Below are positions 1 through 64,000 of a DNA stretch of 64,000 nucleotides, one piece after another (position 1 is the stretch's first letter; every line of letters begins with the position of its first letter). A model generated the notes under the pieces. The model had not been told where the DNA came from and did no database searches. It was given only the letters and a program-made list of their open reading frames with translations. Source of the DNA: Bacteroidota bacterium (GTDB taxonomy: Bacteria; Bacteroidota; Bacteroidia; Chitinophagales; Saprospiraceae); contig JAIUPL010000017.1 in NCBI GenBank assembly GCA_020160935.1, forward strand, positions 1 to 64,000, read 5' to 3'. Made by a program: the position numbers and the translations under genes.

Positions 1-1
1 C

Positions 2-211
2 ATCGGTTTCCACCTGCCGGAGGCTGCTGATGCAACGCTGCGTATCTTCGACGAAACGGGCCGCATGGTATTCACGCAAGGCGGATCGTTCGCAAAAGGC
101 TACAACACAATCAGTGTTGACCGCCAGTTGCTGAACACGACAGGTGTGCTGTACTACACGCTGGAAACGGCTACGGACAGTGCGACGAAGAAGATGATTC
201 AGTCGAAGTAA
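2..211 (+). CDS. 3' end of a giant T9SS-secreted protein (partial)
   Basis: The window opens inside this gene; only the last 69 codons are present, ending in TAA at 209-211. The translation starts IGFHLPEAADATLRIF and ends KKMIQSK. That is a type A T9SS C-terminal sorting domain, which directs export across the outer membrane and is removed or used for anchoring at the cell surface. By my hand alignment 50 of 69 residues match the C-terminus of the 4623-residue protein encoded at 3676-17547, so the two are probably paralogues in near-tandem. What lies N-terminal cannot be seen. A stem-loop pair and a strong terminator follow. Confidence 0.85.
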   Translation: MGFHLPEAADATLRIFDETGRMVFTQGGSFAKGYNTISVDRQLLNTTGVLYYTLETATDSATKKMIQSK

Positions 212-212
212 C

Positions 213-298
213 GATTTGACAACTTTTTGAAAGTTGTCAAATCTGACAGCAACGCACAACGGTTTAGATTTGACAACTTTCAAAAAGTTGTCAAATCT
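213..298. repeat. Two adjacent perfect hairpins after the stop codon
   Basis: Arms 213-225 and 231-243 (gatttgacaactt and its complement) form one hairpin. Arms 266-280 and 284-298 form a second one of 15 bp with a 3-nt loop. The second carries the same core sequence in mirrored order, so the four arms can also pair across the two hairpins. The block begins two bases after the stop codon of the giant partial gene. It belongs to the family of compound intergenic inverted repeats seen at many gene ends in this window. Confidence 0.85.
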
Positions 299-310
299 CC
301 TTTACTCAAA

Positions 311-344
311 CCGGGCACTCTATCTCAGAGTGTCCGGTTTTTTT
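311..344 (+). terminator. Rho-independent terminator of the partial giant gene
   Basis: An 11-bp stem with one G-U pair (ccgggcactct at 311-321 with agagtgtccgg at 327-337) is followed directly by seven T at 338-344. It lies about 100 bases after the stop codon at 211, downstream of the double hairpin. Confidence 0.85.
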
Positions 345-847
345 ATTAAAAAAGCATGTTACATTCCTGAACCAATGATTTAAAGGGCTTCATTTTTACA
401 CCAAAATGCCTTTCTAATGACACGTTTTGCTTTAATTATATAAAAAAATCATCCTTGTTACCATAACAAAAAAAGAACGCTTTACATTTGACCGAATGTT
501 TCCCCGCCTGTGACATATTCGCTTAATTTGTAATCCATTTAATCGCGTGCCTACTGAAGCAATTATTGCATCGCAGACTATATCTGTGGATGCACCTTTG
601 GATTTTATTTTTCTTAAAATTTAATCTCATGTTTAAGCGACAATCTGAATTACAACCTTCCGCCAGCCCGCGACGACAGGGCTTTTTCCATTTTGTTTTT
701 TCCCGAGGATTAGCCATCCGGTAAACCTGTTTGTAGCAAACACAAGTGCTGCGCCTGCTGTGTACCTGCAGGTATAGTATCCTGTGTATATGTGCTTCAA
801 ATTGTTTACCCCTTTTTAATTACCTTTTAAATCGGGCAAAAACAAAC
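345..847. other. 503-base stretch without a convincing gene
   Basis: AT-rich non-coding DNA between the terminator and the 511-residue protein gene. It holds a perfect 12-bp palindrome, tacctgcaggta at 763-774. An imperfect -7-like TAATTTG lies at 524-530 with no good -33 partner, so I do not call a promoter. An open frame continues upstream of the chosen start of the next gene back to 746, but its translation looks like non-coding sequence. Confidence 0.5.
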
Positions 848-2383
848 ATGGATGAATTAGTCGAACTTATCGGTTCGCTCAATATAACCAAACTCAAATC
901 GAGTGGGCTCTGGAGATTTATTTTCGAGCCGGAATCTCTGATGGAGCAATTGTGCGAGGCAATTCACACCGGCAGGGTCAGGTCGGATGAGGATGCTGCC
1001 GCATTGCTGTACCCGGGCCAAAAACCCGGCGCCAAACTGATCAACCTGCGCGAAAGACTGCAGGAACGCATCATCAGCGTAGTATTCCTGCTGGAATTCA
1101 GGGCGCCTGGCGGTACCGACCGACAGAAAGCGTATTTTGACTGCAACCGAAAATGGTCGGCTGCTATGGTATTGCTTTCCAAAAATGCCAAGCGGGTGAG
1201 TATTTCCATGATGGAAGACCTCCTGAAGCAGACGCTGCATTTTGAGTTTACTGAATTGTCGCTTAGCATTCTTTCCGCGCTTCGCCTGCACTACGGCACT
1301 ATTCACGGCAACCTGGATCGATACAATATGTATCGCAGCATGTACCAGCAACACCAGGAAGTGTGGATGATGGAGAATGAAGCAGAAGATAACTACACCC
1401 ATCTGGTGAGTTATTTTGTCAATAGCAAGTCGTCCAAGACCAGCATTTCCGATAAGGCACGGGAGTATTTTGAATCCGTACAACAGTACATGGAGCGCAG
1501 CGAGTCGTTTCGGCTGCATTTGTGCGGACGCATGATACAGGTGATGATTCACAGCAGCAAAAATGACTATGCTGCCACCGCCAGGGTTTGTGAAGAGGCT
1601 ATTACATTCTTCAAAGGCAAGACATTCGAAAGCAACCTTCCCTTGCAAGCCTTTTACTATCAATTGATTGTGTGCTACATTCAACTGAAGGAATTCGAAA
1701 AAGGAGAGGTAATTATCCAGCAGTATCAAACAGTGTTTGAAGAAGGGTCGTTCAACTGGTACAAGTTGCAGGAGTTGTTCTTCCTGCTGGCCACCTACAC
1801 CCAACACTACGATGCAGCATTTGATGTATGTGAAAATGTACAGGCAAAAATCAGGAGCAACAATGCCTTGCCGACACAAATCACCGAAATGTGGAAAATC
1901 TATGAGGCATACTCCTATTATCTGGTAACGGTTGGTAAAATAACGCTCCCCGAAGGCCATGTCGCCAGGTTCAAACTGAAGAAATTCCTCAACGACATCC
2001 CGACCTACTCCAAAGACAAACAGGGTATGAACATCCCGATTCTGATCATACAAACCCTGTTTGCAATTTCCGAGCAAAACTACCACCAGTCGATCGACCG
2101 TATCGAGGCGGTAGAAAAATATTGTGGCCGGTATCTCAAACAGAATGAAACGTTCAGAAGCCATTGTTTCATCAAGGCTTTGCTACAAATCCCGGCGGCC
2201 TCCTTCCACCGAGAAGCCGTGATTAGAAAGGCACAAAAATTCATCGATCAACTGCACAAGTTGCCGCTCGATGTAGCATACCAAACGCACGAGATTGAAA
2301 TTATTCCCTATGAACATCTTTGGGAAATGGCATTAGAGGCATTGCCCGGGCCCTCGGCACGAGGCTCGTCCGGTGGCCGCTGA
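848..2383 (+). CDS. Hypothetical alpha-helical protein, 511 aa
   Basis: I do not recognise this protein. I chose the ATG at 848 (MDELVELIGSLNITKL) because the frame upstream to 746 translates to Cys-rich, low-quality sequence. The product is soluble with no signal peptide or membrane segment. It is rich in Leu, Tyr, Glu and Gln, with helix pairs resembling TPR-type repeats (for instance around FYYQLIVCYIQLKEFEKGE near residue 275). It ends in a Gly/Ser/Arg tail. A scaffold or regulatory role is conceivable but nothing in the sequence proves it. It stands alone between two giant adhesin genes, with its own terminator at 2524-2564. The length of the open frame and normal codon use make it a credible gene. 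Confidence 0.8.
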   Translation: MDELVELIGSLNITKLKSSGLWRFIFEPESLMEQLCEAIHTGRVRSDEDAAALLYPGQKPGAKLINLRERLQERIISVVFLLEFRAPGGTDRQKAYFDCNRKWSAAMVLLSKNAKRVSISMMEDLLKQTLHFEFTELSLSILSALRLHYGTIHGNLDRYNMYRSMYQQHQEVWMMENEAEDNYTHLVSYFVNSKSSKTSISDKAREYFESVQQYMERSESFRLHLCGRMIQVMIHSSKNDYAATARVCEEAITFFKGKTFESNLPLQAFYYQLIVCYIQLKEFEKGEVIIQQYQTVFEEGSFNWYKLQELFFLLATYTQHYDAAFDVCENVQAKIRSNNALPTQITEMWKIYEAYSYYLVTVGKITLPEGHVARFKLKKFLNDIPTYSKDKQGMNIPILIIQTLFAISEQNYHQSIDRIEAVEKYCGRYLKQNETFRSHCFIKALLQIPAASFHREAVIRKAQKFIDQLHKLPLDVAYQTHEIEIIPYEHLWEMALEALPGPSARGSSGGR

Positions 2384-2523
2384 CGCTATCGAACAATTAC
2401 TTCCAGGGGCTGCCCTCTAATCCGGCAGCCTGAATTTACCCTCCTTAATCTTCCCCCTTTTTTAATCCGCACTGACCTTCCGGCAAATCCATTGTTAAGG
2501 AATCTCTTGTTGGAAAAATCCAT

Positions 2524-2564
2524 GCCCAGAAATTGCGATTCAGCAGTTTTTGGGCTGTTTTTTT
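2524..2564 (+). terminator. Rho-independent terminator after the 511-aa protein
   Basis: gcccagaaattgc (2524-2536) pairs with gcagtttttgggc (2543-2555), leaving one G-U and one mismatched pair. The stem is followed by TG and seven T (2558-2564). It lies about 140 bases after the stop codon at 2383. Confidence 0.75.
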
Positions 2565-2771
2565 ATATGGTTATATGTGAAAAAAAGAACGTTTTTAAAA
2601 GAATTGAATTAGTGTAAGTATTTGATATTCAATTAAATGCAAAAAATGGTATCTTAAAAGGCCAGAAAAAGTGTATGTGAAAAACGACGCTTTACTGTCC
2701 AGATGACTACCGGCCGGCTGTGGCACCTTTGACTTCGTAATCAGTAATCAATAATCAAAGACGAAGTCGAA

Positions 2772-2882
2772 ATGAAAAGTCTAACAGCCAACGGTACAAC
2801 CCCTCAATCCGCCAATTCTACTGAGTTTCAGTTTGTTCAAAAAAGTGACGACGTGATTATCATCGACATTGCAGGCGTATAA
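2772..2882 (+). CDS. Possible 36-residue peptide
   Basis: ATG at 2772 and TAA at 2880-2882 frame a peptide starting MKSLTANGTTPQ and ending DVIIIDIAGV. The N-terminal half is Ser/Thr/Asn/Gln-rich and the C-terminal half is an acidic then hydrophobic beta-like strand. It has no Cys and no signal peptide. It sits between a stem-loop (2731-2768) and the 138-residue gene at 3013. It could be a real small protein, the remnant of a longer gene, or chance. I recognise no family. Confidence 0.3.
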   Translation: MKSLTANGTTPQSANSTEFQFVQKSDDVIIIDIAGV

Positions 2883-3012
2883 AAAATGTAAGCATCGGCG
2901 CCCCCGCCGATAGCAGGTGCCTGTTTTGCAGGTACGGTTGCCAGACAATGGAATCACATCATGCCGTAATAAGTACGGAACCTTCTTACAATCACTTTGA
3001 ACAAAATCTCGA

Positions 3013-3429
3013 ATGGAATCTATGTTACGCGCAAGGGGCGTACGCAGTGTATTAGCACCTGCGCCTACCGCCAGCCAAACACTAAAACGAATAAAATCTG
3101 AAATAATACTGGGTTCACCCGGGATGGATTGTCAGGGAGTGGGTGTGTGCAGGGTAATGGCTTACGACAATTCATATCAAGGCAAATGCCCGGTTGTAAC
3201 GGCCTGGATGAGCCTGACAGATCAAAACAAGATTCGTTGTGCATTCTGGAAATCTGCCATGGACAAACGCTATATGAAGCGCCATTTTGGGTGGATGTTA
3301 TTTCAGGTGTTTGAATTGTATGAAATACCGGCTGATGTGGTCAGAACGCTGACTGCAGAGCCGCTCAAAATATACCCGGGGATATACCCGGTCTGGGATA
3401 GTTCCCGCTATTTAATCGTGGACTTCTGA
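3013..3429 (+). CDS. Hypothetical protein, 138 aa
   Basis: Starts at the ATG at 3013; in-frame ATGs at 3022 and 3124 are alternatives. The basic N-terminal ~35 residues look unstructured, so a later start (MDCQGVGVCRV, giving 102 aa) is possible. The conserved-looking part has two closely spaced Cys (CQGVGVC) followed by strands and a C-terminal PGIYPVWDSSRYLIVDF. There is no signal peptide or membrane helix. I do not recognise the family; it looks like a short Bacteroidota-restricted protein. It lies directly upstream of the giant surface-protein gene but 246 bases away, so a shared operon is unproven. Confidence 0.55.
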   Translation: MESMLRARGVRSVLAPAPTASQTLKRIKSEIILGSPGMDCQGVGVCRVMAYDNSYQGKCPVVTAWMSLTDQNKIRCAFWKSAMDKRYMKRHFGWMLFQVFELYEIPADVVRTLTAEPLKIYPGIYPVWDSSRYLIVDF

Positions 3430-3675
3430 CAGAAGTCTTTTCCAAACTGATCCACATTCATGAGCCGGTTTGCAAGTGCGCTTGCAAACCATCCTAACTG
3501 CTGTGCACGCTACAGCAGGGTAGGTTTTATTGCCTGAAAACCAAGGATTTATAAAAGAACAATTAGTGAAAAAGTGATGATCAACGCATGATGGGCGGGC
3601 CCAAAGGGGCCTGCCCAAATAGCATCTCGAAACGCAACCTCATTTTTTTAATATATCAAACATTTTCAACTTCTT

Positions 3676-6600
3676 ATGAAAAGAATTCTCCTTTTTGACA
3701 AGGTGGAAGCGATGGTGCAGAAAGCAGGGGCAGCAGTCCCGGCAAGAAGTGCCTGGATGAAAATCGCGCTTCTTGCTTTAGTACTCGGCATAGCACTGTT
3801 TGGCTTGTCGGGTATCGCTGTTTTCGACAGCAACCAGTCGGAAGGTGCCACTCAAATGGTACTCACCGACGGATGGGTGCTGATTCTGAAAATAGCATGC
3901 TTCCTGATGATAGCCGCATTTTGGGGCAGTCGTCGCACGCTATTCAGAAGGGTTTTGCAGAAACTCGAACCCAGTTATCCAGCGGCATCTGATGTAGCCT
4001 CTTTTTCCGGAAAAAAATCCGGTCAATGGGCATTGGTGCTTACAACGATAGCAATGATGGGAACTTCTGCGCTCATGGCGCAGTCGGGTACTGCTTTCCG
4101 CGATTTTAACGGCGATGGTGTGCAAACCGGTGCAGAACCCGGTGCTGCAGACATCGTCGTTCGTATTTATGGCGATGCGGCGCCACCGGCCAAAGACGTG
4201 TTTATTGGCGAAACGGTGACGGACGCCAACGGTAATTTCAACTTCGCTACATTGGTTACCAGCGGTCGCGCTGCCAATGCCGGCGAAAAAGTGCGTATAG
4301 AATTTACGATCCCTGCCGGGGTATTCACTTGCGATGTAGACCGTGTGGTAGACTTCCCGGCTCAGGGTGGTGCTGCATATGGTACGAGTGTACAATTTAT
4401 TACAGGACAACAGAGTGGCGTTAAGTTTGCCATTAACTATCCGGGTCAATGGGTAGAAAACCCCGACCCGACGATCATGTTGCCGTGCTACTCCTTCGGT
4501 GAGCCAACTTTTGGTGGTAACGCAGGATCAGCGCCGGCATTTATTTCATATCCTTATTCCAGAAACGGTATTCCGCAAGCCCATAGCAATGGACAGGCCG
4601 GAGTAGCGTCTCCCAATTTGCTGGCAACAATCGGCGAAGTAGGTTCGCTGTATGGCGTGGCGTTCTCCCGCCCTGCTCAAAAGGTATTTACTTCTGCTGT
4701 ACTGCGTCGCCACGCTGCTTTCGGTCCCTTGGGCTCGGGCGGTATTTATCTGGTAGACCCTTTCTCCGGAGCAGCAGACAAAACAACAGACTGGTTGAAC
4801 CTGGACGCTATTGGAATCTGGACGTATAACCACGCTGGTTCGTATCCTGCATTTCCGGGCAACAATACCAGCCCGAACGGTCAGTTTGGTTTTATTGGAT
4901 CTTCCCTTCAACGTGGCCTCGGCGCCAACAACCACGACCCCAGCACCGACTATGCTGCGGGCGACCAGGTGGGTAAGGTGTCTATTGGCGATATAGATAT
5001 TTCCGACGACGGCCGTTATCTCTATGTTACCAACTTGTATGATCGCAAGATCTACGAGATTGACATGATAGACCCTTCCAACCCGCAGGCGCCTACCATG
5101 GCTAACGTGAATACACGTGTTCGCAGTTGGGATGCTCCCGACCCGGGAACGACAGCAGGACAAGGTGAAAACCGCCCCTGGGGCCTGAAATGGTATAGAG
5201 GTAAATTATACGTGGGTGTTGTCCTTTGCGGACAGGACATAAATGGTCAGGTTGTCAGCCCTGTCGTTGACGTGAATGGACAAAAAGTAGGTACCGAACT
5301 GCGTGGTTACGTATATGAATTCGATCGTTCTACACAGGCATTTACCGTACGCCTCGACTTTAGCCTCAACTACGGTCGTGAACGCGGCTGGATTCCATGG
5401 GGATACAGCACCAACTCTCCTCTGAGCCGTTATTTCTCGGGCGACGAACGGGAAATCGCAGAACCGATCATTTCCGATATTGAATTTGACGACCAGGGTA
5501 ATATGTTGATCGGCCTTTTGGACCGTAAAGGCCATATCTATGCCATCAACAACAACAACTTCAATGGAAACCTGGTTAACTATGAATATTCTACAGCAGG
5601 CGAATTGCTGCGCGCAGAGCCAGATGGCAACTGCACCTACAGCATTGTAACCCGCCCGGGTACAACCGACTACTACGCCGATAATATTATTCACCCGGAA
5701 TCCCTGCAAGGCCCCTTGGCCGTACTGCCCGGTGGCGGCGATGCCGTAGCAGTAGTACTCGACCCGATCGATATCCGTTCGGGTGGTACGATCCGTTTTG
5801 ATAACGTAACTGGTGCCCGTGTGCCAAATTCCGCTTATGAAGTTTTCGACGACCGCTTTACTCTCAGCCAGCCGGGCGCTACGCCCAGTAAGGCCAATGG
5901 TCTGGGCGACGTGGAATTGAGCGGCGATGAAGCACCGATTGAAATTGGTAACCTCGTTTGGGCCGATATGGACCAGGACGGTATTCAGGACAGCGGTGAG
6001 CCGGGTGTTCCGGGCGTACACGTTCAACTGAAAACGCCCACAGGCACTGTACTGGCAACTGCCACTACAGATGGCAATGGTAACTTCTTCTTTAATGACA
6101 GCAATGTACCCGATGGTGACCCACTTACACCGGGCAACCAACCGGGGTTGCTGCCATTGACAGCCTATAAAATCTGCATTCCTGCGTCTGATTTCGCCAA
6201 TGGCCAGCCACTGAATAATTTCGGTGTCTCTGCCCCGGATCAGGCAGGTACTGGTCTGGCTGATTACAGCGACAGCGATGGTGTTTTACAACCAGGCGGC
6301 GATGTGCAGATCATGCTCACGACCGGCAATTCGGGTGAAAATAACCACACCTTCGATTTCGGCGTTATTCCGACTGACTATGGCGACCTGCCTGATACTT
6401 ATGGCACTACGGAAGGCGCCAATCCTCCCGGAGCATGGCACTTGATCAATACCAATCTCAAACTCGGCGCTTGTGTCGACGGTGAAACCAACGGTCAACC
6501 ACAGGCAATGGCCGGAATGATGACTGGTGGCGACGATAATACTGTAGGGCTTGTAAACGCAGGTACTTGCGGCCAGGGTGGCGACGACGAAAACGGTATT

Positions 6601-9600
6601 ACATTTACCACTCCGCTGATTCCGGGAAATACTGCATGTATTACGGTGACAGCCATGAACATGACTGGCTCTTCGGCTATACTCCAGGGCTGGATCGATT
6701 TCAATGGCAATGGTACTTTTGAAGCAAACGAACAACTTACTACAGGCGCATTCGCTCCCGGTGGTGCAACAGTGCCCGCCGGCGGCCTGAGCGATGCAGT
6801 CCTGTGTTTTGATGTACCTGTTGGAGCAACCTTCCAGGGCGGTGCAGCCTTCGCTCGTTTCCGCCTGTCTCCGTCCGGCAACCTCACTCCCAACGGAGCC
6901 GGTGGAAATGGTGAGGTGGAAGACTACAAAGTGACCCTTGCCAAAGTAGGCAACCTCGTTTGGACCGACTTCAACGACAACGGTATTCAAAATACGGGTG
7001 AAACAGGTATCAATGGCGTCGCCATGACCCTTACGTACTATGGCCCCGACCAGGAAGAAGGTGGCGGCGACGATCGTACTTACACGACTACTACTGCCAC
7101 TATGGGAGGAACAGATGGTATCTATATGTTCCTTGGCCTTATCCCGGGCAACTATCTGGTGGCTCCAACGCCTCCGGCAGGTTACATCCCCGGTAAGGAA
7201 AACCTGGGTGGCAATGATGTGTTGGACAGCGATTCGCACACAGGTGTGTCATTCACTATTCCTGCAAACGTTTCCCTGCCAACCGGCGAAAATGGTATTG
7301 GCGATACACCGGGTACAACCAACGGTTTCCCCGATAGCCAGGACAACCTGACATTTGACTTCAACTATATCGGCCTCGATTATGGTGACTTGCCGGATAC
7401 ATACGGCACCACCACGCCGAACGGACCAGCACACGCTATTACGCCAAACCTGAAACTTGGCGCACGTGTAGACGCAGAAGCCAACGGTAACCCTGAGCCT
7501 ATGGCCGGTATGATGACCGGCGGCGACGATAACTCACAAGGCGCTCCTGCTTTCGGTGGAAATGGCGACGACGAAGATGGTATCGTTTTCAGCGGCCCGC
7601 TGGTGCCTGGCGCACAGGGTTGTATCACCGTGACAGCCATGAACATGACCACGTCTTCTGCAGTACTGCAAGGCTGGATCGACTGGAACGGTAACGGACA
7701 ATTTGAAGGCGCCGAACAACTGACAACAGGCAACTTCGCTCCCGCGGGCGCGACTATCCCTGTTAACGGTGTGAACAATCAGCAATTCTGCTTCACGGTT
7801 CCAGCCGATGCAACTTTTGCTTCGGGTAATATTATGGCCCGTTTCCGTCTGTCACCTGCGGGTGGCCTGACTGCTACCGGCGGCCTGCCAACCGGCGGTG
7901 TTCCGCTGGGTGAGGTGGAAGACTACAAAGCGCCCACTGCCAAAATCGGCAACTTCGTTTGGTGGGACTGGAACAACGACGGTATTCAAAATGAACCGGC
8001 CTCTACAGGTATCAACGGTGTAACCGTACAACTGACCTGGGCAGGCCCCGATGGAAATATTGCAACTGCTGGCGACAACGTGGTATTTACAGATGTAACT
8101 GCGTTTAACGGCGACAATGGAGCAAATGGTTCATATGCTTTCTGCGGTCTGATTCCGGGTACGTACAGCATCAGCATTCCAACGCCTCCAGCCAATTACG
8201 TGCCCACATTGATCGATCAGGGTGGCAATGACTTCCTTGATTCTGACAATCCGGCAGGTACACCGGTGGTGATTCCACCGCTGCCAGGCTTGGTAACAGG
8301 AGAAAATGGAGTGGGCGACAATCCTGGTAATGATTTCCCGGATAACCAGGATGCACTCACATACGACTTTGGTTATGTCGCTTACGACTATGGTGACTTG
8401 CCCGATACATATGGAACGACCACTGGTAACAATGGCGCTTCTCAATTACTGAACCCGAACCTGTACCTCGGTACCTGTGTCGATGCTGAAACAAATGGTC
8501 AGCCCGAGCCAATGGCCGGTCTGATGAGTGGCGGAGACGACAACAACTCCACCGGCACGCTGATGGGATCTTGCGGTCAGGCTGCCGACGATGAAAACGG
8601 TATCGTACTGTTCGAAACACCGATGATTCCTGGCTACCAGGCTTGCGTTCGTGTAACGGCTGTAAATACCACCGGCCAGGGCGCAGTACTGCAAGGTTGG
8701 GTCGACTTCAATGGCAACGGCACGTTCGAAGCCAATGAACAACTGACTACCGGTTCTTTTGCACCTAACGGCGCACCTGTGCCCAATGGTGGCATTACCA
8801 ACCAGCAATTGTGCTTCGATGTGCCTGCAACAGCTACCTTCCAGGGCGGACAAGCGTTTATCCGCTTCCGTCTGAGCCAAAATGGAGGCCAGCAGGCTAC
8901 CGGCGCGGCTGCTATCGGCGGCATCGGTGAGGTAGAAGACTATAAAGTGGCACTTGCCAAAGTGGGCAACTACGTTTGGAACGACTGGGACAACAATGGT
9001 CAACAAAACGAACCAGGTGTTGCCGGTCTGAACAATATTACTGTGAACTTGCTCTGGGCGGGTACTGACCTCGCATTCGGTACCGGCGACGACCGCCTGT
9101 ACACCGATGTAACTGCTACTGAAGCAGGTGTGGAAGGCAAATACAATTTCTGCGGCCTGATTCCTGGCTCGTATAAAATCAGCCTGCCCAACCTGCCAAC
9201 CAACTACATCGCTACACAACTGAACATTGGTTCCGATGTGTCAGACTCCGATGATCCGGCCGGCGAAATGGTCATGATTCCGGCACTCCCGGGTCTGCCA
9301 ACCGGCGAAAACGCAACGGGCGACAACCCGGGCGCTATCAACGGCTTCCCGGATGCACAGGACAACCTGACGGTAGACTTTGGTCTGATTACCCGTGACT
9401 ACGGTGATGCTCCTGATACATACGGCACAACGGATGGCTCTCCCAACGATGGCCCTGTACACGTACTGAACCCGAACCTGAAACTTGGCGCTTGTGCCGA
9501 CGGTGACCCTGACGGCCAGCCCGATTCGATGGCCGGTCTGATGACAGGCGGCGACGACAATACAACCGGTGTCAACACAGACGGTACAGCCTCTACTTGC

Positions 9601-12600
9601 GGCGATGACGAAGATGGTATTATGCTGGTTTCTCCGCTGGTGCCTGGTTCTACGGCTACCATCATGGTAACGGCTATGAATATGCTTGGCAGCAACGCAG
9701 TATTGCAAGGCTGGATCGACTACAATGGCGACGGCGACTTCAATGATGCGAACGAAGCACTGACGTTTACCAACGCAAATGGCGGTACCGTACCAAGCCC
9801 TGCGGGCCTGAACGGCGCAAAACTGACTTTCGTGGTACCTGCAGCAGCCACCTTTACCGGAGGCAATGCATTCATGCGCTTCCGTATCTCTCCAACCGGC
9901 GGCCTTACGCCAAACGGACCTGAAAACATGCCGTTCCCGATTGGTGAAGTGGAAGACTACAAAGTTCCAGTGGCTAAAATTGGTAACTACGTCTGGAACG
10001 ATAACAACAACGATGGTATCCAGAACGAACCAGGCAGCAACGGCCTGAACGGCACCACCGTACAACTCGTATGGCCTGGCCCGGATGGCGACTTTGCTAC
10101 AGTAGCGGACAACCTGACCTACACGGTAGTAACCTCGAATATGAATGGCACCAATGGCCAATACATGTTCCTCGGCCTTACTCCGGGTATGTATAAAGCA
10201 AGCATCCCGACGCATCCTGCCGGATTTATCCCGACTCAATTGAATCAGGGTGGCAACGATGTTACGGATAGCGATGATCCTGCCGGTCAAATGGTAGTGA
10301 TTCCAAACCCGCCAACCACACTGCCTACGGGCGAAAATGGCACTGGCGACGTTCCGAACGATCCGAATTTCCCGGATACACAGAATGACCTGACCATCGA
10401 TTTCGGCTTTGTAAGTGTCGATCATGGCGACTTGCCATCTTCCTACGGCACAACCAATGCTGAAAACGGCCCACAACATATCGTCAACCCGAACCTGAAA
10501 CTCGGTAGTTCGGTAGACGGTGAACTCAACGGACAACCTGAAGCCATGGCCGGCCTGATGACAGGCGGCGACGATGGCAACAACGGCGGCTACAACGAAG
10601 GTGGCGCCGGTGATGATGAAAACGGGGTTACATTCCTGACACCCATGATTCCGGGTTATCAGGCATGTGTTCGCGTCAACACTATGAACACCCTCGGCGG
10701 CACAGCAGTGCTGCAAGGCTGGATCGACTGGAACGGCGACGGCGACGTGGCTGACCCAGGTGAAGAACTCAGCACAGGCGCATTTGCTGCCGCTGCCAAT
10801 GGGGCGATCGTTCCTGCAGGCCAGTCGGTCAACACCGACTTCTGCTTCGACGTGCCAGCAACTGCTACCTTCCAGGGTGGTCAGGCATTCGCTCGCTTCC
10901 GTTTGAGCCCCACAGGTGGCCTTGCTTCCGGAGGCCCGGCTACTATGCCGTTCCCGATCGGTGAGGTGGAGGACTACAAAGTGCCGCTCGCAAAAGCCGG
11001 TAACTATGTATGGATCGATGCCAACATCAACGGTATTCAGGATGAAAACGGTGTATTGGGTATCAACAACGTAACAGTTGAACTGCAATGGGCTGGCCCT
11101 GACGGCAACTTCGCTACAGTTGTTGACAACAGAACCTACACAGATGTTACGGCTGCTGAAGCCGGTATCAATGGTAAATACCTGTTCTGCGGCCTTATTC
11201 CTGGCAACTACCGCATGGTAGTACCTCCGTTCGGCTACGTGCCAACGCTGGTAATCGATGTGGCCGGTAACACGCAGGATGTAGTAGACGCTGACAATCC
11301 GGCTGGTGTGAACTTCACCGTTCCAAACCCGCCAACAACCCTGCCGACAGGTGAAAACGGTACTGGCGATACACCATTGGTTGTCAATGGTTTCCCGGAC
11401 AACCAGGCCAACTTTACCTTCGACTTTGGTTACCTCGGATTTGACTTTGGCGACTTGCCCGAATCTTATGGAACTACACAAGGCGCCAACAACCCTGGCC
11501 CCGACGGTGCAGTACATACCGTGAACCCGAACCTGTACCTCGGCCCAAGCGTAGACGTTGACATCGACGGTCAACCCGAAGCCATGGCAGGATTTATGAC
11601 AGGTGGCGACGATGGCAACACCGGCCCGGGCACACTCGGTACGAGCACGCCAGCCGGCGATGACGAGAATGGTATCTCCTTCCCGACGCCGCTGATCCCT
11701 GGCAACCAGGCCTGCGTGAAAGTGACCGCCCGCAACGCAACCGGCAGTGCTGCCGTCCTGCAAGCGTGGATCGACTGGAACGGCGACAACCAGTTCCAGG
11801 TGAGTGAACAACTGACTACCGGCAACTTCACCCCTGCAGGTGCTTCTATCCCGAATGGTGGTGTAACCAACCAGAACTTCTGTTTCGACGTTCCTGCTGA
11901 TGCAGTATTTACAAGTGGCAACCTCTTCGCCCGCTTCCGTCTGTCGCAAACAGGCGGTACCACGGCTACCGGCCCGGCCATCCCTGGCAACGGTGTGTTC
12001 CCGACTGGTGAGGTGGAAGACTACAAATTGCCATTGGCCCTGATTGGTAACTACGTCTGGATGGATAATCCGGATATCGAAGGCGATCAGGATGCTACCG
12101 AAATGCCGCTGGCAAACGTCAAAATCAACCTGACATGGGCAGGTGAAGATGGTGTTTTCCAAACAGCCGTGAACAGTTCTTCGCCAGCCGGCGACGACCG
12201 CGTGTACATGGACGTAACGGATGCAACAGGTCGCTACGAATTCCGTGGCCTGATTCCGAGCACCACCTACCGCGTAATGCCCGACAAATACACGGCAGCG
12301 AATGCAGCAGCAGGCGCAGGCGTGAACCCGACGAACAAAATTCTGACGATTCCGAACCTGCCTGCCGGTGACAATATCGACTCCGACGGCGCACCATCGA
12401 TTACGATCACCATCCCGAACCTCACCAATGGCTTCCTGCCAACAGGTGAAAACGGTTTGCAGGATGTGAACAGCAGTGGTGGTTTCCCGGATAATCAGAC
12501 CAACTTGTCGCTTGATTTTGGTTTCATCGACGAGCCAAAAATCGCAGCAGCACTGGCTATCAAAGGATTCCAGAAAGCATCCAGCGGCACTTGCGGACAT

Positions 12601-15600
12601 TTCGATGTCATCATGGACCTCTGTGTGAAAAACAACAGTACTGCACCGCTCGCAAGCATTCAGGCTGTTCTGAACATGGCTGCTGCCAATGCATACGGTA
12701 CGGCGTTCCTCGGAATCGTTCCGAACGGCGCTCCGCAAATCGTAAGCAGCACGGCACAGCAGAATCCTGTTCTGAATGCTTCTTACACAGGTGTTGGTGC
12801 AAATATTAACCTGTTCAACGGCACAACAGGCCTCCTGTGGCCAGGTGAGCAAGTGTGCATCCGCTTCCGCTTCGAGGTAGATCCGCTGGCAAACGGCGCT
12901 CCTGCTTCTCCAAAAGCACAGGCTTCTGTAACGGGTAAAGCGCAGAACTTCCAGGGTGTTCCGATTCCGGATTACTTCAACGGTGGTGCGCAATACGTGG
13001 CTACCGACCTGTCTGACGCAGGTATGGATCCGATGAGCACCAACCCGGATGATCCGTCCGATCTTGGTACTGCCAATGATCCGACACTTCTGGGCAACTG
13101 CTGGCAGATCACACAAGACATCGTTGGTAACGACCTGTTGCACGTGTCTATCAGCGACAACTGCGAAGTATTGATCAACTCGACCCAGGTACTGGAAGGT
13201 GAAATAGATGAATGTACGGAACAAGTATATCCATTGGGCGGCTTCTATCAGGTAACTGTGTTCAATGCACAGAACCAGCCGGTTCCGAACCCTGTACCGC
13301 TGTCTTACATTGGTCAGACCCTGACATACAAGGCAACACATATCATGACTTGCAACACTACCTGGGGCCACTTCATTCTTGAAGACAAACTGCCACCGGT
13401 AATTGAATGCTCAAACATCACGTTGTCTTGCGCCATTACGAACTACACGCCTGCATACCTGCACAACGTGCTTGGTTTTGAAAATGCCTACCCGAATACA
13501 TTCGACTGCACGGCACTGTCTCAACCAACCTATGTAGACACCTGGTTCGACCTGGGTTGCGATAGCGACAACGATCTGAGCGCATATGTAGAACGTATCT
13601 GGACTGTTCGCGACGCATGGGGTAACCAGTCGTCTTGCACCCAGTATATCTACTTCGAACGCCGTCACGTCGACGATGTTCTGATGCCTGCAGATGTTAC
13701 GATCGATTGCTCTGACTTTACGGCTACGCCGGGCCATCCTACTCCCGATCCATCAGTAACCGGCACACCGTATATTGAAGACTTTGGCTTGCACATTTCG
13801 GTATTCCCGAATGGTACGTACTGCGAATTGTCGGCCAATTACACAGATGAAGTATATGAAGTTTGTGAAGGTAGTTTCAAAGTGTTGCGTACATGGTCGG
13901 TTGTCGACTGGTGCCTGCCGCACACACCGGTTCCGCCTTACACCAACCCGTACTACTATATTCAGTTGATCAAAGTACTCGACTCACACGGACCACAGAT
14001 TGCCTGCCCTGCAGACCTGACAGTGGCTACCAACCCGTCGCAGTGCTGCGCTACTGTCAACCTCCCGGATGTAATTATCTCTGATGATTGCTCGCGTGTG
14101 GATAGCCTGGGTGTGAAAATCTTTGTGTACGACCAGTACACAGGCGATTTGATTGCTACACAGGTAGTAAGCGGTCACCTGTCCGATTTCCCGAATAACA
14201 ATTACTGGAATTCGGATACGCTGGGTGTATTTGGATTTACACAGTGCCTGCCAATCGGTACCCACCGTGTGGAATACCTGGCAAAAGACGCTTGTGGTAA
14301 CTACAACACCTGCGCGTTCTACATCACGGTGAAAGACTACATTCCACCGGTTGCAACCTGCACACAGTTTACTACGGTTGCCATTGGCGGTGATGATCCG
14401 AACGATTGCTACGTATCGAATGATGCCTGCCAGGGTGCTGGTGTAACCTGGGTACCGGCTTCGGCCTTCAACCAGGGCTCGTACGACAACTGCAACGGCC
14501 TGTACTTTACCATCCGGAGAATGCCGGAAGCAGACAGCACATACAGCGACTGCATCGATGGCCTCGAATCGCTTTGCGATGGGTATGAGTACAATGTCGC
14601 TACGACAGAAAATGACTCGATCAAATTCTACTGCTGCGAGGTAGGTACGACACAAACCGTGATCCTGCGTGTTTACCAGACTGATCTCTATGGTCAGATC
14701 ATGTACGATCAGGATGAAAATCCGATTTACAATGAGTGTATGGTGAATGTTGAAGTACAGGACAAGATCAGCCCGACTTGCCAGGCGCCTGCACATGTCA
14801 CCATTAATTGTGAAAACTTCGAACCGAGCCTCTGGGCATACGGCTATCCTGAAGTAACTGACAACTGCTGTCTCGATGAAACGCCGCCGACAAGTGCCGA
14901 TCCACAAGGACAGTTAGGCATACCTTCCGGTACATTACCAATACCAGGTGTTTGTGGCGCTACGCAGAAAGTGTATTACAATGGCTTCCTGAATGCCAAC
15001 TTTGATACAACTTGCAACCGTGGTATCCTGATTCGTCGCTTTACTGCATGGGATTGCTCCGGATTCAGCAGTGTTTGTACGCAACGTGTAACAGTAGACT
15101 ACATCCAGGATTACAGCATCGTATTCCCGGCCGACGTATCAGTGAACTGCACTACCGAGCCGAATATTGGCAAACCGGTTATCACCAATGACGAAGGTTG
15201 TGAATTGATCGGTACTTCTTACAATGACGTAGTATTCACGGTAGTACCCGATGCCTGCTACAAAATTGAACGTACCTGGACGATTATCAACTGGTGCACC
15301 TACAATGCCGATCTGCCTTGCTACGCTGTTCCACGCAACCCGGTTAGCCCGTCTACTGGCCTGGCTCCGGCGAAAAACTGGAGAGTGTACCTCGCCAACG
15401 AGATCAACGACGAGAACTGTGTGACATACAAACAGATCATCAAGGTACTCGACCAGACACCACCTACTGTGGTATGCCAGGATATCGATACCTGCGATGT
15501 TTCTACCAATAACGTACGCTACTGGAACGACGGTGACCACTGGTGGGATAACGGCACGATGCAGCATGATCTGTGCGAGAAATCGACCAATATTGCTGTA

Positions 15601-17547
15601 ACGGCTGAAGATCTTTGCGATACCTTGTCACCGGAAGGAGGCCTGCGCTTCCGCTACCTGCTGTTCCTCGACCTCGACAACGATGGTATCATGGAAACAG
15701 TGGTATCCAGCGCCGACATCCTGACACGCCCGCTCGGCCAGGTGCTGTACGGCAACTACAACACGTCGCTGTACCACGGTGGAACGCAATGGACATTTGA
15801 CAACACGACAACAGCCAGCCAGCGCTACCGTTTCGACATTGAGCAAACTGCTACCGGCGCCCGCGTTATCTGGCGCAATGCAGCAGGCAGCGTGGTCGAT
15901 CCTGAAATCGCACATGGCCGTCACAAAATCAAGTGGATTGCAGAAGATGGTTGTGGCAACGAAGCCGTTTGTGAAAAAACGTTTGAAATCCGCGACTGCA
16001 AACCACCTGTTGTTGCTTGTTCCAATGTGAATATCAACCTGATGGTAGGTGGAATGGCTACCCTGTGGGCAACTGACTTCTACCAGTATGGTGATGACAA
16101 CTGCACACCGGATGACATCCTCGACCCGACACTGACAGTAATTCGTGCCGACGAAAACCCGAACAACACGTACCCTGCTGATCAACCGCAATCCATTATC
16201 GTGACTTGCGCCGATCAGGGCACACAGGTTCCGGTTCAGGTTTGGCTGCAAGATGCTGCCGGTAATGCCGACTTCTGTATCGCATACGTAGACGTTCAAG
16301 CCAACATCGTTGGTTGCGAAACCACCAATGCTACCGTAGCAGGTGCACTGGCAACTGAAAACCAGCAAGGTGTAGAAGATGCCGATGTGGAACTCGCTAT
16401 GGTAAGCCCGAACGGTCAGCAGGGAATCGTTGCTCAAAACAGTACTTCTTCGGGTACATTCCAGTTCCCGAATGCCGTACCGATGTCGGGCGACTACACC
16501 CTGACGCCGACGAAAGACGACAACCCGCTGAATGGTGTAACCACGTACGACCTGGTGCTGATCAACAAACACATCCTGGGTCTGGAACTGCTGAGTTCGC
16601 CGTACAAAATGATCGCTGCCGACGCCAACCGCTCCGGATCGATCACGACGTTCGACATCGTTGAATTCCGCAAACTGATTCTGGGTATCTACAACGAATT
16701 GCCTAACAACACTTCGTGGAGATTTGTAGACAAAGACCACCAGTTCGCTGATCCGTCCAATCCATTCTCGCCAAACTTCCCTGAAAATATTTCAGTGGCG
16801 AATATGCAGACGAACCATGTAGCGGATGACTTTGTAGGTGTGAAAATCGGTGACGTCAACAATACCGTGATCGCCAACAGCCTGCAATCGGCAGAAGAAC
16901 GTACCGCAGCCAACATGCTGTTCGATGTGGAAGACCGCACGGTGAAAGCCGGTGAAGTGTTCACGGTGAACTTCAAAGGCGCAGAACGTGTACAAGGTTA
17001 TCAGTTTACGATGAACCTCAGTGGACTGGATGTAATGGATATCACAGGATCAGGCGAGATCAAAACCGAAAACTTCGGTGTGTTTGAAGATGCTGTTACT
17101 ACTTCGGTAGACGGCACCGACAACGAGTTCTCGATGACCTTCCGTGCTGCTAAATCCGGCCGCCTGAGCCAGATGCTGGGTATTTCCAGCCGTATCACCA
17201 AAGCAGAAGCATACAGCCTGAACAATGAGCGTCTGGATGTTGCTTTCCGCTTCAATACGGCCAACGGCTCTACCATCAGCGGTGTAGGATTCGAATTGTA
17301 CCAGAACCAACCGAACCCGTTTGTCAACAAAACGTTCATCGGCTTCCACTTGCCTGAGGCAACCAGTGCTACACTGCGCGTCTTCGACGAAAACGGCCGA
17401 CTGATCTTTACACAAACCGGAGCGTTTGCAAAAGGCTACAACTCGTTTGCGATCGACCGCCAACTGATTACAACTACTGGTATGCTGTACTACTCGGTTG
17501 AAACCGACCGCGACAGCGCAACGAAGAAAATGATTCAATCGAAATAA
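3676..17547 (+). CDS. Giant T9SS surface protein with SdrD_B/GEVED repeats, 4623 aa
   Basis: A very large secreted, probably adhesive protein. Order along the chain: two hydrophobic helices (about 28-48 and 67-86); a third, signal-peptide-like segment ending ALMAQS (about 118-136); an SdrD_B/Cna-B-like domain (FRDFNGDGVQTG); and a region to about residue 740 with propeller-like strands (SIGDIDISDDGRYLYV). A second SdrD_B domain starts near 756 (GNLVWADMDQDGIQD). From about 902 to 2953 there are six tandem units, each running from a GDLPDTYGTT-type start through a GEVEDYK motif to an SdrD_B domain. Next come a DUF11-like segment and a Cys-rich run of HYR/Ig-like domains (about 3235-4212). Dockerin-like helices with DANRSGSITTFDIVEFRK follow (about 4286-4340), then a cohesin-like beta domain (about 4414-4525) and a T9SS type A sorting domain (4536-4623, starting GVGFELYQNQPNPF). 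SdrD_B and dockerin-like loops bind Ca2+ in known families. The first ATG is used; the two helices before the signal-like segment are odd. Two terminators follow. Confidence 0.9.
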   Translation: MKRILLFDKVEAMVQKAGAAVPARSAWMKIALLALVLGIALFGLSGIAVFDSNQSEGATQMVLTDGWVLILKIACFLMIAAFWGSRRTLFRRVLQKLEPSYPAASDVASFSGKKSGQWALVLTTIAMMGTSALMAQSGTAFRDFNGDGVQTGAEPGAADIVVRIYGDAAPPAKDVFIGETVTDANGNFNFATLVTSGRAANAGEKVRIEFTIPAGVFTCDVDRVVDFPAQGGAAYGTSVQFITGQQSGVKFAINYPGQWVENPDPTIMLPCYSFGEPTFGGNAGSAPAFISYPYSRNGIPQAHSNGQAGVASPNLLATIGEVGSLYGVAFSRPAQKVFTSAVLRRHAAFGPLGSGGIYLVDPFSGAADKTTDWLNLDAIGIWTYNHAGSYPAFPGNNTSPNGQFGFIGSSLQRGLGANNHDPSTDYAAGDQVGKVSIGDIDISDDGRYLYVTNLYDRKIYEIDMIDPSNPQAPTMANVNTRVRSWDAPDPGTTAGQGENRPWGLKWYRGKLYVGVVLCGQDINGQVVSPVVDVNGQKVGTELRGYVYEFDRSTQAFTVRLDFSLNYGRERGWIPWGYSTNSPLSRYFSGDEREIAEPIISDIEFDDQGNMLIGLLDRKGHIYAINNNNFNGNLVNYEYSTAGELLRAEPDGNCTYSIVTRPGTTDYYADNIIHPESLQGPLAVLPGGGDAVAVVLDPIDIRSGGTIRFDNVTGARVPNSAYEVFDDRFTLSQPGATPSKANGLGDVELSGDEAPIEIGNLVWADMDQDGIQDSGEPGVPGVHVQLKTPTGTVLATATTDGNGNFFFNDSNVPDGDPLTPGNQPGLLPLTAYKICIPASDFANGQPLNNFGVSAPDQAGTGLADYSDSDGVLQPGGDVQIMLTTGNSGENNHTFDFGVIPTDYGDLPDTYGTTEGANPPGAWHLINTNLKLGACVDGETNGQPQAMAGMMTGGDDNTVGLVNAGTCGQGGDDENGITFTTPLIPGNTACITVTAMNMTGSSAILQGWIDFNGNGTFEANEQLTTGAFAPGGATVPAGGLSDAVLCFDVPVGATFQGGAAFARFRLSPSGNLTPNGAGGNGEVEDYKVTLAKVGNLVWTDFNDNGIQNTGETGINGVAMTLTYYGPDQEEGGGDDRTYTTTTATMGGTDGIYMFLGLIPGNYLVAPTPPAGYIPGKENLGGNDVLDSDSHTGVSFTIPANVSLPTGENGIGDTPGTTNGFPDSQDNLTFDFNYIGLDYGDLPDTYGTTTPNGPAHAITPNLKLGARVDAEANGNPEPMAGMMTGGDDNSQGAPAFGGNGDDEDGIVFSGPLVPGAQGCITVTAMNMTTSSAVLQGWIDWNGNGQFEGAEQLTTGNFAPAGATIPVNGVNNQQFCFTVPADATFASGNIMARFRLSPAGGLTATGGLPTGGVPLGEVEDYKAPTAKIGNFVWWDWNNDGIQNEPASTGINGVTVQLTWAGPDGNIATAGDNVVFTDVTAFNGDNGANGSYAFCGLIPGTYSISIPTPPANYVPTLIDQGGNDFLDSDNPAGTPVVIPPLPGLVTGENGVGDNPGNDFPDNQDALTYDFGYVAYDYGDLPDTYGTTTGNNGASQLLNPNLYLGTCVDAETNGQPEPMAGLMSGGDDNNSTGTLMGSCGQAADDENGIVLFETPMIPGYQACVRVTAVNTTGQGAVLQGWVDFNGNGTFEANEQLTTGSFAPNGAPVPNGGITNQQLCFDVPATATFQGGQAFIRFRLSQNGGQQATGAAAIGGIGEVEDYKVALAKVGNYVWNDWDNNGQQNEPGVAGLNNITVNLLWAGTDLAFGTGDDRLYTDVTATEAGVEGKYNFCGLIPGSYKISLPNLPTNYIATQLNIGSDVSDSDDPAGEMVMIPALPGLPTGENATGDNPGAINGFPDAQDNLTVDFGLITRDYGDAPDTYGTTDGSPNDGPVHVLNPNLKLGACADGDPDGQPDSMAGLMTGGDDNTTGVNTDGTASTCGDDEDGIMLVSPLVPGSTATIMVTAMNMLGSNAVLQGWIDYNGDGDFNDANEALTFTNANGGTVPSPAGLNGAKLTFVVPAAATFTGGNAFMRFRISPTGGLTPNGPENMPFPIGEVEDYKVPVAKIGNYVWNDNNNDGIQNEPGSNGLNGTTVQLVWPGPDGDFATVADNLTYTVVTSNMNGTNGQYMFLGLTPGMYKASIPTHPAGFIPTQLNQGGNDVTDSDDPAGQMVVIPNPPTTLPTGENGTGDVPNDPNFPDTQNDLTIDFGFVSVDHGDLPSSYGTTNAENGPQHIVNPNLKLGSSVDGELNGQPEAMAGLMTGGDDGNNGGYNEGGAGDDENGVTFLTPMIPGYQACVRVNTMNTLGGTAVLQGWIDWNGDGDVADPGEELSTGAFAAAANGAIVPAGQSVNTDFCFDVPATATFQGGQAFARFRLSPTGGLASGGPATMPFPIGEVEDYKVPLAKAGNYVWIDANINGIQDENGVLGINNVTVELQWAGPDGNFATVVDNRTYTDVTAAEAGINGKYLFCGLIPGNYRMVVPPFGYVPTLVIDVAGNTQDVVDADNPAGVNFTVPNPPTTLPTGENGTGDTPLVVNGFPDNQANFTFDFGYLGFDFGDLPESYGTTQGANNPGPDGAVHTVNPNLYLGPSVDVDIDGQPEAMAGFMTGGDDGNTGPGTLGTSTPAGDDENGISFPTPLIPGNQACVKVTARNATGSAAVLQAWIDWNGDNQFQVSEQLTTGNFTPAGASIPNGGVTNQNFCFDVPADAVFTSGNLFARFRLSQTGGTTATGPAIPGNGVFPTGEVEDYKLPLALIGNYVWMDNPDIEGDQDATEMPLANVKINLTWAGEDGVFQTAVNSSSPAGDDRVYMDVTDATGRYEFRGLIPSTTYRVMPDKYTAANAAAGAGVNPTNKILTIPNLPAGDNIDSDGAPSITITIPNLTNGFLPTGENGLQDVNSSGGFPDNQTNLSLDFGFIDEPKIAAALAIKGFQKASSGTCGHFDVIMDLCVKNNSTAPLASIQAVLNMAAANAYGTAFLGIVPNGAPQIVSSTAQQNPVLNASYTGVGANINLFNGTTGLLWPGEQVCIRFRFEVDPLANGAPASPKAQASVTGKAQNFQGVPIPDYFNGGAQYVATDLSDAGMDPMSTNPDDPSDLGTANDPTLLGNCWQITQDIVGNDLLHVSISDNCEVLINSTQVLEGEIDECTEQVYPLGGFYQVTVFNAQNQPVPNPVPLSYIGQTLTYKATHIMTCNTTWGHFILEDKLPPVIECSNITLSCAITNYTPAYLHNVLGFENAYPNTFDCTALSQPTYVDTWFDLGCDSDNDLSAYVERIWTVRDAWGNQSSCTQYIYFERRHVDDVLMPADVTIDCSDFTATPGHPTPDPSVTGTPYIEDFGLHISVFPNGTYCELSANYTDEVYEVCEGSFKVLRTWSVVDWCLPHTPVPPYTNPYYYIQLIKVLDSHGPQIACPADLTVATNPSQCCATVNLPDVIISDDCSRVDSLGVKIFVYDQYTGDLIATQVVSGHLSDFPNNNYWNSDTLGVFGFTQCLPIGTHRVEYLAKDACGNYNTCAFYITVKDYIPPVATCTQFTTVAIGGDDPNDCYVSNDACQGAGVTWVPASAFNQGSYDNCNGLYFTIRRMPEADSTYSDCIDGLESLCDGYEYNVATTENDSIKFYCCEVGTTQTVILRVYQTDLYGQIMYDQDENPIYNECMVNVEVQDKISPTCQAPAHVTINCENFEPSLWAYGYPEVTDNCCLDETPPTSADPQGQLGIPSGTLPIPGVCGATQKVYYNGFLNANFDTTCNRGILIRRFTAWDCSGFSSVCTQRVTVDYIQDYSIVFPADVSVNCTTEPNIGKPVITNDEGCELIGTSYNDVVFTVVPDACYKIERTWTIINWCTYNADLPCYAVPRNPVSPSTGLAPAKNWRVYLANEINDENCVTYKQIIKVLDQTPPTVVCQDIDTCDVSTNNVRYWNDGDHWWDNGTMQHDLCEKSTNIAVTAEDLCDTLSPEGGLRFRYLLFLDLDNDGIMETVVSSADILTRPLGQVLYGNYNTSLYHGGTQWTFDNTTTASQRYRFDIEQTATGARVIWRNAAGSVVDPEIAHGRHKIKWIAEDGCGNEAVCEKTFEIRDCKPPVVACSNVNINLMVGGMATLWATDFYQYGDDNCTPDDILDPTLTVIRADENPNNTYPADQPQSIIVTCADQGTQVPVQVWLQDAAGNADFCIAYVDVQANIVGCETTNATVAGALATENQQGVEDADVELAMVSPNGQQGIVAQNSTSSGTFQFPNAVPMSGDYTLTPTKDDNPLNGVTTYDLVLINKHILGLELLSSPYKMIAADANRSGSITTFDIVEFRKLILGIYNELPNNTSWRFVDKDHQFADPSNPFSPNFPENISVANMQTNHVADDFVGVKIGDVNNTVIANSLQSAEERTAANMLFDVEDRTVKAGEVFTVNFKGAERVQGYQFTMNLSGLDVMDITGSGEIKTENFGVFEDAVTTSVDGTDNEFSMTFRAAKSGRLSQMLGISSRITKAEAYSLNNERLDVAFRFNTANGSTISGVGFELYQNQPNPFVNKTFIGFHLPEATSATLRVFDENGRLIFTQTGAFAKGYNSFAIDRQLITTTGMLYYSVETDRDSATKKMIQSK
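6379..12535 (+). repeat. Six tandem ~1-kb repeats inside the giant gene
   Basis: In-frame units begin at about 6380, 7381, 8389, 9400, 10424 and 11446, a spacing of 1001-1024 bases (about 335-341 codons). Each starts with a Y/H/F-GD-L/A-P-x-x-YGTT motif, has a G-G-DD acidic segment, a GEVEDYK box and ends in an SdrD_B domain opening GNxVW. The units are similar but not identical in DNA. They are candidates for recombination-driven change in copy number. Confidence 0.9.
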
Positions 17548-17580
17548 CGTGTTCGGATAGCGGTTGTCTTAAAGCAATTG

Positions 17581-17612
17581 GCGGGGAAAATCAAGGTTTT
17601 CCCCGCATTTTA
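17581..17612 (+). terminator. Hairpin after the giant gene (weak T-run)
   Basis: gcggggaaaa (17581-17590) and ttttccccgc (17597-17606) form a perfect 10-bp stem, followed by ATTTTA. It is the first of two stem-loops after the stop codon at 17547; the second is the stronger terminator. Confidence 0.6.
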
Positions 17613-17650
17613 CTCCCCGCTTTTATAGGTATCCTCTATCATAAGAGTGA

Positions 17651-17692
17651 TGCGTGGCCCGGAAGGAAGATTCCGGGTCGCGCATTTTTTTT
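17651..17692 (+). terminator. Rho-independent terminator of the giant gene
   Basis: tgcgtggcccggaa (17651-17664) pairs with ttccgggtcgcgca (17671-17684), with two wobble positions. Eight T follow at 17685-17692. The tandem repeat block that ends at gapA begins two bases later. Confidence 0.85.
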
Positions 17693-17693
17693 A

Positions 17694-17940
17694 GAGGTGA
17701 GAGGTGAGAGGTGAGAAGTGAGAGGTGAGAGATGGGAGCCCTGAAAGGGCGTTTTCAATAGCACTGGGCAACGCCCTGTGTATTCGTATTGATAATTAAT
17801 GCAGATCGATATCCAAATTCCATCGTCTCATTATTCCTTTCAAATGCTACAATACAGTCCATAAAAAAAGGCGCAGCGTACCATCGTGTACGCTACGCCT
17901 CTCTCACCTCTCACTTCTCACCTCTCACTTCTCACTTCTC
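17694..17940. repeat. Facing GAGGTGA / TCACCTC tandem repeats before gapA's stop
   Basis: Units of gaggtga and gagaagt run from 17694 to about 17735, and their complement runs from 17901 to 17940, ending at gapA's stop codon. The two arrays can pair around a 165-base centre. That centre itself holds an 8-bp stem (17746-17753 with 17770-17777) and the gapA terminator (17861-17900). Read on gapA's strand, the stop codon TAG is followed at once by agaagtgag units. Confidence 0.8.
17861..17900 (-). terminator. Rho-independent terminator of gapA
   Basis: On the minus strand aggcgtagcgtac (17900-17888) pairs with gtacgctgcgcct (17881-17869) with one mismatch. It is followed by a run of T (A-run 17863-17868 on the plus strand). 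It lies 40 bases after the gapA stop, beyond the tandem repeat array. Confidence 0.8.
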
Positions 17941-18932
17941 TATACCATCGCTGCCAGTTGCGCCAAACGAGCCGAGTAGCCGGCTTCGTTGTCGTACCAG
18001 CCCACGATACGGCAGGTATTGCCGTTCACCTGGGTCAGCGGAGCGTCGAAAATGCAGGAGTGTGTATTGCGAACGATATCGCTCGAAACGATTTCGTCGG
18101 TGTTGTATTCCAGGATACCTTTCAGGTTGCTGGCAGCAGCGGCTTCGAATGCGGCATTGATTTCCTCTACAGAAGCGGCTTTTTTGATGGTAGCCACCAC
18201 GTCGGTAACGGAGCCGGTAGCCACCGGAACACGCAGAGAGTGTGCTGCGATTTTGCCTTTCAGGTGTGGCGCCACCAGTACCACTGCTTTAGCAGCGCCG
18301 GTGCTGGTAGGCACGATGTTCTGAGCAGCTGCGCGCGCACGACGCAGGTCGCGGTGCGGGCCGTCCTGCAGGTTCTGGTCGGCAGTATAAGCGTGGATGG
18401 TGTTCATAAAGAACTGCTCAACGCCAAATGCTTTGTCCAGCGTCATGATCATCGGCACCAGGCAGTTGGTCGTGCAGGAAGCATTGGAAATGATCAGATC
18501 GGTATCTTTGATCTGGTCTTCGTTGGCGCCAATGACAAACGTAGGCACGTCGTCGGCTTTTGGAGGAGCAGAAAGAACGACGCGTTTGGCGCCAGCCTGC
18601 AAGTGCAGGCCTGCTTTTTCCTTGTCGAGGAAAATACCCGTGCATTCGAGTACTACATCGACGCCCATATCTTTCCAGGGCAGTTCAGCAGGGTTTTTTA
18701 CAGCCAGACCGGCAATTTTATTGCCATTTACGGTGATGCTGTTATCGTCGGCGCTAACAGTGCCTTCAAAACGACCGTGCATGGTATCGTATTTCAGCAG
18801 GTGGGCCAGCGTTTGGTTGTCTGTGAGGTCGTTGATGGCGACCACTTCCACATTGGGGTTTTTGACAAGGTTGCGGAAGGTCAGGCGACCAATCCGGCCA
18901 AAGCCATTGATGGCAATGCGTTTTTTAGCCAT
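17940..18932 (-). CDS. gapA: Glyceraldehyde-3-phosphate dehydrogenase, 330 aa
   Basis: Class I GAPDH, catalysing the reversible NAD+-dependent oxidation of glyceraldehyde-3-phosphate to 1,3-bisphosphoglycerate in cytosolic glycolysis/gluconeogenesis. The Rossmann motif INGFGRIGRL is at residues 8-17, and Asp35 after the second strand favours NAD+. The catalytic Cys is C153 in NASCTTNCL. The C-terminus has the usual WYDNEAGYS. I chose the ATG at 18932 (MAKKRIAING), which gives the family length; an in-frame extension to 18980 would run over the -7 promoter box. The gene stands alone, with its own promoter box at 18978-18985 and terminator at 17861-17900. Confidence 0.97.
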   Translation of the reverse strand: MAKKRIAINGFGRIGRLTFRNLVKNPNVEVVAINDLTDNQTLAHLLKYDTMHGRFEGTVSADDNSITVNGNKIAGLAVKNPAELPWKDMGVDVVLECTGIFLDKEKAGLHLQAGAKRVVLSAPPKADDVPTFVIGANEDQIKDTDLIISNASCTTNCLVPMIMTLDKAFGVEQFFMNTIHAYTADQNLQDGPHRDLRRARAAAQNIVPTSTGAAKAVVLVAPHLKGKIAAHSLRVPVATGSVTDVVATIKKAASVEEINAAFEAAAASNLKGILEYNTDEIVSSDIVRNTHSCIFDAPLTQVNGNTCRIVGWYDNEAGYSARLAQLAAMV

Positions 18933-18977
18933 TGTTATCTTGAGTATTTTGTTTACGGAATGTGTTTCGTTGCGGCG

Positions 18978-18985
18978 CAAAAGTA
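18978..18985 (-). promoter_or_regulatory. -7 promoter box of gapA
   Basis: On the minus strand the sequence is TACTTTTG followed by CGCCGC, a perfect match to the Bacteroidota consensus TAnnTTTG. It ends about 45 bases before the gapA start codon. I see no good TTG at the usual -33 spacing. Confidence 0.6.
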
Positions 18986-19051
18986 AGGTATTGAAACCAC
19001 TTTAACGCTTAATCTCAAAGGTTTCCACCACTTTTCACGGTATAAATCTGA

Positions 19052-20152
19052 TTAATTCTTGCTCAACACCACCTGCATGCGCACCGGCTGGTGGTCGGAA
19101 AATTGATAATCCTGCTGAACACCTTTTACCTTTAGTACCTGTACATTTGGTGAAACCAGAAAAAAGTCAATTAAAGTTTCGAATGTCTTTCCTTTTTCAT
19201 ACGAATCGCGGCATTTTCTATTGGTGGAAATCGTCGGGTCGTAGGCAAAAACCCAGTTTTCCGGGAAAAAATCCGGCGGAATATTTCCCTGCTGGTAACG
19301 CCCGGAAAGGTCAGGTGCAAAGGAGTCGAAACGAAAATGTGGCGGGCACTGGTTCCAGTCGCCACCCAGCACGACGTAATTCCCCTGTTCAAATTCCCTG
19401 ACAGCCAAATCCCGAAGGTAGGGCAGTTGTATCGCCTTGATTTTATCGCCCGGATCGTATGCAGCATTGTGCAGGTTGATCACCACGAGTTGTTTGCCGT
19501 TTTGCAGGGCATAGCGATGAAGTGCGGCGCAACGATCGAGTTGGAAAATACGGTCGGGCATCGGATATTTTCCCGGTAACTGATGCCTTTCGACAGCACC
19601 GGGCTGGAAACGGCTGAATGTGCCCAGTCCTGAACGTACCTTCCCATATGCATTCCAGGGTTCCAGTAATGGGATGGGCACCCGGTCGCAGTGATAGTTT
19701 TCAGCATAGGTAGCCGCAAAACCGGGCAAGGCCTGACAATATGCATCGTACTGACGAATATCGTAACTCCGGTCCGATGCTTCTTCCACTTCCTGTAGCA
19801 GGATAAAATCCGCCTCTGCATGGCGCAGCAAATCCACTGCACCGGCCACGTTTTTTTCTACCAACGGCCGGGGCGTACGTACCATGCTGCTGCCGGAATA
19901 CCACATACCTTCATCGTCGTAAAAAAAATCCGACTCGGCGCCCAGCCCTCCAAAACCGACATTCCAGGTCAGAAAAACCAGCGAATCGGGTAGGGGAGTG
20001 GCCGCGGCATTTTGCGTAGGCGTAATCGAAATGGCGCCCTCTTCGGGCTGCCAGTCGCTCAGATAACCATGCACAAAAATGAGGATAAAATAACCGAGCA
20101 CAATACCGGCGATAGCCAGCAACACGCGACGAAGGGCAGTGCGTTTTACCAT
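19052..20152 (-). CDS. Membrane-anchored endonuclease/exonuclease/phosphatase-fold protein, 366 aa
   Basis: The N-terminal helix (about residues 8-28, LLAIAGIVLGYFILIF) is a membrane anchor or uncleaved signal, which places the rest outside the cytoplasm. The remaining chain has the EEP metal-dependent hydrolase motifs in order: TWNVG, LLQEVEE, NLHNA, VLGGDWNQ, a late DFFLVS and the terminal SDHQPV. These supply the metal ligands and catalytic His/Asp of the family, which cleaves phosphodiester bonds in nucleic acids, lipids or sugars. The substrate cannot be told from sequence. It has its own TACTTTTG promoter box upstream (20199-20206) and is separated from the PKD protein gene by a large inverted repeat. 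Confidence 0.85.
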   Translation of the reverse strand: MVKRTALRRVLLAIAGIVLGYFILIFVHGYLSDWQPEEGAISITPTQNAAATPLPDSLVFLTWNVGFGGLGAESDFFYDDEGMWYSGSSMVRTPRPLVEKNVAGAVDLLRHAEADFILLQEVEEASDRSYDIRQYDAYCQALPGFAATYAENYHCDRVPIPLLEPWNAYGKVRSGLGTFSRFQPGAVERHQLPGKYPMPDRIFQLDRCAALHRYALQNGKQLVVINLHNAAYDPGDKIKAIQLPYLRDLAVREFEQGNYVVLGGDWNQCPPHFRFDSFAPDLSGRYQQGNIPPDFFPENWVFAYDPTISTNRKCRDSYEKGKTFETLIDFFLVSPNVQVLKVKGVQQDYQFSDHQPVRMQVVLSKN

Positions 20153-20198
20153 AGTGGGGATATTTGCATGGTCGTGTCAATATGAACACAACTCGCCG

Positions 20199-20206
20199 CA
20201 AAAGTA
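20199..20206 (-). promoter_or_regulatory. -7 promoter box of the EEP-fold gene
   Basis: The minus strand reads TTACTTTTGCGGC, a full TAnnTTTG match, about 47 bases before the start codon at 20152. No convincing -33 TTG was found at standard spacing. Confidence 0.55.
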
Positions 20207-20290
20207 ACACGAATACAGTACGCGCTGTAGCGGGGTGCGACTGCGGAAGAGGCGGAATTTGGGGACTCCCACTGATTTTTATTTGAAAAA

Positions 20291-20430
20291 CCTGCTTCAG
20301 AGGGTTCCTTTAAAGCAGGTACACGCTACGCTTTGTGTCCCTTGTGCAAACCTTTGTGTCCCTTGTGGTAAAATAATTTAAACACGAGATCACGAAGGTT
20401 TTCACAAAGGGCACAAAGCGTAGCGCGTAC
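20291..20430. repeat. Compound inverted repeat between two minus-strand genes
   Basis: Arms 20319-20346 and 20403-20430 match at 25 of 28 positions (core cgctacgctttgtg). Inside them 20348-20358 pairs with 20391-20401 (10 of 11). A separate 7-bp stem, cctgctt/aagcagg, lies at 20291-20297 and 20313-20319. The unit ctttgtgtcccttgtg also occurs twice in direct orientation (20331 and 20353). The rest of the 323-base gap (20153-20475) holds only the upstream gene's promoter box. Confidence 0.85.
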
Positions 20431-20475
20431 AGATTGTATTTTGAACAGCGTTAAGAAAAAATCCCAAACATGCTC

Positions 20476-23400
20476 TTACCGCTGCACCGCCAGTTTCACA
20501 TACCTGCTTTGTCCGCCAGCACTGATGCGCAGCGTGTACATGGCAGCCGGTAATTCACTGTATTCAAATGTGTGGAACAGGTATCCGCTCCTGAAGTCCT
20601 GCGTTTCAAAAAGCAGTTGCTGGCCCAGTGTATTGAACAAAGCAAAGGTCAGTTCATTCTGTGGCAGCCCGCTCAACTCAACTGTAAATCTGCCGGGGTT
20701 AGGGTTGGGGAAAACGCGGAATACATCCCAGTCGGCAGCGCTCTGCGTTCCGGTGATTGTCAGTTCAATTACCCTGGAAAAAGTATCGGAGCCGCATTCG
20801 TTGGTGGCTATCAATACAATTTCATAAGTGCCCGATGCTGTGAAAACATGCTCCGGGGCTGCCAGGGTACTGGTATCGCCGTCGCCAAAATGCCATACAT
20901 AACTATCTGCGCCCGTAGAGGCATTGCTGAACAAAATTGTATTGTCGAGTCCCGCATACCCGAACAATGCCACGGGGGGAATGGCCACAACAATGGCCTG
21001 CTCCTGCGACACCACGTCTGTACCGTACACATTTCCGCTTGTAAGCGTAACTGTATAAGCGCCTGGCTCAGAATACGTTACAGCCGGATTTTGCTCGGTA
21101 GAAGTAGCAGGGTCTCCTCCGGGAAATTCCCAGAACCAGGTATCCGGATTGCCGAAAGATGCATCGGTAAACTGAACAGTCGCAGGCACACAGAAAGTAC
21201 TTGTACCTCCACTATTGAAGGCCGCAATCGGCGCATCTCCTTCTATTGTTACTTGGAGCAAAAAAGTATCCAGTCCGCATTCATTCTGAGCCGTCAGTTG
21301 CACAAAGTACGTACCTGTACTATCGAAAGAGTGGGTGGGAGATACCTCCATACTGAAATTTTCTGCCCCGGATCCAGGATCTCCAAAATCCCAGAGATAT
21401 GTATCGGCACCCGAACTCAGGTTGCTAAGGATGAGCGACAAACCGGCTGTTTGCCCCGAAAACTCCGCTACAGGTAGTCCGTTCACCTCAATGGTATCGC
21501 TGTACGTACTGGAGCCTGTAGCATTCATGGCGGTAAGGCTGACTACGTACGTACCGGGTTCGCTCCATGTCACTTGTGGGTCTTTATCAGAAGAGGATGC
21601 TGGCGAACCTCCTTCAAAAACCCACTCGTAAGAGGTCGTGTTGTCACTGGAAGTACTTTCAAACTGTATGGAAACAGGCGAACACAGAGGGCCAGAACTG
21701 GCAATGTGATATGAAGCCGTAGGTGGCGTTGCAATATGAACTATCTGACTGAGAGAGGAGGCGCCACAATTGTTCATGACTGTCAAGGTCACTGTGTAGT
21801 CGCCATCCTGCGAATACTGGTGAGCAGGTTCTGCCTCCGTGCTGGTATTGTTTGCAGAACCAGGGTCGCCAAAATTCCAGAAATAAGACTGACCGTTTTG
21901 GGAACCATTGGTGAATGCAACACCTGCCCCTGCCACATGCGGTTCAAAAAATGCAGTGGGCAATGGAAGTATCGTGATGTAGCCTGTTTGACTCACGACA
22001 TGCGCACCGGCTGCATTGGAAGCCGTCAGCATGACCGTGTAAGTACCGGGCGCGTTGTACATAACAGTTGGATTTGGCAAAATAGAACTTGCCGGCGAAC
22101 CTCCCGGGAAAGACCATTGGAACGAGGTAGCGTTGCTGCTCGACTGGTTGGTAAATGCTACCGTCAAAGGGCCGCACCCACTCGTTTGAGCGGCAGAAAA
22201 TGCTGCTGTGGGAGGACTGGTAACCACAATGATATGTGTAATCACATGAGAACCACATGCATTCGATGCAGTCAGTGTGACCAGGTACGAGCCGTCTGCC
22301 GCAAAAGTGTGTGTGGGACCGGCTTGAGTACTCGCAGGGCTTCCATCACCAAAATTCCAGGAATAGGACGTTGCATTAACGGAAGCATTGGAGAACGTGG
22401 TCGTCAAATTGTTGGAAGAAAAGGTGAATTCTGCGGTGGGCGCTCCGTTTACGACGACCACACCCGATTGCAGCGTCGTATCGGCCCCAGCGCTGTTGCT
22501 AGCAATCAAGGTTACACTATACACACCGGGGACAGCATACACCACCGTCGGATTGGTTTCCGTGGATGATGATGGCGATCCACCAGGGAATAACCACTGA
22601 AAACTGGTAGCATTTGTGGTCGACTGATTGGTGAAAGCAACGGTATGCGGCGAACAACCGCTCGACTGGCCGGCGCCAAAAGCAGCAACAGGCGGTGTAG
22701 TAATAACCACAACCTGGGTGAAGGTATTGGAACCGCAAGTGTTCGTAGCAGTCAGGGTAATGGTATATGTACCATCTGAAAGATACGTATGTGCAGGAGA
22801 GGTTTGCATGGAAGGAGCAGTGCCGTCCCCAAAATTCCAGGAATACGCCGTGGCATTCACCGATTGATTATTTACCGAAATGGTTGCACCATTTGTCGAT
22901 ACCGTAAATCCAGCCGAAGGGACGGTATTTACCACAACCACATTATTCTGTACAAGGGTATCGAATCCGGCGGCATTTCCTGTCACAAGCGTCGCTGAAT
23001 AAGTTCCTGCACTGGAATAAACCACAGTCGGGTTTGCTTCCGTTGATGCGGCCGGATTACCTCCGGGGAATGTCCATTGATACGAAGTGGCGTTTATACT
23101 CGATTGATTATGAAAGGTAACAGTCAGGCTGGCGCAGCCGGTATTATTGGTGGCATTGAAATTTGCCTGCGGCAGACTCACCACGGTTACTGTATGTGTA
23201 ATGGTCGTGCTGCCACAATTGTTGCTTGCTGTAAGGGTCACCGTGTACGTACCATCTATAGCATAGGTATGTACAGGTTGCGCATCTGAAACAATTGGAC
23301 TGCCGTCTCCAAAATTCCAGGAATAGGTGGTTGCATTCTGGGTCGTATTGCTGAACGTGGCAGTCAACAAAGAGGTGGAGTTGTTGAAAGCAGCATTGGG

Positions 23401-25809
23401 CGGCCCTGAAACGACAATGTAATTACTTTGCGTTAGGGGCGTACTACCCGCTTCGTTGGTGGCAGTCAGTGTCACATCGTACACACCTGCTTCATTGTAC
23501 ACGACCGTCGGGTTGGCCTCGGTAGAACTGGATGGCGTGCCGCCAGGAAATGCCCAGAGATAGGTGTCGGCATTGGCGCTCGACTGGTTGCTGAAAGTCA
23601 CGGTCAATGGCGCGCAGCCAGAAGTTACATCGGCGCTAAAGCCAGGCGTGGGGCCTTGTTCCAGTTGAATAGAGCGTGTAAAGGTTTTAGTGCCGCAAGG
23701 GTTGGTCACCGTAAGCGTTACAGTGTAAAGATTGCCAGTAGCATAGGTATGACTTGGACTCACCTGCGTACTACTCATGCCGTCCCCAAAATCCCAGGAG
23801 TAGGTACTTCCTCCAGTAGAGGTATTGGTAAATTGCACAGTCAGGTTGTTGATTTGGGAGGTAAAACTGGCCGTTGGCCCCGATTGTGTTACAATAAATG
23901 ATTCCTGAGTGAGCGAACTCGATCCTGCGCTGTTGGTAACGGTGAGCGTTACATCATATTCTCCTGCACTGCTGTACACAACCACCGGATTGGCGATAGA
24001 GGAAGTTGAAGGCGTTCCACCCGGAAATTGCCAGTTATATCCTGTGATGGCTGAGCCGGAAGACTGGCTGACGAACTGAACGGACAGGGGCGTACATCCG
24101 TTTCGGATATTGGCATTGAAGGCTGCCGTTGGCGCAGTTTTTACCGGAAGCGTTTTGGTGGAAGTGCCACAACTATTGGTAGCAGTCAGGGTAACATTAT
24201 AGGTGCCGCTGGTTGGATAAGTGAACTGCGGGTCTGTTTCCGTGGAGGTAAACCCGTTGCCAAAATTCCACAAATACGTATTTGCATTGGTCGAAGTATT
24301 GGTAAAAGTAACCGTATTGCCACTAACGCTAAAAGTGAAATTGGCAGTGGGTTTTGGTGCTATGACTACCTGTTTGGTGACCGTCGAAGGGCCGCCAGAA
24401 CCGGAAACGGTCAAAGTGACGTTATACGTACCGGCTGTTGCCCAGGTCACACTGGGGTTGGTCGCAGTGGAAGTAGCAGGGGAGCCGCCTTGAAAGGTCC
24501 AACTGCGTCCGGTAATCGTACCGGTAGAGGCGTCCGTAAACTGTACCGCCTGACTTTGGCAGGCAGGATTGGGCGACCAGTTGAAATTGGCGCTGACGGC
24601 GGGACCCGATGCACAGGGCGACAAACAACCGGAACTGATCAGGAAGGGCAGGTTGCTATTTACCTGGTTTTTGGAATTGTTGCTCCAGGTATTTGTGGTT
24701 GATACAAACGGGCACATGATGTAATTCGGGGGGCAACTACTGCCATTTTCCGGGTCATGGAAACATCCGAAATTATGCCCGATCTCATGCGCCGTCATAC
24801 AGCGGAGTTGTTGCGCATTGGAGGTGAAATCCTGCAAGGCATGGTACCTGAGATTTGAACACACGGCATCTACATATGCAATGCCTATCGTACCCCCGTC
24901 GAAGTTCCGATTGGTCCAAATCTCTCCCAAATCATAGTCGATTCCACCAAAACCTCCATTTTCACCCCATAGAACAAATTCATCCAGAAAGTTGCCTGCA
25001 TCTGTGGTCGAACTCCATGGGTCAGTACCCGTAATAACCAGTTGCGTTACAATAACATATTGAATATCATGGTTGAATACGCCTGTGTAGTTGGTCTGTA
25101 CGGTATTGATCACACCAATGTTGTGATTCTGAACGGCCGTCGTTGTAATGTATTTGTTGAACATCGAGCGGTCGGAAGCAATGGCCAGTTCCAGTTCGTA
25201 GCATGCGGAAATGGTTTCGGGGGTATCTTCCGGCGGCGCTCTGTGTTCGAGTTCTGAGCGCTTTTTGTCCCGCTCAAGCGAGAGACAAACTGCATTTTCG
25301 TGCGGAATGACGGCTTTGTCAGCATATACTACAAATAAATCCGCCCCTGCGTTGGGTTCGTAGTAGCCCAGGGGTTCGATGTAATAGGTGTCGGCGGATT
25401 CCTCCACAAAGCCATAAATAAAATTCGACGCCAGTGTAAGCCGCACCTGGCCTCCTTCGCGCGTTTCATAACCTTGATAGGATGGATCTTCCACCTGCTT
25501 GTGCAACTCTTTACCTTGTGGTGTTATCAATTGCAAGGTGTAGTTGGAAGATAAAATATGGGCAGGGGTCAAATCCAGTTTCCAACGGTGTTCGCCCAAA
25601 GTAACGTCTGTTGGCTGATTGCTTTTTACAGAGGACAAAATACCTGAAGCATCCAGGCTGTAAACCTCCCATTGTTTGAACGCTTTTGACAGCGCAACAG
25701 ATTGTCTGTATTGATCGTTAGGAGTGCCGAAAAAAGATTGAGCATTGGTAAATGGGGCCTGAAACAGTAAGAGCAAGGCCAAAGCCATGCATCGGAAGCC
25801 GATGTTCAT
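20476..25809 (-). CDS. T9SS-secreted metzincin metalloprotease with 16 PKD domains, 1777 aa
   Basis: A signal peptide (MNIGFRCMALALLLLFQAPFTNAQ) is followed by a pro-region. A reprolysin/adamalysin-like zinc protease has the motif HEIGHNFGCFHD (zinc ligands H341, H345, H351; catalytic E342) and a Met-turn YIMCP. From about residue 400 to 1690 come 16 PKD domains that alternate between two kinds: one with a GC..P...FPGG pattern and one with a WNFGDG...NxCGS pattern, so eight doublets. The last ~80 residues (VFPNPNPGRF to the end) are a T9SS type A sorting domain. It is probably an extracellular or surface protease; the PKD run is a stalk or a polysaccharide/protein-binding array. It is monocistronic by position. 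A one-mismatch -7 box (TACTTTCG on the minus strand) lies near 25869-25876. Confidence 0.93.
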   Translation of the reverse strand: MNIGFRCMALALLLLFQAPFTNAQSFFGTPNDQYRQSVALSKAFKQWEVYSLDASGILSSVKSNQPTDVTLGEHRWKLDLTPAHILSSNYTLQLITPQGKELHKQVEDPSYQGYETREGGQVRLTLASNFIYGFVEESADTYYIEPLGYYEPNAGADLFVVYADKAVIPHENAVCLSLERDKKRSELEHRAPPEDTPETISACYELELAIASDRSMFNKYITTTAVQNHNIGVINTVQTNYTGVFNHDIQYVIVTQLVITGTDPWSSTTDAGNFLDEFVLWGENGGFGGIDYDLGEIWTNRNFDGGTIGIAYVDAVCSNLRYHALQDFTSNAQQLRCMTAHEIGHNFGCFHDPENGSSCPPNYIMCPFVSTTNTWSNNSKNQVNSNLPFLISSGCLSPCASGPAVSANFNWSPNPACQSQAVQFTDASTGTITGRSWTFQGGSPATSTATNPSVTWATAGTYNVTLTVSGSGGPSTVTKQVVIAPKPTANFTFSVSGNTVTFTNTSTNANTYLWNFGNGFTSTETDPQFTYPTSGTYNVTLTATNSCGTSTKTLPVKTAPTAAFNANIRNGCTPLSVQFVSQSSGSAITGYNWQFPGGTPSTSSIANPVVVYSSAGEYDVTLTVTNSAGSSSLTQESFIVTQSGPTASFTSQINNLTVQFTNTSTGGSTYSWDFGDGMSSTQVSPSHTYATGNLYTVTLTVTNPCGTKTFTRSIQLEQGPTPGFSADVTSGCAPLTVTFSNQSSANADTYLWAFPGGTPSSSTEANPTVVYNEAGVYDVTLTATNEAGSTPLTQSNYIVVSGPPNAAFNNSTSLLTATFSNTTQNATTYSWNFGDGSPIVSDAQPVHTYAIDGTYTVTLTASNNCGSTTITHTVTVVSLPQANFNATNNTGCASLTVTFHNQSSINATSYQWTFPGGNPAASTEANPTVVYSSAGTYSATLVTGNAAGFDTLVQNNVVVVNTVPSAGFTVSTNGATISVNNQSVNATAYSWNFGDGTAPSMQTSPAHTYLSDGTYTITLTATNTCGSNTFTQVVVITTPPVAAFGAGQSSGCSPHTVAFTNQSTTNATSFQWLFPGGSPSSSTETNPTVVYAVPGVYSVTLIASNSAGADTTLQSGVVVVNGAPTAEFTFSSNNLTTTFSNASVNATSYSWNFGDGSPASTQAGPTHTFAADGSYLVTLTASNACGSHVITHIIVVTSPPTAAFSAAQTSGCGPLTVAFTNQSSSNATSFQWSFPGGSPASSILPNPTVMYNAPGTYTVMLTASNAAGAHVVSQTGYITILPLPTAFFEPHVAGAGVAFTNGSQNGQSYFWNFGDPGSANNTSTEAEPAHQYSQDGDYTVTLTVMNNCGASSLSQIVHIATPPTASYHIASSGPLCSPVSIQFESTSSDNTTSYEWVFEGGSPASSSDKDPQVTWSEPGTYVVSLTAMNATGSSTYSDTIEVNGLPVAEFSGQTAGLSLILSNLSSGADTYLWDFGDPGSGAENFSMEVSPTHSFDSTGTYFVQLTAQNECGLDTFLLQVTIEGDAPIAAFNSGGTSTFCVPATVQFTDASFGNPDTWFWEFPGGDPATSTEQNPAVTYSEPGAYTVTLTSGNVYGTDVVSQEQAIVVAIPPVALFGYAGLDNTILFSNASTGADSYVWHFGDGDTSTLAAPEHVFTASGTYEIVLIATNECGSDTFSRVIELTITGTQSAADWDVFRVFPNPNPGRFTVELSGLPQNELTFALFNTLGQQLLFETQDFRSGYLFHTFEYSELPAAMYTLRISAGGQSRYVKLAVQR
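20767..24600 (-). repeat. Sixteen tandem PKD-domain repeats in alternating pairs
   Basis: Each PKD unit covers about 225-250 bases, and the alternating A/B types make a higher-order period of about 470 bases repeated eight times. Type A carries a Cys early in the domain (NGCTPLSV-like) and W-x-F-PGG. Type B carries WNFGDG and a Cys late in the domain (NxCGS). Confidence 0.85.
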
Positions 25810-25995
25810 GTGAATAGAGAATAAGAAGTTTGGTAACGGAATACGTAATACAATCGGCTGTGGTTGCGCGAAAGTAGAGAGAAAATTGCGTCAGAAAATG
25901 CTGAAAAAAGTCAAATGTCGTGTTTCTGTTAAATCAAATACTGCGTACTAAATTTTGTACGAAAAAAGTTGAAACACCCAATCTCCAATGCAAAC

Positions 25996-26003
25996 TAACT
26001 TTG
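25996..26003 (+). promoter_or_regulatory. -7 promoter box of the outer-membrane barrel gene
   Basis: TAACTTTG fits the Bacteroidota TAnnTTTG consensus and is followed by CAC. A TTG at 25969-25971 is a possible -33 element, but the 24-base gap is slightly long. It is 32 bases before the start codon at 26036. Confidence 0.55.
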
Positions 26004-26035
26004 CACTTTCATGTTCAACCAAATATTTCAATAAA

Positions 26036-26644
26036 ATGGCATATCTGAAAAACCCGGCACTGCTGGTGTCTCTGTTTTTGTTACTGCTTGTAAGTCAGGG
26101 GTTTGCACAAAGAAATCCTGATCTCCCCGAAGAAGAAAACAAAGGGAAGAATGAAAAAATACCCTTTAAAGACAAGTTGTGGTACGGCGGGAGTGTATCG
26201 CTGGGCTTCAGTTCATTCAATGGCCAAAGCAATTTTGGATTCGGTGTAGCGCCTATGGTGGGTTATAAGTTTTTCGGCCCGTTTTCGGCAGGCCCGCGCG
26301 TATCCGTTTTTATGAATTCCATAAAAGTAGCAGGTTATAAAAGTGCTACCCTTTTTAATACCGAAGCCGGTATTTTCCTCCGTGCAAAAGTGTTTCGCGG
26401 CTTCTTTTTACAAGGTGAATTGGCGAATGAATGGGTGCAGCAGCCTTATATCGACAACCCCAATACAATCAAAAAAGAAAAATTTACCCGTAGCAATCAA
26501 TACCTCGGCGCTGGCTACAATTTCGGCTCCGGCGAGGGCGGCGGCTCGGAAATAGGTATTTACTACAATTTTGCAGTAGCCAACGATCTTAATTCCATCG
26601 AACAACCCTGGGATTATCGGTTCGGGTTTACGTGGAATTTTTAG
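26036..26644 (+). CDS. Outer-membrane beta-barrel protein, 202 aa
   Basis: The start at 26036 gives a clean signal peptide (MAYLKNPALLVSLFLLLLVS, cleaved after GFAQ). An upstream in-frame ATG at 25988 would lie ahead of the -7 box. The mature protein is short, with a charged linker (EEENKGKNEK), then alternating aromatic/small strands (WYGGSVSLGFSS, GFGVAPMVGYKFF, YLGAGYNFG) and a terminal Phe (GFTWNF). That is the usual C-terminal signature of outer-membrane barrels of about eight strands. A glycine patch (GSGEGGGSE) suggests a surface loop or turn. Function beyond an outer-membrane protein is unknown. It converges on the lipoprotein gene, with a palindromic repeat block between. Confidence 0.8.
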   Translation: MAYLKNPALLVSLFLLLLVSQGFAQRNPDLPEEENKGKNEKIPFKDKLWYGGSVSLGFSSFNGQSNFGFGVAPMVGYKFFGPFSAGPRVSVFMNSIKVAGYKSATLFNTEAGIFLRAKVFRGFFLQGELANEWVQQPYIDNPNTIKKEKFTRSNQYLGAGYNFGSGEGGGSEIGIYYNFAVANDLNSIEQPWDYRFGFTWNF

Positions 26645-26647
26645 GTA

Positions 26648-26812
26648 GAGACAAGGCACGCCTTGTCTCTTGTCTCGGAAACGATGATGCAAGGCACGCC
26701 TTGTCTCTTGTCTCGGAAACGATGATGCAAGGCACGCCTTGTCTCTGTTAATGGCGCCGGAGACAAGGCGTGTGTGATGACGGAGCCGGAGACAAGGCGT
26801 GCCTTGTCTCTA
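26648..26812. repeat. Palindrome-bearing 38-bp tandem repeats between convergent genes
   Basis: The core palindrome gagacaaggc-ac-gccttgtctc occupies 26648-26669 (10-bp arms). A 38-base unit that starts aaggcacgccttgtctctt and ends cgatgatgc follows as direct copies at 26653-26690 and 26691-26728, with a partial third at 26729. The palindrome recurs in inverted form near 26789-26811, up to the stop of the lipoprotein gene. The block fills the whole gap between two converging stop codons and could serve as a two-way terminator. Confidence 0.85.
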
Positions 26813-28009
26813 CTGTGCGTATTCCTTCTCCGCGTACTTCATATGCCAGTCTTCCACCTTTTTGGTGTATTTCCAGCCTTCAGCGGCAGATAAATCAGCA
26901 ATTTCTTTTACCACGGCAGCCAGGCGCGTACCTGGATATTTTTGCTGGATGTAGGCCCACACTTTTTTGAAATCCTCACTGACGTCCTGCGTTTCATAAT
27001 TATAGGAAGGTGTGTTATCCGAACCGTTGACCATGACCAGACGCATCCAGCGCTCGGATTCGGTGGTTTCTTCCTTTCGGACAAAATACGGATGGTCGGC
27101 GTTGAATTTTTCCCAGGTAGCAGCACGGTCGGCAATTTCCTGCAAAGGCACGATGATACCGCCGTCGTTGTACATGGTCATGTTGTTCTCGGCAGTTTCT
27201 TCCTTGAGGTAAACCGACATAGGCCCGGTTACCATACCGGCGAAGAATGCCGATAACTGATTCCAGTCGACTACCGGAAAGACCATGCCTTCGCCGGTGG
27301 CCAATTTGAAGCCGTTTTCTGCCAGCGACTTCGTGGCAGGGTAGCGGTTCATATCGAATTTGTTGTCGTTGATGGCCAGGTAGTCTTCGTCTTTCCAGGA
27401 AATTTTTTCCGTGATGGTATAAAATTCTCCTTCGCGCTCCATTCTGAACAGGTACTGTTGCAGCAGGATAAACACGGCATCGGCAAGGGTGCCAGAAGTG
27501 CCGGTGAAATTGGAGCGTACATAATCCCATGCTTTTTTACCGCTTTCGAGTTTTTTAGCATCGAGCGTTTTCAGAAACATGGTGAACTGGGAAAGTTTGC
27601 CCAGATCGGGGCTGTTGGCCCGGCTTCCGGCATATACGCAATGCAGGGCGCCGCCATAGGCCCAGCCATTGTACTGCTCGGGCGTAGTAGTGGTTACTTT
27701 GAAATAGGGTTCCAGATAAGTGATCCCGCGCAGTTGCGCCTCTTCCTTGTTGCTCGACACTTCTCCGGTACTTTCTACAAAATCACCCTCCGCAAGTTGG
27801 GTAATTACTTTCCCGTTTTTGTTCGGTTCGGCACGCAGATTAAGTTTGTCTACCGTCGTAGCATACAAATACACTTCAGGCTTTTCTTTCGGATTTTCCG
27901 CCGAAACAGTTGGCGCAGTGGTACCGGTGTTCGACTGCGGAGCATCGGAGCCACAGGCAGCAAGCAGGATAGCCAGCGCACTACAGGCAAGAAAAGAATA
28001 GGGTTTCAT
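26810..28009 (-). CDS. Lipoprotein with SH3-like domain, 399 aa
   Basis: The start at 28009 gives a lipoprotein signal, MKPYSFLACSALAILLAACG, with lipobox LAAC; the frame extends to 28063 but that part has no signal. After a Ser/Thr/Pro linker comes an SH3b-like stretch (VDKLNLRAEPNKNGKVITQL). A larger mixed alpha/beta part follows that I do not recognise, with motifs such as WAYGGALHCVYAG and GMVFPVVDWNQLSAFF. It is probably anchored in the periplasm or outer membrane. It lies 34 bases downstream of nuoN in the same direction, so it may be the last cistron of that transcript. It is the second SH3-like lipoprotein associated with the nuo locus. Confidence 0.8.
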   Translation of the reverse strand: MKPYSFLACSALAILLAACGSDAPQSNTGTTAPTVSAENPKEKPEVYLYATTVDKLNLRAEPNKNGKVITQLAEGDFVESTGEVSSNKEEAQLRGITYLEPYFKVTTTTPEQYNGWAYGGALHCVYAGSRANSPDLGKLSQFTMFLKTLDAKKLESGKKAWDYVRSNFTGTSGTLADAVFILLQQYLFRMEREGEFYTITEKISWKDEDYLAINDNKFDMNRYPATKSLAENGFKLATGEGMVFPVVDWNQLSAFFAGMVTGPMSVYLKEETAENNMTMYNDGGIIVPLQEIADRAATWEKFNADHPYFVRKEETTESERWMRLVMVNGSDNTPSYNYETQDVSEDFKKVWAYIQQKYPGTRLAAVVKEIADLSAAEGWKYTKKVEDWHMKYAEKEYAQ

Positions 28010-28043
28010 ATTTGGATCAGGTTTAAAAGGTGATGCAATAGTA

Positions 28044-29420
28044 CTACATCCAGGCGTGTACACTGCCAGGCCATATAGTAAGCAGTGCTATCAACAGCAT
28101 GCCGGCCAGTACCACCCAGCGTACGCCAGCGGGCAAGGACGCTTCGTATGCGTTTTCTTCCCGGCTGAAATACATGGCAATAATGACCTTGAAATAGTAG
28201 TAAATCGAAATAGCCGAGTTGATCACTGCCAGTACAATAAGCCAGGGCGCTTTGGCAAATGCTGCCGTAAACAGGAAGTATTTACCAAAAAAGCCTGCCG
28301 TCGGTGGTATTCCTGCCAGCGTCAGCATGGCAATCGCCATTACCGCAGCCAGAAACGGTTGTTTTTTGCTCAATCCGTTGAAGGCAGCAAAAGAACTGTC
28401 GTCGTTTTTTTCCGCAATCACCATGTATCCGCCAAACGCACAGATGGTAGCCAGCGAGTAGGTAAGGGTATAAAAAAGCAATGCCCGCTCGCTTCCAGCC
28501 GTTCCGATGGCCAGAATAGCCAGCAACAGGTAGCCCGCATGCGAAATGGATGAGTAGGCCATCATACGTTTAAAATCCGTCTGGAAAATGGCCGTGAAAT
28601 TGGCCACTGTCATGGTCAGTGCTGCCACTACGGTTACCGGCACATTCCAGAAATCGGCCGCAGCGGGGAAGGCCAGCGAAAAAAGGCGATAAAATGCCGC
28701 AAATCCCGCAGTTTTTACCACAGTCGCCATGTAAGTCGTCACCAGATTCGGGCTGCCCTGATACACATCCGGCGCCCAGAAATGGAAGGGCACGGCCGAC
28801 ACCTTGAAACTCAGTCCCACAATAATCAGCAGGATTCCCACATGCAGCATACCTGTTCCGCCGGCTTTACCCGAAACGGCTTCATTGATCACTGCCAGGT
28901 CGAAACTGGCGCAGGAGCCATACACCAGTGCCATACCGAACAGCAGAATACCTGTGGCAAAAGAGCCCATCAGAAAGTATTTCAGTGCTGCTTCATTCCC
29001 CGAAAGGTTGTCGCGGCGGCTGCCGGCCAGTACGTACAAGGGTATGGAAAGGATTTCGATGCCAAGAAACAGCATCACCATATTGGTAAACGAGAACATG
29101 CACAACGCGCCGCACAAACTGAACAGAATCAGGCCGTAGTTGTCGCCCAGTGTATCGTTCAGGTTGCGAAAACCCCAACCGCTGAGCCCGATAATGAGCA
29201 CCGTAGCCAGAATCACCACGCCCGAAAACGACAAGGCGAAGATGTCGAACTGCATCATCGACGTATAGCGGTCGTTCCAGCCCAGCGGATCAAAAAACGT
29301 AGCCGCCAGCGCCAGCAGGCTGCCAACCAGCGCAATGGGTTGCAGCAGTGAACGATTTTGCGTCAGCCCGGCAAACAAGCCGACAATAGCAGTGGTAAAG
29401 AGTAGCAGTAATGCAGTCAT
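28044..29420 (-). CDS. nuoN: NADH-quinone oxidoreductase subunit N, 458 aa
   Basis: An antiporter-like membrane subunit of complex I that carries one of the proton channels. It has about 14 hydrophobic helices and the family's conserved core: SIPLYVLAG, FKVSAVPFHFWAPDVYQGSP (with the channel Lys), FQTDFKRMMAYSSISHAGY and LAGIPPTAGFFGKY. The length fits NuoN. It is the last nuo gene, separated from nuoM by a small membrane protein gene and an S4-domain gene. Confidence 0.96.
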   Translation of the reverse strand: MTALLLLFTTAIVGLFAGLTQNRSLLQPIALVGSLLALAATFFDPLGWNDRYTSMMQFDIFALSFSGVVILATVLIIGLSGWGFRNLNDTLGDNYGLILFSLCGALCMFSFTNMVMLFLGIEILSIPLYVLAGSRRDNLSGNEAALKYFLMGSFATGILLFGMALVYGSCASFDLAVINEAVSGKAGGTGMLHVGILLIIVGLSFKVSAVPFHFWAPDVYQGSPNLVTTYMATVVKTAGFAAFYRLFSLAFPAAADFWNVPVTVVAALTMTVANFTAIFQTDFKRMMAYSSISHAGYLLLAILAIGTAGSERALLFYTLTYSLATICAFGGYMVIAEKNDDSSFAAFNGLSKKQPFLAAVMAIAMLTLAGIPPTAGFFGKYFLFTAAFAKAPWLIVLAVINSAISIYYYFKVIIAMYFSREENAYEASLPAGVRWVVLAGMLLIALLTIWPGSVHAWM

Positions 29421-29568
29421 TTCTTTTGTGCTTTCAATATTTGATCCGGTAACGGCCCGTTTCTTCCACTTCGATCACCGGAACCAATTTTTCTTTTCAA
29501 AATACTGACATCCGGGTTGGAGGTTTTCCCAAAAATGCCGGTTCAGTAGGTATCGGTTGGTCAGACTT

Positions 29569-29784
29569 TCACACAATTGTGATTTGATATTTCCCAAACT
29601 GTATGGTATCGCCCAGCCTCAATTTCTTTCTTCTTTGTGTTTCCTTCGCGCCATTCACCCGCACTTCCCCGTTGTCAATCCGAATATGCGCTTCGCCGCC
29701 TGTTCCTACCAGGTTGAGCACTTTCAACAGGTTGTTCAGTTGAATATGCTCCTGTTCTCCTAATTCAAAAGTCAGGTTATTCAT
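29569..29784 (-). CDS. S4-domain RNA-binding protein (YbcJ-like), 71 aa
   Basis: The ATG at 29784 overlaps the upstream gene's stop by 8 bases, which supports this start over the longer frame to 29877. The product (MNNLTFELGEQEHIQLNN...) has the S4 fold: IQLNNLLKVLNLVGTGGEAH, then NGEVRVNGAKETQRRKKLRLGD, as in YbcJ-type proteins. These bind structured RNA and are often linked to ribosome or tRNA function. It is translationally coupled to the small membrane protein before it and inserted between nuoM and nuoN. Any link to complex I is unknown. Confidence 0.85.
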   Translation of the reverse strand: MNNLTFELGEQEHIQLNNLLKVLNLVGTGGEAHIRIDNGEVRVNGAKETQRRKKLRLGDTIQFGKYQITIV

Positions 29785-30016
29785 GGTTTTCAGGCGTTTC
29801 AGGTGGCGGAGCAGGTTGCTGAGGCTGTGCAGGTTTGTTGTTTTTCCTTTCGTTGAAAAACAGAAATACGGTGGCACCCAGAAAAAACAGGAAAGCCGTA
29901 CTTCCTTGCTGCGACCAGTTAACCCGGGTATTCAAAAATAACATGATCATAGAGGAGATGACAAATGCCATCACACTGGTAATCAATGCATTCCGAATAA
30001 TTTTTACCCAGTTCAT
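29777..30016 (-). CDS. Small two-helix membrane protein, 79 aa
   Basis: Two hydrophobic segments (about residues 10-29 and 40-56) are joined by a short polar loop (NTRVNWSQQG). They are followed by a Lys/Asn then Pro/Gln-rich cytoplasmic-type tail (QQPAPPPETPE). No recognised family. It sits between nuoM and nuoN and overlaps the S4-domain gene by 8 bases, so the two are coupled. Directly upstream on its strand is a GAGGGTGA tandem array following nuoM's stop codon. Confidence 0.65.
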   Translation of the reverse strand: MNWVKIIRNALITSVMAFVISSMIMLFLNTRVNWSQQGSTAFLFFLGATVFLFFNERKNNKPAQPQQPAPPPETPENHE

Positions 30017-30040
30017 ATTTTATCTCCATTTTTTATTTCT

Positions 30041-30082
30041 CTCACTCTCTCACCCTCTCACCCTCTCACCCTCTCACCCTCT
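30041..30082. repeat. TCTCACCC tandem array at nuoM's stop codon
   Basis: About five copies of an 8-base unit ctcaccct run up to nuoM's stop. On nuoM's strand the sequence is TTTTAG (with the stop TAG) followed by agggtgagagggtgagag. No complementary arm lies nearby, so this is the one-sided form of the repeat. Confidence 0.8.
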
Positions 30083-31526
30083 AAAACTGTACCGCTCCCA
30101 ATATCCGATTCACACTTCCATCTGTCAGATTCAGCACCATTCCCGGGAAAAAACCCAGGATCAGCACCAGCGCGGCGATGACACCCAGCACGATCCACTC
30201 ATTGGTTTTCACATCCTCAAAGCGGGCGGTTTGTTCATTGGCTTCGCCAAACATCGTCAGTCCATAAGCGCGCAGCATGTACACGGCGCCGAAAATGATG
30301 GTCAGGCCCGCAACAGCGCCCAGCCAGAAATTGTAGTTCCATACGCCGTTGAGCAGCAGAAACTCGCCCGGAAAACCGTTGGTGAGTGGCACCGCCACCG
30401 AGCCCAGCACAACAATCATGAAGAGCGCAGCGAATTTGGGCGCTGATTTGGCAATGCCGCCCATTTCACTCAGCGAGCGGGTGCCCATGCGGCGTTCGAT
30501 CATATCGGCGGCAAAAAACAGTCCCACCACGTTGATGCCGTGGTTGAGCATTTGAATAAGTCCGCCTTGTACGCCCGCTTTGTTCCAGGCCATTACACCG
30601 GCAGCGATGAGGCCGACGTGTGCAATGGATGAATAGGCAATCAGGCGCTTGAAGTCGTTTTGTTTGATGGCAATGATGCTGCCATAGATGATGCCGATCA
30701 CGGCCAGCACCATAAAGGTCGGCATCAGGCAATGGATGGCTTCAGGCGCCAGCGGAATCATCCAGCGGATGACACCGTACACCCCCATTTTCAGCATGAT
30801 ACCCGACAGCAGCATGGTGCCGCCCGTTGGGGCCGTGGTGTAGGTGTCGGGCTGCCAGGTATGGAAGGGAAATACGGGCATTTTGACCGCAAAAGCCAGG
30901 AAAAATCCGAGTAATACCCACCATGCAGCATTGGTATCGAGTTGTACGCGCACCAGTTCTTCCCAGGCAAAAGAGTGTGTGCCAGGTGTTTGCAAATACA
31001 CATACAACAAGGCCACCAGCATAAACAGGGAGCCAATGAAGGTGTAAATAAAAAACTTCAGCGTGGTGCGAATCCGATCCTGACCGCCCCAAATGGCGCA
31101 AATGAAGTAAATCGGAATGAGTGCCAGTTCATAGAAGATGTAGAACACCAGCCCGTCCAGCGCCAGAAATACGCCGTTCAGCGCTGCCAGCATCAATACC
31201 ACCAGACCGTAATAGCGGCCTTCGGGCTCCATCTGGCGGTTGAAACTGCTAAATATGATCAGCGGCGCCAGCAGATTGGTCAGCACGATCATCAGCAGGC
31301 TGATGCCGTCCATGCCCAGGCGAAAGTTAATACCCGCTTCGGCCACCCACGGAATGCTGAATTCATGGTTGAACGAGCCATCGCCCACAAAGCCCATCGA
31401 GGCAAATGCCGTTACCGCGAGGTTGGCCAGCGATGCCACCAAAGCAATGGTGCGCGCTCCGGCAGGCCGTGCGATCAGCAGAAACAGGGCGGTTAACAGG
31501 GGAATCAGTATAAGTAAAAGTGACAT
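30081..31526 (-). CDS. nuoM: NADH-quinone oxidoreductase subunit M, 481 aa
   Basis: Antiporter-like proton-channel subunit of complex I in the inner membrane, with about 14 helices. Conserved features include YFICAIWGGQDRIRTTLKF, the channel segment FAVKMPVFPFHTWQPD, TYTTAPTGGTMLLSGIMLKM and KQNDFKRLIAYSSIAHVG. The length and order after nuoL are standard. The stop codon is immediately followed by a GAGGGTGA tandem array, and the gap to nuoL carries another. Confidence 0.97.
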   Translation of the reverse strand: MSLLLILIPLLTALFLLIARPAGARTIALVASLANLAVTAFASMGFVGDGSFNHEFSIPWVAEAGINFRLGMDGISLLMIVLTNLLAPLIIFSSFNRQMEPEGRYYGLVVLMLAALNGVFLALDGLVFYIFYELALIPIYFICAIWGGQDRIRTTLKFFIYTFIGSLFMLVALLYVYLQTPGTHSFAWEELVRVQLDTNAAWWVLLGFFLAFAVKMPVFPFHTWQPDTYTTAPTGGTMLLSGIMLKMGVYGVIRWMIPLAPEAIHCLMPTFMVLAVIGIIYGSIIAIKQNDFKRLIAYSSIAHVGLIAAGVMAWNKAGVQGGLIQMLNHGINVVGLFFAADMIERRMGTRSLSEMGGIAKSAPKFAALFMIVVLGSVAVPLTNGFPGEFLLLNGVWNYNFWLGAVAGLTIIFGAVYMLRAYGLTMFGEANEQTARFEDVKTNEWIVLGVIAALVLILGFFPGMVLNLTDGSVNRILGAVQF

Positions 31527-31577
31527 AATTCGCTTTATTCCAATGCTTCAGGAATGTTTCTTTCAAATTGTTCTGCT

Positions 31578-31610
31578 CTTCTCGCTTCTCACCTCTCACC
31601 TCTCACCTCT
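31578..31610. repeat. CTCACCT tandem array at nuoL's stop codon
   Basis: About four 7-base units (ctcacct/ctcgctt) end at nuoL's stop. On the coding strand the stop TAG is followed by aggtgagaggtgagaggtg. It is one-sided; no complementary arm is evident before nuoM. Confidence 0.8.
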
Positions 31611-33495
31611 AAAGAAAAAGACTGAGCAGCAGCAACACCACTCCCGCCACCATGCCAATCAGGTAGTATTCGATGTTGCCGTTTTGCAGTTTGCGGAACC
31701 CGGCGCCCAGTTTCTGGACACCTGTTCCCACACCATTTACAATACCGTCGATACCCTGCACATCCACGTAATAATGGAAGAGTCGGGAAATTTTTTCGAT
31801 GGGGCGCACAAACAGGAAATCGTATATTTCATCTACATAAAACTTGTTGGCGATCAGGCGGGTAAGGCCGGATTGCTGGGCGTCCGGAACCGGAACACTC
31901 GATTTCTTTGTGTAGATAAAATAGGAAACGATGATAATGATGACCGCGAGCGTAGTCGTAAAGGTCATCAGTTTCCATTCGGTGGCCTCACCCAGGTGGA
32001 CTTCCTGAATTGGAATAACCCAGGAAAACCAGTGCGCCAGCCATTGTTCATTGCCCAGGTGCAGGAAGTGTGGCGTGTTCAGGAAACCGCCAGCCAGCGA
32101 CAGTCCCGCCAGTATGGCTAGCGGCACGGTCATGGTAGCCGGGCTTTCGTGCAGGTGGTGTTCCTGCTCCGATGTGCCACGGAATTCGCCGAAAAACGTC
32201 AGATACAGCAGGCGGCACATATAAATGGCTGTCAGCATAGCGCCGAAACCCGCCAGTCCCCACCACACTTTGCCACCGTGGGCATATGTAAAGGCAAAAA
32301 TTTCATCCTTGGAGAAAAAGCCCGACAGGAAAGGGAATCCCGAAATGGCGAATGTGCCGATCAGGAACACCCAAAAAGTAATAGGCATGGCTTTGCGTAA
32401 ACCGCCCATATTCCGAATATCCTGCTCGCCACCCATGCCGTGAATGACACTACCGGCAGCGAGGAACAACAGCGCTTTGAAGAAAGCGTGGGTCGTTACG
32501 TGAAACATTGCGCTGGCGTAAGCGCCCATGCCCAGTGCCACAAACATCAGCCCCAACTGCGAAACGGTAGAGTAGGCGAGTACTTTTTTGATGTCGTTTT
32601 GCCGCAGGCCGATGATGGCAGCGAATATGCAGGTAGCCAAACCAACGGCCGCCACAAAATGCATGGCATCGGGCGACAAAGAATACAACGGATTGCAACG
32701 CGCCACCAGGTAAATACCGGCCGTTACCATCGTAGCAGCGTGGATCAGCGCGGAAACGGGTGTCGGGCCCGCCATGGCGTCGGGCAGCCAGGTGTACAAC
32801 GGGATTTGTGCGCTTTTACCCATAGCACCTATGAACAACAAGATGCAGATCGTGGTAATCACTGTCGGATCCAACCGAACGCTGGCCAGGCTTCCAAAAA
32901 TGTCTTCGTAGTTGAGGCTGCCGAACATTTTAAATATCATGAACATGCCCAGCAACAAACCAAGGTCGCCTATTCTGTTCATAATGAATGCCTTGCGTGC
33001 AGCCTTGCCGTATTCTTTGTTGGTGTACCAAAACCCGATGAGCAAATACGAGCACAATCCAACGCCTTCCCAGCCGAAAAACAGCATCAGGAAGTTATTG
33101 CCCATAATGAGCAGCAGCATGGAGAAAATGAACAGGTTCAGGTACGCAAAAAATTTCCAGAACCCGTCGTCATTGTGCATGTAGCCGATGGAATACACGT
33201 GAATCAGAAAGCCAATGCCAGTTACGATCAGCATCATCCAAACGGACAGGTGATCGACCAGAAAACCGAAATCTGCCTGCAATCCGTCTACCGTAAAGAA
33301 ATTGTACAACTGCACACGAATAGCGCCACCCGTCCCAACCTCGTTGAAACACATGACACTCAGCAGAAACGACACCAGCAAAACGCCCGAACCGATCATG
33401 CCTACAACGCTCTTGGGCAGTTTTTTGCCAAACAAGCCGTTGATCACAAACCCGAGAAAGGGCAGAAAAGGAATAAGTGGTATGAGTGAATCCAT
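31609..33495 (-). CDS. nuoL: NADH-quinone oxidoreductase subunit L, 628 aa
   Basis: The largest antiporter-like proton-channel subunit, with the long lateral helix at its C-terminal side. The ATG at 33495 (MDSLIPLIPFLPFLGF) is chosen; the open frame extends to 33561 only by reading through the inverted repeat before the gene. Conserved parts: MLLFFGWEGVGLCSYLLIGF, FIGAMGKSAQIPLYTWLPDA, AGPTPVSALIHAATMVTAG, RQNDIKKVLAYSTVSQLG and HAFFKALLFLAAGSVIH. The C-terminal part contains the broken helix and the amphipathic segment (FYVDEIYDFLFVRPI). It follows nuoK. Confidence 0.97.
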   Translation of the reverse strand: MDSLIPLIPFLPFLGFVINGLFGKKLPKSVVGMIGSGVLLVSFLLSVMCFNEVGTGGAIRVQLYNFFTVDGLQADFGFLVDHLSVWMMLIVTGIGFLIHVYSIGYMHNDDGFWKFFAYLNLFIFSMLLLIMGNNFLMLFFGWEGVGLCSYLLIGFWYTNKEYGKAARKAFIMNRIGDLGLLLGMFMIFKMFGSLNYEDIFGSLASVRLDPTVITTICILLFIGAMGKSAQIPLYTWLPDAMAGPTPVSALIHAATMVTAGIYLVARCNPLYSLSPDAMHFVAAVGLATCIFAAIIGLRQNDIKKVLAYSTVSQLGLMFVALGMGAYASAMFHVTTHAFFKALLFLAAGSVIHGMGGEQDIRNMGGLRKAMPITFWVFLIGTFAISGFPFLSGFFSKDEIFAFTYAHGGKVWWGLAGFGAMLTAIYMCRLLYLTFFGEFRGTSEQEHHLHESPATMTVPLAILAGLSLAGGFLNTPHFLHLGNEQWLAHWFSWVIPIQEVHLGEATEWKLMTFTTTLAVIIIIVSYFIYTKKSSVPVPDAQQSGLTRLIANKFYVDEIYDFLFVRPIEKISRLFHYYVDVQGIDGIVNGVGTGVQKLGAGFRKLQNGNIEYYLIGMVAGVVLLLLSLFL

Positions 33496-33508
33496 AATTC
33501 TTTGAATT

Positions 33509-33895
<387 letters not shown>

Positions 33896-33918
33896 CGTAT
33901 CAAATGAATGATGAATGA

Positions 33919-34419
33919 TTACAACTTAAGGTCGCGTTTTCCCACCAGCACTGCTCCCACCATGGCAGCGAGGAACAGGATACCGGCAATTTCAAAAGGC
34001 ACAACGAAATCGGTGAACAATACTTGGCCCAGATTTTCTACCAAACCCACCCCGGGGTTTTCTGCTTCTGGTATCTGGAGTGCAATACTGCCGCGCATGG
34101 CGCCTACCAGCGTTACCAGCAAGGAACCCGCGGCGATGGCGCCACTTATTTTCCACAGCGCCGATTTCTGCGGTTCCGTGTCCCTGCTCAGGTTGAGTAG
34201 CATGAGTACAAACAGGAACAGCACCATGATGGCGCCTGCATATACGATGATGTGTACCACCGCCAGAAACTGCGCATTGAGCAGAATGTACTGCCCGGCA
34301 ATGGTAAAAAATGTGAGAATCAGGAACAGGACACTGTGCACCGGGTTGCGGGAAAGCACCACGAGCAATGCCATGATAATGGAAATGATGGCGAGTGTCA
34401 AAAAGATGTAGAGTGTCAT
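33919..34419 (-). CDS. nuoJ: NADH-quinone oxidoreductase subunit J, 166 aa
   Basis: Five-helix membrane subunit of complex I, recognised by NPVHSVLFLILTFF and AQFLAVVHIIVYAGAIMVLF and by its place before nuoK. The VYAGAIMVLFLFVLML segment corresponds to the pi-bulge helix that moves during turnover. In many genomes nuoI directly precedes it; here a Ca2+/Na+ exchanger gene lies between. Confidence 0.96.
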   Translation of the reverse strand: MTLYIFLTLAIISIIMALLVVLSRNPVHSVLFLILTFFTIAGQYILLNAQFLAVVHIIVYAGAIMVLFLFVLMLLNLSRDTEPQKSALWKISGAIAAGSLLVTLVGAMRGSIALQIPEAENPGVGLVENLGQVLFTDFVVPFEIAGILFLAAMVGAVLVGKRDLKL

Positions 34420-34465
34420 CTATTATGCGTTGGTTTCGCTGTCAAAAAGGTTGTTTTCTCAGGGT

Positions 34466-35416
34466 TCATATGGTGAGCCACAAGAGGTACAAGGCATAGG
34501 AGGCGGCAAAAATAATACCTTCCGTTCGTCCTATTTGATTCCGGGTAAATATTCTGGTTGCAACAAACAGTGCTACGGAAGCCCCGATCATGACAAATAC
34601 ATCCTGATTGGCCTGCGCTGCATTAAAAGGCAATGGACGTATGCTTGCAATCGTGCCGAGGATGAAAAAAATATTAAAAATATTCGATCCAACCACGTTG
34701 CCGATTGCTATGTCGGCCTTTTTCTGCATCGCAGCAATGATTGAAGTGGCCAGTTCCGGAAGCGAAGTGCCAATGGCTACCACAGTAAGTCCAATTACAC
34801 GCTCGCTGACGCCCCAACTACGGGCCATGGAACTTGCTCCTTCCACAAAAAACTTTCCGCCCCAGAAAAGTCCGGCCAGACCTGCTACCACAAACAATAC
34901 TGATTTCCACAAGGGCATTATGGATATATCTTCTGTTTCTTGGCCTGGTTTTTTGGCAATTTCAAAGGTGTAAACCAGAAAAATGACCATAAAACCCAGC
35001 AGTACCAGTCCGTCTGTTCTCGATATTTTGCTTTCTGTTGCGCCATCCAGCCATTGGTCGTTTGCCACGACAAACAGCGCAACGGCTGCCAGCAAACTGA
35101 GCGGTATTTCTTTCCAGATGGTACTGCTCTGCACCCTGACCGGGTAAATGATGGCGGTTATTCCAAGAATTAAAAGAACATTGGCAATATTGCTCCCCAG
35201 TATATTTCCAATTGCAAGGTCTGGTTTGCCTTCCATTACCGAAAAATAGTTTGCTACCAATTCCGGTGAAGAAGTACCCAGCGCCACAATCGTTAATCCA
35301 ATAACCAAATCCGGCACTTCAAGCATTTTTGCAATCGAGGAGGCGCCGTTCACCAATCCATTTGCGCCCAGCAACACCATGGCCAAACCCCCAGCAAAAA
35401 GAATGAAGTCCATCAT
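34466..35416 (-). CDS. Calcium/sodium antiporter (CaCA, YrbG-like), 316 aa
   Basis: An inner-membrane cation exchanger with about ten helices in two inverted halves. Both alpha-repeats are clear: GLTIVALGTSSPELVANY with GNILGSNIANVL in the first half, and GLTVVAIGTSLPELATSI with GNVVGSNIFNIF in the second. These Glu and Asn/Ser residues form the cation sites. The family swaps Ca2+ (or K+) for Na+ or H+. The start may be at 35416 or one codon later (both ATG). It is inserted between nuoI and nuoJ with 46- and 63-base gaps, in the same direction, an unusual place for such a gene. Confidence 0.93.
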   Translation of the reverse strand: MMDFILFAGGLAMVLLGANGLVNGASSIAKMLEVPDLVIGLTIVALGTSSPELVANYFSVMEGKPDLAIGNILGSNIANVLLILGITAIIYPVRVQSSTIWKEIPLSLLAAVALFVVANDQWLDGATESKISRTDGLVLLGFMVIFLVYTFEIAKKPGQETEDISIMPLWKSVLFVVAGLAGLFWGGKFFVEGASSMARSWGVSERVIGLTVVAIGTSLPELATSIIAAMQKKADIAIGNVVGSNIFNIFFILGTIASIRPLPFNAAQANQDVFVMIGASVALFVATRIFTRNQIGRTEGIIFAASYALYLLWLTI

Positions 35417-35479
35417 TTTTTATGAATCAAGCATTACACGTTTCAAGTTCATCAAACAGTTCGAACAGGTGTAGTCTCC

Positions 35480-36037
35480 CTACACCGTTTCCTTTTGTTT
35501 TTTCTCCTGAATATGGCGCTGCCGTTTGGTCACGTCGATGCGCTTTTCAGGTTCCACGCCTTCCACCAGCATGTCTTTTCCAAAAATAAATTCCTGGCGT
35601 ACATAATCTGAAGGCACGATACGGTCAGTCAGGAAAATGGCCTCTTTCGGGCACGCTTCCTCGCACAGCCCACAAAAAATACAGCGCAGCATGTTGATTT
35701 CGTACACGGCGGCGTATTTCTCTTCGCGGTACAGGTTTTCTTCCCCTTTCTGGCGCTCGGCAGCCACCATGGTGATGGCTTCTGCCGGACAGGCCACGGC
35801 GCACAAACCACAGGCAGTACAGTTTTCACGGCCTTGTGCGTCGCGTTTCAGCACATGCCAGCCACGGTACACAGGCGCAAACTCCCGTTTCTGTTTGGGG
35901 TACGAAATCGTGTTACTACGCCTGAAAAAGTGTTTCAGCGTGGTCAACATTCCTTTCAGAATGGCAGGCAGGTAAATGCGTTCTGTGAACGTCATTTGCT
36001 TGTTTACCACTTGTTTCGACCGTTGTGTCAGTTGCAT
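35480..36037 (-). CDS. nuoI: NADH-quinone oxidoreductase subunit I, 185 aa
   Basis: Peripheral-arm iron-sulphur subunit of complex I carrying two [4Fe-4S] clusters (N6a/N6b) that pass electrons towards NuoB. Two ferredoxin motifs are intact: C73-C76-C79-C83 (CTACGLCAVACP) and C119-C122-C125-C129 (CIFCGLCEEACP). The C-terminal tail is long and charged, ending QEKKQKETV. The stop codon lies in a small perfect hairpin (ggtgtag...ctacacc, 35469-35487). The Doc toxin gene ends 36 bases upstream. Confidence 0.97.
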   Translation of the reverse strand: MQLTQRSKQVVNKQMTFTERIYLPAILKGMLTTLKHFFRRSNTISYPKQKREFAPVYRGWHVLKRDAQGRENCTACGLCAVACPAEAITMVAAERQKGEENLYREEKYAAVYEINMLRCIFCGLCEEACPKEAIFLTDRIVPSDYVRQEFIFGKDMLVEGVEPEKRIDVTKRQRHIQEKKQKETV

Positions 36038-36073
36038 GATTCTGTTATTGTGTTGCTTGTTAGCAAATTATAT

Positions 36074-36454
36074 TTACTTTGAAGAAAAAACTCTTTGAGT
36101 AATCCATTCAAAAATTTGATCAAAATCAAATCTGCCAGATGCTATTTCATGCAAGAAATCAAATTTTTCATCCGTACTTCCTTCTATATCAAGTCCGAAT
36201 TCATTCAAAAACGCTCGCATTACAATATAACCTGTTCGTTTGTTACCGTCGACGAAAGGATGATTATGTACCAAACTTTCCAACAGAGCGGCTGCTTTAT
36301 GAACAGGAGTTGGATAATAATCAAAATCACTTCCTCCCATAAACGGCCTGGCAAGAGCAGATTCTAAATATCTTTCATCCCGTATTCCTTTGGCTCCACC
36401 ATATTTTTCAATAAGGCGGTCATGAATTTCAATGACTTCCGCTTTTTCAATCAT
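36074..36454 (-). CDS. doc: Doc-like Fic-family toxin, 126 aa
   Basis: Contains the Fic/Doc catalytic motif HPFVDGNKRTG (H65 to G75) and the compact all-helical length of Doc. Known Doc toxins phosphorylate EF-Tu, and broader Fic proteins AMPylate targets; both stop growth until neutralised. The N-terminus (MIEKAEVIEIHDRLIEKYGG) matches the Doc pattern. It is preceded by a 2-base gap from a helix-turn-helix partner (36457-36783), its likely antitoxin. The pair is inserted between nuoH and nuoI, in the same direction, and is visibly more AT-rich than the nuo genes, suggesting horizontal gain. Confidence 0.88.
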   Translation of the reverse strand: MIEKAEVIEIHDRLIEKYGGAKGIRDERYLESALARPFMGGSDFDYYPTPVHKAAALLESLVHNHPFVDGNKRTGYIVMRAFLNEFGLDIEGSTDEKFDFLHEIASGRFDFDQIFEWITQRVFSSK

Positions 36455-36456
36455 TT

Positions 36457-36783
36457 CTAAGCCAACTTTTTAAGTAATTCATCATCTTCCAGCATTAACT
36501 GCTCAAGGTGGCGGCTTAGATTTATTTTTTTGGGTTTTTCTCCTGATTCTTTTAGGATTTGAATAGCCAGCATCAAGATCGTTACATCTTCTATATGCAC
36601 AATACCTCCATTAGGGCCGGGTTCAAGATGCCATTCTACTAATTCCCCATTCTTGTATTGATGCGCCCCAAAATAGTTGCGTACCGTTTGTTCTTCTATT
36701 TTTAAATGCCGGGCGATACGCGCTACACTACCTTGGGGAAGTGAATGCTTGATTCGTCGTAATTCTTCAAATGTGATTTCCAT
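36457..36783 (-). CDS. HTH antitoxin partner of Doc, 108 aa
   Basis: The N-terminal ~45 residues have a helix-turn-helix look (GSVARIARHLKIEEQTVRNYFG). The middle is a beta segment (HLEPGPNGGIVHIED), and the acidic C-terminal helix (HLEQLMLEDDELLKKL) could mask the toxin. It is not the classical Phd fold, so the call as antitoxin rests on gene pairing: stop and Doc start are 2 bases apart. Antitoxins of this type often repress their own promoter. The 78-base gap after nuoH may hold its promoter, though no TAnnTTTG match is obvious. Confidence 0.65.
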   Translation of the reverse strand: MEITFEELRRIKHSLPQGSVARIARHLKIEEQTVRNYFGAHQYKNGELVEWHLEPGPNGGIVHIEDVTILMLAIQILKESGEKPKKINLSRHLEQLMLEDDELLKKLA

Positions 36784-36861
36784 ATCAAAGCGTATTAAAG
36801 GCTTTTTAAAGTGAGTTTTAGAAACACAGATATACTGTGTATTCCTTCTTTCAAAAAATCC

Positions 36862-37899
36862 TCATTCTCCCCAAAGCAACACCCCGGCGCCCGTCAGCAG
36901 CATATTCAAAATAGCCAGCGGGATCAGCGATTTCCAGCCCAGGTGCATCAATTGGTCGTAGCGGAAACGCGGAAGCGTCCAGCGAATCCACATGAACACA
37001 AAGATGAAGAAGAAAATCTTGGCAAACAGCACAATCGGCCCCATCAGTCCGCCCAGCCAACCCGGATCAACGCCCGGGAAATTGTAGCCGCCGAAATACA
37101 GGCAGGAAATGACGGTGCAGGAAATGAACATGTTGATGTACTCCGCAAACAGGAAAAAACCGAGTTTCATGGCGCTGTATTCGGTGTGGTAACCACCAAT
37201 CAGTTCGGTTTCACACTCTGCCATGTCGAAAGGCGCGCGGTTGCATTCAGCCAGGGCGCATACCAAAAAGATGATGAAACCCAGCGGCTGATACAGCACA
37301 TTCCAGCCGAAACCGGTTTGTTGCTCGACAATGGTGCGCAGACTCAGCGAACCACTCAGCATAATGACGGCGATCAGCGCCAGGCCCATGGCCAGTTCGT
37401 ACGAAATCATCTGCGAACTGGCACGAATGGCGCCATACAGCGAGTATTTGTTGTTGGAAGCCCAGCCACCCAGCATGATACCATACACGCCCAGCGATAC
37501 AAACCCCATGATGTACAGTATGCCGATGTTGATGTCCGTTACCTGCAAATCGAGGTTCAGGCCGCCCAGCGTGAGTGTGGTACCCCATGGAATGACTGCC
37601 GAGGTCATCAGTGCCACAAATATGAAAGCACCCGGCGCCAGTATATACAACCAGCGCGACGACTGGTTGGGAATGAAGTCTTCCTTGGTAAACATTTTTA
37701 CCCCGTCGGCCAGCGGCTGCAAAATGCCCCAGGGGCCTGCGTTGCTCGGGCCGAGGCGGTCTTGCAGGAAAGCGGCAATTTTACGCTCTCCATAAGTAGA
37801 ATATGCGGCCACACCCAGTGTGATGGCAAAAATGACGCCGATCAGTCCCGCTTTGTGGGCTATCATCACATAATCGTATAACAAAATCATATCGAACAT
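36862..37899 (-). CDS. nuoH: NADH-quinone oxidoreductase subunit H, 345 aa
   Basis: Eight-helix membrane subunit of complex I that joins the peripheral and membrane arms and helps form the quinone chamber. Motifs: TYGERKIAAFLQDRLGPSNA, PLADGVKMFTKEDFIP, the acidic loop CNRAPFDMAECETELIGGYHTEYS and IRWTLPRFRYDQLMHLGWK. Length and order after nuoG are typical; the gap to nuoG is 22 bases. Confidence 0.97.
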   Translation of the reverse strand: MFDMILLYDYVMIAHKAGLIGVIFAITLGVAAYSTYGERKIAAFLQDRLGPSNAGPWGILQPLADGVKMFTKEDFIPNQSSRWLYILAPGAFIFVALMTSAVIPWGTTLTLGGLNLDLQVTDINIGILYIMGFVSLGVYGIMLGGWASNNKYSLYGAIRASSQMISYELAMGLALIAVIMLSGSLSLRTIVEQQTGFGWNVLYQPLGFIIFLVCALAECNRAPFDMAECETELIGGYHTEYSAMKLGFFLFAEYINMFISCTVISCLYFGGYNFPGVDPGWLGGLMGPIVLFAKIFFFIFVFMWIRWTLPRFRYDQLMHLGWKSLIPLAILNMLLTGAGVLLWGE

Positions 37900-37921
37900 T
37901 TTGTCCTCTTTTTTGCTTGAA

Positions 37922-38854
37922 TCAGCGAACGGTTTGTGTGTTCTCTGAATAATGTCCTTGTGAAATCACCGAATGGCGGTCGATCTGGCGCGCCCCTTCG
38001 ATGGTCCACTGATCCGGCGATTTGGTATGGAAACGGCAGGTATTGCAAATGAAATCGTGTACCTCGCCATTTTGATCCTTGCGGGCCGTTACGCGGTAAA
38101 TTTCCTTGCCATACATCCACACCACGGCTTTGCCGGAGCAGGTAGGGCAGTCGCGGTGTGCATCCATTGGGTTGAGGAACCACACGCGGCTTTTGAATCG
38201 GAAAGTACGGTCGGTGAGTGCGCCCACGGGGCATACATCGATCACGTTTCCGGAAAAATCGTTGTCGATGGCCTTTTCAATATAGGTGCTGATTTCAGCG
38301 TGGTCGCCGCGGCCAATGATGCCGTGTACGCGCTGATCGGTCAACTGATTGGCTACAAACACACAGCGGTAGCACAGGATGCAGCGCGTCATGTGCAGTT
38401 TGATATACGGGCCGATGTCGATTTTCTCGAAGGTGCGGCGCTCAAATTCATAGCGTGTGCCGGCTGCGCCATGCTCGAATGCCAGGTCTTGCAGGGAGCA
38501 TTCACCGGCCTGGTCGCAAATCGGGCAATCCAGCGGGTGGTTGAGCAGCAAAAATTCCACCACACCAGCGCGGGCTTTCACCACCTCGTCGCTGGTGATA
38601 TTGGCCACTTCCATGCCGTCCATCACCGTCGTCTGGCACGATGCCACGAGTTTGGGCATGGGGCGTGGATCTTTTTCGGAGCCTTTGGTTACCTTTACCA
38701 GACAGGTGCGGCATTTGCCGCCGCTGCCTTTCAGGGTAGAATAATAACACATGGCCGGCGGTACGATGTCGCCGCCGATTTGCCGGGCTGCATTCAGAAT
38801 GGTAGTGCCATCGGGCACCTCGGTTTCGAATCCGTCTATGGTTACTTTAGCCAT
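37922..38854 (-). CDS. nuoG: NADH-quinone oxidoreductase subunit G, short form, 310 aa
   Basis: Peripheral-arm Fe-S subunit passing electrons from NuoF to NuoI. Cluster ligands are present for the [2Fe-2S] N1b (C36, C48, C51, C73), the His-ligated [4Fe-4S] N5 (H106, C110, C113, C119) and [4Fe-4S] N4 (C158, C161, C164, C208). The chain stops at 310 residues after two more CxxC pairs (CPTC at 236-239 and CNTC). So it lacks the large molybdopterin-oxidoreductase-like domain of the ~700-900-residue NuoG of other bacteria. Short NuoG is known in Bacteroidota. No frameshifted remainder follows; nuoH starts 22 bases later. Confidence 0.95.
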   Translation of the reverse strand: MAKVTIDGFETEVPDGTTILNAARQIGGDIVPPAMCYYSTLKGSGGKCRTCLVKVTKGSEKDPRPMPKLVASCQTTVMDGMEVANITSDEVVKARAGVVEFLLLNHPLDCPICDQAGECSLQDLAFEHGAAGTRYEFERRTFEKIDIGPYIKLHMTRCILCYRCVFVANQLTDQRVHGIIGRGDHAEISTYIEKAIDNDFSGNVIDVCPVGALTDRTFRFKSRVWFLNPMDAHRDCPTCSGKAVVWMYGKEIYRVTARKDQNGEVHDFICNTCRFHTKSPDQWTIEGARQIDRHSVISQGHYSENTQTVR

Positions 38855-38891
38855 TGCTAATGTTTGATTGTCAAGTATTTGCGTGTTGGGT

Positions 38892-39290
38892 TTACCAAAT
38901 TCTTTGAATGCTCTGTTGATTCAGATAAGCATCAAAAACTTGATCCACTCCTACGATGTTCATGTTTTCAGTAATTGCTTGGGCGATTATCATTCTATCA
39001 AAAGGGTCTCGATGGTGAAAGTCTAAACCGTTCAACAGTACTGTATGCTCAAAGCCGATTGGCAATATCTCAAATTCGTTTTTATTAGCTTCTTCCAGCA
39101 ACCCTTGGTACCCAACCTCTAACCGCAGTTTCCCAAGCGAATTTTTGATTGATATTTCCCAAAAACTGGCAATACTAACCCATATTTGGTTCTCACTATT
39201 CAAAAGCAATGATTTAGCCTTTGAACTCAACTCTGGCGCATCTACGACAAACCAAAGAAACGTATGAGAATCAAGCAGGTATTTCATCAC
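38892..39290 (-). CDS. vapC: PIN-domain toxin (VapC family), 132 aa
   Basis: A PIN-fold ribonuclease with the expected acidic residues: D7 (LLDSHTFLW), E45 (SFWEISIK), D95 and D98 (HHRDPFDRMIIAQA) and D116. VapC toxins cut tRNA or rRNA and block translation. Its start overlaps the DUF2281 antitoxin gene's stop by 4 bases, so the two are coupled. The trio HEPN-DUF2281-PIN sits between nuoF and nuoG; the PIN stop is 37 bases before nuoG's ATG. Confidence 0.92.
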   Translation of the reverse strand: MMKYLLDSHTFLWFVVDAPELSSKAKSLLLNSENQIWVSIASFWEISIKNSLGKLRLEVGYQGLLEEANKNEFEILPIGFEHTVLLNGLDFHHRDPFDRMIIAQAITENMNIVGVDQVFDAYLNQQSIQRIW

Positions 39291-39499
39291 ATATAATCTT
39301 TAAAGTCTTCTAATGGGGCTTTAAAGTCCGGTGCGATCCAGATTTTACCTTTCAATCCTCCTGCCCGTCGTTTGCCAGAGCCTGATGTCTGATGTTTTTT
39401 AGATCGTTCTGTTTTCAAAAACTGCACGAAATGCAATACTTCCACTTTCATTGCTTCTGGCAATTCATGTAATTCACGGAGAATGAGTTGTTCAGTCAT
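39287..39499 (-). CDS. DUF2281-type antitoxin, 70 aa
   Basis: The N-terminal helices (EQLILRELHELPEAMKVEVL, then HFVQFLK) fit the DUF2281 family, commonly found as the antitoxin beside PIN toxins. A basic middle (KRRAGGLKGKIW) leads to a C-terminal tail, DFKAPLEDFKDYM, that probably wraps the toxin. It overlaps both neighbours by 4 bases: the HEPN gene upstream and the PIN gene downstream. Confidence 0.85.
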   Translation of the reverse strand: MTEQLILRELHELPEAMKVEVLHFVQFLKTERSKKHQTSGSGKRRAGGLKGKIWIAPDFKAPLEDFKDYM

Positions 39500-39966
39500 T
39501 GTTGTTGTTTCATTTTGTGAAGCATGAACTCTGAGAATTTATCTAAAAATACTCTTAGGTTAGAAACTGGAATAGTGGCTTCAAAAGTTGTAGTGCCTTG
39601 CCGATTAAAATCTTTGAAATCAACTCTTGAAATATCCCCATTACTATTACCAATAACAGTAAACTCATAATGAGAAACTGAATTTCGCAAGTGTGTGACA
39701 ATTTCTTTGATTTGTTTTTTGCCTCCTTGTATCTGAGAAATGTGTTCAGGTTTAAGACCCCATTCTTTTTCTGAAACTAAATCATCAGGAAGATAATTAC
39801 TCCATTCTTCTTTTGGAACAACTAGCAATCCCACACAGCAATTGAGTAACAGTGTACATTCAAATCGATCTTTTTCAGGCACTTTTTCAATAAACTGTTT
39901 GTATTGTTTGAGAATTTCCTTTGTTCTATTAACAAAGTCATATTCTTGCTGCTTGTAATTGCTCAT
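39496..39966 (-). CDS. HEPN-domain protein, 156 aa
   Basis: An all-helical protein with a C-terminal beta tail. The segment THLRNSVSHYEF carries the RX4H pattern (R-NSVS-H) of HEPN ribonucleases, followed by Tyr. The N-terminal part (YDFVNRTKEILKQY and LLLNCCVGLLVVPKEEWS) resembles the pEK499_p136-type HEPN family. It is probably an RNase or an inactive relative. It overlaps the DUF2281 gene by 4 bases, making a three-gene cassette with the PIN toxin. The gene is markedly AT-rich compared with nuoF and nuoG, a sign of transfer. The 202-base gap after nuoF may hold the cassette's own promoter. Confidence 0.75.
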   Translation of the reverse strand: MSNYKQQEYDFVNRTKEILKQYKQFIEKVPEKDRFECTLLLNCCVGLLVVPKEEWSNYLPDDLVSEKEWGLKPEHISQIQGGKKQIKEIVTHLRNSVSHYEFTVIGNSNGDISRVDFKDFNRQGTTTFEATIPVSNLRVFLDKFSEFMLHKMKQQQ

Positions 39967-40168
39967 TGTCCCCTGATTTAATTCAATTAACTTGTGAATT
40001 ACTTCTCGAAGAGCGTTTCATATCAACCAGTATTTTCATCACCATTTTCTCTAGCACAAGGCTTTACGTAGAACAGAGAAATGAAAATTTGAATAAACAA
40101 CTAGTTCTATTTGATATTGGTCTGAAGCCATAACGAAATTAGAATAGTTGATGGTCTTGTGGGCAAAA

Positions 40169-41515
40169 TTATCCTCCCATCACTACGCGCTCTTTCACCA
40201 ATCCATAATTCCGTTCCATACAAGCCTTTGGCTCATTCACATGCCATTCGAATTCCTCGCGGAAGTGGCGAATAGCAGCACTCACGGGCCATGCAGCGGC
40301 GTCGCCGAGCGGGCAGATGGTATTGCCTTCAATTTTTTTGGCGATATCGGCCAGCATATCGATGTCGCTCAATTTGCCCTGGCCATTTTCCATACGCCAC
40401 AGCACTTTTTCCATCCAGCCGGTACCTTCGCGGCAGGGCGAGCACTGTCCGCAGGATTCGTGGTGGTAGAAGCGACTGAAATTCCAGGTATTGCGCACGA
40501 TACACTGGTCTTCGTCGTACACGATGAATCCGCCCGAACCGAGCATGGAACCCGTCGCGAAGCCGCCATCGGCCAGGCTTTCGTAGGTCATCAGTCGGTT
40601 TTCGCCGGCCGCCGTTTTGGTCACCAGGAAATGGGGCAGGATCGGCACTGAAGAACCACCGGGCACACAGGCCTTGAGGCGTTTGCCGCGTTTGATACCG
40701 CCGCACCATTCGTCAGAATAGATAAAGTCTTCTACCGAAACGCCGAGTTCGATCTCATACACACCTGGCTTGTTGATGTTGCCGCTGGCGCTGATGAGTT
40801 TGGTGCCGGTGCTTTTACCGATTCCGATTTTGGCGTATTCCTCGCCGCCGTCGTTCACGATGGGAACTACAGCAGCGATGGTTTCCACATTGTTCACCAC
40901 CGTTGGGCATTGCCACAATCCTTTTACGGCAGGAAATGGCGGTTTGATCCGCGGATTGCCGCGCTTGCCTTCGAGGCTTTCGATCAGGGCTGTTTCTTCG
41001 CCGCAGATGTAAGCGCCTGCGCCGGGGTTAACGTACAGGTCGAAATCGAAACCGGAGCCCTGGATGTTTTTACCCAGCCAGCCGGCCGCATAGGCTTCCT
41101 TGATGGCTTTTTCCAGGATAAATACGATCCAGGAGTATTCGCCGCGGATGTAGATATAGGAAGTATTGGCGCCCAGCGCATACGAGGACGTGATCATGCC
41201 TTCGATGAGCAAGTGCGGAATTTTTTCCATCAGGAAACGGTCCTTGAAGGTGCCTGGCTCCGATTCGTCGGCATTGCACACGAGGTAACGCGGCACACCT
41301 TCGGGTTTGGCCAGAAACGACCATTTCATGCCTGTCGGGAAACCGGCGCCGCCACGGCCACGCAGACCCGATTTTTTCACTTCTTCCACCACTTCATCGG
41401 GTGTCATCGACTTCAACGCCTTTTCTACGGAGCGGTAGCCGCCGTGTTTGCGGTACACTTCGTAGGTGTTGATGCCCGGTACGTGGGCGTGTTCGAGTAG
41501 TAATTTGCGACCCAT
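40169..41515 (-). CDS. nuoF: NADH-quinone oxidoreductase subunit F, 448 aa
   Basis: Catalytic peripheral subunit of complex I: binds NADH and FMN and the [4Fe-4S] cluster N3. Visible motifs: GRGGAGFPTGMKW (53-65, FMN/NADH), NADESEPGTFKDR, GAGAYICGEETALIESLEG and the cluster motif ESCGQCSPCREGTGWM with a later Cys in GNTICPLGDAA. Full family length. Its start codon is 18 bases after a 64-bp-arm inverted repeat. The HEPN-DUF2281-PIN cassette follows downstream. Confidence 0.97.
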   Translation of the reverse strand: MGRKLLLEHAHVPGINTYEVYRKHGGYRSVEKALKSMTPDEVVEEVKKSGLRGRGGAGFPTGMKWSFLAKPEGVPRYLVCNADESEPGTFKDRFLMEKIPHLLIEGMITSSYALGANTSYIYIRGEYSWIVFILEKAIKEAYAAGWLGKNIQGSGFDFDLYVNPGAGAYICGEETALIESLEGKRGNPRIKPPFPAVKGLWQCPTVVNNVETIAAVVPIVNDGGEEYAKIGIGKSTGTKLISASGNINKPGVYEIELGVSVEDFIYSDEWCGGIKRGKRLKACVPGGSSVPILPHFLVTKTAAGENRLMTYESLADGGFATGSMLGSGGFIVYDEDQCIVRNTWNFSRFYHHESCGQCSPCREGTGWMEKVLWRMENGQGKLSDIDMLADIAKKIEGNTICPLGDAAAWPVSAAIRHFREEFEWHVNEPKACMERNYGLVKERVVMGG

Positions 41516-41532
41516 AACCTGTTTTAGTTATA

Positions 41533-41677
41533 AGTTGTGAGAATGAGTTATGAGTTATGAGTTATGAGTTATGAGTTTTACTCACTTTGCTTTTGGTTAC
41601 TCTGTAGAAGAAGCCAAAAGCAAAGTGAGTAAAACTCATAACTCATAACTCACAACTCATAACTCATTCTCATAACT
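41533..41677. repeat. 64-bp-arm inverted repeat between the DUF2750 gene and nuoF
   Basis: Arms 41533-41596 and 41614-41677 are complementary at 62 of 64 positions, around a 17-base loop. The inner 24 bp (41573-41596 with 41614-41637; core actcactttgcttttgg) is unique sequence, and the outer part is a tandem TTATGAG array. The DUF2750 gene's stop codon (41670-41672) lies inside the right arm, and nuoF starts 18 bases beyond the left arm. It is the longest near-perfect hairpin in the window. Confidence 0.95.
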
Positions 41678-42074
41678 CGCCTTTTTCTTTGTCAAATTCC
41701 GTTTGAAAATCTTCTTTCAGTCTTTGGGGTGTCATCACGGCACTCTGGAAATCCGGCGTAGGAAATACCGCCACTTTCATTTTCTCTTTTTCAAAATCAT
41801 CCAGCCAGTCTACAAACTCGTATAAATCCAGAGATTCCACAGTAAATTCTTCAAATTCGCCTTGGGTTCGGAATATTTCGGCAAATTCCGGGTTCGGAAA
41901 AACTGCTAGCACTTCCGTATCATCGTCGTCATCTTCCAGCAACAACCAGCCTTCTTCGTCGGAAAGTCCCCACACCTCTTCCTCTTCACACACGGTTTTG
42001 ATGAAGTAGTTGTAGCGTTTTTCCGGCTTCTTGGCCAGAATTTCTTCCACCTGTTTTTGAGATAGTTGTGCCAT
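41670..42074 (-). CDS. DUF2750-family protein, 134 aa
   Basis: Matches the DUF2750 pattern: KRYNYFIKTVCEEEEVWGLS, a DEEGWLLLEDD strand, an Asp/Glu-rich loop (DDDDDTE), VFPNPEFAEIF and a second VFPTPDFQSAV. It is soluble, strongly acidic and of unknown function. The ATG at 42074 (MAQLSQKQ) is chosen over a frame reaching 42098, because it gives the family start. The last codons and the TGA stop (GAG TTA TGA) are themselves units of the TTATGAG inverted repeat. With the SH3 lipoprotein it sits between nuoE and nuoF, where no accessory gene is normally expected. Confidence 0.82.
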   Translation of the reverse strand: MAQLSQKQVEEILAKKPEKRYNYFIKTVCEEEEVWGLSDEEGWLLLEDDDDDTEVLAVFPNPEFAEIFRTQGEFEEFTVESLDLYEFVDWLDDFEKEKMKVAVFPTPDFQSAVMTPQRLKEDFQTEFDKEKGEL

Positions 42075-42093
42075 ATTTTTTTGTTTTTTTATT

Positions 42094-42159
42094 CTCACCC
42101 TCTCACCCTCTCACCCTCTCACCCTCTCACCCTCTCACCCTCTCACCCTCTCACCCTCT
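42094..42159. repeat. Eight-copy CTCACCCT tandem array
   Basis: An 8-base unit (tctcaccc) is repeated about eight times with no interruption between the DUF2750 gene start and the SH3-lipoprotein stop. On the coding strand the stop TAA at 42164-42162 is followed by at, then agagggtgagagggtgag. It is one-sided, with no complementary arm. Confidence 0.9.
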
Positions 42160-42161
42160 AT

Positions 42162-42695
42162 TTATCCTCCGCCTCCCGAATCCAGTTGTTTCCCGATCAC
42201 CCATCCCGTTTGTTTCTCCTTGTTTTTTCGTTGCACCTTGAACCAGGTAGGGTAGGGCTGCTCTTTTCCGTCTTCGTCCATCATGGAAGTCTGGAGGATG
42301 TACACATTTTCCGAACGTTTCATGGTAGCGATGTGGGCGGATTTGGTACTGGGTTGGGCATACAGAATAGCGCCATCTTTGGTTACAAATCCAGGGGGTC
42401 CTATGGGTTTTTCACTCAGTTTTTCAGGTGATACGATCGGTAGCGGGGTGTTGCTGACAGGTTTGTCGTACTTCGCCCTGCTGATACTGCTATTCGTATC
42501 GATGCTCAGGTGTTTCGGTTTGCCGGTATTTGAGGTGGATGGTACGGGGCTTGATGATTCGGCTGACGTGGATTTTTCCGTAGCGGCTTGTTGCTGTTCC
42601 GATGTGGAAGCGGCTGTTTTCTTGCTGTCGTTTTTGCAGGCAAACGCAAGAACGAACAGAGCCAGGGAAAGTGTAAACGCCAGTTTTTTCAACAT
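42162..42695 (-). CDS. SH3-like lipoprotein, 177 aa
   Basis: The lipoprotein signal MLKKLAFTLSLALFVLAFAC (lipobox AFAC, then KND) is followed by a Ser/Thr/Gln-rich linker. The C-terminal SH3b-like domain (GAILYAQPSTKSAHIATMKR, then WFKVQRKNKEKQTGWVIG) often binds peptidoglycan or peptides. It ends with a Ser-Gly tail. Inserted between nuoE (25-base gap) and the DUF2750 gene. A role in complex I assembly is conceivable only because of position. Confidence 0.8.
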   Translation of the reverse strand: MLKKLAFTLSLALFVLAFACKNDSKKTAASTSEQQQAATEKSTSAESSSPVPSTSNTGKPKHLSIDTNSSISRAKYDKPVSNTPLPIVSPEKLSEKPIGPPGFVTKDGAILYAQPSTKSAHIATMKRSENVYILQTSMMDEDGKEQPYPTWFKVQRKNKEKQTGWVIGKQLDSGGGG

Positions 42696-42720
42696 TTTTC
42701 AAATGTTTTTATGAAATCAA

Positions 42721-43266
42721 TCAGTGCATTTTCCAGGTGCCTTTGTTGATTTTGCCGGCCCTGCAATCGTCAATGAACTGATCAATTTTTGCTTCATCGA
42801 GGTGTTCATGGAAAAATTCACCTACCTGCATCATGGGTGCATAACCGCAGGCGCCGAGGCATTCCACCTGTTTAATGGTGAACATCCCGTCTGCCGTGGT
42901 TTCATTTTTTCCAACACCGAGTTTCTGTTTGGTATATTCGATGATGCGTTCTGCGCCTTCGATGGCACAAGGGCCTGTCTGGCAAAATTCCAGCACATAT
43001 TTGCCCACCGGTTCGAGGTTGAACATCGAATAAAACGATGCGACCTCGTACACTTCGATGGGTGTGATGGAGAGTACTTCCGCCACGTGATCCATCGCAG
43101 GAGCGCTTAGCCAGCCATGGTTTTCTTCCTGGGCGATGTGCAAGGCGCGCAGGATGGCGCTTTTTCCCCGGCCTTCCGGATACTTTTTGATCAGATCACG
43201 CACTTCCGCCAGCGCGGCTTCCGAGTAGCGAAAGGGTGTTCCGTTTGTTCCAACAACTGCATTCAT
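42721..43266 (-). CDS. nuoE: NADH-quinone oxidoreductase subunit E, 181 aa
   Basis: Thioredoxin-like [2Fe-2S] (N1a) subunit of the NADH-dehydrogenase module. The four cluster ligands are C95, C100, C136 and C140 (CQTGPC and CLGAC). The N-terminal helical part (KSAILRALHIAQEENHGWLS) is conserved. Size is normal. nuoD ends 42 bases upstream. NuoF, its direct partner, is encoded after the lipoprotein and DUF2750 genes. Confidence 0.97.
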   Translation of the reverse strand: MNAVVGTNGTPFRYSEAALAEVRDLIKKYPEGRGKSAILRALHIAQEENHGWLSAPAMDHVAEVLSITPIEVYEVASFYSMFNLEPVGKYVLEFCQTGPCAIEGAERIIEYTKQKLGVGKNETTADGMFTIKQVECLGACGYAPMMQVGEFFHEHLDEAKIDQFIDDCRAGKINKGTWKMH

Positions 43267-43308
43267 ATAGATTGCCTTTTTGCCTTTTTCTGTTTGCCTG
43301 TGAATTAC

Positions 43309-44514
43309 TTACGCGTCTAATTCTCCGGCAATGACGTTCATCGAACTCATGGTCAGGATGGCGTCCGAGAGCATCGAACCGCGCACCATTTCCGGGTATG
43401 CCTGGTAGTAAATGAAACATGGACGGCGGAAATGCAGGCGATATGGCGAGCGGCCTCCGTCGCTGATGAGGTAAAAGCCCAGTTCACCGTTGCCGGCTTC
43501 CACACAGTGGTATACTTCGCCCACCGGGATGGGTGTTTCCTGCATTACCACTTTGAAGTGATAAATGAGGGCCTCCATTTTGGTGTACACATCGGGTTTT
43601 TCCGGCAGGTAAAAGTCCGGAACATCGGCGTGGTAGGCGCCTTCCGGTAAATTTTCATAGGCCTGACGGAGGATACGCATGCTCTGGCGGATTTCTTCCT
43701 GACGCACCATAAAACGGTCGTAAGTGTCGCCATCCTTGCCCACCGGAATATCAAATTCAAAATCGCCATAACTGCTGTAAGGCGACATCACGCGCACGTC
43801 GTAGTCGACGCCCGTAGCGCGCAGATTCGGGCCGGTGAAGCCATATCCCAGCGCTTTTTCAGCCGTTATCGGGCCGGCGCCGATGGTGCGATCCATAAAT
43901 ATCCGGTTGCGTTCGAGCAGGTTGTTGAATTCCTCGAAACGGGCAGGGAAAGTGGCCATAAAATCGCGGAACAACTTGTGGAATCGCGGCGTAAAGTCGC
44001 GCTCCATGCCACCGATGCGACCGATATTGGTCGTCAGGCGCGAACCGCACACCTCTTCAAACATATCGTAGATGCGCTCGCGCTCCTGAAACATATAGGT
44101 AAAACCCGTCAGCGCTCCCGTATCCACCCCGATCACGGCATTGCACACCAGGTGGTCGGCAATACGCGCCAGTTCCATCACGATCACGCGCATGTATTCG
44201 GCGCGTTTGGGTAGTTCGCACTGGATCAGTTTTTCGACTGTCATGTGCCAGCCCATGTTGTTGATCGGCGACGAGCAGTAGTTCAGGCGGTCGGTGAGCG
44301 GCGTGATCTGGTTGTACGGCCGGCGTTCCGCAATTTTTTCAAAAGCGCGGTGGATGTAACCGATAGTTGGCTGTGCCGACACGATTTTTTCGCCGTCCAT
44401 TTTCAGAACATTCTGGAAAATGCCGTGCGTAGCCGGGTGCGTAGGCCCCAGGTTGAGGGTAGAAAGTTCTCCGTCGAGGCTATCGAGGGAGGAAAAATAT
44501 GATTGAACTTGCAT
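43309..44514 (-). CDS. nuoD: NADH-quinone oxidoreductase subunit D, 401 aa
   Basis: 49-kDa subunit forming the quinone site together with NuoB. GPTHPATHG near the N-terminus carries the site His; RIGGMERDFTPRF and the C-terminal AYPEMVRGSMLSDAILTMSSMNVIAGELD are conserved. Separate from NuoC, not fused. Its ATG is only 3 bases after the HepT stop codon, so its translation may depend on the toxin genes upstream. Confidence 0.97.
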   Translation of the reverse strand: MQVQSYFSSLDSLDGELSTLNLGPTHPATHGIFQNVLKMDGEKIVSAQPTIGYIHRAFEKIAERRPYNQITPLTDRLNYCSSPINNMGWHMTVEKLIQCELPKRAEYMRVIVMELARIADHLVCNAVIGVDTGALTGFTYMFQERERIYDMFEEVCGSRLTTNIGRIGGMERDFTPRFHKLFRDFMATFPARFEEFNNLLERNRIFMDRTIGAGPITAEKALGYGFTGPNLRATGVDYDVRVMSPYSSYGDFEFDIPVGKDGDTYDRFMVRQEEIRQSMRILRQAYENLPEGAYHADVPDFYLPEKPDVYTKMEALIYHFKVVMQETPIPVGEVYHCVEAGNGELGFYLISDGGRSPYRLHFRRPCFIYYQAYPEMVRGSMLSDAILTMSSMNVIAGELDA

Positions 44515-44517
44515 AAT

Positions 44518-44856
44518 TCAGTCTTTCAATAAAAGGCTTTCAACTTCGGTTTTCAGGATGGGCAAATGTTTTAGAATAATACTCCAGATCATCGCTTCAT
44601 CCACTTTGTCATACCCATGAACAATATTGTTTCTTGTGCCAATAATTTGTCGGGCATTGCTAATTGGAAAATCATCCTGCACATCCAAAATTCGCCTGGT
44701 TGCTTCTCCAATCACCTCTATTTCTCGTTCTATGGCTTTTCGCAACATTCGACTGTTTTGAAAAGAACTGAAGTCTCTTTGTTCTCCCAGATAATTATCA
44801 ATGGCATTGATTGAATCAAGAATCTGAGATAAATACAGATAAATTTTTTCATCCAT
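44518..44856 (-). CDS. hepT: HepT-like HEPN toxin (DUF86), 112 aa
   Basis: The start at 44856 (MDEKIYLYLSQILDSI) overlaps the MntA stop by 8 bases; an in-frame ATG at 44886 is less likely. It is all-helical, with the active-site motif RNNIVHGY, i.e. RX4HXY of HepT ribonucleases. In the characterised MntA-HepT systems the antitoxin adds AMP to this Tyr and so silences the RNase. The ending is TEVESLLLKD. The stop is 3 bases before nuoD's ATG. The pair is AT-rich relative to nuoC and nuoD. Confidence 0.92.
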   Translation of the reverse strand: MDEKIYLYLSQILDSINAIDNYLGEQRDFSSFQNSRMLRKAIEREIEVIGEATRRILDVQDDFPISNARQIIGTRNNIVHGYDKVDEAMIWSIILKHLPILKTEVESLLLKD

Positions 44857-45151
44857 ACAACAAAACTTTTTGCTGTTCAATCGCACGAATGAAATATGGG
44901 TTCGCCAATGAATTGATAGTGACCAAGTCTACTTTTCGATTAAAAATGGATTCAAACGCTGATTGTAAATCGAAATAATTGTCAGCATAATCCATCAGAT
45001 CGATATGGCCAAACTCTACCAACAAATCCACGTCACTTTTTTCTGAAAACGATTCCTGTGTAATCGAACCAAACGCCCAAAGATGCTTGACCTTGTACTT
45101 GTCGCAAGCACTTTTTATCTGAGGCAATTTTGATTGAAAAATCGCTTTCAT
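44849..45151 (-). CDS. mntA: MntA-like minimal nucleotidyltransferase antitoxin, 100 aa
   Basis: A DNA-polymerase-beta-like nucleotidyltransferase with GSX10DXD: GS in WAFGS, then ITQESFSEKS, then DVDLLVEF. The two Asp residues bind the metal. Characterised members AMPylate the HEPN partner. It lies 19 bases after nuoC and overlaps hepT by 8 bases, so the pair is translated in sequence. It is inserted between nuoC and nuoD. Confidence 0.92.
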   Translation of the reverse strand: MKAIFQSKLPQIKSACDKYKVKHLWAFGSITQESFSEKSDVDLLVEFGHIDLMDYADNYFDLQSAFESIFNRKVDLVTINSLANPYFIRAIEQQKVLLYG

Positions 45152-45170
45152 ATATTATTTTTTACTCGGT

Positions 45171-45701
45171 TCAATCAAACTCCCGACCCTCATGCCCGTC
45201 CCGCCCAAAGAAACGGTCGTCCTTATCGGTGCGGGTGCCGTCTTCCATCCGGTATTCTTTTCGGAGCGGGAACACGTCGAGGTCATCCACATTCAGGATA
45301 CGGCGCAAATCGGGGTGACCTGCAAACTGCACGCCGAAAAAGTCGTATTCCTGGCGTTCCATCCAGTTGGCTGTAGGCCAAACACTGGTAGCGCTTGGAA
45401 TCACCGGATCGGCGATCGGGAAAAATACCTTGATGCGGAACCGGAAATTGTGCACCATGCTGTGCAGGTGATACACTATACACAATTCGCGGCCTGCGTC
45501 ATTCGGATAATGCACGGCATTGAGCGTGGTCAGAAAACCCACCTGCAATTCGGGGTCTTCCTTTACAAAATGCAGCATATCCTGAATGTGCTCCCGGGTG
45601 GTTTCCAGGGTCAGCATTCCGTACGGCGTGCTGTGCGCTACAATGGCTCCCGGAAATCGGCGCTCGATAGCGGCCAGCACAATATCGTTGTTCAAGTTCA
45701 T
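45171..45701 (-). CDS. nuoC: NADH-quinone oxidoreductase subunit C, 176 aa
   Basis: 30-kDa peripheral subunit of complex I with no cofactor. The signature is VWPTANWMERQEYDFFGVQFAGHPDLRRIL, followed by DVFPLRKEY. A separate NuoC polypeptide, as in most Bacteroidota, ending GREFD. It starts 36 bases after nuoB; the MntA/HepT pair follows. Confidence 0.96.
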   Translation of the reverse strand: MNLNNDIVLAAIERRFPGAIVAHSTPYGMLTLETTREHIQDMLHFVKEDPELQVGFLTTLNAVHYPNDAGRELCIVYHLHSMVHNFRFRIKVFFPIADPVIPSATSVWPTANWMERQEYDFFGVQFAGHPDLRRILNVDDLDVFPLRKEYRMEDGTRTDKDDRFFGRDGHEGREFD

Positions 45702-45737
45702 TATTCAGATGCTTGCAAATGCCTGAAAAACAGGCAA

Positions 45738-46280
45738 TTAATCAAGTTCGATTTGATATTTCGCCAGCAGGTGCTGGTATTCAGGCGAGTAGCGACGGCG
45801 CAGCGGCTCGTTTTTCACCAGTTCCTGGATTTTCATGACGCCATCGATGATTTGCTCCGGGCGTGGCGGGCAACCCGGCACATACACGTCTACTGGAATC
45901 ACTTTGTCGATGCCCTGCAAGACGGAATAGGTGTCGAAAATGCCACCCGAACTTGCGCAGGCGCCTACAGCAATCACCCATTTGGGTTCCGCCATTTGAA
46001 TGTACACCTGACGGAGGATAGGGCCCATTTTTTTGGCAATGGTACCCATCACCATCAGGAGGTCGGCCTGACGGGGCGAAAACGACAGGCGTTCCATACC
46101 GAAACGCGCCAAGTCATAGTTGGTGCCCATGGTGGCCATAAATTCGATACCGCAGCAAGAGGTAGCAAACGGCAAAGGCCAGATGGAGTTGGCACGTGCG
46201 ATACCCACCGCTTTACTCAGCGAGGTAGCGAAAAAACCTTCGCCTCCGTAGCCTTCCGGCATTTCTGCAATATTTGCCAT
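45738..46280 (-). CDS. nuoB: NADH-quinone oxidoreductase subunit B, 180 aa
   Basis: Carries cluster N2, the last [4Fe-4S] cluster before quinone. Its four ligands are C42 and C43 ([10 protein letters not shown]), C108 (GACASSGG) and C137 (PGCPPRPE). It is adjacent to nuoA and nuoC as usual. A 59-bp-arm inverted repeat occupies the gap to nuoA; its near end is about 30 bases before the ATG at 46280. Confidence 0.97.
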
Positions 46281-46310
46281 AATTCAGTTTTTAATGATGA
46301 AAGGTGAGTA

Positions 46311-46440
46311 GTGAGTGGTGAGTAGTGAGTGGTGAGTAGTGAGTAGTGAGTAGTGAGTGGTGAATTTTTCATAAGATTTTTAAAAATTCACTATTCACTA
46401 TTCACTATTCACTATTCACTACTCACTATTCACTACTCAC
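46311..46440. repeat. 59-bp-arm inverted repeat between nuoA and nuoB
   Basis: Arms 46311-46369 and 46382-46440 are built from GTGAGTAGTGAGTGG units and CACTATTC units. They face each other over all 59 positions: 51 Watson-Crick pairs and 8 G/T pairs, with a 12-base loop. The nuoA stop codon (46437-46439) is in the right arm. On the nuo transcript the eight G/T positions become C/A mismatches; on a plus-strand RNA they would be G-U pairs. Confidence 0.93.
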
Positions 46441-46799
46441 TTATCCCACTCAAACGCGCCTTTGCGCAGCACGTAGTAAAACCCGATCAGGAATACGGCT
46501 ACGAACATCAGCACGGCAAAAAAGCCGTCGAAACCCATGGCCCTGAAATTCACGGCGTAGGGATAAAAAAAGATGACTTCCACATCGAAAAGCACAAACA
46601 GGATGGCCGTCATCAAATATTTGATGGAAACCGGCATCCGGGCATTGCCTTGGGATTCGATACCACATTCAAAATTTTCATTCTTTTTGGCGTTTTTACG
46701 GCGAGGGCCCAGCATTGGAACAAAAATAAGTACCAATGCCACAAACCCCAGCGCCACAAGCGCCTGCATGATAATGGGAAAATATCCGGATGGTTCCAT
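46437..46799 (-). CDS. nuoA: NADH-quinone oxidoreductase subunit A, 120 aa
   Basis: First gene of the complex I locus: a three-helix membrane subunit. The start at 46799 (MEPSGYFPIIMQALVALGF) is chosen because the frame up to 46913 would overlap the promoter box and adds non-family sequence. Conserved NFECGIESQGNARMPVSIKY, then LFDVEVIFFYPYAV. The stop codon TGA is part of the tandem repeat. The -7 box lies at 46890-46897. Confidence 0.96.
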   Translation of the reverse strand: MEPSGYFPIIMQALVALGFVALVLIFVPMLGPRRKNAKKNENFECGIESQGNARMPVSIKYLMTAILFVLFDVEVIFFYPYAVNFRAMGFDGFFAVLMFVAVFLIGFYYVLRKGAFEWDK

Positions 46800-46889
46800 A
46801 AACGTTCTGATATCTCTTTTAAACAGTGCCAAACAAGCAGGGTTCACATCAAAAATTACAAATACTGTTTCCCCTATCTCTGTGCAGCG

Positions 46890-46897
46890 CAAAGGTA
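46890..46897 (-). promoter_or_regulatory. -7 promoter box ahead of nuoA
   Basis: On the minus strand the sequence is TACCTTTG followed by CGCTGCAC, a perfect TAnnTTTG match, 90 bases before the nuoA ATG. It is the likely main promoter of the nuo locus. No TTG at the ideal -33 spacing is visible. Confidence 0.55.
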
Positions 46898-47020
46898 TCA
46901 AAAAGCCCTTCAAACTTTGTTAACTATAAATTGTAGTTCTGACACTTAGTGCTGCTATTTGGAATTTTTCCACGATAATTGTCCGAAATGTTCAACATTT
47001 GCGCTAAACTTGTACAGTAC

Positions 47021-47785
47021 ATGAGCCGTCTTTTTTTGTATGCCTTTCCAATTGTCCTTTTTTCGGGCCTCTTTCTAAACACTTCCTGCAAACGAACCGT
47101 AAAAACACCCGATCCGGCCGAACTGGCCAAGCGCCAGCATTTCTCTGTCGGGTACGGTACACCCATGATCGACGGTAACGGAACAGATGATGCCTGGCAA
47201 CAGGCCGAATGGCTGCCGCTCGATCAGTTGTGGATCGGGAAAATGCCCGATTCCAGCGATTACAAAGGCCGTTACAAACTCCTCTGGGATGAATACAACC
47301 TGTATTTGCTGGCTGAAATCACCGACGATACCCTGATCGATTTTCATACCGACGGGCTGGAGCATTTCTGGGACGACGATTGTCTGGAAATATTTGTGGA
47401 TGAAGATGCCGTCGGTGGCGATCATCAGTACAACTATACAGCATTTGCCTACCACATTGCGCTGGATGGCAAAGTTGTCGACACGCGCCCCAACCACCAT
47501 GCGGGTTATTTCAACGACCACTGTATCAGCCGGCGGGTCACGACGGGCAATACTTCCGTTTGGGAGGTGGCCATCAAACTTTTCGATGATTCGTACGAGG
47601 AAGACGGCGATAATATCCCTAAATCCCTTCAGGCAGGTAAAAAAGTGGGCTTTGCCCTCGCATATTGCGATAATGACCACTCGCCCGAGCGCGAAAATTT
47701 TATGGGTAGCGTGCTGGTAGAAGGCGAAGACAAAAACCAGGGCTGGAAAAATGCCAGTATTTTTGGTGTACTGGAGTTGCAGTAA
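47021..47785 (+). CDS. CBM9-like (DOMON-type) lipoprotein, 254 aa
   Basis: The ATG at 47021 gives a short lipoprotein signal, MSRLFLYAFPIVLFSGLFLN, with lipobox NTSC. An in-frame ATG at 46988 would add 11 residues. The body matches family 9 carbohydrate-binding-like domains: MIDGNGTDDAWQQAEWLPL, YKLLWDEYNLYLLAEITDD, FWDDDCLEIFVDEDA, WEVAIKLFDD and a final NMG-like stretch. Such domains bind sugars or haem and sit on outer-membrane or periplasmic lipoproteins. It is divergent from nuoA and upstream of the gluconate genes. A long G/T-rich repeat starts right after its stop, so co-transcription with gnd is possible. Confidence 0.82.
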   Translation: MSRLFLYAFPIVLFSGLFLNTSCKRTVKTPDPAELAKRQHFSVGYGTPMIDGNGTDDAWQQAEWLPLDQLWIGKMPDSSDYKGRYKLLWDEYNLYLLAEITDDTLIDFHTDGLEHFWDDDCLEIFVDEDAVGGDHQYNYTAFAYHIALDGKVVDTRPNHHAGYFNDHCISRRVTTGNTSVWEVAIKLFDDSYEEDGDNIPKSLQAGKKVGFALAYCDNDHSPERENFMGSVLVEGEDKNQGWKNASIFGVLELQ

Positions 47786-47790
47786 ATGTG

Positions 47791-47959
47791 TGTTTTTGTG
47801 TTTTGGTGTTTTTGTGTTTTTGTGGTGCGTTGCTTTTGGTAATTGTGGTAATTCAGGCCTTTAAATCATAGATGCCGGGCGCGAAGCCCCTCCAAAACAC
47901 AAAAACACCAAAACACAAAAACACCAAAACACCAAAACACAAAAACACAAAAACACCAA
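47791..47959. repeat. Inverted GTGTTTTT / AAAAACAC arrays before gnd
   Basis: A perfect 30-bp inverted repeat links 47791-47820 with 47894-47923. The right-hand array continues with more aaaacacc units to 47959, 23 bases before gnd's ATG. The left array starts 5 bases after the CBM9 lipoprotein's stop codon. An open frame reading this array into gnd would encode a Lys/Thr/Pro repeat and is not taken as coding. Confidence 0.92.
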
Positions 47960-47982
47960 TTCATCTTCAAAACTCAATCCTC

Positions 47983-48882
47983 ATGCAAATCGGTCTGATT
48001 GGCCTCGGAAAAATGGGCTACAACATTGCCCTGAACCTCAGAAACCATGGCCATTCGGTAGTGGCGCACGACGTTTCTGCTGAATTAACGGCTCGTATCA
48101 GCACAGAAGAAGGCATCGACACCGGCGATTCGCTCGAAAGCCTGTGTCGCAAATTGCAAGGCCGTCGGGTGATCTGGCTGATGGTTCCCGCCGGTGAAAT
48201 CGTCGACGAAGTGCTCAATGCGCTGACACCGCACCTCTCGCCAGGTGATATTGTCATCGATGGCGGCAATTCCAATTTCAATGACACCTTGCGGCGCTAC
48301 ACCGTATTAAAAGGAATGGAAATCGATTTTCTGGACTGTGGCACCTCGGGTGGCACCTCCGGCGCCCTGAACGGCGCTTGCACCATGATTGGCGGGGAAA
48401 GGGAGGTGTACGATTATTGCAAAACCGTGTTCGACGATATTTCCCTGCCTGGTGGAACCCTATATGTAGGCGCACCGGGCGCCGGGCATTTTACCAAAAT
48501 GGTACACAATGGCATTGAATACGGTATGATGCAGGCCATTGCCGAGGGGTTCGAAGTGCTGGAACATTCGCAGTACGACATTGATTATCACAAAGTTGCT
48601 CAACTTTGGAACCACGGCTCGGTGGTGCGCTCCTGGCTGATGGAACTCACCGCCAACGCTTTTTCCAAAGATCCGCACCTCGATTCTATCCGCGGCGTGA
48701 TGCACTCCTCCGGTGAAGGTAAATGGACGCTAGAAACGGCCCTCGATCTCGGCGTTCCAACGCCGGTTATTGCCCTGTCGCTGATGATGCGCTATCGCTC
48801 GCAGCAGGCCGATACTTTTTCCGGAAAGGTAGTGGCGGCGTTGCGCAACGAATTCGGCGGGCACGCCGTGGAGCGGAAATAA
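47983..48882 (+). CDS. gnd: 6-phosphogluconate dehydrogenase, decarboxylating, short form, 299 aa
   Basis: Oxidises and decarboxylates 6-phosphogluconate to ribulose-5-phosphate. N-terminal Rossmann motif GLIGLGKMGYNIA; Asp at the end of strand 2 (VVAHDVS) suggests NAD+ rather than NADP+, as in the short ~300-residue enzymes. Substrate/catalytic motifs: DGGNSNFNDT, LDCGTSGGTSGA and KMVHNGIEYGMMQA (catalytic Lys). The start at 47983 gives the family N-terminus. It is the first gene of a gluconate operon with gntP (34-base gap) and gntK. Confidence 0.95.
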   Translation: MQIGLIGLGKMGYNIALNLRNHGHSVVAHDVSAELTARISTEEGIDTGDSLESLCRKLQGRRVIWLMVPAGEIVDEVLNALTPHLSPGDIVIDGGNSNFNDTLRRYTVLKGMEIDFLDCGTSGGTSGALNGACTMIGGEREVYDYCKTVFDDISLPGGTLYVGAPGAGHFTKMVHNGIEYGMMQAIAEGFEVLEHSQYDIDYHKVAQLWNHGSVVRSWLMELTANAFSKDPHLDSIRGVMHSSGEGKWTLETALDLGVPTPVIALSLMMRYRSQQADTFSGKVVAALRNEFGGHAVERK

Positions 48883-48916
48883 GAAACTGTTTTAATCACC
48901 CTAAATTGAAAACGCC

Positions 48917-50245
48917 TTGATCCTGTTACTTCTCAGTATTGCCCTTCTGCTGGCGCTGATCATTTTTGTTCGACTCAATGCTTTTATGGCATTGATAATC
49001 AGCACGTTGTTTGTAGGAGTATTCAAAGGAATGTCGCCTGTTGACTTGATCAAATCAATACAGAACGGCATTGGCAGCACGCTGGGAGGCCTCGTGATGG
49101 TATTGGCCTGCGGCGTTATTTTGGGCAGCGTGCTGGCGGAAACAGGCGCTGCGCAGGTAATTGCCCAGCGTTTGTTGCGCGTTTTCGGGCCTTCACGTGC
49201 CAATCTGGCTATCCTCAGCACCGGATTTGTGGTGGGCATCGCCATGTTTTACAATGCAGGATTTATGGTGCTGGCGCCGCTGGTTTTTACGGTCAATGCC
49301 GTTTCCGGACAGCCGCTGGTGCCGCTGGCTATTTCGATGGCAGCACCGTTGTCGGTCACACATGGTTTTTTGCCGCCTCACCCGGGGGCAACGGCAGTGG
49401 CCAATCTTTTTGGCGCCGACATGGGCCGAACGCTGTTATTCGGACTGGCGCTGGCCATCCCTTCTATTTTAGTGGCGGGCCTCTTTTTCCCTTCCTTTTT
49501 AAAAAAAATACCGGCAAAACCGCCTGCAGGTCTGTTTCAGGTCAAAGAATTTGCACCAGAATCACTGCCCGGCTTTCCAAAAAGTCTGCTGGTGGCGCTG
49601 ACGCCCGTGGTGCTAATGGCATTTTCCACGGTAATGGAACTGAATTACCCGGATGCAGATCAAACATTTCCCTGGCTTGCTTATGCAGGCGATCCCGGAA
49701 TAGCCATGCTGATTTCTGTGTGCCTGGCATTGCTCCTGTTGAGCAAAAACCCTTTGTCGCCCAATCCTAATTTCATGACGGCGAGCGACCTGCTCGATCG
49801 CTCCGCTACTGCTATGGGCGCCGGTGCGTCGCTGATGCTGGTAGTGGCTGCCGGAGGCGCTTTCAAGCAGGTGTTGGTAGACAGTGGTATTGGCAAGGAA
49901 TTGGCTGCACAACTGACCGATGCGCCTGTGTCGCCACTGGTGTTGGGCTGGAGTATTGCCACGCTGCTGCGTATTGCCGTTGGTTCGGCCACGGTAGCGG
50001 GTATGACAGCAGCAGGCATTGTTCAGCCCTTGGTTGCTGCTGGGGGCGTTTCACCTGAATTGATGACACTGGTAGTGGGCGCTGGCAGTCTCATGTGTTC
50101 GCATGTCAATGACACTGGATTCTGGATGTTCAAGGAATGGTTTGGTTTGAGTCTGCGGGATACATTTCGATCCTGGACGCTCATGGAAACGATTATCGGT
50201 GTAATGGGCCTTCTCGGCGCCCTTTTCCTCGACCTACTCTTCTAA
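48917..50245 (+). CDS. gntP: Gluconate:H+ symporter (GntP family), 442 aa
   Basis: Inner-membrane permease with about 12-14 helices, importing gluconate or a related sugar acid. Family features: GLVMVLACGVILGSVLAETG, FYNAGFMVLAPLVF, APLSVTHGFLPPHPGATAVA and the final HVNDTGFWMFKEWFGLS. There is no ATG near the N-terminus; the frame opens with TTG at 48917 (TTG ATC CTG), which I take as the start. The nearest in-frame ATG is well inside the first helices. It lies between gnd and gntK, which fixes gluconate as the likely substrate. Confidence 0.95.
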   Translation: MILLLLSIALLLALIIFVRLNAFMALIISTLFVGVFKGMSPVDLIKSIQNGIGSTLGGLVMVLACGVILGSVLAETGAAQVIAQRLLRVFGPSRANLAILSTGFVVGIAMFYNAGFMVLAPLVFTVNAVSGQPLVPLAISMAAPLSVTHGFLPPHPGATAVANLFGADMGRTLLFGLALAIPSILVAGLFFPSFLKKIPAKPPAGLFQVKEFAPESLPGFPKSLLVALTPVVLMAFSTVMELNYPDADQTFPWLAYAGDPGIAMLISVCLALLLLSKNPLSPNPNFMTASDLLDRSATAMGAGASLMLVVAAGGAFKQVLVDSGIGKELAAQLTDAPVSPLVLGWSIATLLRIAVGSATVAGMTAAGIVQPLVAAGGVSPELMTLVVGAGSLMCSHVNDTGFWMFKEWFGLSLRDTFRSWTLMETIIGVMGLLGALFLDLLF

Positions 50246-50246
50246 C

Positions 50247-50274
50247 TCACCACTCACTACTCACCACTCACTAC
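50247..50274. repeat. CTCACCA/CTCACTA tandem array between gntP and gntK
   Basis: Four 7-base units (ctcacca, ctcacta) follow the gntP stop codon by one base and end 7 bases before gntK's ATG. Unlike the other stop-anchored arrays, the C/A-rich strand is the coding strand here. There is no G/T-rich partner arm within this gap. Confidence 0.8.
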
Positions 50275-50281
50275 GCGCACC

Positions 50282-51730
50282 ATGCTTTTCGCTTTCGACA
50301 TTGGAACCACCAACGTTAAAGCCGTTGTTGTCAGCGATAGAGGTGAGGTATTGGCACACGCCGAACGGCAAAATACGACTCTGGCCCGGCAGCCAGGATG
50401 GCAGGAGCAGAATCCTGTACATCTCTTGCAAAACTTGCTGGATGTGCTGGTAGAGGCCTGGGAAACAGTGCGCGGAAAAGAACGACTTCATGGAATGGTG
50501 TTTTCGTCGGCCATGCATGGGTTGATTGCCCTGGATAATGATGGTAATCCATTGACCAACATATTGTTATGGTCCGATGCACGAGCCGGAAAGATGGCCC
50601 AGGCCCTCAGAAACACCCCGGAGGGGATGAATTTGTACGAGCAAACCGGCGTACCAATCCATGCGATGTCGCCCCTTTGTAAAATAGTATGGTTACGAGA
50701 AAATATGCCAGCACTTTTTGCCCGTACCCGTCGGTTTTCTGATTTGAAATCCTGGCTGTGGAACGCGTTGACAGGAGAATTTACTTCCGATCTGTCCGTA
50801 GCCTCTGCCAGCGGGCTGCTGAATATCCATCAAAAAAACTGGGATGAACAAGCGCTTTCTTTTGCTGGAATACTGCCCGATGCCTTGCCATTACTGGCGC
50901 CTCCATCGCACCAGCGTACTTTATTGCCCGATTTAGCCGCCCGCATTGGAGTACCCCCAGATACCCCGCTTTTCATAGGAGCCAGCGACGGCGCACTAGC
51001 CAACATGGGTTCGGATGCTACGCAGCCCGGCCAGGTTGCCATTACGATTGGAACGAGTGCTGCTATTCGGACCGTAATGCCACAGGCTGTGCTCGACAAA
51101 CAAATGCGCACCTTTTGTTACTGTATCGATGAAAACAGGTACATCGTTGGTGGTGCCAGCAACAACGGCGCCAATGTGATAGAGTGGCTCCGAAATGCTG
51201 TTTTTCAATCGCATTTGCCTGCATCCGATTTTATTGATCAAGCAGGCCAAACGCCACCTGGAAGCGATCAACTATTGTTGTTACCGTATTTGTTGGGCGA
51301 ACGGGCGCCTTTGTACCTGAGCAACATTCGCGGCGGTTTTTTCAACCTCTCCGCCAGGCACACGCAGGCGCATATGGTGCGTGCCGCTTTGGAAGGTGTG
51401 CTTTTTAATGTAAAAATGATAGCAGAAGCCCTCGAAACGCATGGCCCTATCGACACCCTGCATGCCGGCGGCGGTTTCTCTCGCAGTGCACTTTGGGTAC
51501 AAATACTGGCAGATATTTTTCAAAAACCGGTCATCATCTCCGATGAACGCATCGATGCTTCCTTGCTGGGAGCGCTGCACCTGGCGGCAGAGGTGTTGCA
51601 GTTGAACATTCCGTTGCATACCAACAACGCACGACGCATCGAACCGGATAAAAGTTGTGCAGGCATTTACACATCGGCCTATGCATTATTTAAAATGCAG
51701 GTAGAAAAAGAAGTGACAACGATCACCTGA
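50282..51730 (+). CDS. gntK: Gluconokinase (FGGY family), 482 aa
   Basis: Phosphorylates gluconate to 6-phosphogluconate with ATP in the cytosol, supplying gnd. FGGY-kinase features: FDIGTTNVKAVVV (phosphate loop 1), SSAMHGLIALD, WSDARA, GASDGALANMGSDA (catalytic Asp region), TIGTSAAIR, LGERAPLY and the C-terminal GGGFSRSALWVQILADI. The full length fits the family; other FGGY sugars are possible by sequence alone, but the operon with gntP and gnd settles gluconate. Start at the ATG at 50282, after the short tandem array. Confidence 0.94.
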   Translation: MLFAFDIGTTNVKAVVVSDRGEVLAHAERQNTTLARQPGWQEQNPVHLLQNLLDVLVEAWETVRGKERLHGMVFSSAMHGLIALDNDGNPLTNILLWSDARAGKMAQALRNTPEGMNLYEQTGVPIHAMSPLCKIVWLRENMPALFARTRRFSDLKSWLWNALTGEFTSDLSVASASGLLNIHQKNWDEQALSFAGILPDALPLLAPPSHQRTLLPDLAARIGVPPDTPLFIGASDGALANMGSDATQPGQVAITIGTSAAIRTVMPQAVLDKQMRTFCYCIDENRYIVGGASNNGANVIEWLRNAVFQSHLPASDFIDQAGQTPPGSDQLLLLPYLLGERAPLYLSNIRGGFFNLSARHTQAHMVRAALEGVLFNVKMIAEALETHGPIDTLHAGGGFSRSALWVQILADIFQKPVIISDERIDASLLGALHLAAEVLQLNIPLHTNNARRIEPDKSCAGIYTSAYALFKMQVEKEVTTIT

Positions 51731-51770
51731 AATGTGCTGAGCCTGGCTGCAATTTTCGCTGCATTTGCGC

Positions 51771-51778
51771 TACTTTTG
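51771..51778 (+). promoter_or_regulatory. -7 promoter box of folD
   Basis: TACTTTTG followed by CGGCC, the same extended box as at gapA, the EEP gene and fabH. It is 26 bases before the folD ATG at 51805. CTG at 51747-51749 is at most a weak -33 partner (21-base gap). Confidence 0.65.
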
Positions 51779-51804
51779 CGGCCTCATTCTGACGATATTT
51801 ACCC

Positions 51805-52689
51805 ATGATTTTACTCGACGGAAAATTGCTTTCCGACAATATCAAATCCGAACTCGCAGTGGAGGTCGATCTGTTGCGCGAACGCGGAAATAAAATTCCC
51901 CATTTGGCTGCCGTACTCATTGGCGAAAACGCCGCCAGTCAGGTGTATGTACAATCCAAAATCCGCTCCTGTGAGCAGGTTGGTTTCAAAAGCACCCTCA
52001 TTCGTCGTCCAGCAGATACCACCGAGGCAGAAGTGTTGTCGATCGTGCAAAGCCTGAACGAAGACCCCGATGTCGATGGCTTTATTGTGCAATTGCCATT
52101 GCCCAAACATATCAACGAAGAAAAAATCACCCTGGCAATCGACCACCGCAAGGATGTGGACGGATTTCACCCGGTCAATTTTGGCCGTATGGCCCAGGGT
52201 CTACCGGCATTTTTACCGGCTACTCCCTACGGAATCGTGGAGATGTTGCGCCGATACAATATTGAAACTGCCGGAAAACACTGCGTGGTAGTAGGCCGCT
52301 CCAACATCGTGGGTACACCTATCAGCATCCTCTTGTCGCGTAAGGGGTATCCCGGCGACTGCACCGTGACGCTCACGCACTCGCGCACGAGTGACCTGGC
52401 AGGCGAAGTACGCCGCGCCGATATTGTGGTAGCAGCCATTGGTATCCCGCAATTTATCAAAGGCGACTGGGTAAAAGAAGGAGCGGTAGTGATAGACGTA
52501 GGCATCAACCGCATCGAAGATGCTTCACGGAAATCGGGAACACGGCTGGTTGGCGACGTCGATTTTGAGGCTGTGGCGCCCAGGTGCAGCCATATCACGC
52601 CGGTGCCGGGTGGGGTAGGGCTGATGACCGTTACTGCTTTGCTGATGAATACTTTGAAGGCTTGTAAAAAGGAAATTTACCCGAATTGA
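51805..52689 (+). CDS. folD: Bifunctional methylenetetrahydrofolate dehydrogenase/cyclohydrolase, 294 aa
   Basis: Interconverts 5,10-methylene-, methenyl- and 10-formyl-tetrahydrofolate, providing one-carbon units. Conserved motifs: [17 protein letters not shown] with the catalytic Lys (K52), [27 protein letters not shown], the cofactor loop [17 protein letters not shown] and the ending [18 protein letters not shown]. It has its own promoter box (51771-51778) and lies alone, convergent with the coiled-coil protein gene. Confidence 0.97.
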
Positions 52690-52716
52690 GCAGGTATCCC
52701 CCCCTCTTTTCTCCAT

Positions 52717-52756
52717 AAAAAAACGAGCGACACAGCCTTTCGCTATGCCGCCCGTT
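52717..52756 (-). terminator. Rho-independent terminator of the coiled-coil protein gene
   Basis: On the minus strand aacgggcggca (52756-52746) pairs with tgtcgctcgtt (52732-52722), with two G-U pairs. The stem is followed by a run of T (A-run 52717-52721 on the plus strand). It is positioned for the leftward gene ending at 52839; in the folD direction it lacks a T-run. Confidence 0.75.
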
Positions 52757-52804
52757 AGAATATTGCAAACAGGGTGTTCCTTCCTTATTTATTTGACAGT
52801 CTCG

Positions 52805-52839
52805 GATGACTGTCGACTGATGACTGTCGACTGTCGACT
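52805..52839. repeat. GACTGTCGACT direct repeats at a stop codon
   Basis: The 14-base unit gatgactgtcgact occurs at 52805-52818 and 52819-52832, followed by a partial copy (gtcgact). The array abuts the stop of the coiled-coil protein gene. Each unit contains the palindrome gtcgac. Confidence 0.75.
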
Positions 52840-53864
52840 TATTTCAGATTAAACGCGCCGGTGCCAACCAGGTAACCTTTGTTGTAGATTTCAACAGAGT
52901 ATTTACCTTTTACAAAGTTTTGGCCAGGCTGCCAGGAACCGCATACTTCCGATTCACCGTTGGTGTAGTTGGTCGTAGCAGTAGTGGTGTAGCGGAACTC
53001 CTGTTCGTTGCGTTTGTCGTTGGATACGCCCGAGCCCAGGCTTTCGATGGCCAGCGGAGCGCCGGTTGGGTCAACGATACGCAGGTAGAACGTTTCTTCA
53101 CCGGCAGGAACCACTTCGTTCGGTTCGGTAGTGAAGCAGATGTTCAGTTTATCCACGTTTTTGGCTTTGCTTTTTGACTTCTCTTTGCCGCTGCTTTTTA
53201 CAGACACTGCTTTCGTAGTGATGTTTTTTACGCGGATGGCAGAAGCGATGTCTACTTTTTTAGACAGTTGAGCGCGTTCTGCTTCGAGGGCTGTTTTTTC
53301 CGATACCAGTGCAGCGCGGGCTGTGCCTTCTTCCTGCAGTTTGGCTTGCGTTTCATTCAGCGAAGTCGACAGTTGCTGGGTTTGGGTTGTCAGTTGGTTG
53401 TTGGTTTCGGTCAGAATGCCTACCTGCTTTTTCAGGTCGTCGATCTGAGCGAGGTATTCGTTTTTCTGACGCTCCAGAGAAGCCAGTGCGCTTCTGTAGT
53501 CTTTCTTTTCGCGGATCAGGCCAGCCACCTGGTTTTTGGAAGCCTCCAGTTCCTGGAGTTGCTGGTTGATTTTTGCATCCAGTTCGGCGTTGATACCTTT
53601 TTGTTGTTCCAATTGGGTAACCGCTTCGTTGTATTTCTGATCCAGTTCAGTGAAAGCATCTTTTTGTTGGGCAAGTTCCATCGTAGTGGAATCCAACTGT
53701 TTGCTGGTGCTGTATTTGCTAATCAACAGGAAGACGCACAGACCGAGCAGGGCAGCAATGGCAATGCCCATGATGGTCGTTGTACGCTTTTGGTTATTAC
53801 CATCATTGTTGCCGTAGTTAGGAGTCGGGGTTCCTGGCTGACTGTAATTGGTGGGTGTGCTCAT
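52839..53864 (-). CDS. Single-pass membrane protein with long coiled coil and beta domain, 341 aa
   Basis: Residues 1-28 are polar (Asn/Gly/Pro/Thr-rich). One membrane helix follows (about 31-49, IMGIAIAALLGLCVFLLIS), then about 150 residues of heptad-rich coiled coil with many Gln/Glu/Lys. A Lys/Ser linker (SSGKEKSKSKAKN) leads to a C-terminal beta-sandwich-like domain (LNICFTTEPNEVVPAGEETF ... GYLVGTGAFNLK). The topology suggests a periplasmic coiled-coil rod anchored in the inner membrane. Similar proteins occur in Bacteroidota without known function. Single gene with its own terminator. Confidence 0.8.
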   Translation of the reverse strand: MSTPTNYSQPGTPTPNYGNNDGNNQKRTTTIMGIAIAALLGLCVFLLISKYSTSKQLDSTTMELAQQKDAFTELDQKYNEAVTQLEQQKGINAELDAKINQQLQELEASKNQVAGLIREKKDYRSALASLERQKNEYLAQIDDLKKQVGILTETNNQLTTQTQQLSTSLNETQAKLQEEGTARAALVSEKTALEAERAQLSKKVDIASAIRVKNITTKAVSVKSSGKEKSKSKAKNVDKLNICFTTEPNEVVPAGEETFYLRIVDPTGAPLAIESLGSGVSNDKRNEQEFRYTTTATTNYTNGESEVCGSWQPGQNFVKGKYSVEIYNKGYLVGTGAFNLK

Positions 53865-54303
53865 AATTATTGAAGAAAATGTGTGAAAGGTTTAACGAAA
53901 AGTGTTGCGAATTCAGGTGGTTTTAAGAGGGACAGTGTTTTGGTGTTTGTGTGTTTTAGTGTTTTTGGATGTTTGCAGATAAAACCGTTTTCGGGTCGGT
54001 TTATTGCATTTCGTTTATTGTGATTTTTTTTAAATTTTTTTTCAAAATATCATAAGTTGCTGATTATCAACAATGAAAATTTTTAAATAATATTTTACCC
54101 CTGAAATTTCCAGCGAAAACCTGTATCCGGAAATGGAGGGTGAATACCTATCTTTGTGTCAGGGTTTTCACCGAGGTTTGTGGGGATTTCCCTGAGTGCC
54201 ATGTAATATCGATCCGGCGCCAGATGCTGCTTTTTTGCAAAAGGTGCGCAAAGGTCGACCGATTTTCAGAAAACAACACACCTTCACATTAAAAAAAACG
54301 GGT
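53865..54303. other. 439-base divergent intergenic region
   Basis: It lies between the leftward coiled-coil gene and the rightward exonuclease gene. A one-sided G/T-rich tract (gtgttttggtgtttgtgtg and relatives) occupies about 53934-53976. The region around 54000-54090 is strongly AT-rich. TATCTTTG at 54149-54156 fits TAnnTTTG and may be the -7 box for the exonuclease gene, with a long 5' leader of about 140 bases. An open frame from 54196 joins the exonuclease but its translation is not family-like. Confidence 0.45.
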
Positions 54304-55065
54304 ATGTCAGCATTTGATACCTATGATTTGTACAATATTTTGTTTCTGGACATTGAAACAGTGCCAGGTTATGCCGAATTTGACGAACTGAGCGACGAGT
54401 TGCAGGAACTTTGGGGCATCAAATGCCATAACCTCTTGCGAAAAGCCCCTGGTGAGGAAGTGGAATATGAGGAAATGGCAGAATTGTTTCGCCAGCGCGC
54501 GGGCATCTATGCCGAATTTGCCAAAATCGTTTGTGTGTCAGTCGGTTTTCTGACACGCCAGCCCGGTAATGAACTGCCATTGCTGCGCCTCAAATCATTT
54601 AGCAACCACCTGGAAGCAAGCCTGCTCGAAGATTTCAGCGAGATGTTGACGAAGCATTTCAACAATCCCGACAAGTTTGCCCTCTGCGGCCATAATATAA
54701 AGGAGTTCGATATTCCGTATATCTGCCGGCGTATGCTGATCAATCAGTTGCCCTTGCCCAGGATGCTCGACATCGCCGGCAAAAAGCCCTGGGAAACCAA
54801 ACACCTGCTTGATACCCTCGAGATGTGGAAGTTTGGCGACATCAAGAACTATACGTCGCTGCGCCTGCTCACAGCCGTATTCGACATCCCATCTCCCAAA
54901 GACGATATTTCGGGCGCCGATGTGGCGACGGTGTACTGGGAAGACCGCGACCTGGATCGCATCGCCACGTATTGCGAAAAGGATGTGCTGGCTACCGCAC
55001 AATTGTTTCTGCGTATGAAAAGACTGCCCTTGCTGAATCAGAACCAGGTAGTGGTGGTTCGGTAA
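54304..55065 (+). CDS. Predicted 3'-5' exonuclease (PolB-exonuclease-like), 253 aa
   Basis: The start at 54304 (MSAFDTYDLYNILFLDIETV) gives the family N-terminus. Exonuclease motifs are complete: I, FLDIETV (Asp-x-Glu); II, LCGHNIKEFDIPYICRRM; III, YCEKDVLATAQLFLRM (Tyr-x3-Asp). This matches the stand-alone relatives of the DNA polymerase B exonuclease domain (PF10108 type), which trim DNA or RNA 3' ends with two metal ions. The biological substrate is unknown. rpe follows after 32 bases, and both may share a transcript. Confidence 0.9.
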   Translation: MSAFDTYDLYNILFLDIETVPGYAEFDELSDELQELWGIKCHNLLRKAPGEEVEYEEMAELFRQRAGIYAEFAKIVCVSVGFLTRQPGNELPLLRLKSFSNHLEASLLEDFSEMLTKHFNNPDKFALCGHNIKEFDIPYICRRMLINQLPLPRMLDIAGKKPWETKHLLDTLEMWKFGDIKNYTSLRLLTAVFDIPSPKDDISGADVATVYWEDRDLDRIATYCEKDVLATAQLFLRMKRLPLLNQNQVVVVR

Positions 55066-55097
55066 GGAATAAAAAATTCCCGATATTTGCGGCCACT

Positions 55098-55769
55098 ATG
55101 AAAAAGCATTTGCTGGCACCTTCGCTCCTGGCCGCCAATTTTGCGCGTCTGGCCGATGAAATCGACCTTGTAAACCGCAGTGAGGCCGACTGGTTTCACT
55201 GCGATGTGATGGACGGTCGATTCGTTCCCAATATCACTTTCGGATTTTTTATTCTGGAAGCCATCAAACGACTGGCTACCAAACCGCTCGATGTACACCT
55301 GATGATTGTGGAGCCGGAAAAATATGTGGAAGATTTTCGCAAGGCCGGCGCCGATGTCATTACCGTACATGCCGAAGCATGCCCACATCTGCATCGCACT
55401 ATTCATCAGATCAAGGAATGTGGCGCACAGGCAGGTGTGGCACTTAATCCGCATACGCCCGTAAGCATTCTTGAAAATGTGATCGAACACATTGATCTGG
55501 TGTGCGTTATGTCGGTGAATCCGGGTTTCGGCGGACAAAAGTTCATTTACAATACCTTGCCAAAAACGCGGCAACTCAAGGAAATGATCATTTCCAGCAA
55601 TAGCCCTGCTCTCATTGAAATTGATGGCGGGGTGGGCCTCCACAACGCTGAATCGTTGCTTCAAGCCGGCGCCGACGTGCTGGTGGCTGGCAGCAGCGTA
55701 TTTGGCGCCAAAGACCCCGAGGCAACGATACGTGACTTGAAAGCGTTTGAAGCGAAGTTTGATTATTAG
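55098..55769 (+). CDS. rpe: Ribulose-phosphate 3-epimerase, 223 aa
   Basis: Interconverts ribulose-5-phosphate and xylulose-5-phosphate in the pentose phosphate pathway. TIM-barrel motifs: APSLLAANFARL, WFHCDVMDGRFVPNITFG (metal and catalytic Asp), LDVHLMIVEP, VALNPHTP, MSVNPGFGGQKF and the second catalytic Asp in IEIDGGV. The ATG at 55098 is chosen. GATATTTGCGG at 55082-55092 is close to the -7 consensus (one mismatch). The enzyme uses the product of gnd encoded 6 kb upstream. Its TAG stop is followed at once by a GGTTGAT tandem array and a nested hairpin. Confidence 0.97.
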   Translation: MKKHLLAPSLLAANFARLADEIDLVNRSEADWFHCDVMDGRFVPNITFGFFILEAIKRLATKPLDVHLMIVEPEKYVEDFRKAGADVITVHAEACPHLHRTIHQIKECGAQAGVALNPHTPVSILENVIEHIDLVCVMSVNPGFGGQKFIYNTLPKTRQLKEMIISSNSPALIEIDGGVGLHNAESLLQAGADVLVAGSSVFGAKDPEATIRDLKAFEAKFDY

Positions 55770-56032
55770 GGTTGATGAGGGTTGAAGAGGATGATAGGGT
55801 TGATGAAGGTTGATATTCAACGGCTCGGGTATGAATATTTTTGGTAACTATACCCATTTGCACCTAAACCTATAAGGTTTATAAAACCTTATAGGTTTTT
55901 GTACCCTTTTTTACAGCCTGTGTGTAAATGGGTATAGTTACCATATTTTTTACTTCACCGAGCCGTTGAATATCAACCCTCATCAACCCTATCAACCTCA
56001 TCAACCCTATCAACCCTATCAACCTCATCCAC
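55770..56032. repeat. Three-tier nested inverted repeat between rpe and the LptF/G gene
   Basis: Innermost perfect stem of 15 bp: 55866-55880 with 55884-55898 (aaacctataaggttt). Middle perfect stem of 17 bp: 55843-55859 with 55926-55942 (ggtaactatacccattt). Outer perfect stem of 21 bp: 55808-55828 with 55958-55978. Beyond this, GGTTGAT/GGATGAT tandem units (55770-55807) face ATCAACC units (55979-56028). The structure fills the entire gap, from the rpe stop to the next start codon. Confidence 0.95.
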
Positions 56033-56033
56033 C

Positions 56034-57596
56034 TTGAAAAAAATAGATAAACTATTATTCACCAGTTTTATCGGCCCCTTCGCGGTGTCGTTCTTTATCG
56101 CATTGTTCGTGCTGATCATGCAGTTCTTATGGCTGTATATTGACGATATTGCCGGTAAAGGGGTGAGTATTTTTATCATGTTGGAATTGATCGGGTATTT
56201 GTCGGTGTCTACATTTCCGATGGCCTTGCCAATTGCCGTGTTGATTGCTTCTGTGATGGTGATGGGGAATCTGGCAGAACGATACGAACTGTCGAGTATG
56301 AAATCGGCCGGGGTTCCATTGATTCGTATTATGCGTTCGCTGATTTTTTGTGCAGCCTGCATCGGACTGTTTTCCTATATCTGCTCGGATTTTATCATAC
56401 CCATTTCCAACCTGGAGTTTAAATCCCGTTTGTACGATATACGCCGACAAAAACCGGCGCTGACACTTGAAAAAGGCGTGTTCAACGAAGATTTTCGCCA
56501 GTTTGTGATCAAAATCGGCAGCAAGGAAGAAGATGGAGAGACCATAGGCGACGTGCTGATTGAAGATCAAACGAACATCGGGCAGGTGAAATTCAACCAG
56601 ATTCTGGCCGATAGCGGACAGATGTACACCACGAAGGACAAACGTTTTTTTGTGATGAACCTGTTTCATGGCACGCAGTATCAGGAGCCGGGCAACCAGG
56701 GGCCGCAGGTGCAAAAGCAGAAATTCCCGTTCATCCGCACCAATTTTTCTTCGCTGACAAAAGTGTGGGATATGCGGGAGTTTGAAATGGTCAGCACTGA
56801 TAAAGACCGATTCAGCCAACAGCGCTCCATGCTGAGTATGAATCAGTTGCGTGCCAATATGGACTCCCTGCAACGATCGATGCAAACCACCCGGCAGGCA
56901 TTTGCCGACGATTTGATGGTGCCGCTGAAGCGCCAGCCTGTCAAACCCGTCCCGATTGCACCACCGCCTCCGGCGCCCAAACCCGGGAAAAAAATAAAGT
57001 TTGGAGCGGCGCCTCCCCCTGCGCCGCCGGTTCCACAGCACCGCCCGGGCTTCGATCGACTCCCTAAACAGGATTTGAACAAACCGCTGAATCAATACCC
57101 TAACTTTGCAGAAGTGTTCCGCGCATCCGATCGACCTGGCATATTGAAAGAAGCGGCTGCACGTATTAAAACAAGCCAGAATCAACTGGAAACACGCAAC
57201 AATCAGGTAGATGCACGGCGGAAGGAATACGTCAAAACGGGCTACGAACTGTACACCAAATACAGTTTTGCATTCGTCTGCTTTGTGTTTTTGTTCATTG
57301 GCGCGCCAATGGGGGCCATTATCCGGAAAGGTGGCTTCGGCTACCCGATTCTTGTTTCCATCATCTTTTTTGTGATCTTCATTGTGTTGACCATCGTTTG
57401 CAAAAAACTGGCGGAGTCGTACATCCTCACGCCCTTCTGGGCGGCTATGGTGCCTTGTATCGTGCTGATTCCGGTAGGTTTTTACCTGACGCGGAAAGCC
57501 ATGAACGACTCGCAACTGTTTAGTACCGATCGCATCGACCGCCTTGTAAATATGCTTCGCGAACGCCTCGAACAACAAAAAGTCAAAACGGCATGA
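56034..57596 (+). CDS. LptF/LptG-family lipopolysaccharide transport permease, 520 aa
   Basis: Membrane component of the Lpt ABC exporter that moves lipopolysaccharide from inner to outer membrane. Three N-terminal helices (FIGPFAVSFFIALFVLIMQF, LPIAVLIASVMVMGN, SLIFCAACIGLFSYI), a periplasmic jellyroll and three C-terminal helices (FVCFVFLFIGAPMGAIIRKG onwards) follow the YjgP/YjgQ pattern. It has a long insert of about 170 residues with a Pro-rich core (PVPIAPPPPAPKPGKK, then APPPAPPVPQH), making it longer than the usual ~360-residue enzyme. No ATG is available; the frame opens with TTG at 56034. It overlaps the PAP2 gene by 4 bases. Confidence 0.9.
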   Translation: MKKIDKLLFTSFIGPFAVSFFIALFVLIMQFLWLYIDDIAGKGVSIFIMLELIGYLSVSTFPMALPIAVLIASVMVMGNLAERYELSSMKSAGVPLIRIMRSLIFCAACIGLFSYICSDFIIPISNLEFKSRLYDIRRQKPALTLEKGVFNEDFRQFVIKIGSKEEDGETIGDVLIEDQTNIGQVKFNQILADSGQMYTTKDKRFFVMNLFHGTQYQEPGNQGPQVQKQKFPFIRTNFSSLTKVWDMREFEMVSTDKDRFSQQRSMLSMNQLRANMDSLQRSMQTTRQAFADDLMVPLKRQPVKPVPIAPPPPAPKPGKKIKFGAAPPPAPPVPQHRPGFDRLPKQDLNKPLNQYPNFAEVFRASDRPGILKEAAARIKTSQNQLETRNNQVDARRKEYVKTGYELYTKYSFAFVCFVFLFIGAPMGAIIRKGGFGYPILVSIIFFVIFIVLTIVCKKLAESYILTPFWAAMVPCIVLIPVGFYLTRKAMNDSQLFSTDRIDRLVNMLRERLEQQKVKTA

Positions 57597-58276
57597 AGGG
57601 CATTTGGGAAAACAGGTGGTTTGCGGTTCCAGTGGTTATTTTTCTGCTTTCCTGTGCGCTGTTGCTCTGGGTGGTGCCTTATGGCGATGAAATCCTGTTT
57701 TTCAACAACTGGAGAAAAGAGCCGTACAATACGATTTTCCGCATTTTTACCATGTTGGGGGAAGGCTTTGTATATGGCGCGCTAATTCTGGCCGCATTTC
57801 GCTGGCGTTACCGCTTTTCCCTGTTGATTGCACTGTCGGGCATGCTTATTTTGCCAGTCGGATATGTTTTGAAAGACCAGATCGGTGTATTTCGCCCTAA
57901 AACTTTCTTTGAGCAAAAAGGCGTGTACAATCAGGTAGTGGTGGTGCCGGAAGTGGAACTCAACAGCGGACGCACCAGTTTTCCGTCGGGCCACACGATG
58001 TCGGCGTTTGCCTTGTACAGTATGCTGACGCTCATTATGGGTCGCAGATACGAGCGCTGGGGATTGTTGACGGCCACGCTGGCTATTGGTGTGGCGGTGT
58101 CGCGCGTTTTTCTGGTGCAGCATTTTTTGGCCGATATTCTGGCTGGCGCGATTGCAGGCCTGGTTTGCGCCCAGTTTTTATGGTGGCTGAACGGGACGCA
58201 TTTTTTTCAGCGCATGACAGTGCTGGACAAAGGTTTGGGCAAGCCACACAAGAAAAATACGGACGTCAGCCCATAG
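57593..58276 (+). CDS. PAP2-family phosphatase, 227 aa
   Basis: A six-helix membrane phosphatase with all three active-site motifs: KDQIGVFRP (KX6RP), PSGHTMS (PSGH) and SRVFLVQHFLADI (SRX5HX3D). The His residues form and break the phospho-enzyme. Typical substrates are undecaprenyl pyrophosphate, lipid A phosphates or phosphatidic acid; the coupling with the Lpt permease (ATGA overlap) favours an envelope lipid. Its stop overlaps the convergent miaA stop by 11 bases. Confidence 0.93.
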   Translation: MKGIWENRWFAVPVVIFLLSCALLLWVVPYGDEILFFNNWRKEPYNTIFRIFTMLGEGFVYGALILAAFRWRYRFSLLIALSGMLILPVGYVLKDQIGVFRPKTFFEQKGVYNQVVVVPEVELNSGRTSFPSGHTMSAFALYSMLTLIMGRRYERWGLLTATLAIGVAVSRVFLVQHFLADILAGAIAGLVCAQFLWWLNGTHFFQRMTVLDKGLGKPHKKNTDVSP

Positions 58277-59180
58277 TTTTTTCCAGAAAAGACACTATTT
58301 CAGCCCAGTCGCCCGGGTGAAATGCCTGCCAGTTTCCGTGTTTCCTGAACCAGGTAGCCTGCCTTTTGGCGTAGTTGCGCGAATGCTGCTTGATTTTATC
58401 TACCGCCTCCCTGTAACTGCATTTTCCATCAAAATAATCAAAAAATTCCTCGTAACCCACTGTCCGTAAAGCAGTTACGTGGCGAAATGGCAAAAGCCTG
58501 CGCACTTCCTCTTCCAGCCCTGCAGCCAGCATGTCGTCTACGCGGGCTTCAATACGCGCGTATAATTCAGGTCTTGGCACATCGAGCAGCAAGTAGATGG
58601 GGGTAAAAGATCGTTGCTGTTTTCCTTTGCCCAAAAACGCGGAGTAGGGCAGTCCGGATGCGTAATATACTTCCAGTGCTCGCCGCAGCCGGGCAGGGTT
58701 TTGCCGATCAACGACTGCAAAATAGGCCGGGTCGATGCTTTGGATTTCACTTTGCAACCATTCCAGCCCGTTTTGCAGAAAGGCATCCGACACCTGTTTT
58801 TTTATCTCCGTTGTCACTTCCGGGAAATCGTCCAGTCCTTCACAAACTGCCTGAAGGAACAGCCCGGAACCGCCAACCAGAATGGCCACATCTTTTTCCT
58901 GATAAATCCGTTGCAAGGTATCGAGTGCCGCCCGTTCGAAGTCGCCGACGCTGAATTCCTCCGTCACCGAGAGGCTGTCGATGAAATGATGGGGCGCCTG
59001 CGCAAGTTCCGTAGGCGTTGGTTTGGCTGTGCCAATGCTCATTTCCCGGTAAAACTGCCGGGAGTCGGCGGAAAGAATTTCTGTATGGAAATGTTGCGCC
59101 AGGCGAATAGCCAGCGCCGTTTTGCCTGTAGCCGTTGCGCCGCCGATTACGAGCAGGTATTTGGTGCCCTCTTTTTTCAT
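58266..59180 (-). CDS. miaA: tRNA dimethylallyltransferase, 304 aa
   Basis: Adds a dimethylallyl group to A37 of tRNAs reading UNN codons. P-loop GGATATGKTALAIRL, the conserved LSADSRQFYREMSIGTAKPT, HHFIDSLSVTEEFSVGDF, ILVGGSGLFLQAV and RQNPARLRRALEVYYASG are present, ending with RNYAKRQATWFRKH. The ATG at 59180 (MKKEGTKYLLVIGG) is chosen; the frame open to 59390 is antisense to the acyltransferase gene and not family-like. It diverges from the acyltransferase gene, with 62 bases between starts. Confidence 0.96.
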   Translation of the reverse strand: MKKEGTKYLLVIGGATATGKTALAIRLAQHFHTEILSADSRQFYREMSIGTAKPTPTELAQAPHHFIDSLSVTEEFSVGDFERAALDTLQRIYQEKDVAILVGGSGLFLQAVCEGLDDFPEVTTEIKKQVSDAFLQNGLEWLQSEIQSIDPAYFAVVDRQNPARLRRALEVYYASGLPYSAFLGKGKQQRSFTPIYLLLDVPRPELYARIEARVDDMLAAGLEEEVRRLLPFRHVTALRTVGYEEFFDYFDGKCSYREAVDKIKQHSRNYAKRQATWFRKHGNWQAFHPGDWAEIVSFLEKTMG

Positions 59181-59242
59181 CGGCGCGAAGAAAACGAAGG
59201 AATTCCTTACTTGCTCTATTCGAACGAAACTATTTTCGCGCC

Positions 59243-60541
59243 ATGAAATACGTGAATGCCTACAAAAGCGACGGCTTATTGTACCTGATGATGGAGCCGT
59301 TCCTGCATCTTGCCTATTGGTGTCTGTTTCGAAAAGTGTATCTGCACAATGTTTCAGGTGTGCCTGCCAACAAACCCGTGTTGATTGCATCCAATCACCC
59401 TACGGCATTTGTCGACCCGATTGCCCTGTGCATTTACCTCGACGGGCCGGTGTACAACATGACACGTGGCGACGTTTTTCAAAAACCCTGGGCGCGTTTT
59501 CTGCTCGAACAGGTGAATATGTTCCCGGTATTTCGCATCCGCGACGGCTACACAGGCCGCGAGCGCAACGACGGTGTCATTGAGTTTTGTCAGGGTAAAA
59601 TGCTTAAAAATCAGACTGTTGCAATTTATGTGGAGGGCGAACACCACCTCGACAAACACGTCAAACCGGCGCAAAAAGGCCTGGCACGCATCGCTTTTGA
59701 AACCTATAAAAACCATCAACTCAAGGACTTGCAAGTGGTGCCTGCCGGCTCGAACTACATTTGGGGTGACCGCACCCGCGACGAACTCAAACTGCTGATC
59801 GGCGAACCCATTTACATTCGCGACTACTGGGAAATGTATGAAAACAACCCGGCCACAGCCATCAACCAGTTGAATGCGCGGATCGATAAAGCGCTCCGCG
59901 AATTGTGTTATCATGTAGAAGACCCTGCTGATTTTGAACTGGCCGAACAGGTGCTGACGCTCGTGCGCAATAATTTTAAAGGTCGTCTATTTCCGGTGGT
60001 AGAGGCTGGCAACCTGCTTTTTCAGGTGGAACATGCTGCACTGGAGCGCCTCAATGCACTTCCCGCTGCCGAGAAAGACATACTTCGACAAAAAGCAACT
60101 GCATATTTTTCAGCACTGGACCGTGCCGGGCTTAGCGATGCCGGACTTCATCGGCCTGAATACGCTCATATTTCGTGGATGTTGTTTCTGATCCTGGCAG
60201 CCATTCCCGCTGCTGCAGGGTATGTGTTGTCCTGGCCTGTGCGTTACCTCTCGCGCAGCCTTACTGCCAAAGTGGTGAAAAAACCGGAATTTGTTACCAG
60301 CGTACTGATGGGCGCCGCTACCGTACCGGGTGTAATCGCCTGGATCGTGCTGTTGTTGACGGGACTGTTGCTGCACCTGTCGTGGATGGTGGCATTGGTG
60401 ATTCTGGCGCCGATTCTGGGTTGGTTTGCCTTTTTTTACCGCGATTGTTGGTGGCGTTACCAGGCTTCCCGCAAAGCCGCCGTGCATCCGGAGCGCAGCA
60501 GTTTGCTGGAAATGCGGGCGTCTCTTCAGGGGAGTTTGTGA
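59243..60541 (+). CDS. PlsC-like acyltransferase with C-terminal membrane segments, 432 aa
   Basis: The start at 59243 gives MKYVNAYKSDGLLYLMMEPF. The N-terminal ~250 residues are a glycerolphosphate-type acyltransferase domain: SNHPTAFVDP (HX4D catalytic motif), FPVFRIRDGYTG and YVEGEHHLDK. A helical linker follows. Then come three or four hydrophobic segments (from about residue 315: SWMLFLILAAIPAAAGYVLS, GVIAWIVLLLTGLLLHLSWM, VALVILAPILGWFAFFY). It is probably involved in membrane phospholipid or related lipid synthesis. TATTTTCG at 59231-59238 is a near-consensus -7 box. Confidence 0.88.
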   Translation: MKYVNAYKSDGLLYLMMEPFLHLAYWCLFRKVYLHNVSGVPANKPVLIASNHPTAFVDPIALCIYLDGPVYNMTRGDVFQKPWARFLLEQVNMFPVFRIRDGYTGRERNDGVIEFCQGKMLKNQTVAIYVEGEHHLDKHVKPAQKGLARIAFETYKNHQLKDLQVVPAGSNYIWGDRTRDELKLLIGEPIYIRDYWEMYENNPATAINQLNARIDKALRELCYHVEDPADFELAEQVLTLVRNNFKGRLFPVVEAGNLLFQVEHAALERLNALPAAEKDILRQKATAYFSALDRAGLSDAGLHRPEYAHISWMLFLILAAIPAAAGYVLSWPVRYLSRSLTAKVVKKPEFVTSVLMGAATVPGVIAWIVLLLTGLLLHLSWMVALVILAPILGWFAFFYRDCWWRYQASRKAAVHPERSSLLEMRASLQGSL

Positions 60542-60560
60542 TAAAATCAGTAGCCAGACG

Positions 60561-60590
60561 TTGCCGACTGCCGTGGAGTGCCTACTTTTG
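60561..60590 (+). promoter_or_regulatory. Promoter of fabH (-33 TTG, -7 TACTTTTG)
   Basis: TTG at 60561-60563, a 19-base spacer and TACTTTTG at 60583-60590 followed by CGG make the best Bacteroidota-type promoter in the window. It is 67 bases before the fabH ATG and starts only 20 bases after the acyltransferase stop. Confidence 0.75.
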
Positions 60591-60657
60591 CGGTCCAATC
60601 CGGAATGATATAAAAATCACCGCTGGATAACCTTTTTCAAATTAACACAACAATTCC

Positions 60658-61647
60658 ATGGGAAAAGTACGCGCAGCCATCACTGGCGTTCATGGTTGGG
60701 TACCGGAAGACCGGCTTACCAATTTCGACCTTGAAAAAATGGTAGATACGAATGATGAATGGATCGTATCACGCACGGGTATTCGCGAACGCCGCATCCT
60801 CCGCACGCCGGGCTGGGCCACCAGCGATATGTGTGCAGAAGCCGTGAAAGGACTGCTTGACAAAACCGGTGTAAAACCGGGTGAAATCGATATGATTATC
60901 GTGGCCACGGTGACCGCCGATATGGTATTTCCGGATACGGCCAATACTGTGTGCGACAAAGTTGGTGCAAAAAATGCGTTTGGTTATGACATCAACGCGG
61001 CCTGCTCCGGTTTTTTATATGCACTTTCTACAGGCGCTCAATTCATACAATGTGAAACCTACAACAAAGTCATCGTTGTCGGCGCCGATATGATGTCGTC
61101 GATTGTCGACTACACTGACCGCAATACCTGCGTAATTTTCGGCGACGGCGCCGGAGCGGTGCTGCTCGAGCCCCGGAAAGATGGCAATGGTATCCAGGAT
61201 TTTGTGCTGCGTGGCGACGGTTCCGGCCGCAGCCTGCTTCAAATGAAGGCCGGCGGCTCTTTGCATCCGCCTACCGCCGAAACGGTGGCCAATCGCGAGC
61301 ACTACGCCTGGCAGGATGGCAAACGCGTTTTTGTACACGCTGTAAAAGGTATGACCAGTACCGTGGAAGATATTTTGCGCCGCAATAAAATGACTACCGA
61401 CGATGTGACCTGGGTAGTGCCACACCAGGCCAATATGCGTATCATCACCTCCGTAGCAGAACACCTGCACTTCCCGATGGAAAAAGTGATGGTCAATATC
61501 GAAAAATACGGGAATACGACGGCGGCTACTTTGCCGCTCTGCCTCTGGGAATACGAATCCAGGTTGCACAAGGGCGATAATATCGTCCTGACAGCATTTG
61601 GCGGCGGATTTACCTGGGGGGCGTTGTATTTGAAGTGGGCTTATTAG
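60658..61647 (+). CDS. fabH: 3-oxoacyl-ACP synthase III, 329 aa
   Basis: Starts fatty-acid synthesis by condensing an acyl-CoA with malonyl-ACP. The Cys-His-Asn triad is C116 (DINAACSGFLYAL), H256 (VVPHQANMRI) and N286 (YGNTTAATLP). N-terminal DEWIVSRTGIRERR and C-terminal GGGFTWGALYLKW complete the family pattern. Full length. It has its own promoter (60561-60590). The TAG stop is immediately followed by agggtgagagggtgag and a 45-bp perfect hairpin. Confidence 0.96.
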   Translation: MGKVRAAITGVHGWVPEDRLTNFDLEKMVDTNDEWIVSRTGIRERRILRTPGWATSDMCAEAVKGLLDKTGVKPGEIDMIIVATVTADMVFPDTANTVCDKVGAKNAFGYDINAACSGFLYALSTGAQFIQCETYNKVIVVGADMMSSIVDYTDRNTCVIFGDGAGAVLLEPRKDGNGIQDFVLRGDGSGRSLLQMKAGGSLHPPTAETVANREHYAWQDGKRVFVHAVKGMTSTVEDILRRNKMTTDDVTWVVPHQANMRIITSVAEHLHFPMEKVMVNIEKYGNTTAATLPLCLWEYESRLHKGDNIVLTAFGGGFTWGALYLKWAY

Positions 61648-61816
61648 AGGGTGAGAGGGTGAGAGATGTGAGAGCGTGAGAGATGTGAGAGGGTGAGAGT
61701 TCGTAGATTGTACCGCTTCGTTATTGGACAACTCAATAGCGAAGCGGTACAATCTACGAACTCTCACCCTCTCACATCTCTCACATCTCTCACGCTCTCA
61801 CTTCTCTCACCCTCTT
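61647..61816. repeat. 45-bp perfect inverted repeat between fabH and ccmE
   Basis: Arms 61676-61720 and 61740-61784 are complementary at all 45 positions, around a 19-base loop. The inner part (ttcgtagattgtaccgcttc) is unique; the outer part is GAGGGTGAGAG units. Further partly matching tandem units extend to 61647 on the left and 61816 on the right. The block joins two convergent genes and includes both stops: fabH's at the left edge and the CcmE TGA (61807-61809) in the right array. Confidence 0.95.
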
Positions 61817-62202
61817 TTTTCTCTCACATACACCTCCTGATCCTTATACTTGGAAGGGCATTTCAGCAGCATTTCGGAGGCAGCAAATACGTCGCCTTTC
61901 ATTTCGCCGGTGAGAACGATGGATTCCGAGCGCTCGAAGTCCTGCGGTTTGGCTGCGTTTAACTCAACCCGACGAATCTCGCCTTTATCATCCCGCAGCC
62001 AGAAGGCCAGGAAATCGGCATTTTTTTCAGGATTGTATTCTACCTGGCGATCTTTTACCAACTGGCCTACCAGTTTTACTTTTTCACCACTTTGAGCGGC
62101 TTGCGCAAAATTGGCGTAGGTGGTAACATCCTTGCTCGCGCTGATCAGGATACCGATGGCAATAGCCAGAATACCGATGGCGAGAATATGTGTTTTTTTC
62201 AT
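61807..62202 (-). CDS. ccmE: CcmE-like haem chaperone, Cys-type (CXXXY), 131 aa
   Basis: An N-terminal membrane anchor (ILAIGILAIAIGILI) is followed by an OB-fold domain (KVKLVGQLVKDRQVEYNP, FWLRDDKGEIRRVEL, SIVLTGEMKGDVFAASEMLLK). Classical CcmE binds haem through His in HXXXY; here the position is C115 in CPSKY (CXXXY), the variant known from Desulfovibrio and archaea. It probably delivers haem for c-type cytochrome maturation. No other ccm gene is in the window. The C-terminal RG and stop (AGA GGG TGA) coincide with the tandem repeat unit. Promoter box TAATTTTG at 62253-62260. Confidence 0.85.
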   Translation of the reverse strand: MKKTHILAIGILAIAIGILISASKDVTTYANFAQAAQSGEKVKLVGQLVKDRQVEYNPEKNADFLAFWLRDDKGEIRRVELNAAKPQDFERSESIVLTGEMKGDVFAASEMLLKCPSKYKDQEVYVREKRG

Positions 62203-62252
62203 AGAAATGGAAGGTTGAATATGTCGCTACACACGTAGCAACTTTCTGGCTG

Positions 62253-62260
62253 CAAAATTA
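62253..62260 (-). promoter_or_regulatory. -7 promoter box of ccmE
   Basis: The minus strand reads TAATTTTG followed by CAGCC, a full TAnnTTTG match, about 50 bases before the ATG at 62202. No clear -33 TTG at standard spacing. Confidence 0.5.
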
Positions 62261-62321
62261 ATACAATAAAAAACGCAGAAGAGTGAGCGGAGGTTGCCTT
62301 TCCGATAATTTTACTCATTCT

Positions 62322-63146
62322 TTATAGTTTCGACACCTCGATCATGCGGTCTTCGACATGGCGCACTATTTCATTGAATTTGGCGCTGTGCTTCACTTCC
62401 AGATCGCGGTTGAACGGCAGGTCTACTGACACGTGGTGTACAAAACGGCCCGGATTGGCTGCCATAATGTAAATGTCGTCGGCCAGATACACGGCCTCTT
62501 CAATATCGTGGGTAACAAAAACGATGGTCGGTTGAAATTTCAGCCATACATCTTCCAGCAAATCCTGCATCTGTAGGCGGGTATTGATGTCGAGCGCTCC
62601 AAAAGGTTCATCCATCAACAGGATATCCGGGCTTGCAATGATACTGCGAGCGATGGCTACGCGTTGCAACTGTCCACCGGATAAGGTGGGGTACACGGCG
62701 TATTTATTTTCATGACCGTTCAAACCTACCAGGTCGATCATTTCCTGTGCCCGGCGGCGGCGTTCCTTGGGTTCTACGTTCTGGAATTCGAGCCCCAGTT
62801 CCACATTTTCCAGCACGGTGAGCCAGGGGAGCGATGAGTATTGCTGAAATACCATACCTGCGCGAATACCCGATTGGCGAACAGGTTTGTCGCGCAGCAG
62901 CACTTCGCCGCTGGTGGGTTCCTGCAAGCCCGCAATATAGCGGAGCAAGGTGCTCTTGCCACAGCCGGATGCGCCCAGGATCACCACAAACTGGCCCTGC
63001 CCGGGTTTGTCCTCAATCAGGAAATCAAGGTCTTTGATGATGAACTCCTTGCCGCCTGTGTAGGTCTGACTGATATTTTTCAGTTGAATGATATTCGGCA
63101 GTTCCGTATCTTTTACTTGCAACATAAGATGTTGTTTTTGACTCAC
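62322..63146 (-). CDS. ABC importer ATP-binding protein (nitrate/sulfonate/taurine type), 274 aa
   Basis: Cytoplasmic ATPase of an importer. Walker A GASGCGKST, Q-loop VFQQYSSLPWLTVLENVELG, signature LSGGQLQR, Walker B ILLMDEPFGALD and switch His in FVTHDIEEA are all intact. The sequence style (MVFQQ..LPWLTV, NTRLQMQDLL, HVSVDLPFNRD) fits the SsuB/TauB/NrtD group, which imports sulfonates, taurine, nitrate or similar small anions. The substrate here is unknown. Start at 63146; ATG at 63125 is an alternative. It lies 64 bases downstream of the permease gene, in the same operon. Confidence 0.92.
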   Translation of the reverse strand: MSQKQHLMLQVKDTELPNIIQLKNISQTYTGGKEFIIKDLDFLIEDKPGQGQFVVILGASGCGKSTLLRYIAGLQEPTSGEVLLRDKPVRQSGIRAGMVFQQYSSLPWLTVLENVELGLEFQNVEPKERRRRAQEMIDLVGLNGHENKYAVYPTLSGGQLQRVAIARSIIASPDILLMDEPFGALDINTRLQMQDLLEDVWLKFQPTIVFVTHDIEEAVYLADDIYIMAANPGRFVHHVSVDLPFNRDLEVKHSAKFNEIVRHVEDRMIEVSKL

Positions 63147-63210
63147 TTGAATAATTTGATTTTTTGAAACTCCTTGCCTTTTGCCCCTTGCCCCTTCTTT
63201 CTCACCTCTC

Positions 63211-63999
63211 TTAAACCTTCTGCAATCCTTTCAACAACTTCACTTCTCCCATCAGAATCAGCCCGATAGCCGCCAGAACCAGCAGCCCTGAACCCTGCAC
63301 CAATATCGAATCGGGAATGGCTACCACCAATGGCAGCACCACTGCCAGCGCAAATACCCCCAACACGATATAGATACCGGTTTGCACCTCTTTGAGGCCG
63401 TCCACCTTGGTTTTGTAGTGTTTGTGCGGAAAAAGGCGCTTGTCGAGGTACACAAACAGCCGATCCTGCAAAATGCCGATCAGGATAATCAGCAACAACA
63501 CGGCAAACACCTTGTCGGTCTTGTCGCGGCGGGCAAGCCAGTAGATCAGCGAACCCAGGCCTCCCGTATTGTTCAGAATTTCAGCAATAATGATATACGT
63601 CCAGGAAATGGCCGTAAGTACCCGCAGATCTTCCATAAACTTCGACAAAACGGAAGGCAGGTACACCGAAAAAAGCGTCTGCAAATTGCCTGCGCCGAGG
63701 GTATACACAGTGGTCAGGTGTACATCCTCTACTTCCTGGATGCGTTGCACAATTACCGGAATCATGTAGACGAAAATGCCGAATGCCAGAAAGGCAACCT
63801 TCATATTATCGCCCAGCCCGAACCACAACATGAACAATCCTGTAAGCGCTGAAATCGGCAAATACCGCAGCGCATCTACCGGTCGCGCAAATAAACCCCG
63901 GAAAAGCGGGATAAATCCAATGAGCCCGCCCATCAACAAAGACACCAGAATAGCCCAGAAATAGCCTTTCAGGTTGAGCCAAATGGAATGCAGGGTATG
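63211..63999 (-). CDS. ABC importer permease (SsuC/TauC type), 5' end outside the window
   Basis: The frame is open to the edge of the window, reading ...WLNLKGYFWAILVSLLMGG before the first internal candidate start (GTG at 63945), so the true start lies beyond 64000. It has about six helices and a BPD_transp_1 domain with the EAA-type loop around LGAGNLQTLFSVYLPSVLS that docks on the ATPase. The C-terminal part has an extra charged loop (DKRLFPHKHYKTKVDG) followed by two further hydrophobic segments, longer than usual for TauC-like permeases. The TAA stop is followed by gagaggtgag, a one-sided stop-anchored repeat. Confidence 0.9.
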   Translation of the reverse strand, partial: HTLHSIWLNLKGYFWAILVSLLMGGLIGFIPLFRGLFARPVDALRYLPISALTGLFMLWFGLGDNMKVAFLAFGIFVYMIPVIVQRIQEVEDVHLTTVYTLGAGNLQTLFSVYLPSVLSKFMEDLRVLTAISWTYIIIAEILNNTGGLGSLIYWLARRDKTDKVFAVLLLIILIGILQDRLFVYLDKRLFPHKHYKTKVDGLKEVQTGIYIVLGVFALAVVLPLVVAIPDSILVQGSGLLVLAAIGLILMGEVKLLKGLQKV

Positions 64000-64000
64000 C

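What the first reader, a model, noticed from the sequence alone, without database searches (positions are those of the whole stretch)
17694..61816. Stop-codon-anchored G/T-rich tandem repeats that form intergenic hairpins
At least twelve genes (gapA, nuoM, nuoL, nuoK, nuoA, DUF2750, SH3 lipoprotein, CBM9 lipoprotein, rpe, fabH, ccmE, ABC permease) are followed, at or within a few bases of their stop codon, by a short tandem repeat. On the sense strand it is always G/T- or G/A-rich. Units vary by locus (GAGGGTGA, AGGTGAG, TTATGAG, GTGAGTA, GATGAAT, GGTTGAT, TTTTGTG). In seven gaps the complementary array follows further on, often just before the next start codon, closing a long hairpin. The architecture is shared while the sequence differs, which argues against copies of one mobile element. 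It suggests either a local generating mechanism (template switching or slippage at gene ends) or a selected RNA function such as intercistronic processing, stability or termination.
Basis: seen in the sequence. Interest (0 to 1): 0.85.

Follow-up and report, generated by a model that had tools for sequence, protein, structure and literature searches.

The report
Stop-codon hairpins with tandem-repeat arms
In this bacterium the gaps after many genes are filled by DNA hairpins whose arms are stacks of 7-10 letter repeats; they belong to several scattered repeat families, and different families sit at the same spot in related species, so the place is kept while the sequence is not.

Summary
In 864 kb of the host genome (15%; a Saprospiraceae-type bacterium), only 4 of 188 arrays of 7-10 nt units lie inside called genes. 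Of 173 assigned to gaps, 84 lie within 6 nt of, or overlap, a stop codon (13 expected by random placement), and the G-rich strand usually reads away from the gene. The interpretation needs changing. The arrays are arms of about nine dispersed families of palindromic repeats; at least five families have recurring cores between the arms. In the nearest relative held (88% identical nuoL DNA), 41 of 146 syntenic gaps carry an element in both genomes (18 expected); by eye at least eleven hold different families. Selection for sense-RNA structure is not supported: sense and antisense fold equally well, and T runs after hairpins are at background. The placement rule has precedents: G-rich heptamers in Xanthomonas and Nostoc (PMC4692102), TAACTGA arrays (PMC4679880), E. 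coli REPs near stops (PMC12306157). I rate it a new variant of a known kind: foldback-like palindromes with tandem arms, concentrated between convergent genes. A side role as bidirectional transcript ends is possible but unproven.

The parts
17693..17940 (.). GTGAGAG-family hairpin between the giant ORF (3676-17547,+) and gapA (17940-18932,-): arms 17693-17731 (145 nt after the giant ORF) and 17901-17940; right arm overlaps the gapA stop
30039..30082 (-). single G-sense array (GAGGGTGA) from the nuoM stop TAG
   Evidence: the same stop carries AGAGGTG units in G043
31587..31610 (-). single G-sense array (AGGTGAG) from the nuoL stop TAG
33503..33576 (.). GATGAAT hairpin between nuoK stop and nuoL start; 10-nt loop, inverted relative to G043
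33904..33919 (-). short GATGAAT-type array (G-free in sense) in the nuoJ-nuoK gap; a longer array in G043, a hairpin in G016
41526..41678 (.). ATGAGTT hairpin with core ACTCACTTTGCTTTTGG.. after the DUF2750 stop; GATGAAT hairpin at the same place in G043
42093..42159 (-). single GAGGGTGA array filling most of the gap after the SH3-like lipoprotein stop
46304..46441 (.). GTGAGTA hairpin after the nuoA stop; GATGAAT hairpin in G043, short ATGAGTT-like hairpins in G007/G009/G022 by reading, none in G021
47789..47959 (.). GTGTTTTT hairpin after the CBM9 protein stop, core GTGCGTTGCTTTTGG..
50245..50274 (+). single C-sense array (ACTCACC) filling most of the gap between a GntP permease stop and the next start: exception to the sense-strand rule
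52805..52839 (-). GTCGACAGTC-type array flush with the stop of 52839-53864 (-); GACTCAG-like units at the same stop in G043
55768..56033 (.). GTTGATGAGG hairpin after rpe; core ATTCAACGGCTCGG..CCGAGCCGTTGAAT, loop carries an inserted MITE-like palindrome
61646..61815 (.). GAGAGGGTG hairpin reaching both the fabH and the ccmE stops; core TTCGTAGATTGTACCGC..GCGGTACAATCTACGAA
63171..63210 (-). short degenerate G-sense array after the ABC permease stop; GTGAGTA-type array at this stop in G043

Best explanation
The arrays are the arms of several families of dispersed, non-coding palindromic DNA elements. Each is built as a G-rich tandem array of 7-10 nt units, a stretch between the arms (45-75 nt in 37 of 61) that is a recurring, partly palindromic core in at least five families, and the complementary C-rich array. 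They act at DNA level. Shown: families recur across the genome, positions persist between species while families change, hairpins nest inside hairpins, arms differ in unit number, and a loop can be inverted. Inferred: copies spread between gaps by an unidentified process (transposition or ectopic copying between like arrays). New copies enter the apex of existing hairpins, and the outer arms are later lost by repeat-mediated deletion, which swaps the family and keeps the place. Also inferred: position and polarity are filtered by what gene ends tolerate. The G strand supplies stop codons behind a gene, the C strand offers few start codons in front of one, and convergent gaps contain no promoter to break. 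Use as a bidirectional transcript end between convergent genes is a possible by-product.
For: Unit-linked recurrent cores (automatic clustering joins 27 of 59 loops); core halves match their own partner best in 14 of 34, 5 expected. 5' arm G>C in 54 of 61 hairpins, divergent gaps included (8 of 10), so polarity belongs to the element, not to the transcript. Element in both species in 41 of 146 syntenic gaps, 18 expected, and in 17 of 21 convergent ones; by eye at least eleven gaps hold different families, e.g. C51:66029, where an AAGTCCT and a GTTATTG hairpin have almost the same two boundaries. Hairpins inside hairpin loops at C21:112059, C21:126869 and C51:192504 (own) and at the gaps C51:178797 and C21:156552 in G043. 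A clean empty site at C21:123216, own gap 228 nt against 17 nt in G043. Hairpins of 16 bp or more in 55 of 99 convergent, 77 of 372 tandem and 17 of 105 divergent gaps; in four same-genus genomes with fewer arrays (G022, G007, G009, G021) 4 of 27, 16 of 202 and 2 of 29. G strand has stops in all three frames in 118 of 168 arrays (53% for shuffled units) and none in 19 (43% for shuffled).
Against: No mobilising enzyme or autonomous copy was found: only 2 candidate inverted array pairs 300-6000 nt apart in 864 kb, with no shared gene, and Y1 transposase counts do not track array density. 13 of 18 convergent two-array hairpins lie within 10 nt of, or overlap, both stops, tighter than tolerance alone easily gives; only 14 of 67 array-free convergent gaps are 12 nt or less. 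Arms are only weakly closer to their own partner than to other copies: best in 10 of 51, 8 expected; above the mean in 37. The translation filter is only half borne out: the C strand too has stops more often than shuffled units (117 of 168 with none, 84% for shuffled), and its lack of start codons (149 of 168 with none) is no better than shuffled units (95%). Families are not independent data points there. GTTGATGAGG core halves do not match their own partner better than others (best in 1 of 7). The swap by nesting is a reading of static examples.
Confidence: 0.57

Rival explanations
1. Selected 3'-end function: the hairpins are kept because they end or insulate transcripts (bidirectionally between convergent genes) or protect mRNA 3' ends; only the structure matters, so any family will do.
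For: 20 of 21 syntenic convergent gaps carry an element in the own genome, 17 in both; 55 of 99 convergent gaps have hairpins; position conserved while family changes; flush with stops. The fabH-ccmE hairpin is followed by a T run on the + strand, and one terminator-like site lies in the 52805-52839 array.
Against: No sense-strand bias in stability or G-U pairs in 33 tandem-gap hairpins. T runs follow 19 of 122 hairpin ends, 15.6%, against 12.9% at random positions of array-free gaps. 51 of 112 gaps with arrays have a single array. Arrays lie between genes of the nuo cluster that are probably co-transcribed.
Confidence: 0.26
2. Local generation: slippage and template switching at gene ends make each array and its inverted partner in place.
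For: Loop inversion at nuoL-nuoK and unit-number differences; mirrored private variant in both arms at C51:182444 in G043; core halves match their own partner best in 14 of 34; a gene end already resembling a unit at C21:123216.
Against: Family-specific cores recur at distant loci, and hairpins match at or near full length in many places of G043 and G006 and some of G009.
Confidence: 0.1
3. Stop-codon-directed insertion: a process that inserts hairpin DNA specifically at stop codons.
For: Sharp window from about -25 to +10 around stops; protein C-termini unchanged or nearly so at most compared stops; two families with near-identical boundaries at C51:66029.
Against: Divergent gaps also carry hairpins (17 of 105); most convergent hairpins touch both stops, which one targeted insertion does not explain; no target duplication seen beyond an ambiguous CAAA at one empty site.
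Confidence: 0.12
4. G-quadruplex elements like those proposed for Xanthomonas and Nostoc.
For: Same placement rule (PMC4692102); some units (GAGGGTGA) have GGG runs.
Against: Only 77 of 168 arrays contain GGG; the ATGAGTT, GATGAAT and GTGAGTA consensus units have none.
Confidence: 0.03

Closest known systems
G-rich heptamer repeats of Xanthomonas (GGGAATC) and Nostoc (GGGGA(C/T)T), PMC4692102 (passages and sections 13 and 15 read)
   Same: Heptamers, intergenic, G strand close to the ORF on its 5' side, on the sense strand after stops (some overlapping the stop) and antisense before starts; in Xanthomonas often paired as inverted repeats (70 cases reported in Xcc, 75 in Xac).
   Different: One unit type per organism there, studied for G-quadruplexes; here about nine superfamilies of 7-10 nt, many without GGG, with cores and family switching in place.
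TAACTGA direct repeats of Beggiatoaceae, Cyanobacteria and some Bacteroidetes, PMC4679880 (outline, abstract and sections 3, 10, 24 read)
   Same: Intergenic heptamer arrays hugging gene boundaries; the reverse complement, GTTATCA in rotation, occurs within GTTATTG-type arrays seen here and in relatives.
   Different: One unit, mostly upstream of starts in the main genome studied; in the sections read, not described as hairpins flush with stops.
REP palindromes near stop codons (E. coli), PMC12306157 (search listing and passages read; Liang 2015 known only as cited there)
   Same: Dispersed extragenic palindromes, part of them within 15 nt of stops.
   Different: Short palindromes; the word 'tandem' occurs 0 times in that text. 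Here the arms are 7-10 nt arrays.
MITEs and foldback elements (Tm1 PMC3169594, Galileo PMC3573991: search listing only)
   Same: Dispersed, long terminal inverted repeats with internal repetition.
   Different: Eukaryotic examples with a known transposase class; none identified here.
Cyanobacterial STRR heptamers (recalled; search listings)
   Same: Tandem heptamers in intergenic DNA.
   Different: Not compared in sequence here.

Membership tests
G-rich heptamer class of PMC4692102 | G-rich strand nearest to the ORF on its 5' side | tested here: met
   134 of 168 arrays; single arrays 35 of 48
G-rich heptamer class of PMC4692102 | G-quadruplex potential (GGG in the unit) | tested here: not met
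   77 of 168 arrays have GGG
REP / RAYT system | GTAG or CGTC tag beside a short palindrome | tested here: inconclusive
   by reading, GTAG stands at the outer end of 13 of 14 GTGAGAG and AGTCCTG cores but is not a regular feature of the ATGAGTT, GTTGATGAGG and GTTTTGG cores; CGTC not searched
REP / RAYT system | associated Y1 transposase | tested here: inconclusive
   2 matches in the own genome, 4 in G021, which has no array in 80 kb: copy number does not track arrays
MITE / foldback element | terminal inverted repeats, dispersed copies | tested here: met
   61 two-array gaps, recurrent cores
MITE / foldback element | target-site duplication | tested here: inconclusive
   one clean empty site, ambiguous CAAA
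MITE / foldback element | autonomous partner with transposase | tested here: inconclusive
   none in the 864 kb searched, 15% of the genome
Intrinsic terminator | stem followed by a T (U) tract | tested here: not met
   T runs after 19 of 122 hairpin ends against 12.9% at control positions. The pattern scan of 44000-62500 takes loops of 3-8 only, and none of the 61 two-array hairpins has 8 or fewer bases between its arrays, so it could not list most; it lists one site inside the 52805-52839 array
Rfam family | covariance model match | tested here: not met
   0 matches at gathering threshold over the window
TAACTGA arrays | array a few nt upstream of a start codon | tested here: inconclusive
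   in other Bacteroidota loci 14 of 24 listed arrays lie 0-9 nt before a start; in the own genome 15 of 173 are within 6 nt of a start, 8.3 expected, while stops dominate

The most novel reading that the evidence does not exclude
Gene 3' ends in this genus are an occupied niche for a set of competing hairpin families: a DNA process seats tandem-armed palindromes exactly at stop codons (stop to stop between convergent genes) and exchanges one family for another through the hairpin apex. The same outward G-strand rule in Xanthomonas, Nostoc and here would mean one general mechanism or filter makes heptamer arrays at gene boundaries across phyla.
Probability: 0.17. Interest if true: 0.85.

Novelty: new variant of a known kind. 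Interest (0 to 1): 0.6.

Why it matters
Heptamer arrays have been noticed in several bacterial phyla, and why they exist and why their G-rich strand points away from genes is not settled in the papers I saw. This genus offers a natural experiment: a dense, fast-turning set of families beside same-genus relatives that have fewer. Strain comparison, 3'-end mapping and hairpin removal can separate selfish spread, insertion targeting and terminator use.

Tried and rejected
Rejected: G-quadruplexes as the common property. A sense-RNA-selected hairpin, by fold asymmetry, and the classical terminator, by T runs. Rfam families (0 matches). Phage or plasmid origin: one hairpin searched in phages, another in plasmids, no match. 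Y1 transposase copy number as driver. An autonomous copy carrying a gene between like arms. Truncation of proteins by arrays as the source of the stop anchoring: C-termini are mostly unchanged against orthologues, though 25 of 89 stop-adjacent arrays begin before the stop codon.

Led nowhere: measuring the pre-element length of convergent gaps in relatives with fewer arrays, because the matches to the one 20 kb stretch tried were scattered. Literature on Saprospiraceae repeats and on bacterial foldback elements gave nothing specific in the listings. That I found no paper describing this system rests only, in an open-licence library.

Limits: gene calls are from a home-made hexamer caller, so start positions are rough and some short genes are missed. 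The sample is 864 kb of 5.84 Mb, including 4203 N. 11 of 188 arrays were neither inside a called gene nor assigned to a gap. Several loci of G006 and G016 (and one each of G010 and G022) were chosen because they hold arrays, so densities, and in part the counts for G006, G016 and G022, are biased upward; so are those for G043, some of whose contigs were picked from element matches. Unit superfamilies and the count of eleven family switches were assigned by eye; one of the eleven (C35:26645) has the 38-nt CAAGGCACGCC repeat, not a heptamer family, on the own side. The 146 syntenic gaps come from 173 of 635 own genes that could be placed in the fetched part of G043; gaps over 1500 nt, own gaps under 6 nt and pairs with changed orientation or contig were dropped, and gaps over about 500 nt were not printed. 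In one search, gaps over 1500 nt were dropped. In one search, 5 of 173 arrays with equal G and C were dropped. In one search, 2 of 61 loops were outside 15-250 nt and left out.
Full report
Check of the observation. TRF and direct reading confirm tandem arrays of 7-10 nt at the coordinates given, most beginning at or inside the stop codon, and seven window gaps with both arms. The window lies in a 5.84 Mb, 51-contig genome whose closest nuoL relatives in named records are mostly MAGs titled Saprospiraceae.

Genome sample. I took 800 kb more of this genome and called genes. TRF gives 188 arrays with periods 7 (101), 8 (58), 9 (11) and 10 (18), none at 5, 6, 11 or 12 within the 5-12 range counted; 4 of 188 lie inside called genes. 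Of 173 assigned to gaps, 84 lie within 6 nt of, or overlap, a stop against 13.3 by random placement (maximum 23 of 1000), and 15 within 6 nt of a start against 8.3 (maximum 17), which is not exceptional. Of contacts within 15 nt of a stop, the sense strand is G>C in 75 of 90; of those within 15 nt of a start, 21 of 22 are not G>C. Both statements say one thing: the G-rich strand reads outward from the ORF. Measured directly, the ORF on the 5' side of the G-rich strand is the nearer one for 134 of 168 arrays, and for 35 of 48 single arrays. Read by sense alone, single arrays in tandem gaps split 15 G to 14 C, so much of the sense-strand rule is hairpin geometry.

What the arrays are. In 61 gaps with two arrays the sequence between them is, for at least five unit families, a recurring core: for example TTCGTAGAGTGTACCGC.. 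with GAGAGGGTG arms, ATTCAGCCGCTCGG.. with GTTGATGAGG arms, GTAGAGTACACCTGA.. with AGTCCTG arms, GGCTTCGCGCTTGGCATTTGA.. with GTTTTGG arms, ACTCACTTTGCTATTGG.. or TGCTGTACTC.. with ATGAGTT arms. Automatic clustering with a strict score joined 27 of 59 loops into eight clusters and left 32 single; the rest of the grouping is by eye. Nine superfamilies, also by eye, account for 173 of the 188 arrays. Core halves are complementary to their own partner more than to other copies (best in 14 of 34, 5 expected), though not in the GTTGATGAGG set (1 of 7), while the repetitive arms show this only weakly. Copies of the same families occur widely in G006, G016, G043 and G009. So these are dispersed palindromic elements, not private products of each locus.

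Comparison with relatives. At orthologous stops of nuo and other genes the protein end is mostly unchanged while the array differs: at nuoA the own genome has GTGAGTA, G006 and G016 GATGAAT, G010 GATGAAC, G007, G009 and G022 ATGAGTT-like short hairpins, G021 none. In G043 (88% nuoL DNA identity, the nearest of the 42 genomes) 146 syntenic gaps were compared: 97 without TRF arrays in either, 13 sharing a unit, 15 with different units (several only variants of one superfamily), 11 own only, 10 sister only. Counting arrays or hairpins of 16 bp or more, 41 are occupied in both, 18 expected; 17 of 21 convergent gaps are occupied in both. By eye at least eleven gaps carry different families in the two genomes: C35:26645, C35:41516, C35:46281, C21:109186, C21:117752, C21:126869, C21:176004, C51:66029, C51:178797, C51:188607 and C51:192504. 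Possible intermediate states exist: hairpins with another family's hairpin in the loop. The loop of the nuoL-nuoK hairpin is inverted between the two species. One gap is cleanly empty in the sister (C21:123216).

Position. Hairpins of 16 bp or more occupy 55 of 99 convergent, 77 of 372 tandem and 17 of 105 divergent gaps; G043 22 of 39, 29 of 146 and 10 of 41; G016 9 of 9, 11 of 41 and 2 of 6; G006 7 of 12, 16 of 54 and 1 of 9. In four same-genus genomes with fewer arrays (G022, G007, G009, G021) the pooled figures are 4 of 27, 16 of 202 and 2 of 29. In 13 of 18 convergent two-array gaps both stops lie within 10 nt of, or inside, the hairpin, whereas only 14 of 67 array-free convergent gaps are 12 nt or shorter. 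One of two comparison repeats is not stop-flush; the other, with three places, is in two of them.

Function. If the sense RNA hairpin were selected, G-U pairs and stability should favour the sense strand in tandem gaps; they do not (13 better, 14 worse of 33; 75 against 106 G-U pairs). T runs after the hairpins are at background (19 of 122 against 12.9%). The polarity is the same in divergent gaps (8 of 10), so it is a property of the element. The G strand carries stop codons in all frames more often than shuffled units (118 of 168 against 53%), but the C strand is also somewhat richer in stops than shuffled units, and its lack of start codons (149 of 168) is no better than shuffled (95%), so the compatibility filter is a hypothesis with partial support. 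I favour dispersed DNA elements filtered by gene-end compatibility, with transcript-end use possible but unproven.

Known relatives. The placement rule and inverted pairing were described for heptamers in Xanthomonas and Nostoc (PMC4692102: passages, sections 13 and 15), TAACTGA arrays for Beggiatoaceae, Cyanobacteria and five Bacteroidetes (PMC4679880: outline, abstract, sections 3, 10, 24), and stop-proximal REPs for E. coli (PMC12306157: passages). In loci of other Bacteroidota, heptamer arrays lie 0-9 nt before start codons in 14 of 24 listed cases; 13 of these 14 have fewer G than C in sense by my reading, and 12 of 14 show no 12-mer of their reverse complement nearby. New here, as far as the cited searches go: the number of families in one genome, the cores, and the exchange of families at fixed places.

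Noticed in passing
window 20319-20430: Another dispersed palindrome family (TTTGTGTCCCTTGTG type), 10 places in the 864 kb sample and more hits in the genome; not flush with stops; absent at this gap in G043.
   Followed up: partly
window 26652-26806: 38-nt tandem repeat with CAAGGCACGCCTTGTCTC palindromes filling a convergent gap; G043 has a GTTATTG hairpin there.
   Followed up: partly
window 55826-55940 (approximate): MITE-like palindrome (ends GGTAACTATACCC) with a possible ATATTTTT duplication, inserted in the loop of the rpe hairpin; absent in G043.
   Followed up: partly
window 36038-36861, 38892-39966, 44518-45151: Extra small ORFs between otherwise syntenic genes, with no match in the fetched G043 contig; by look possibly toxin-antitoxin pairs, not scanned.
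   Followed up: no
window 3676-17547: Single ORF of 4623 aa, partly conserved in G043 (67% over its last 600 aa).
   Followed up: no
L089, L093, L104, L150 (other Bacteroidota): AAATCTT-type heptamer arrays 4-6 nt before start codons at seven places in four loci.
   Followed up: partly
G043 at the gaps orthologous to own C21:109186 and C21:176004: A further hairpin family with degenerate GGATTTAA-type arms that TRF misses, reaching close to the stops on both sides.
   Followed up: partly
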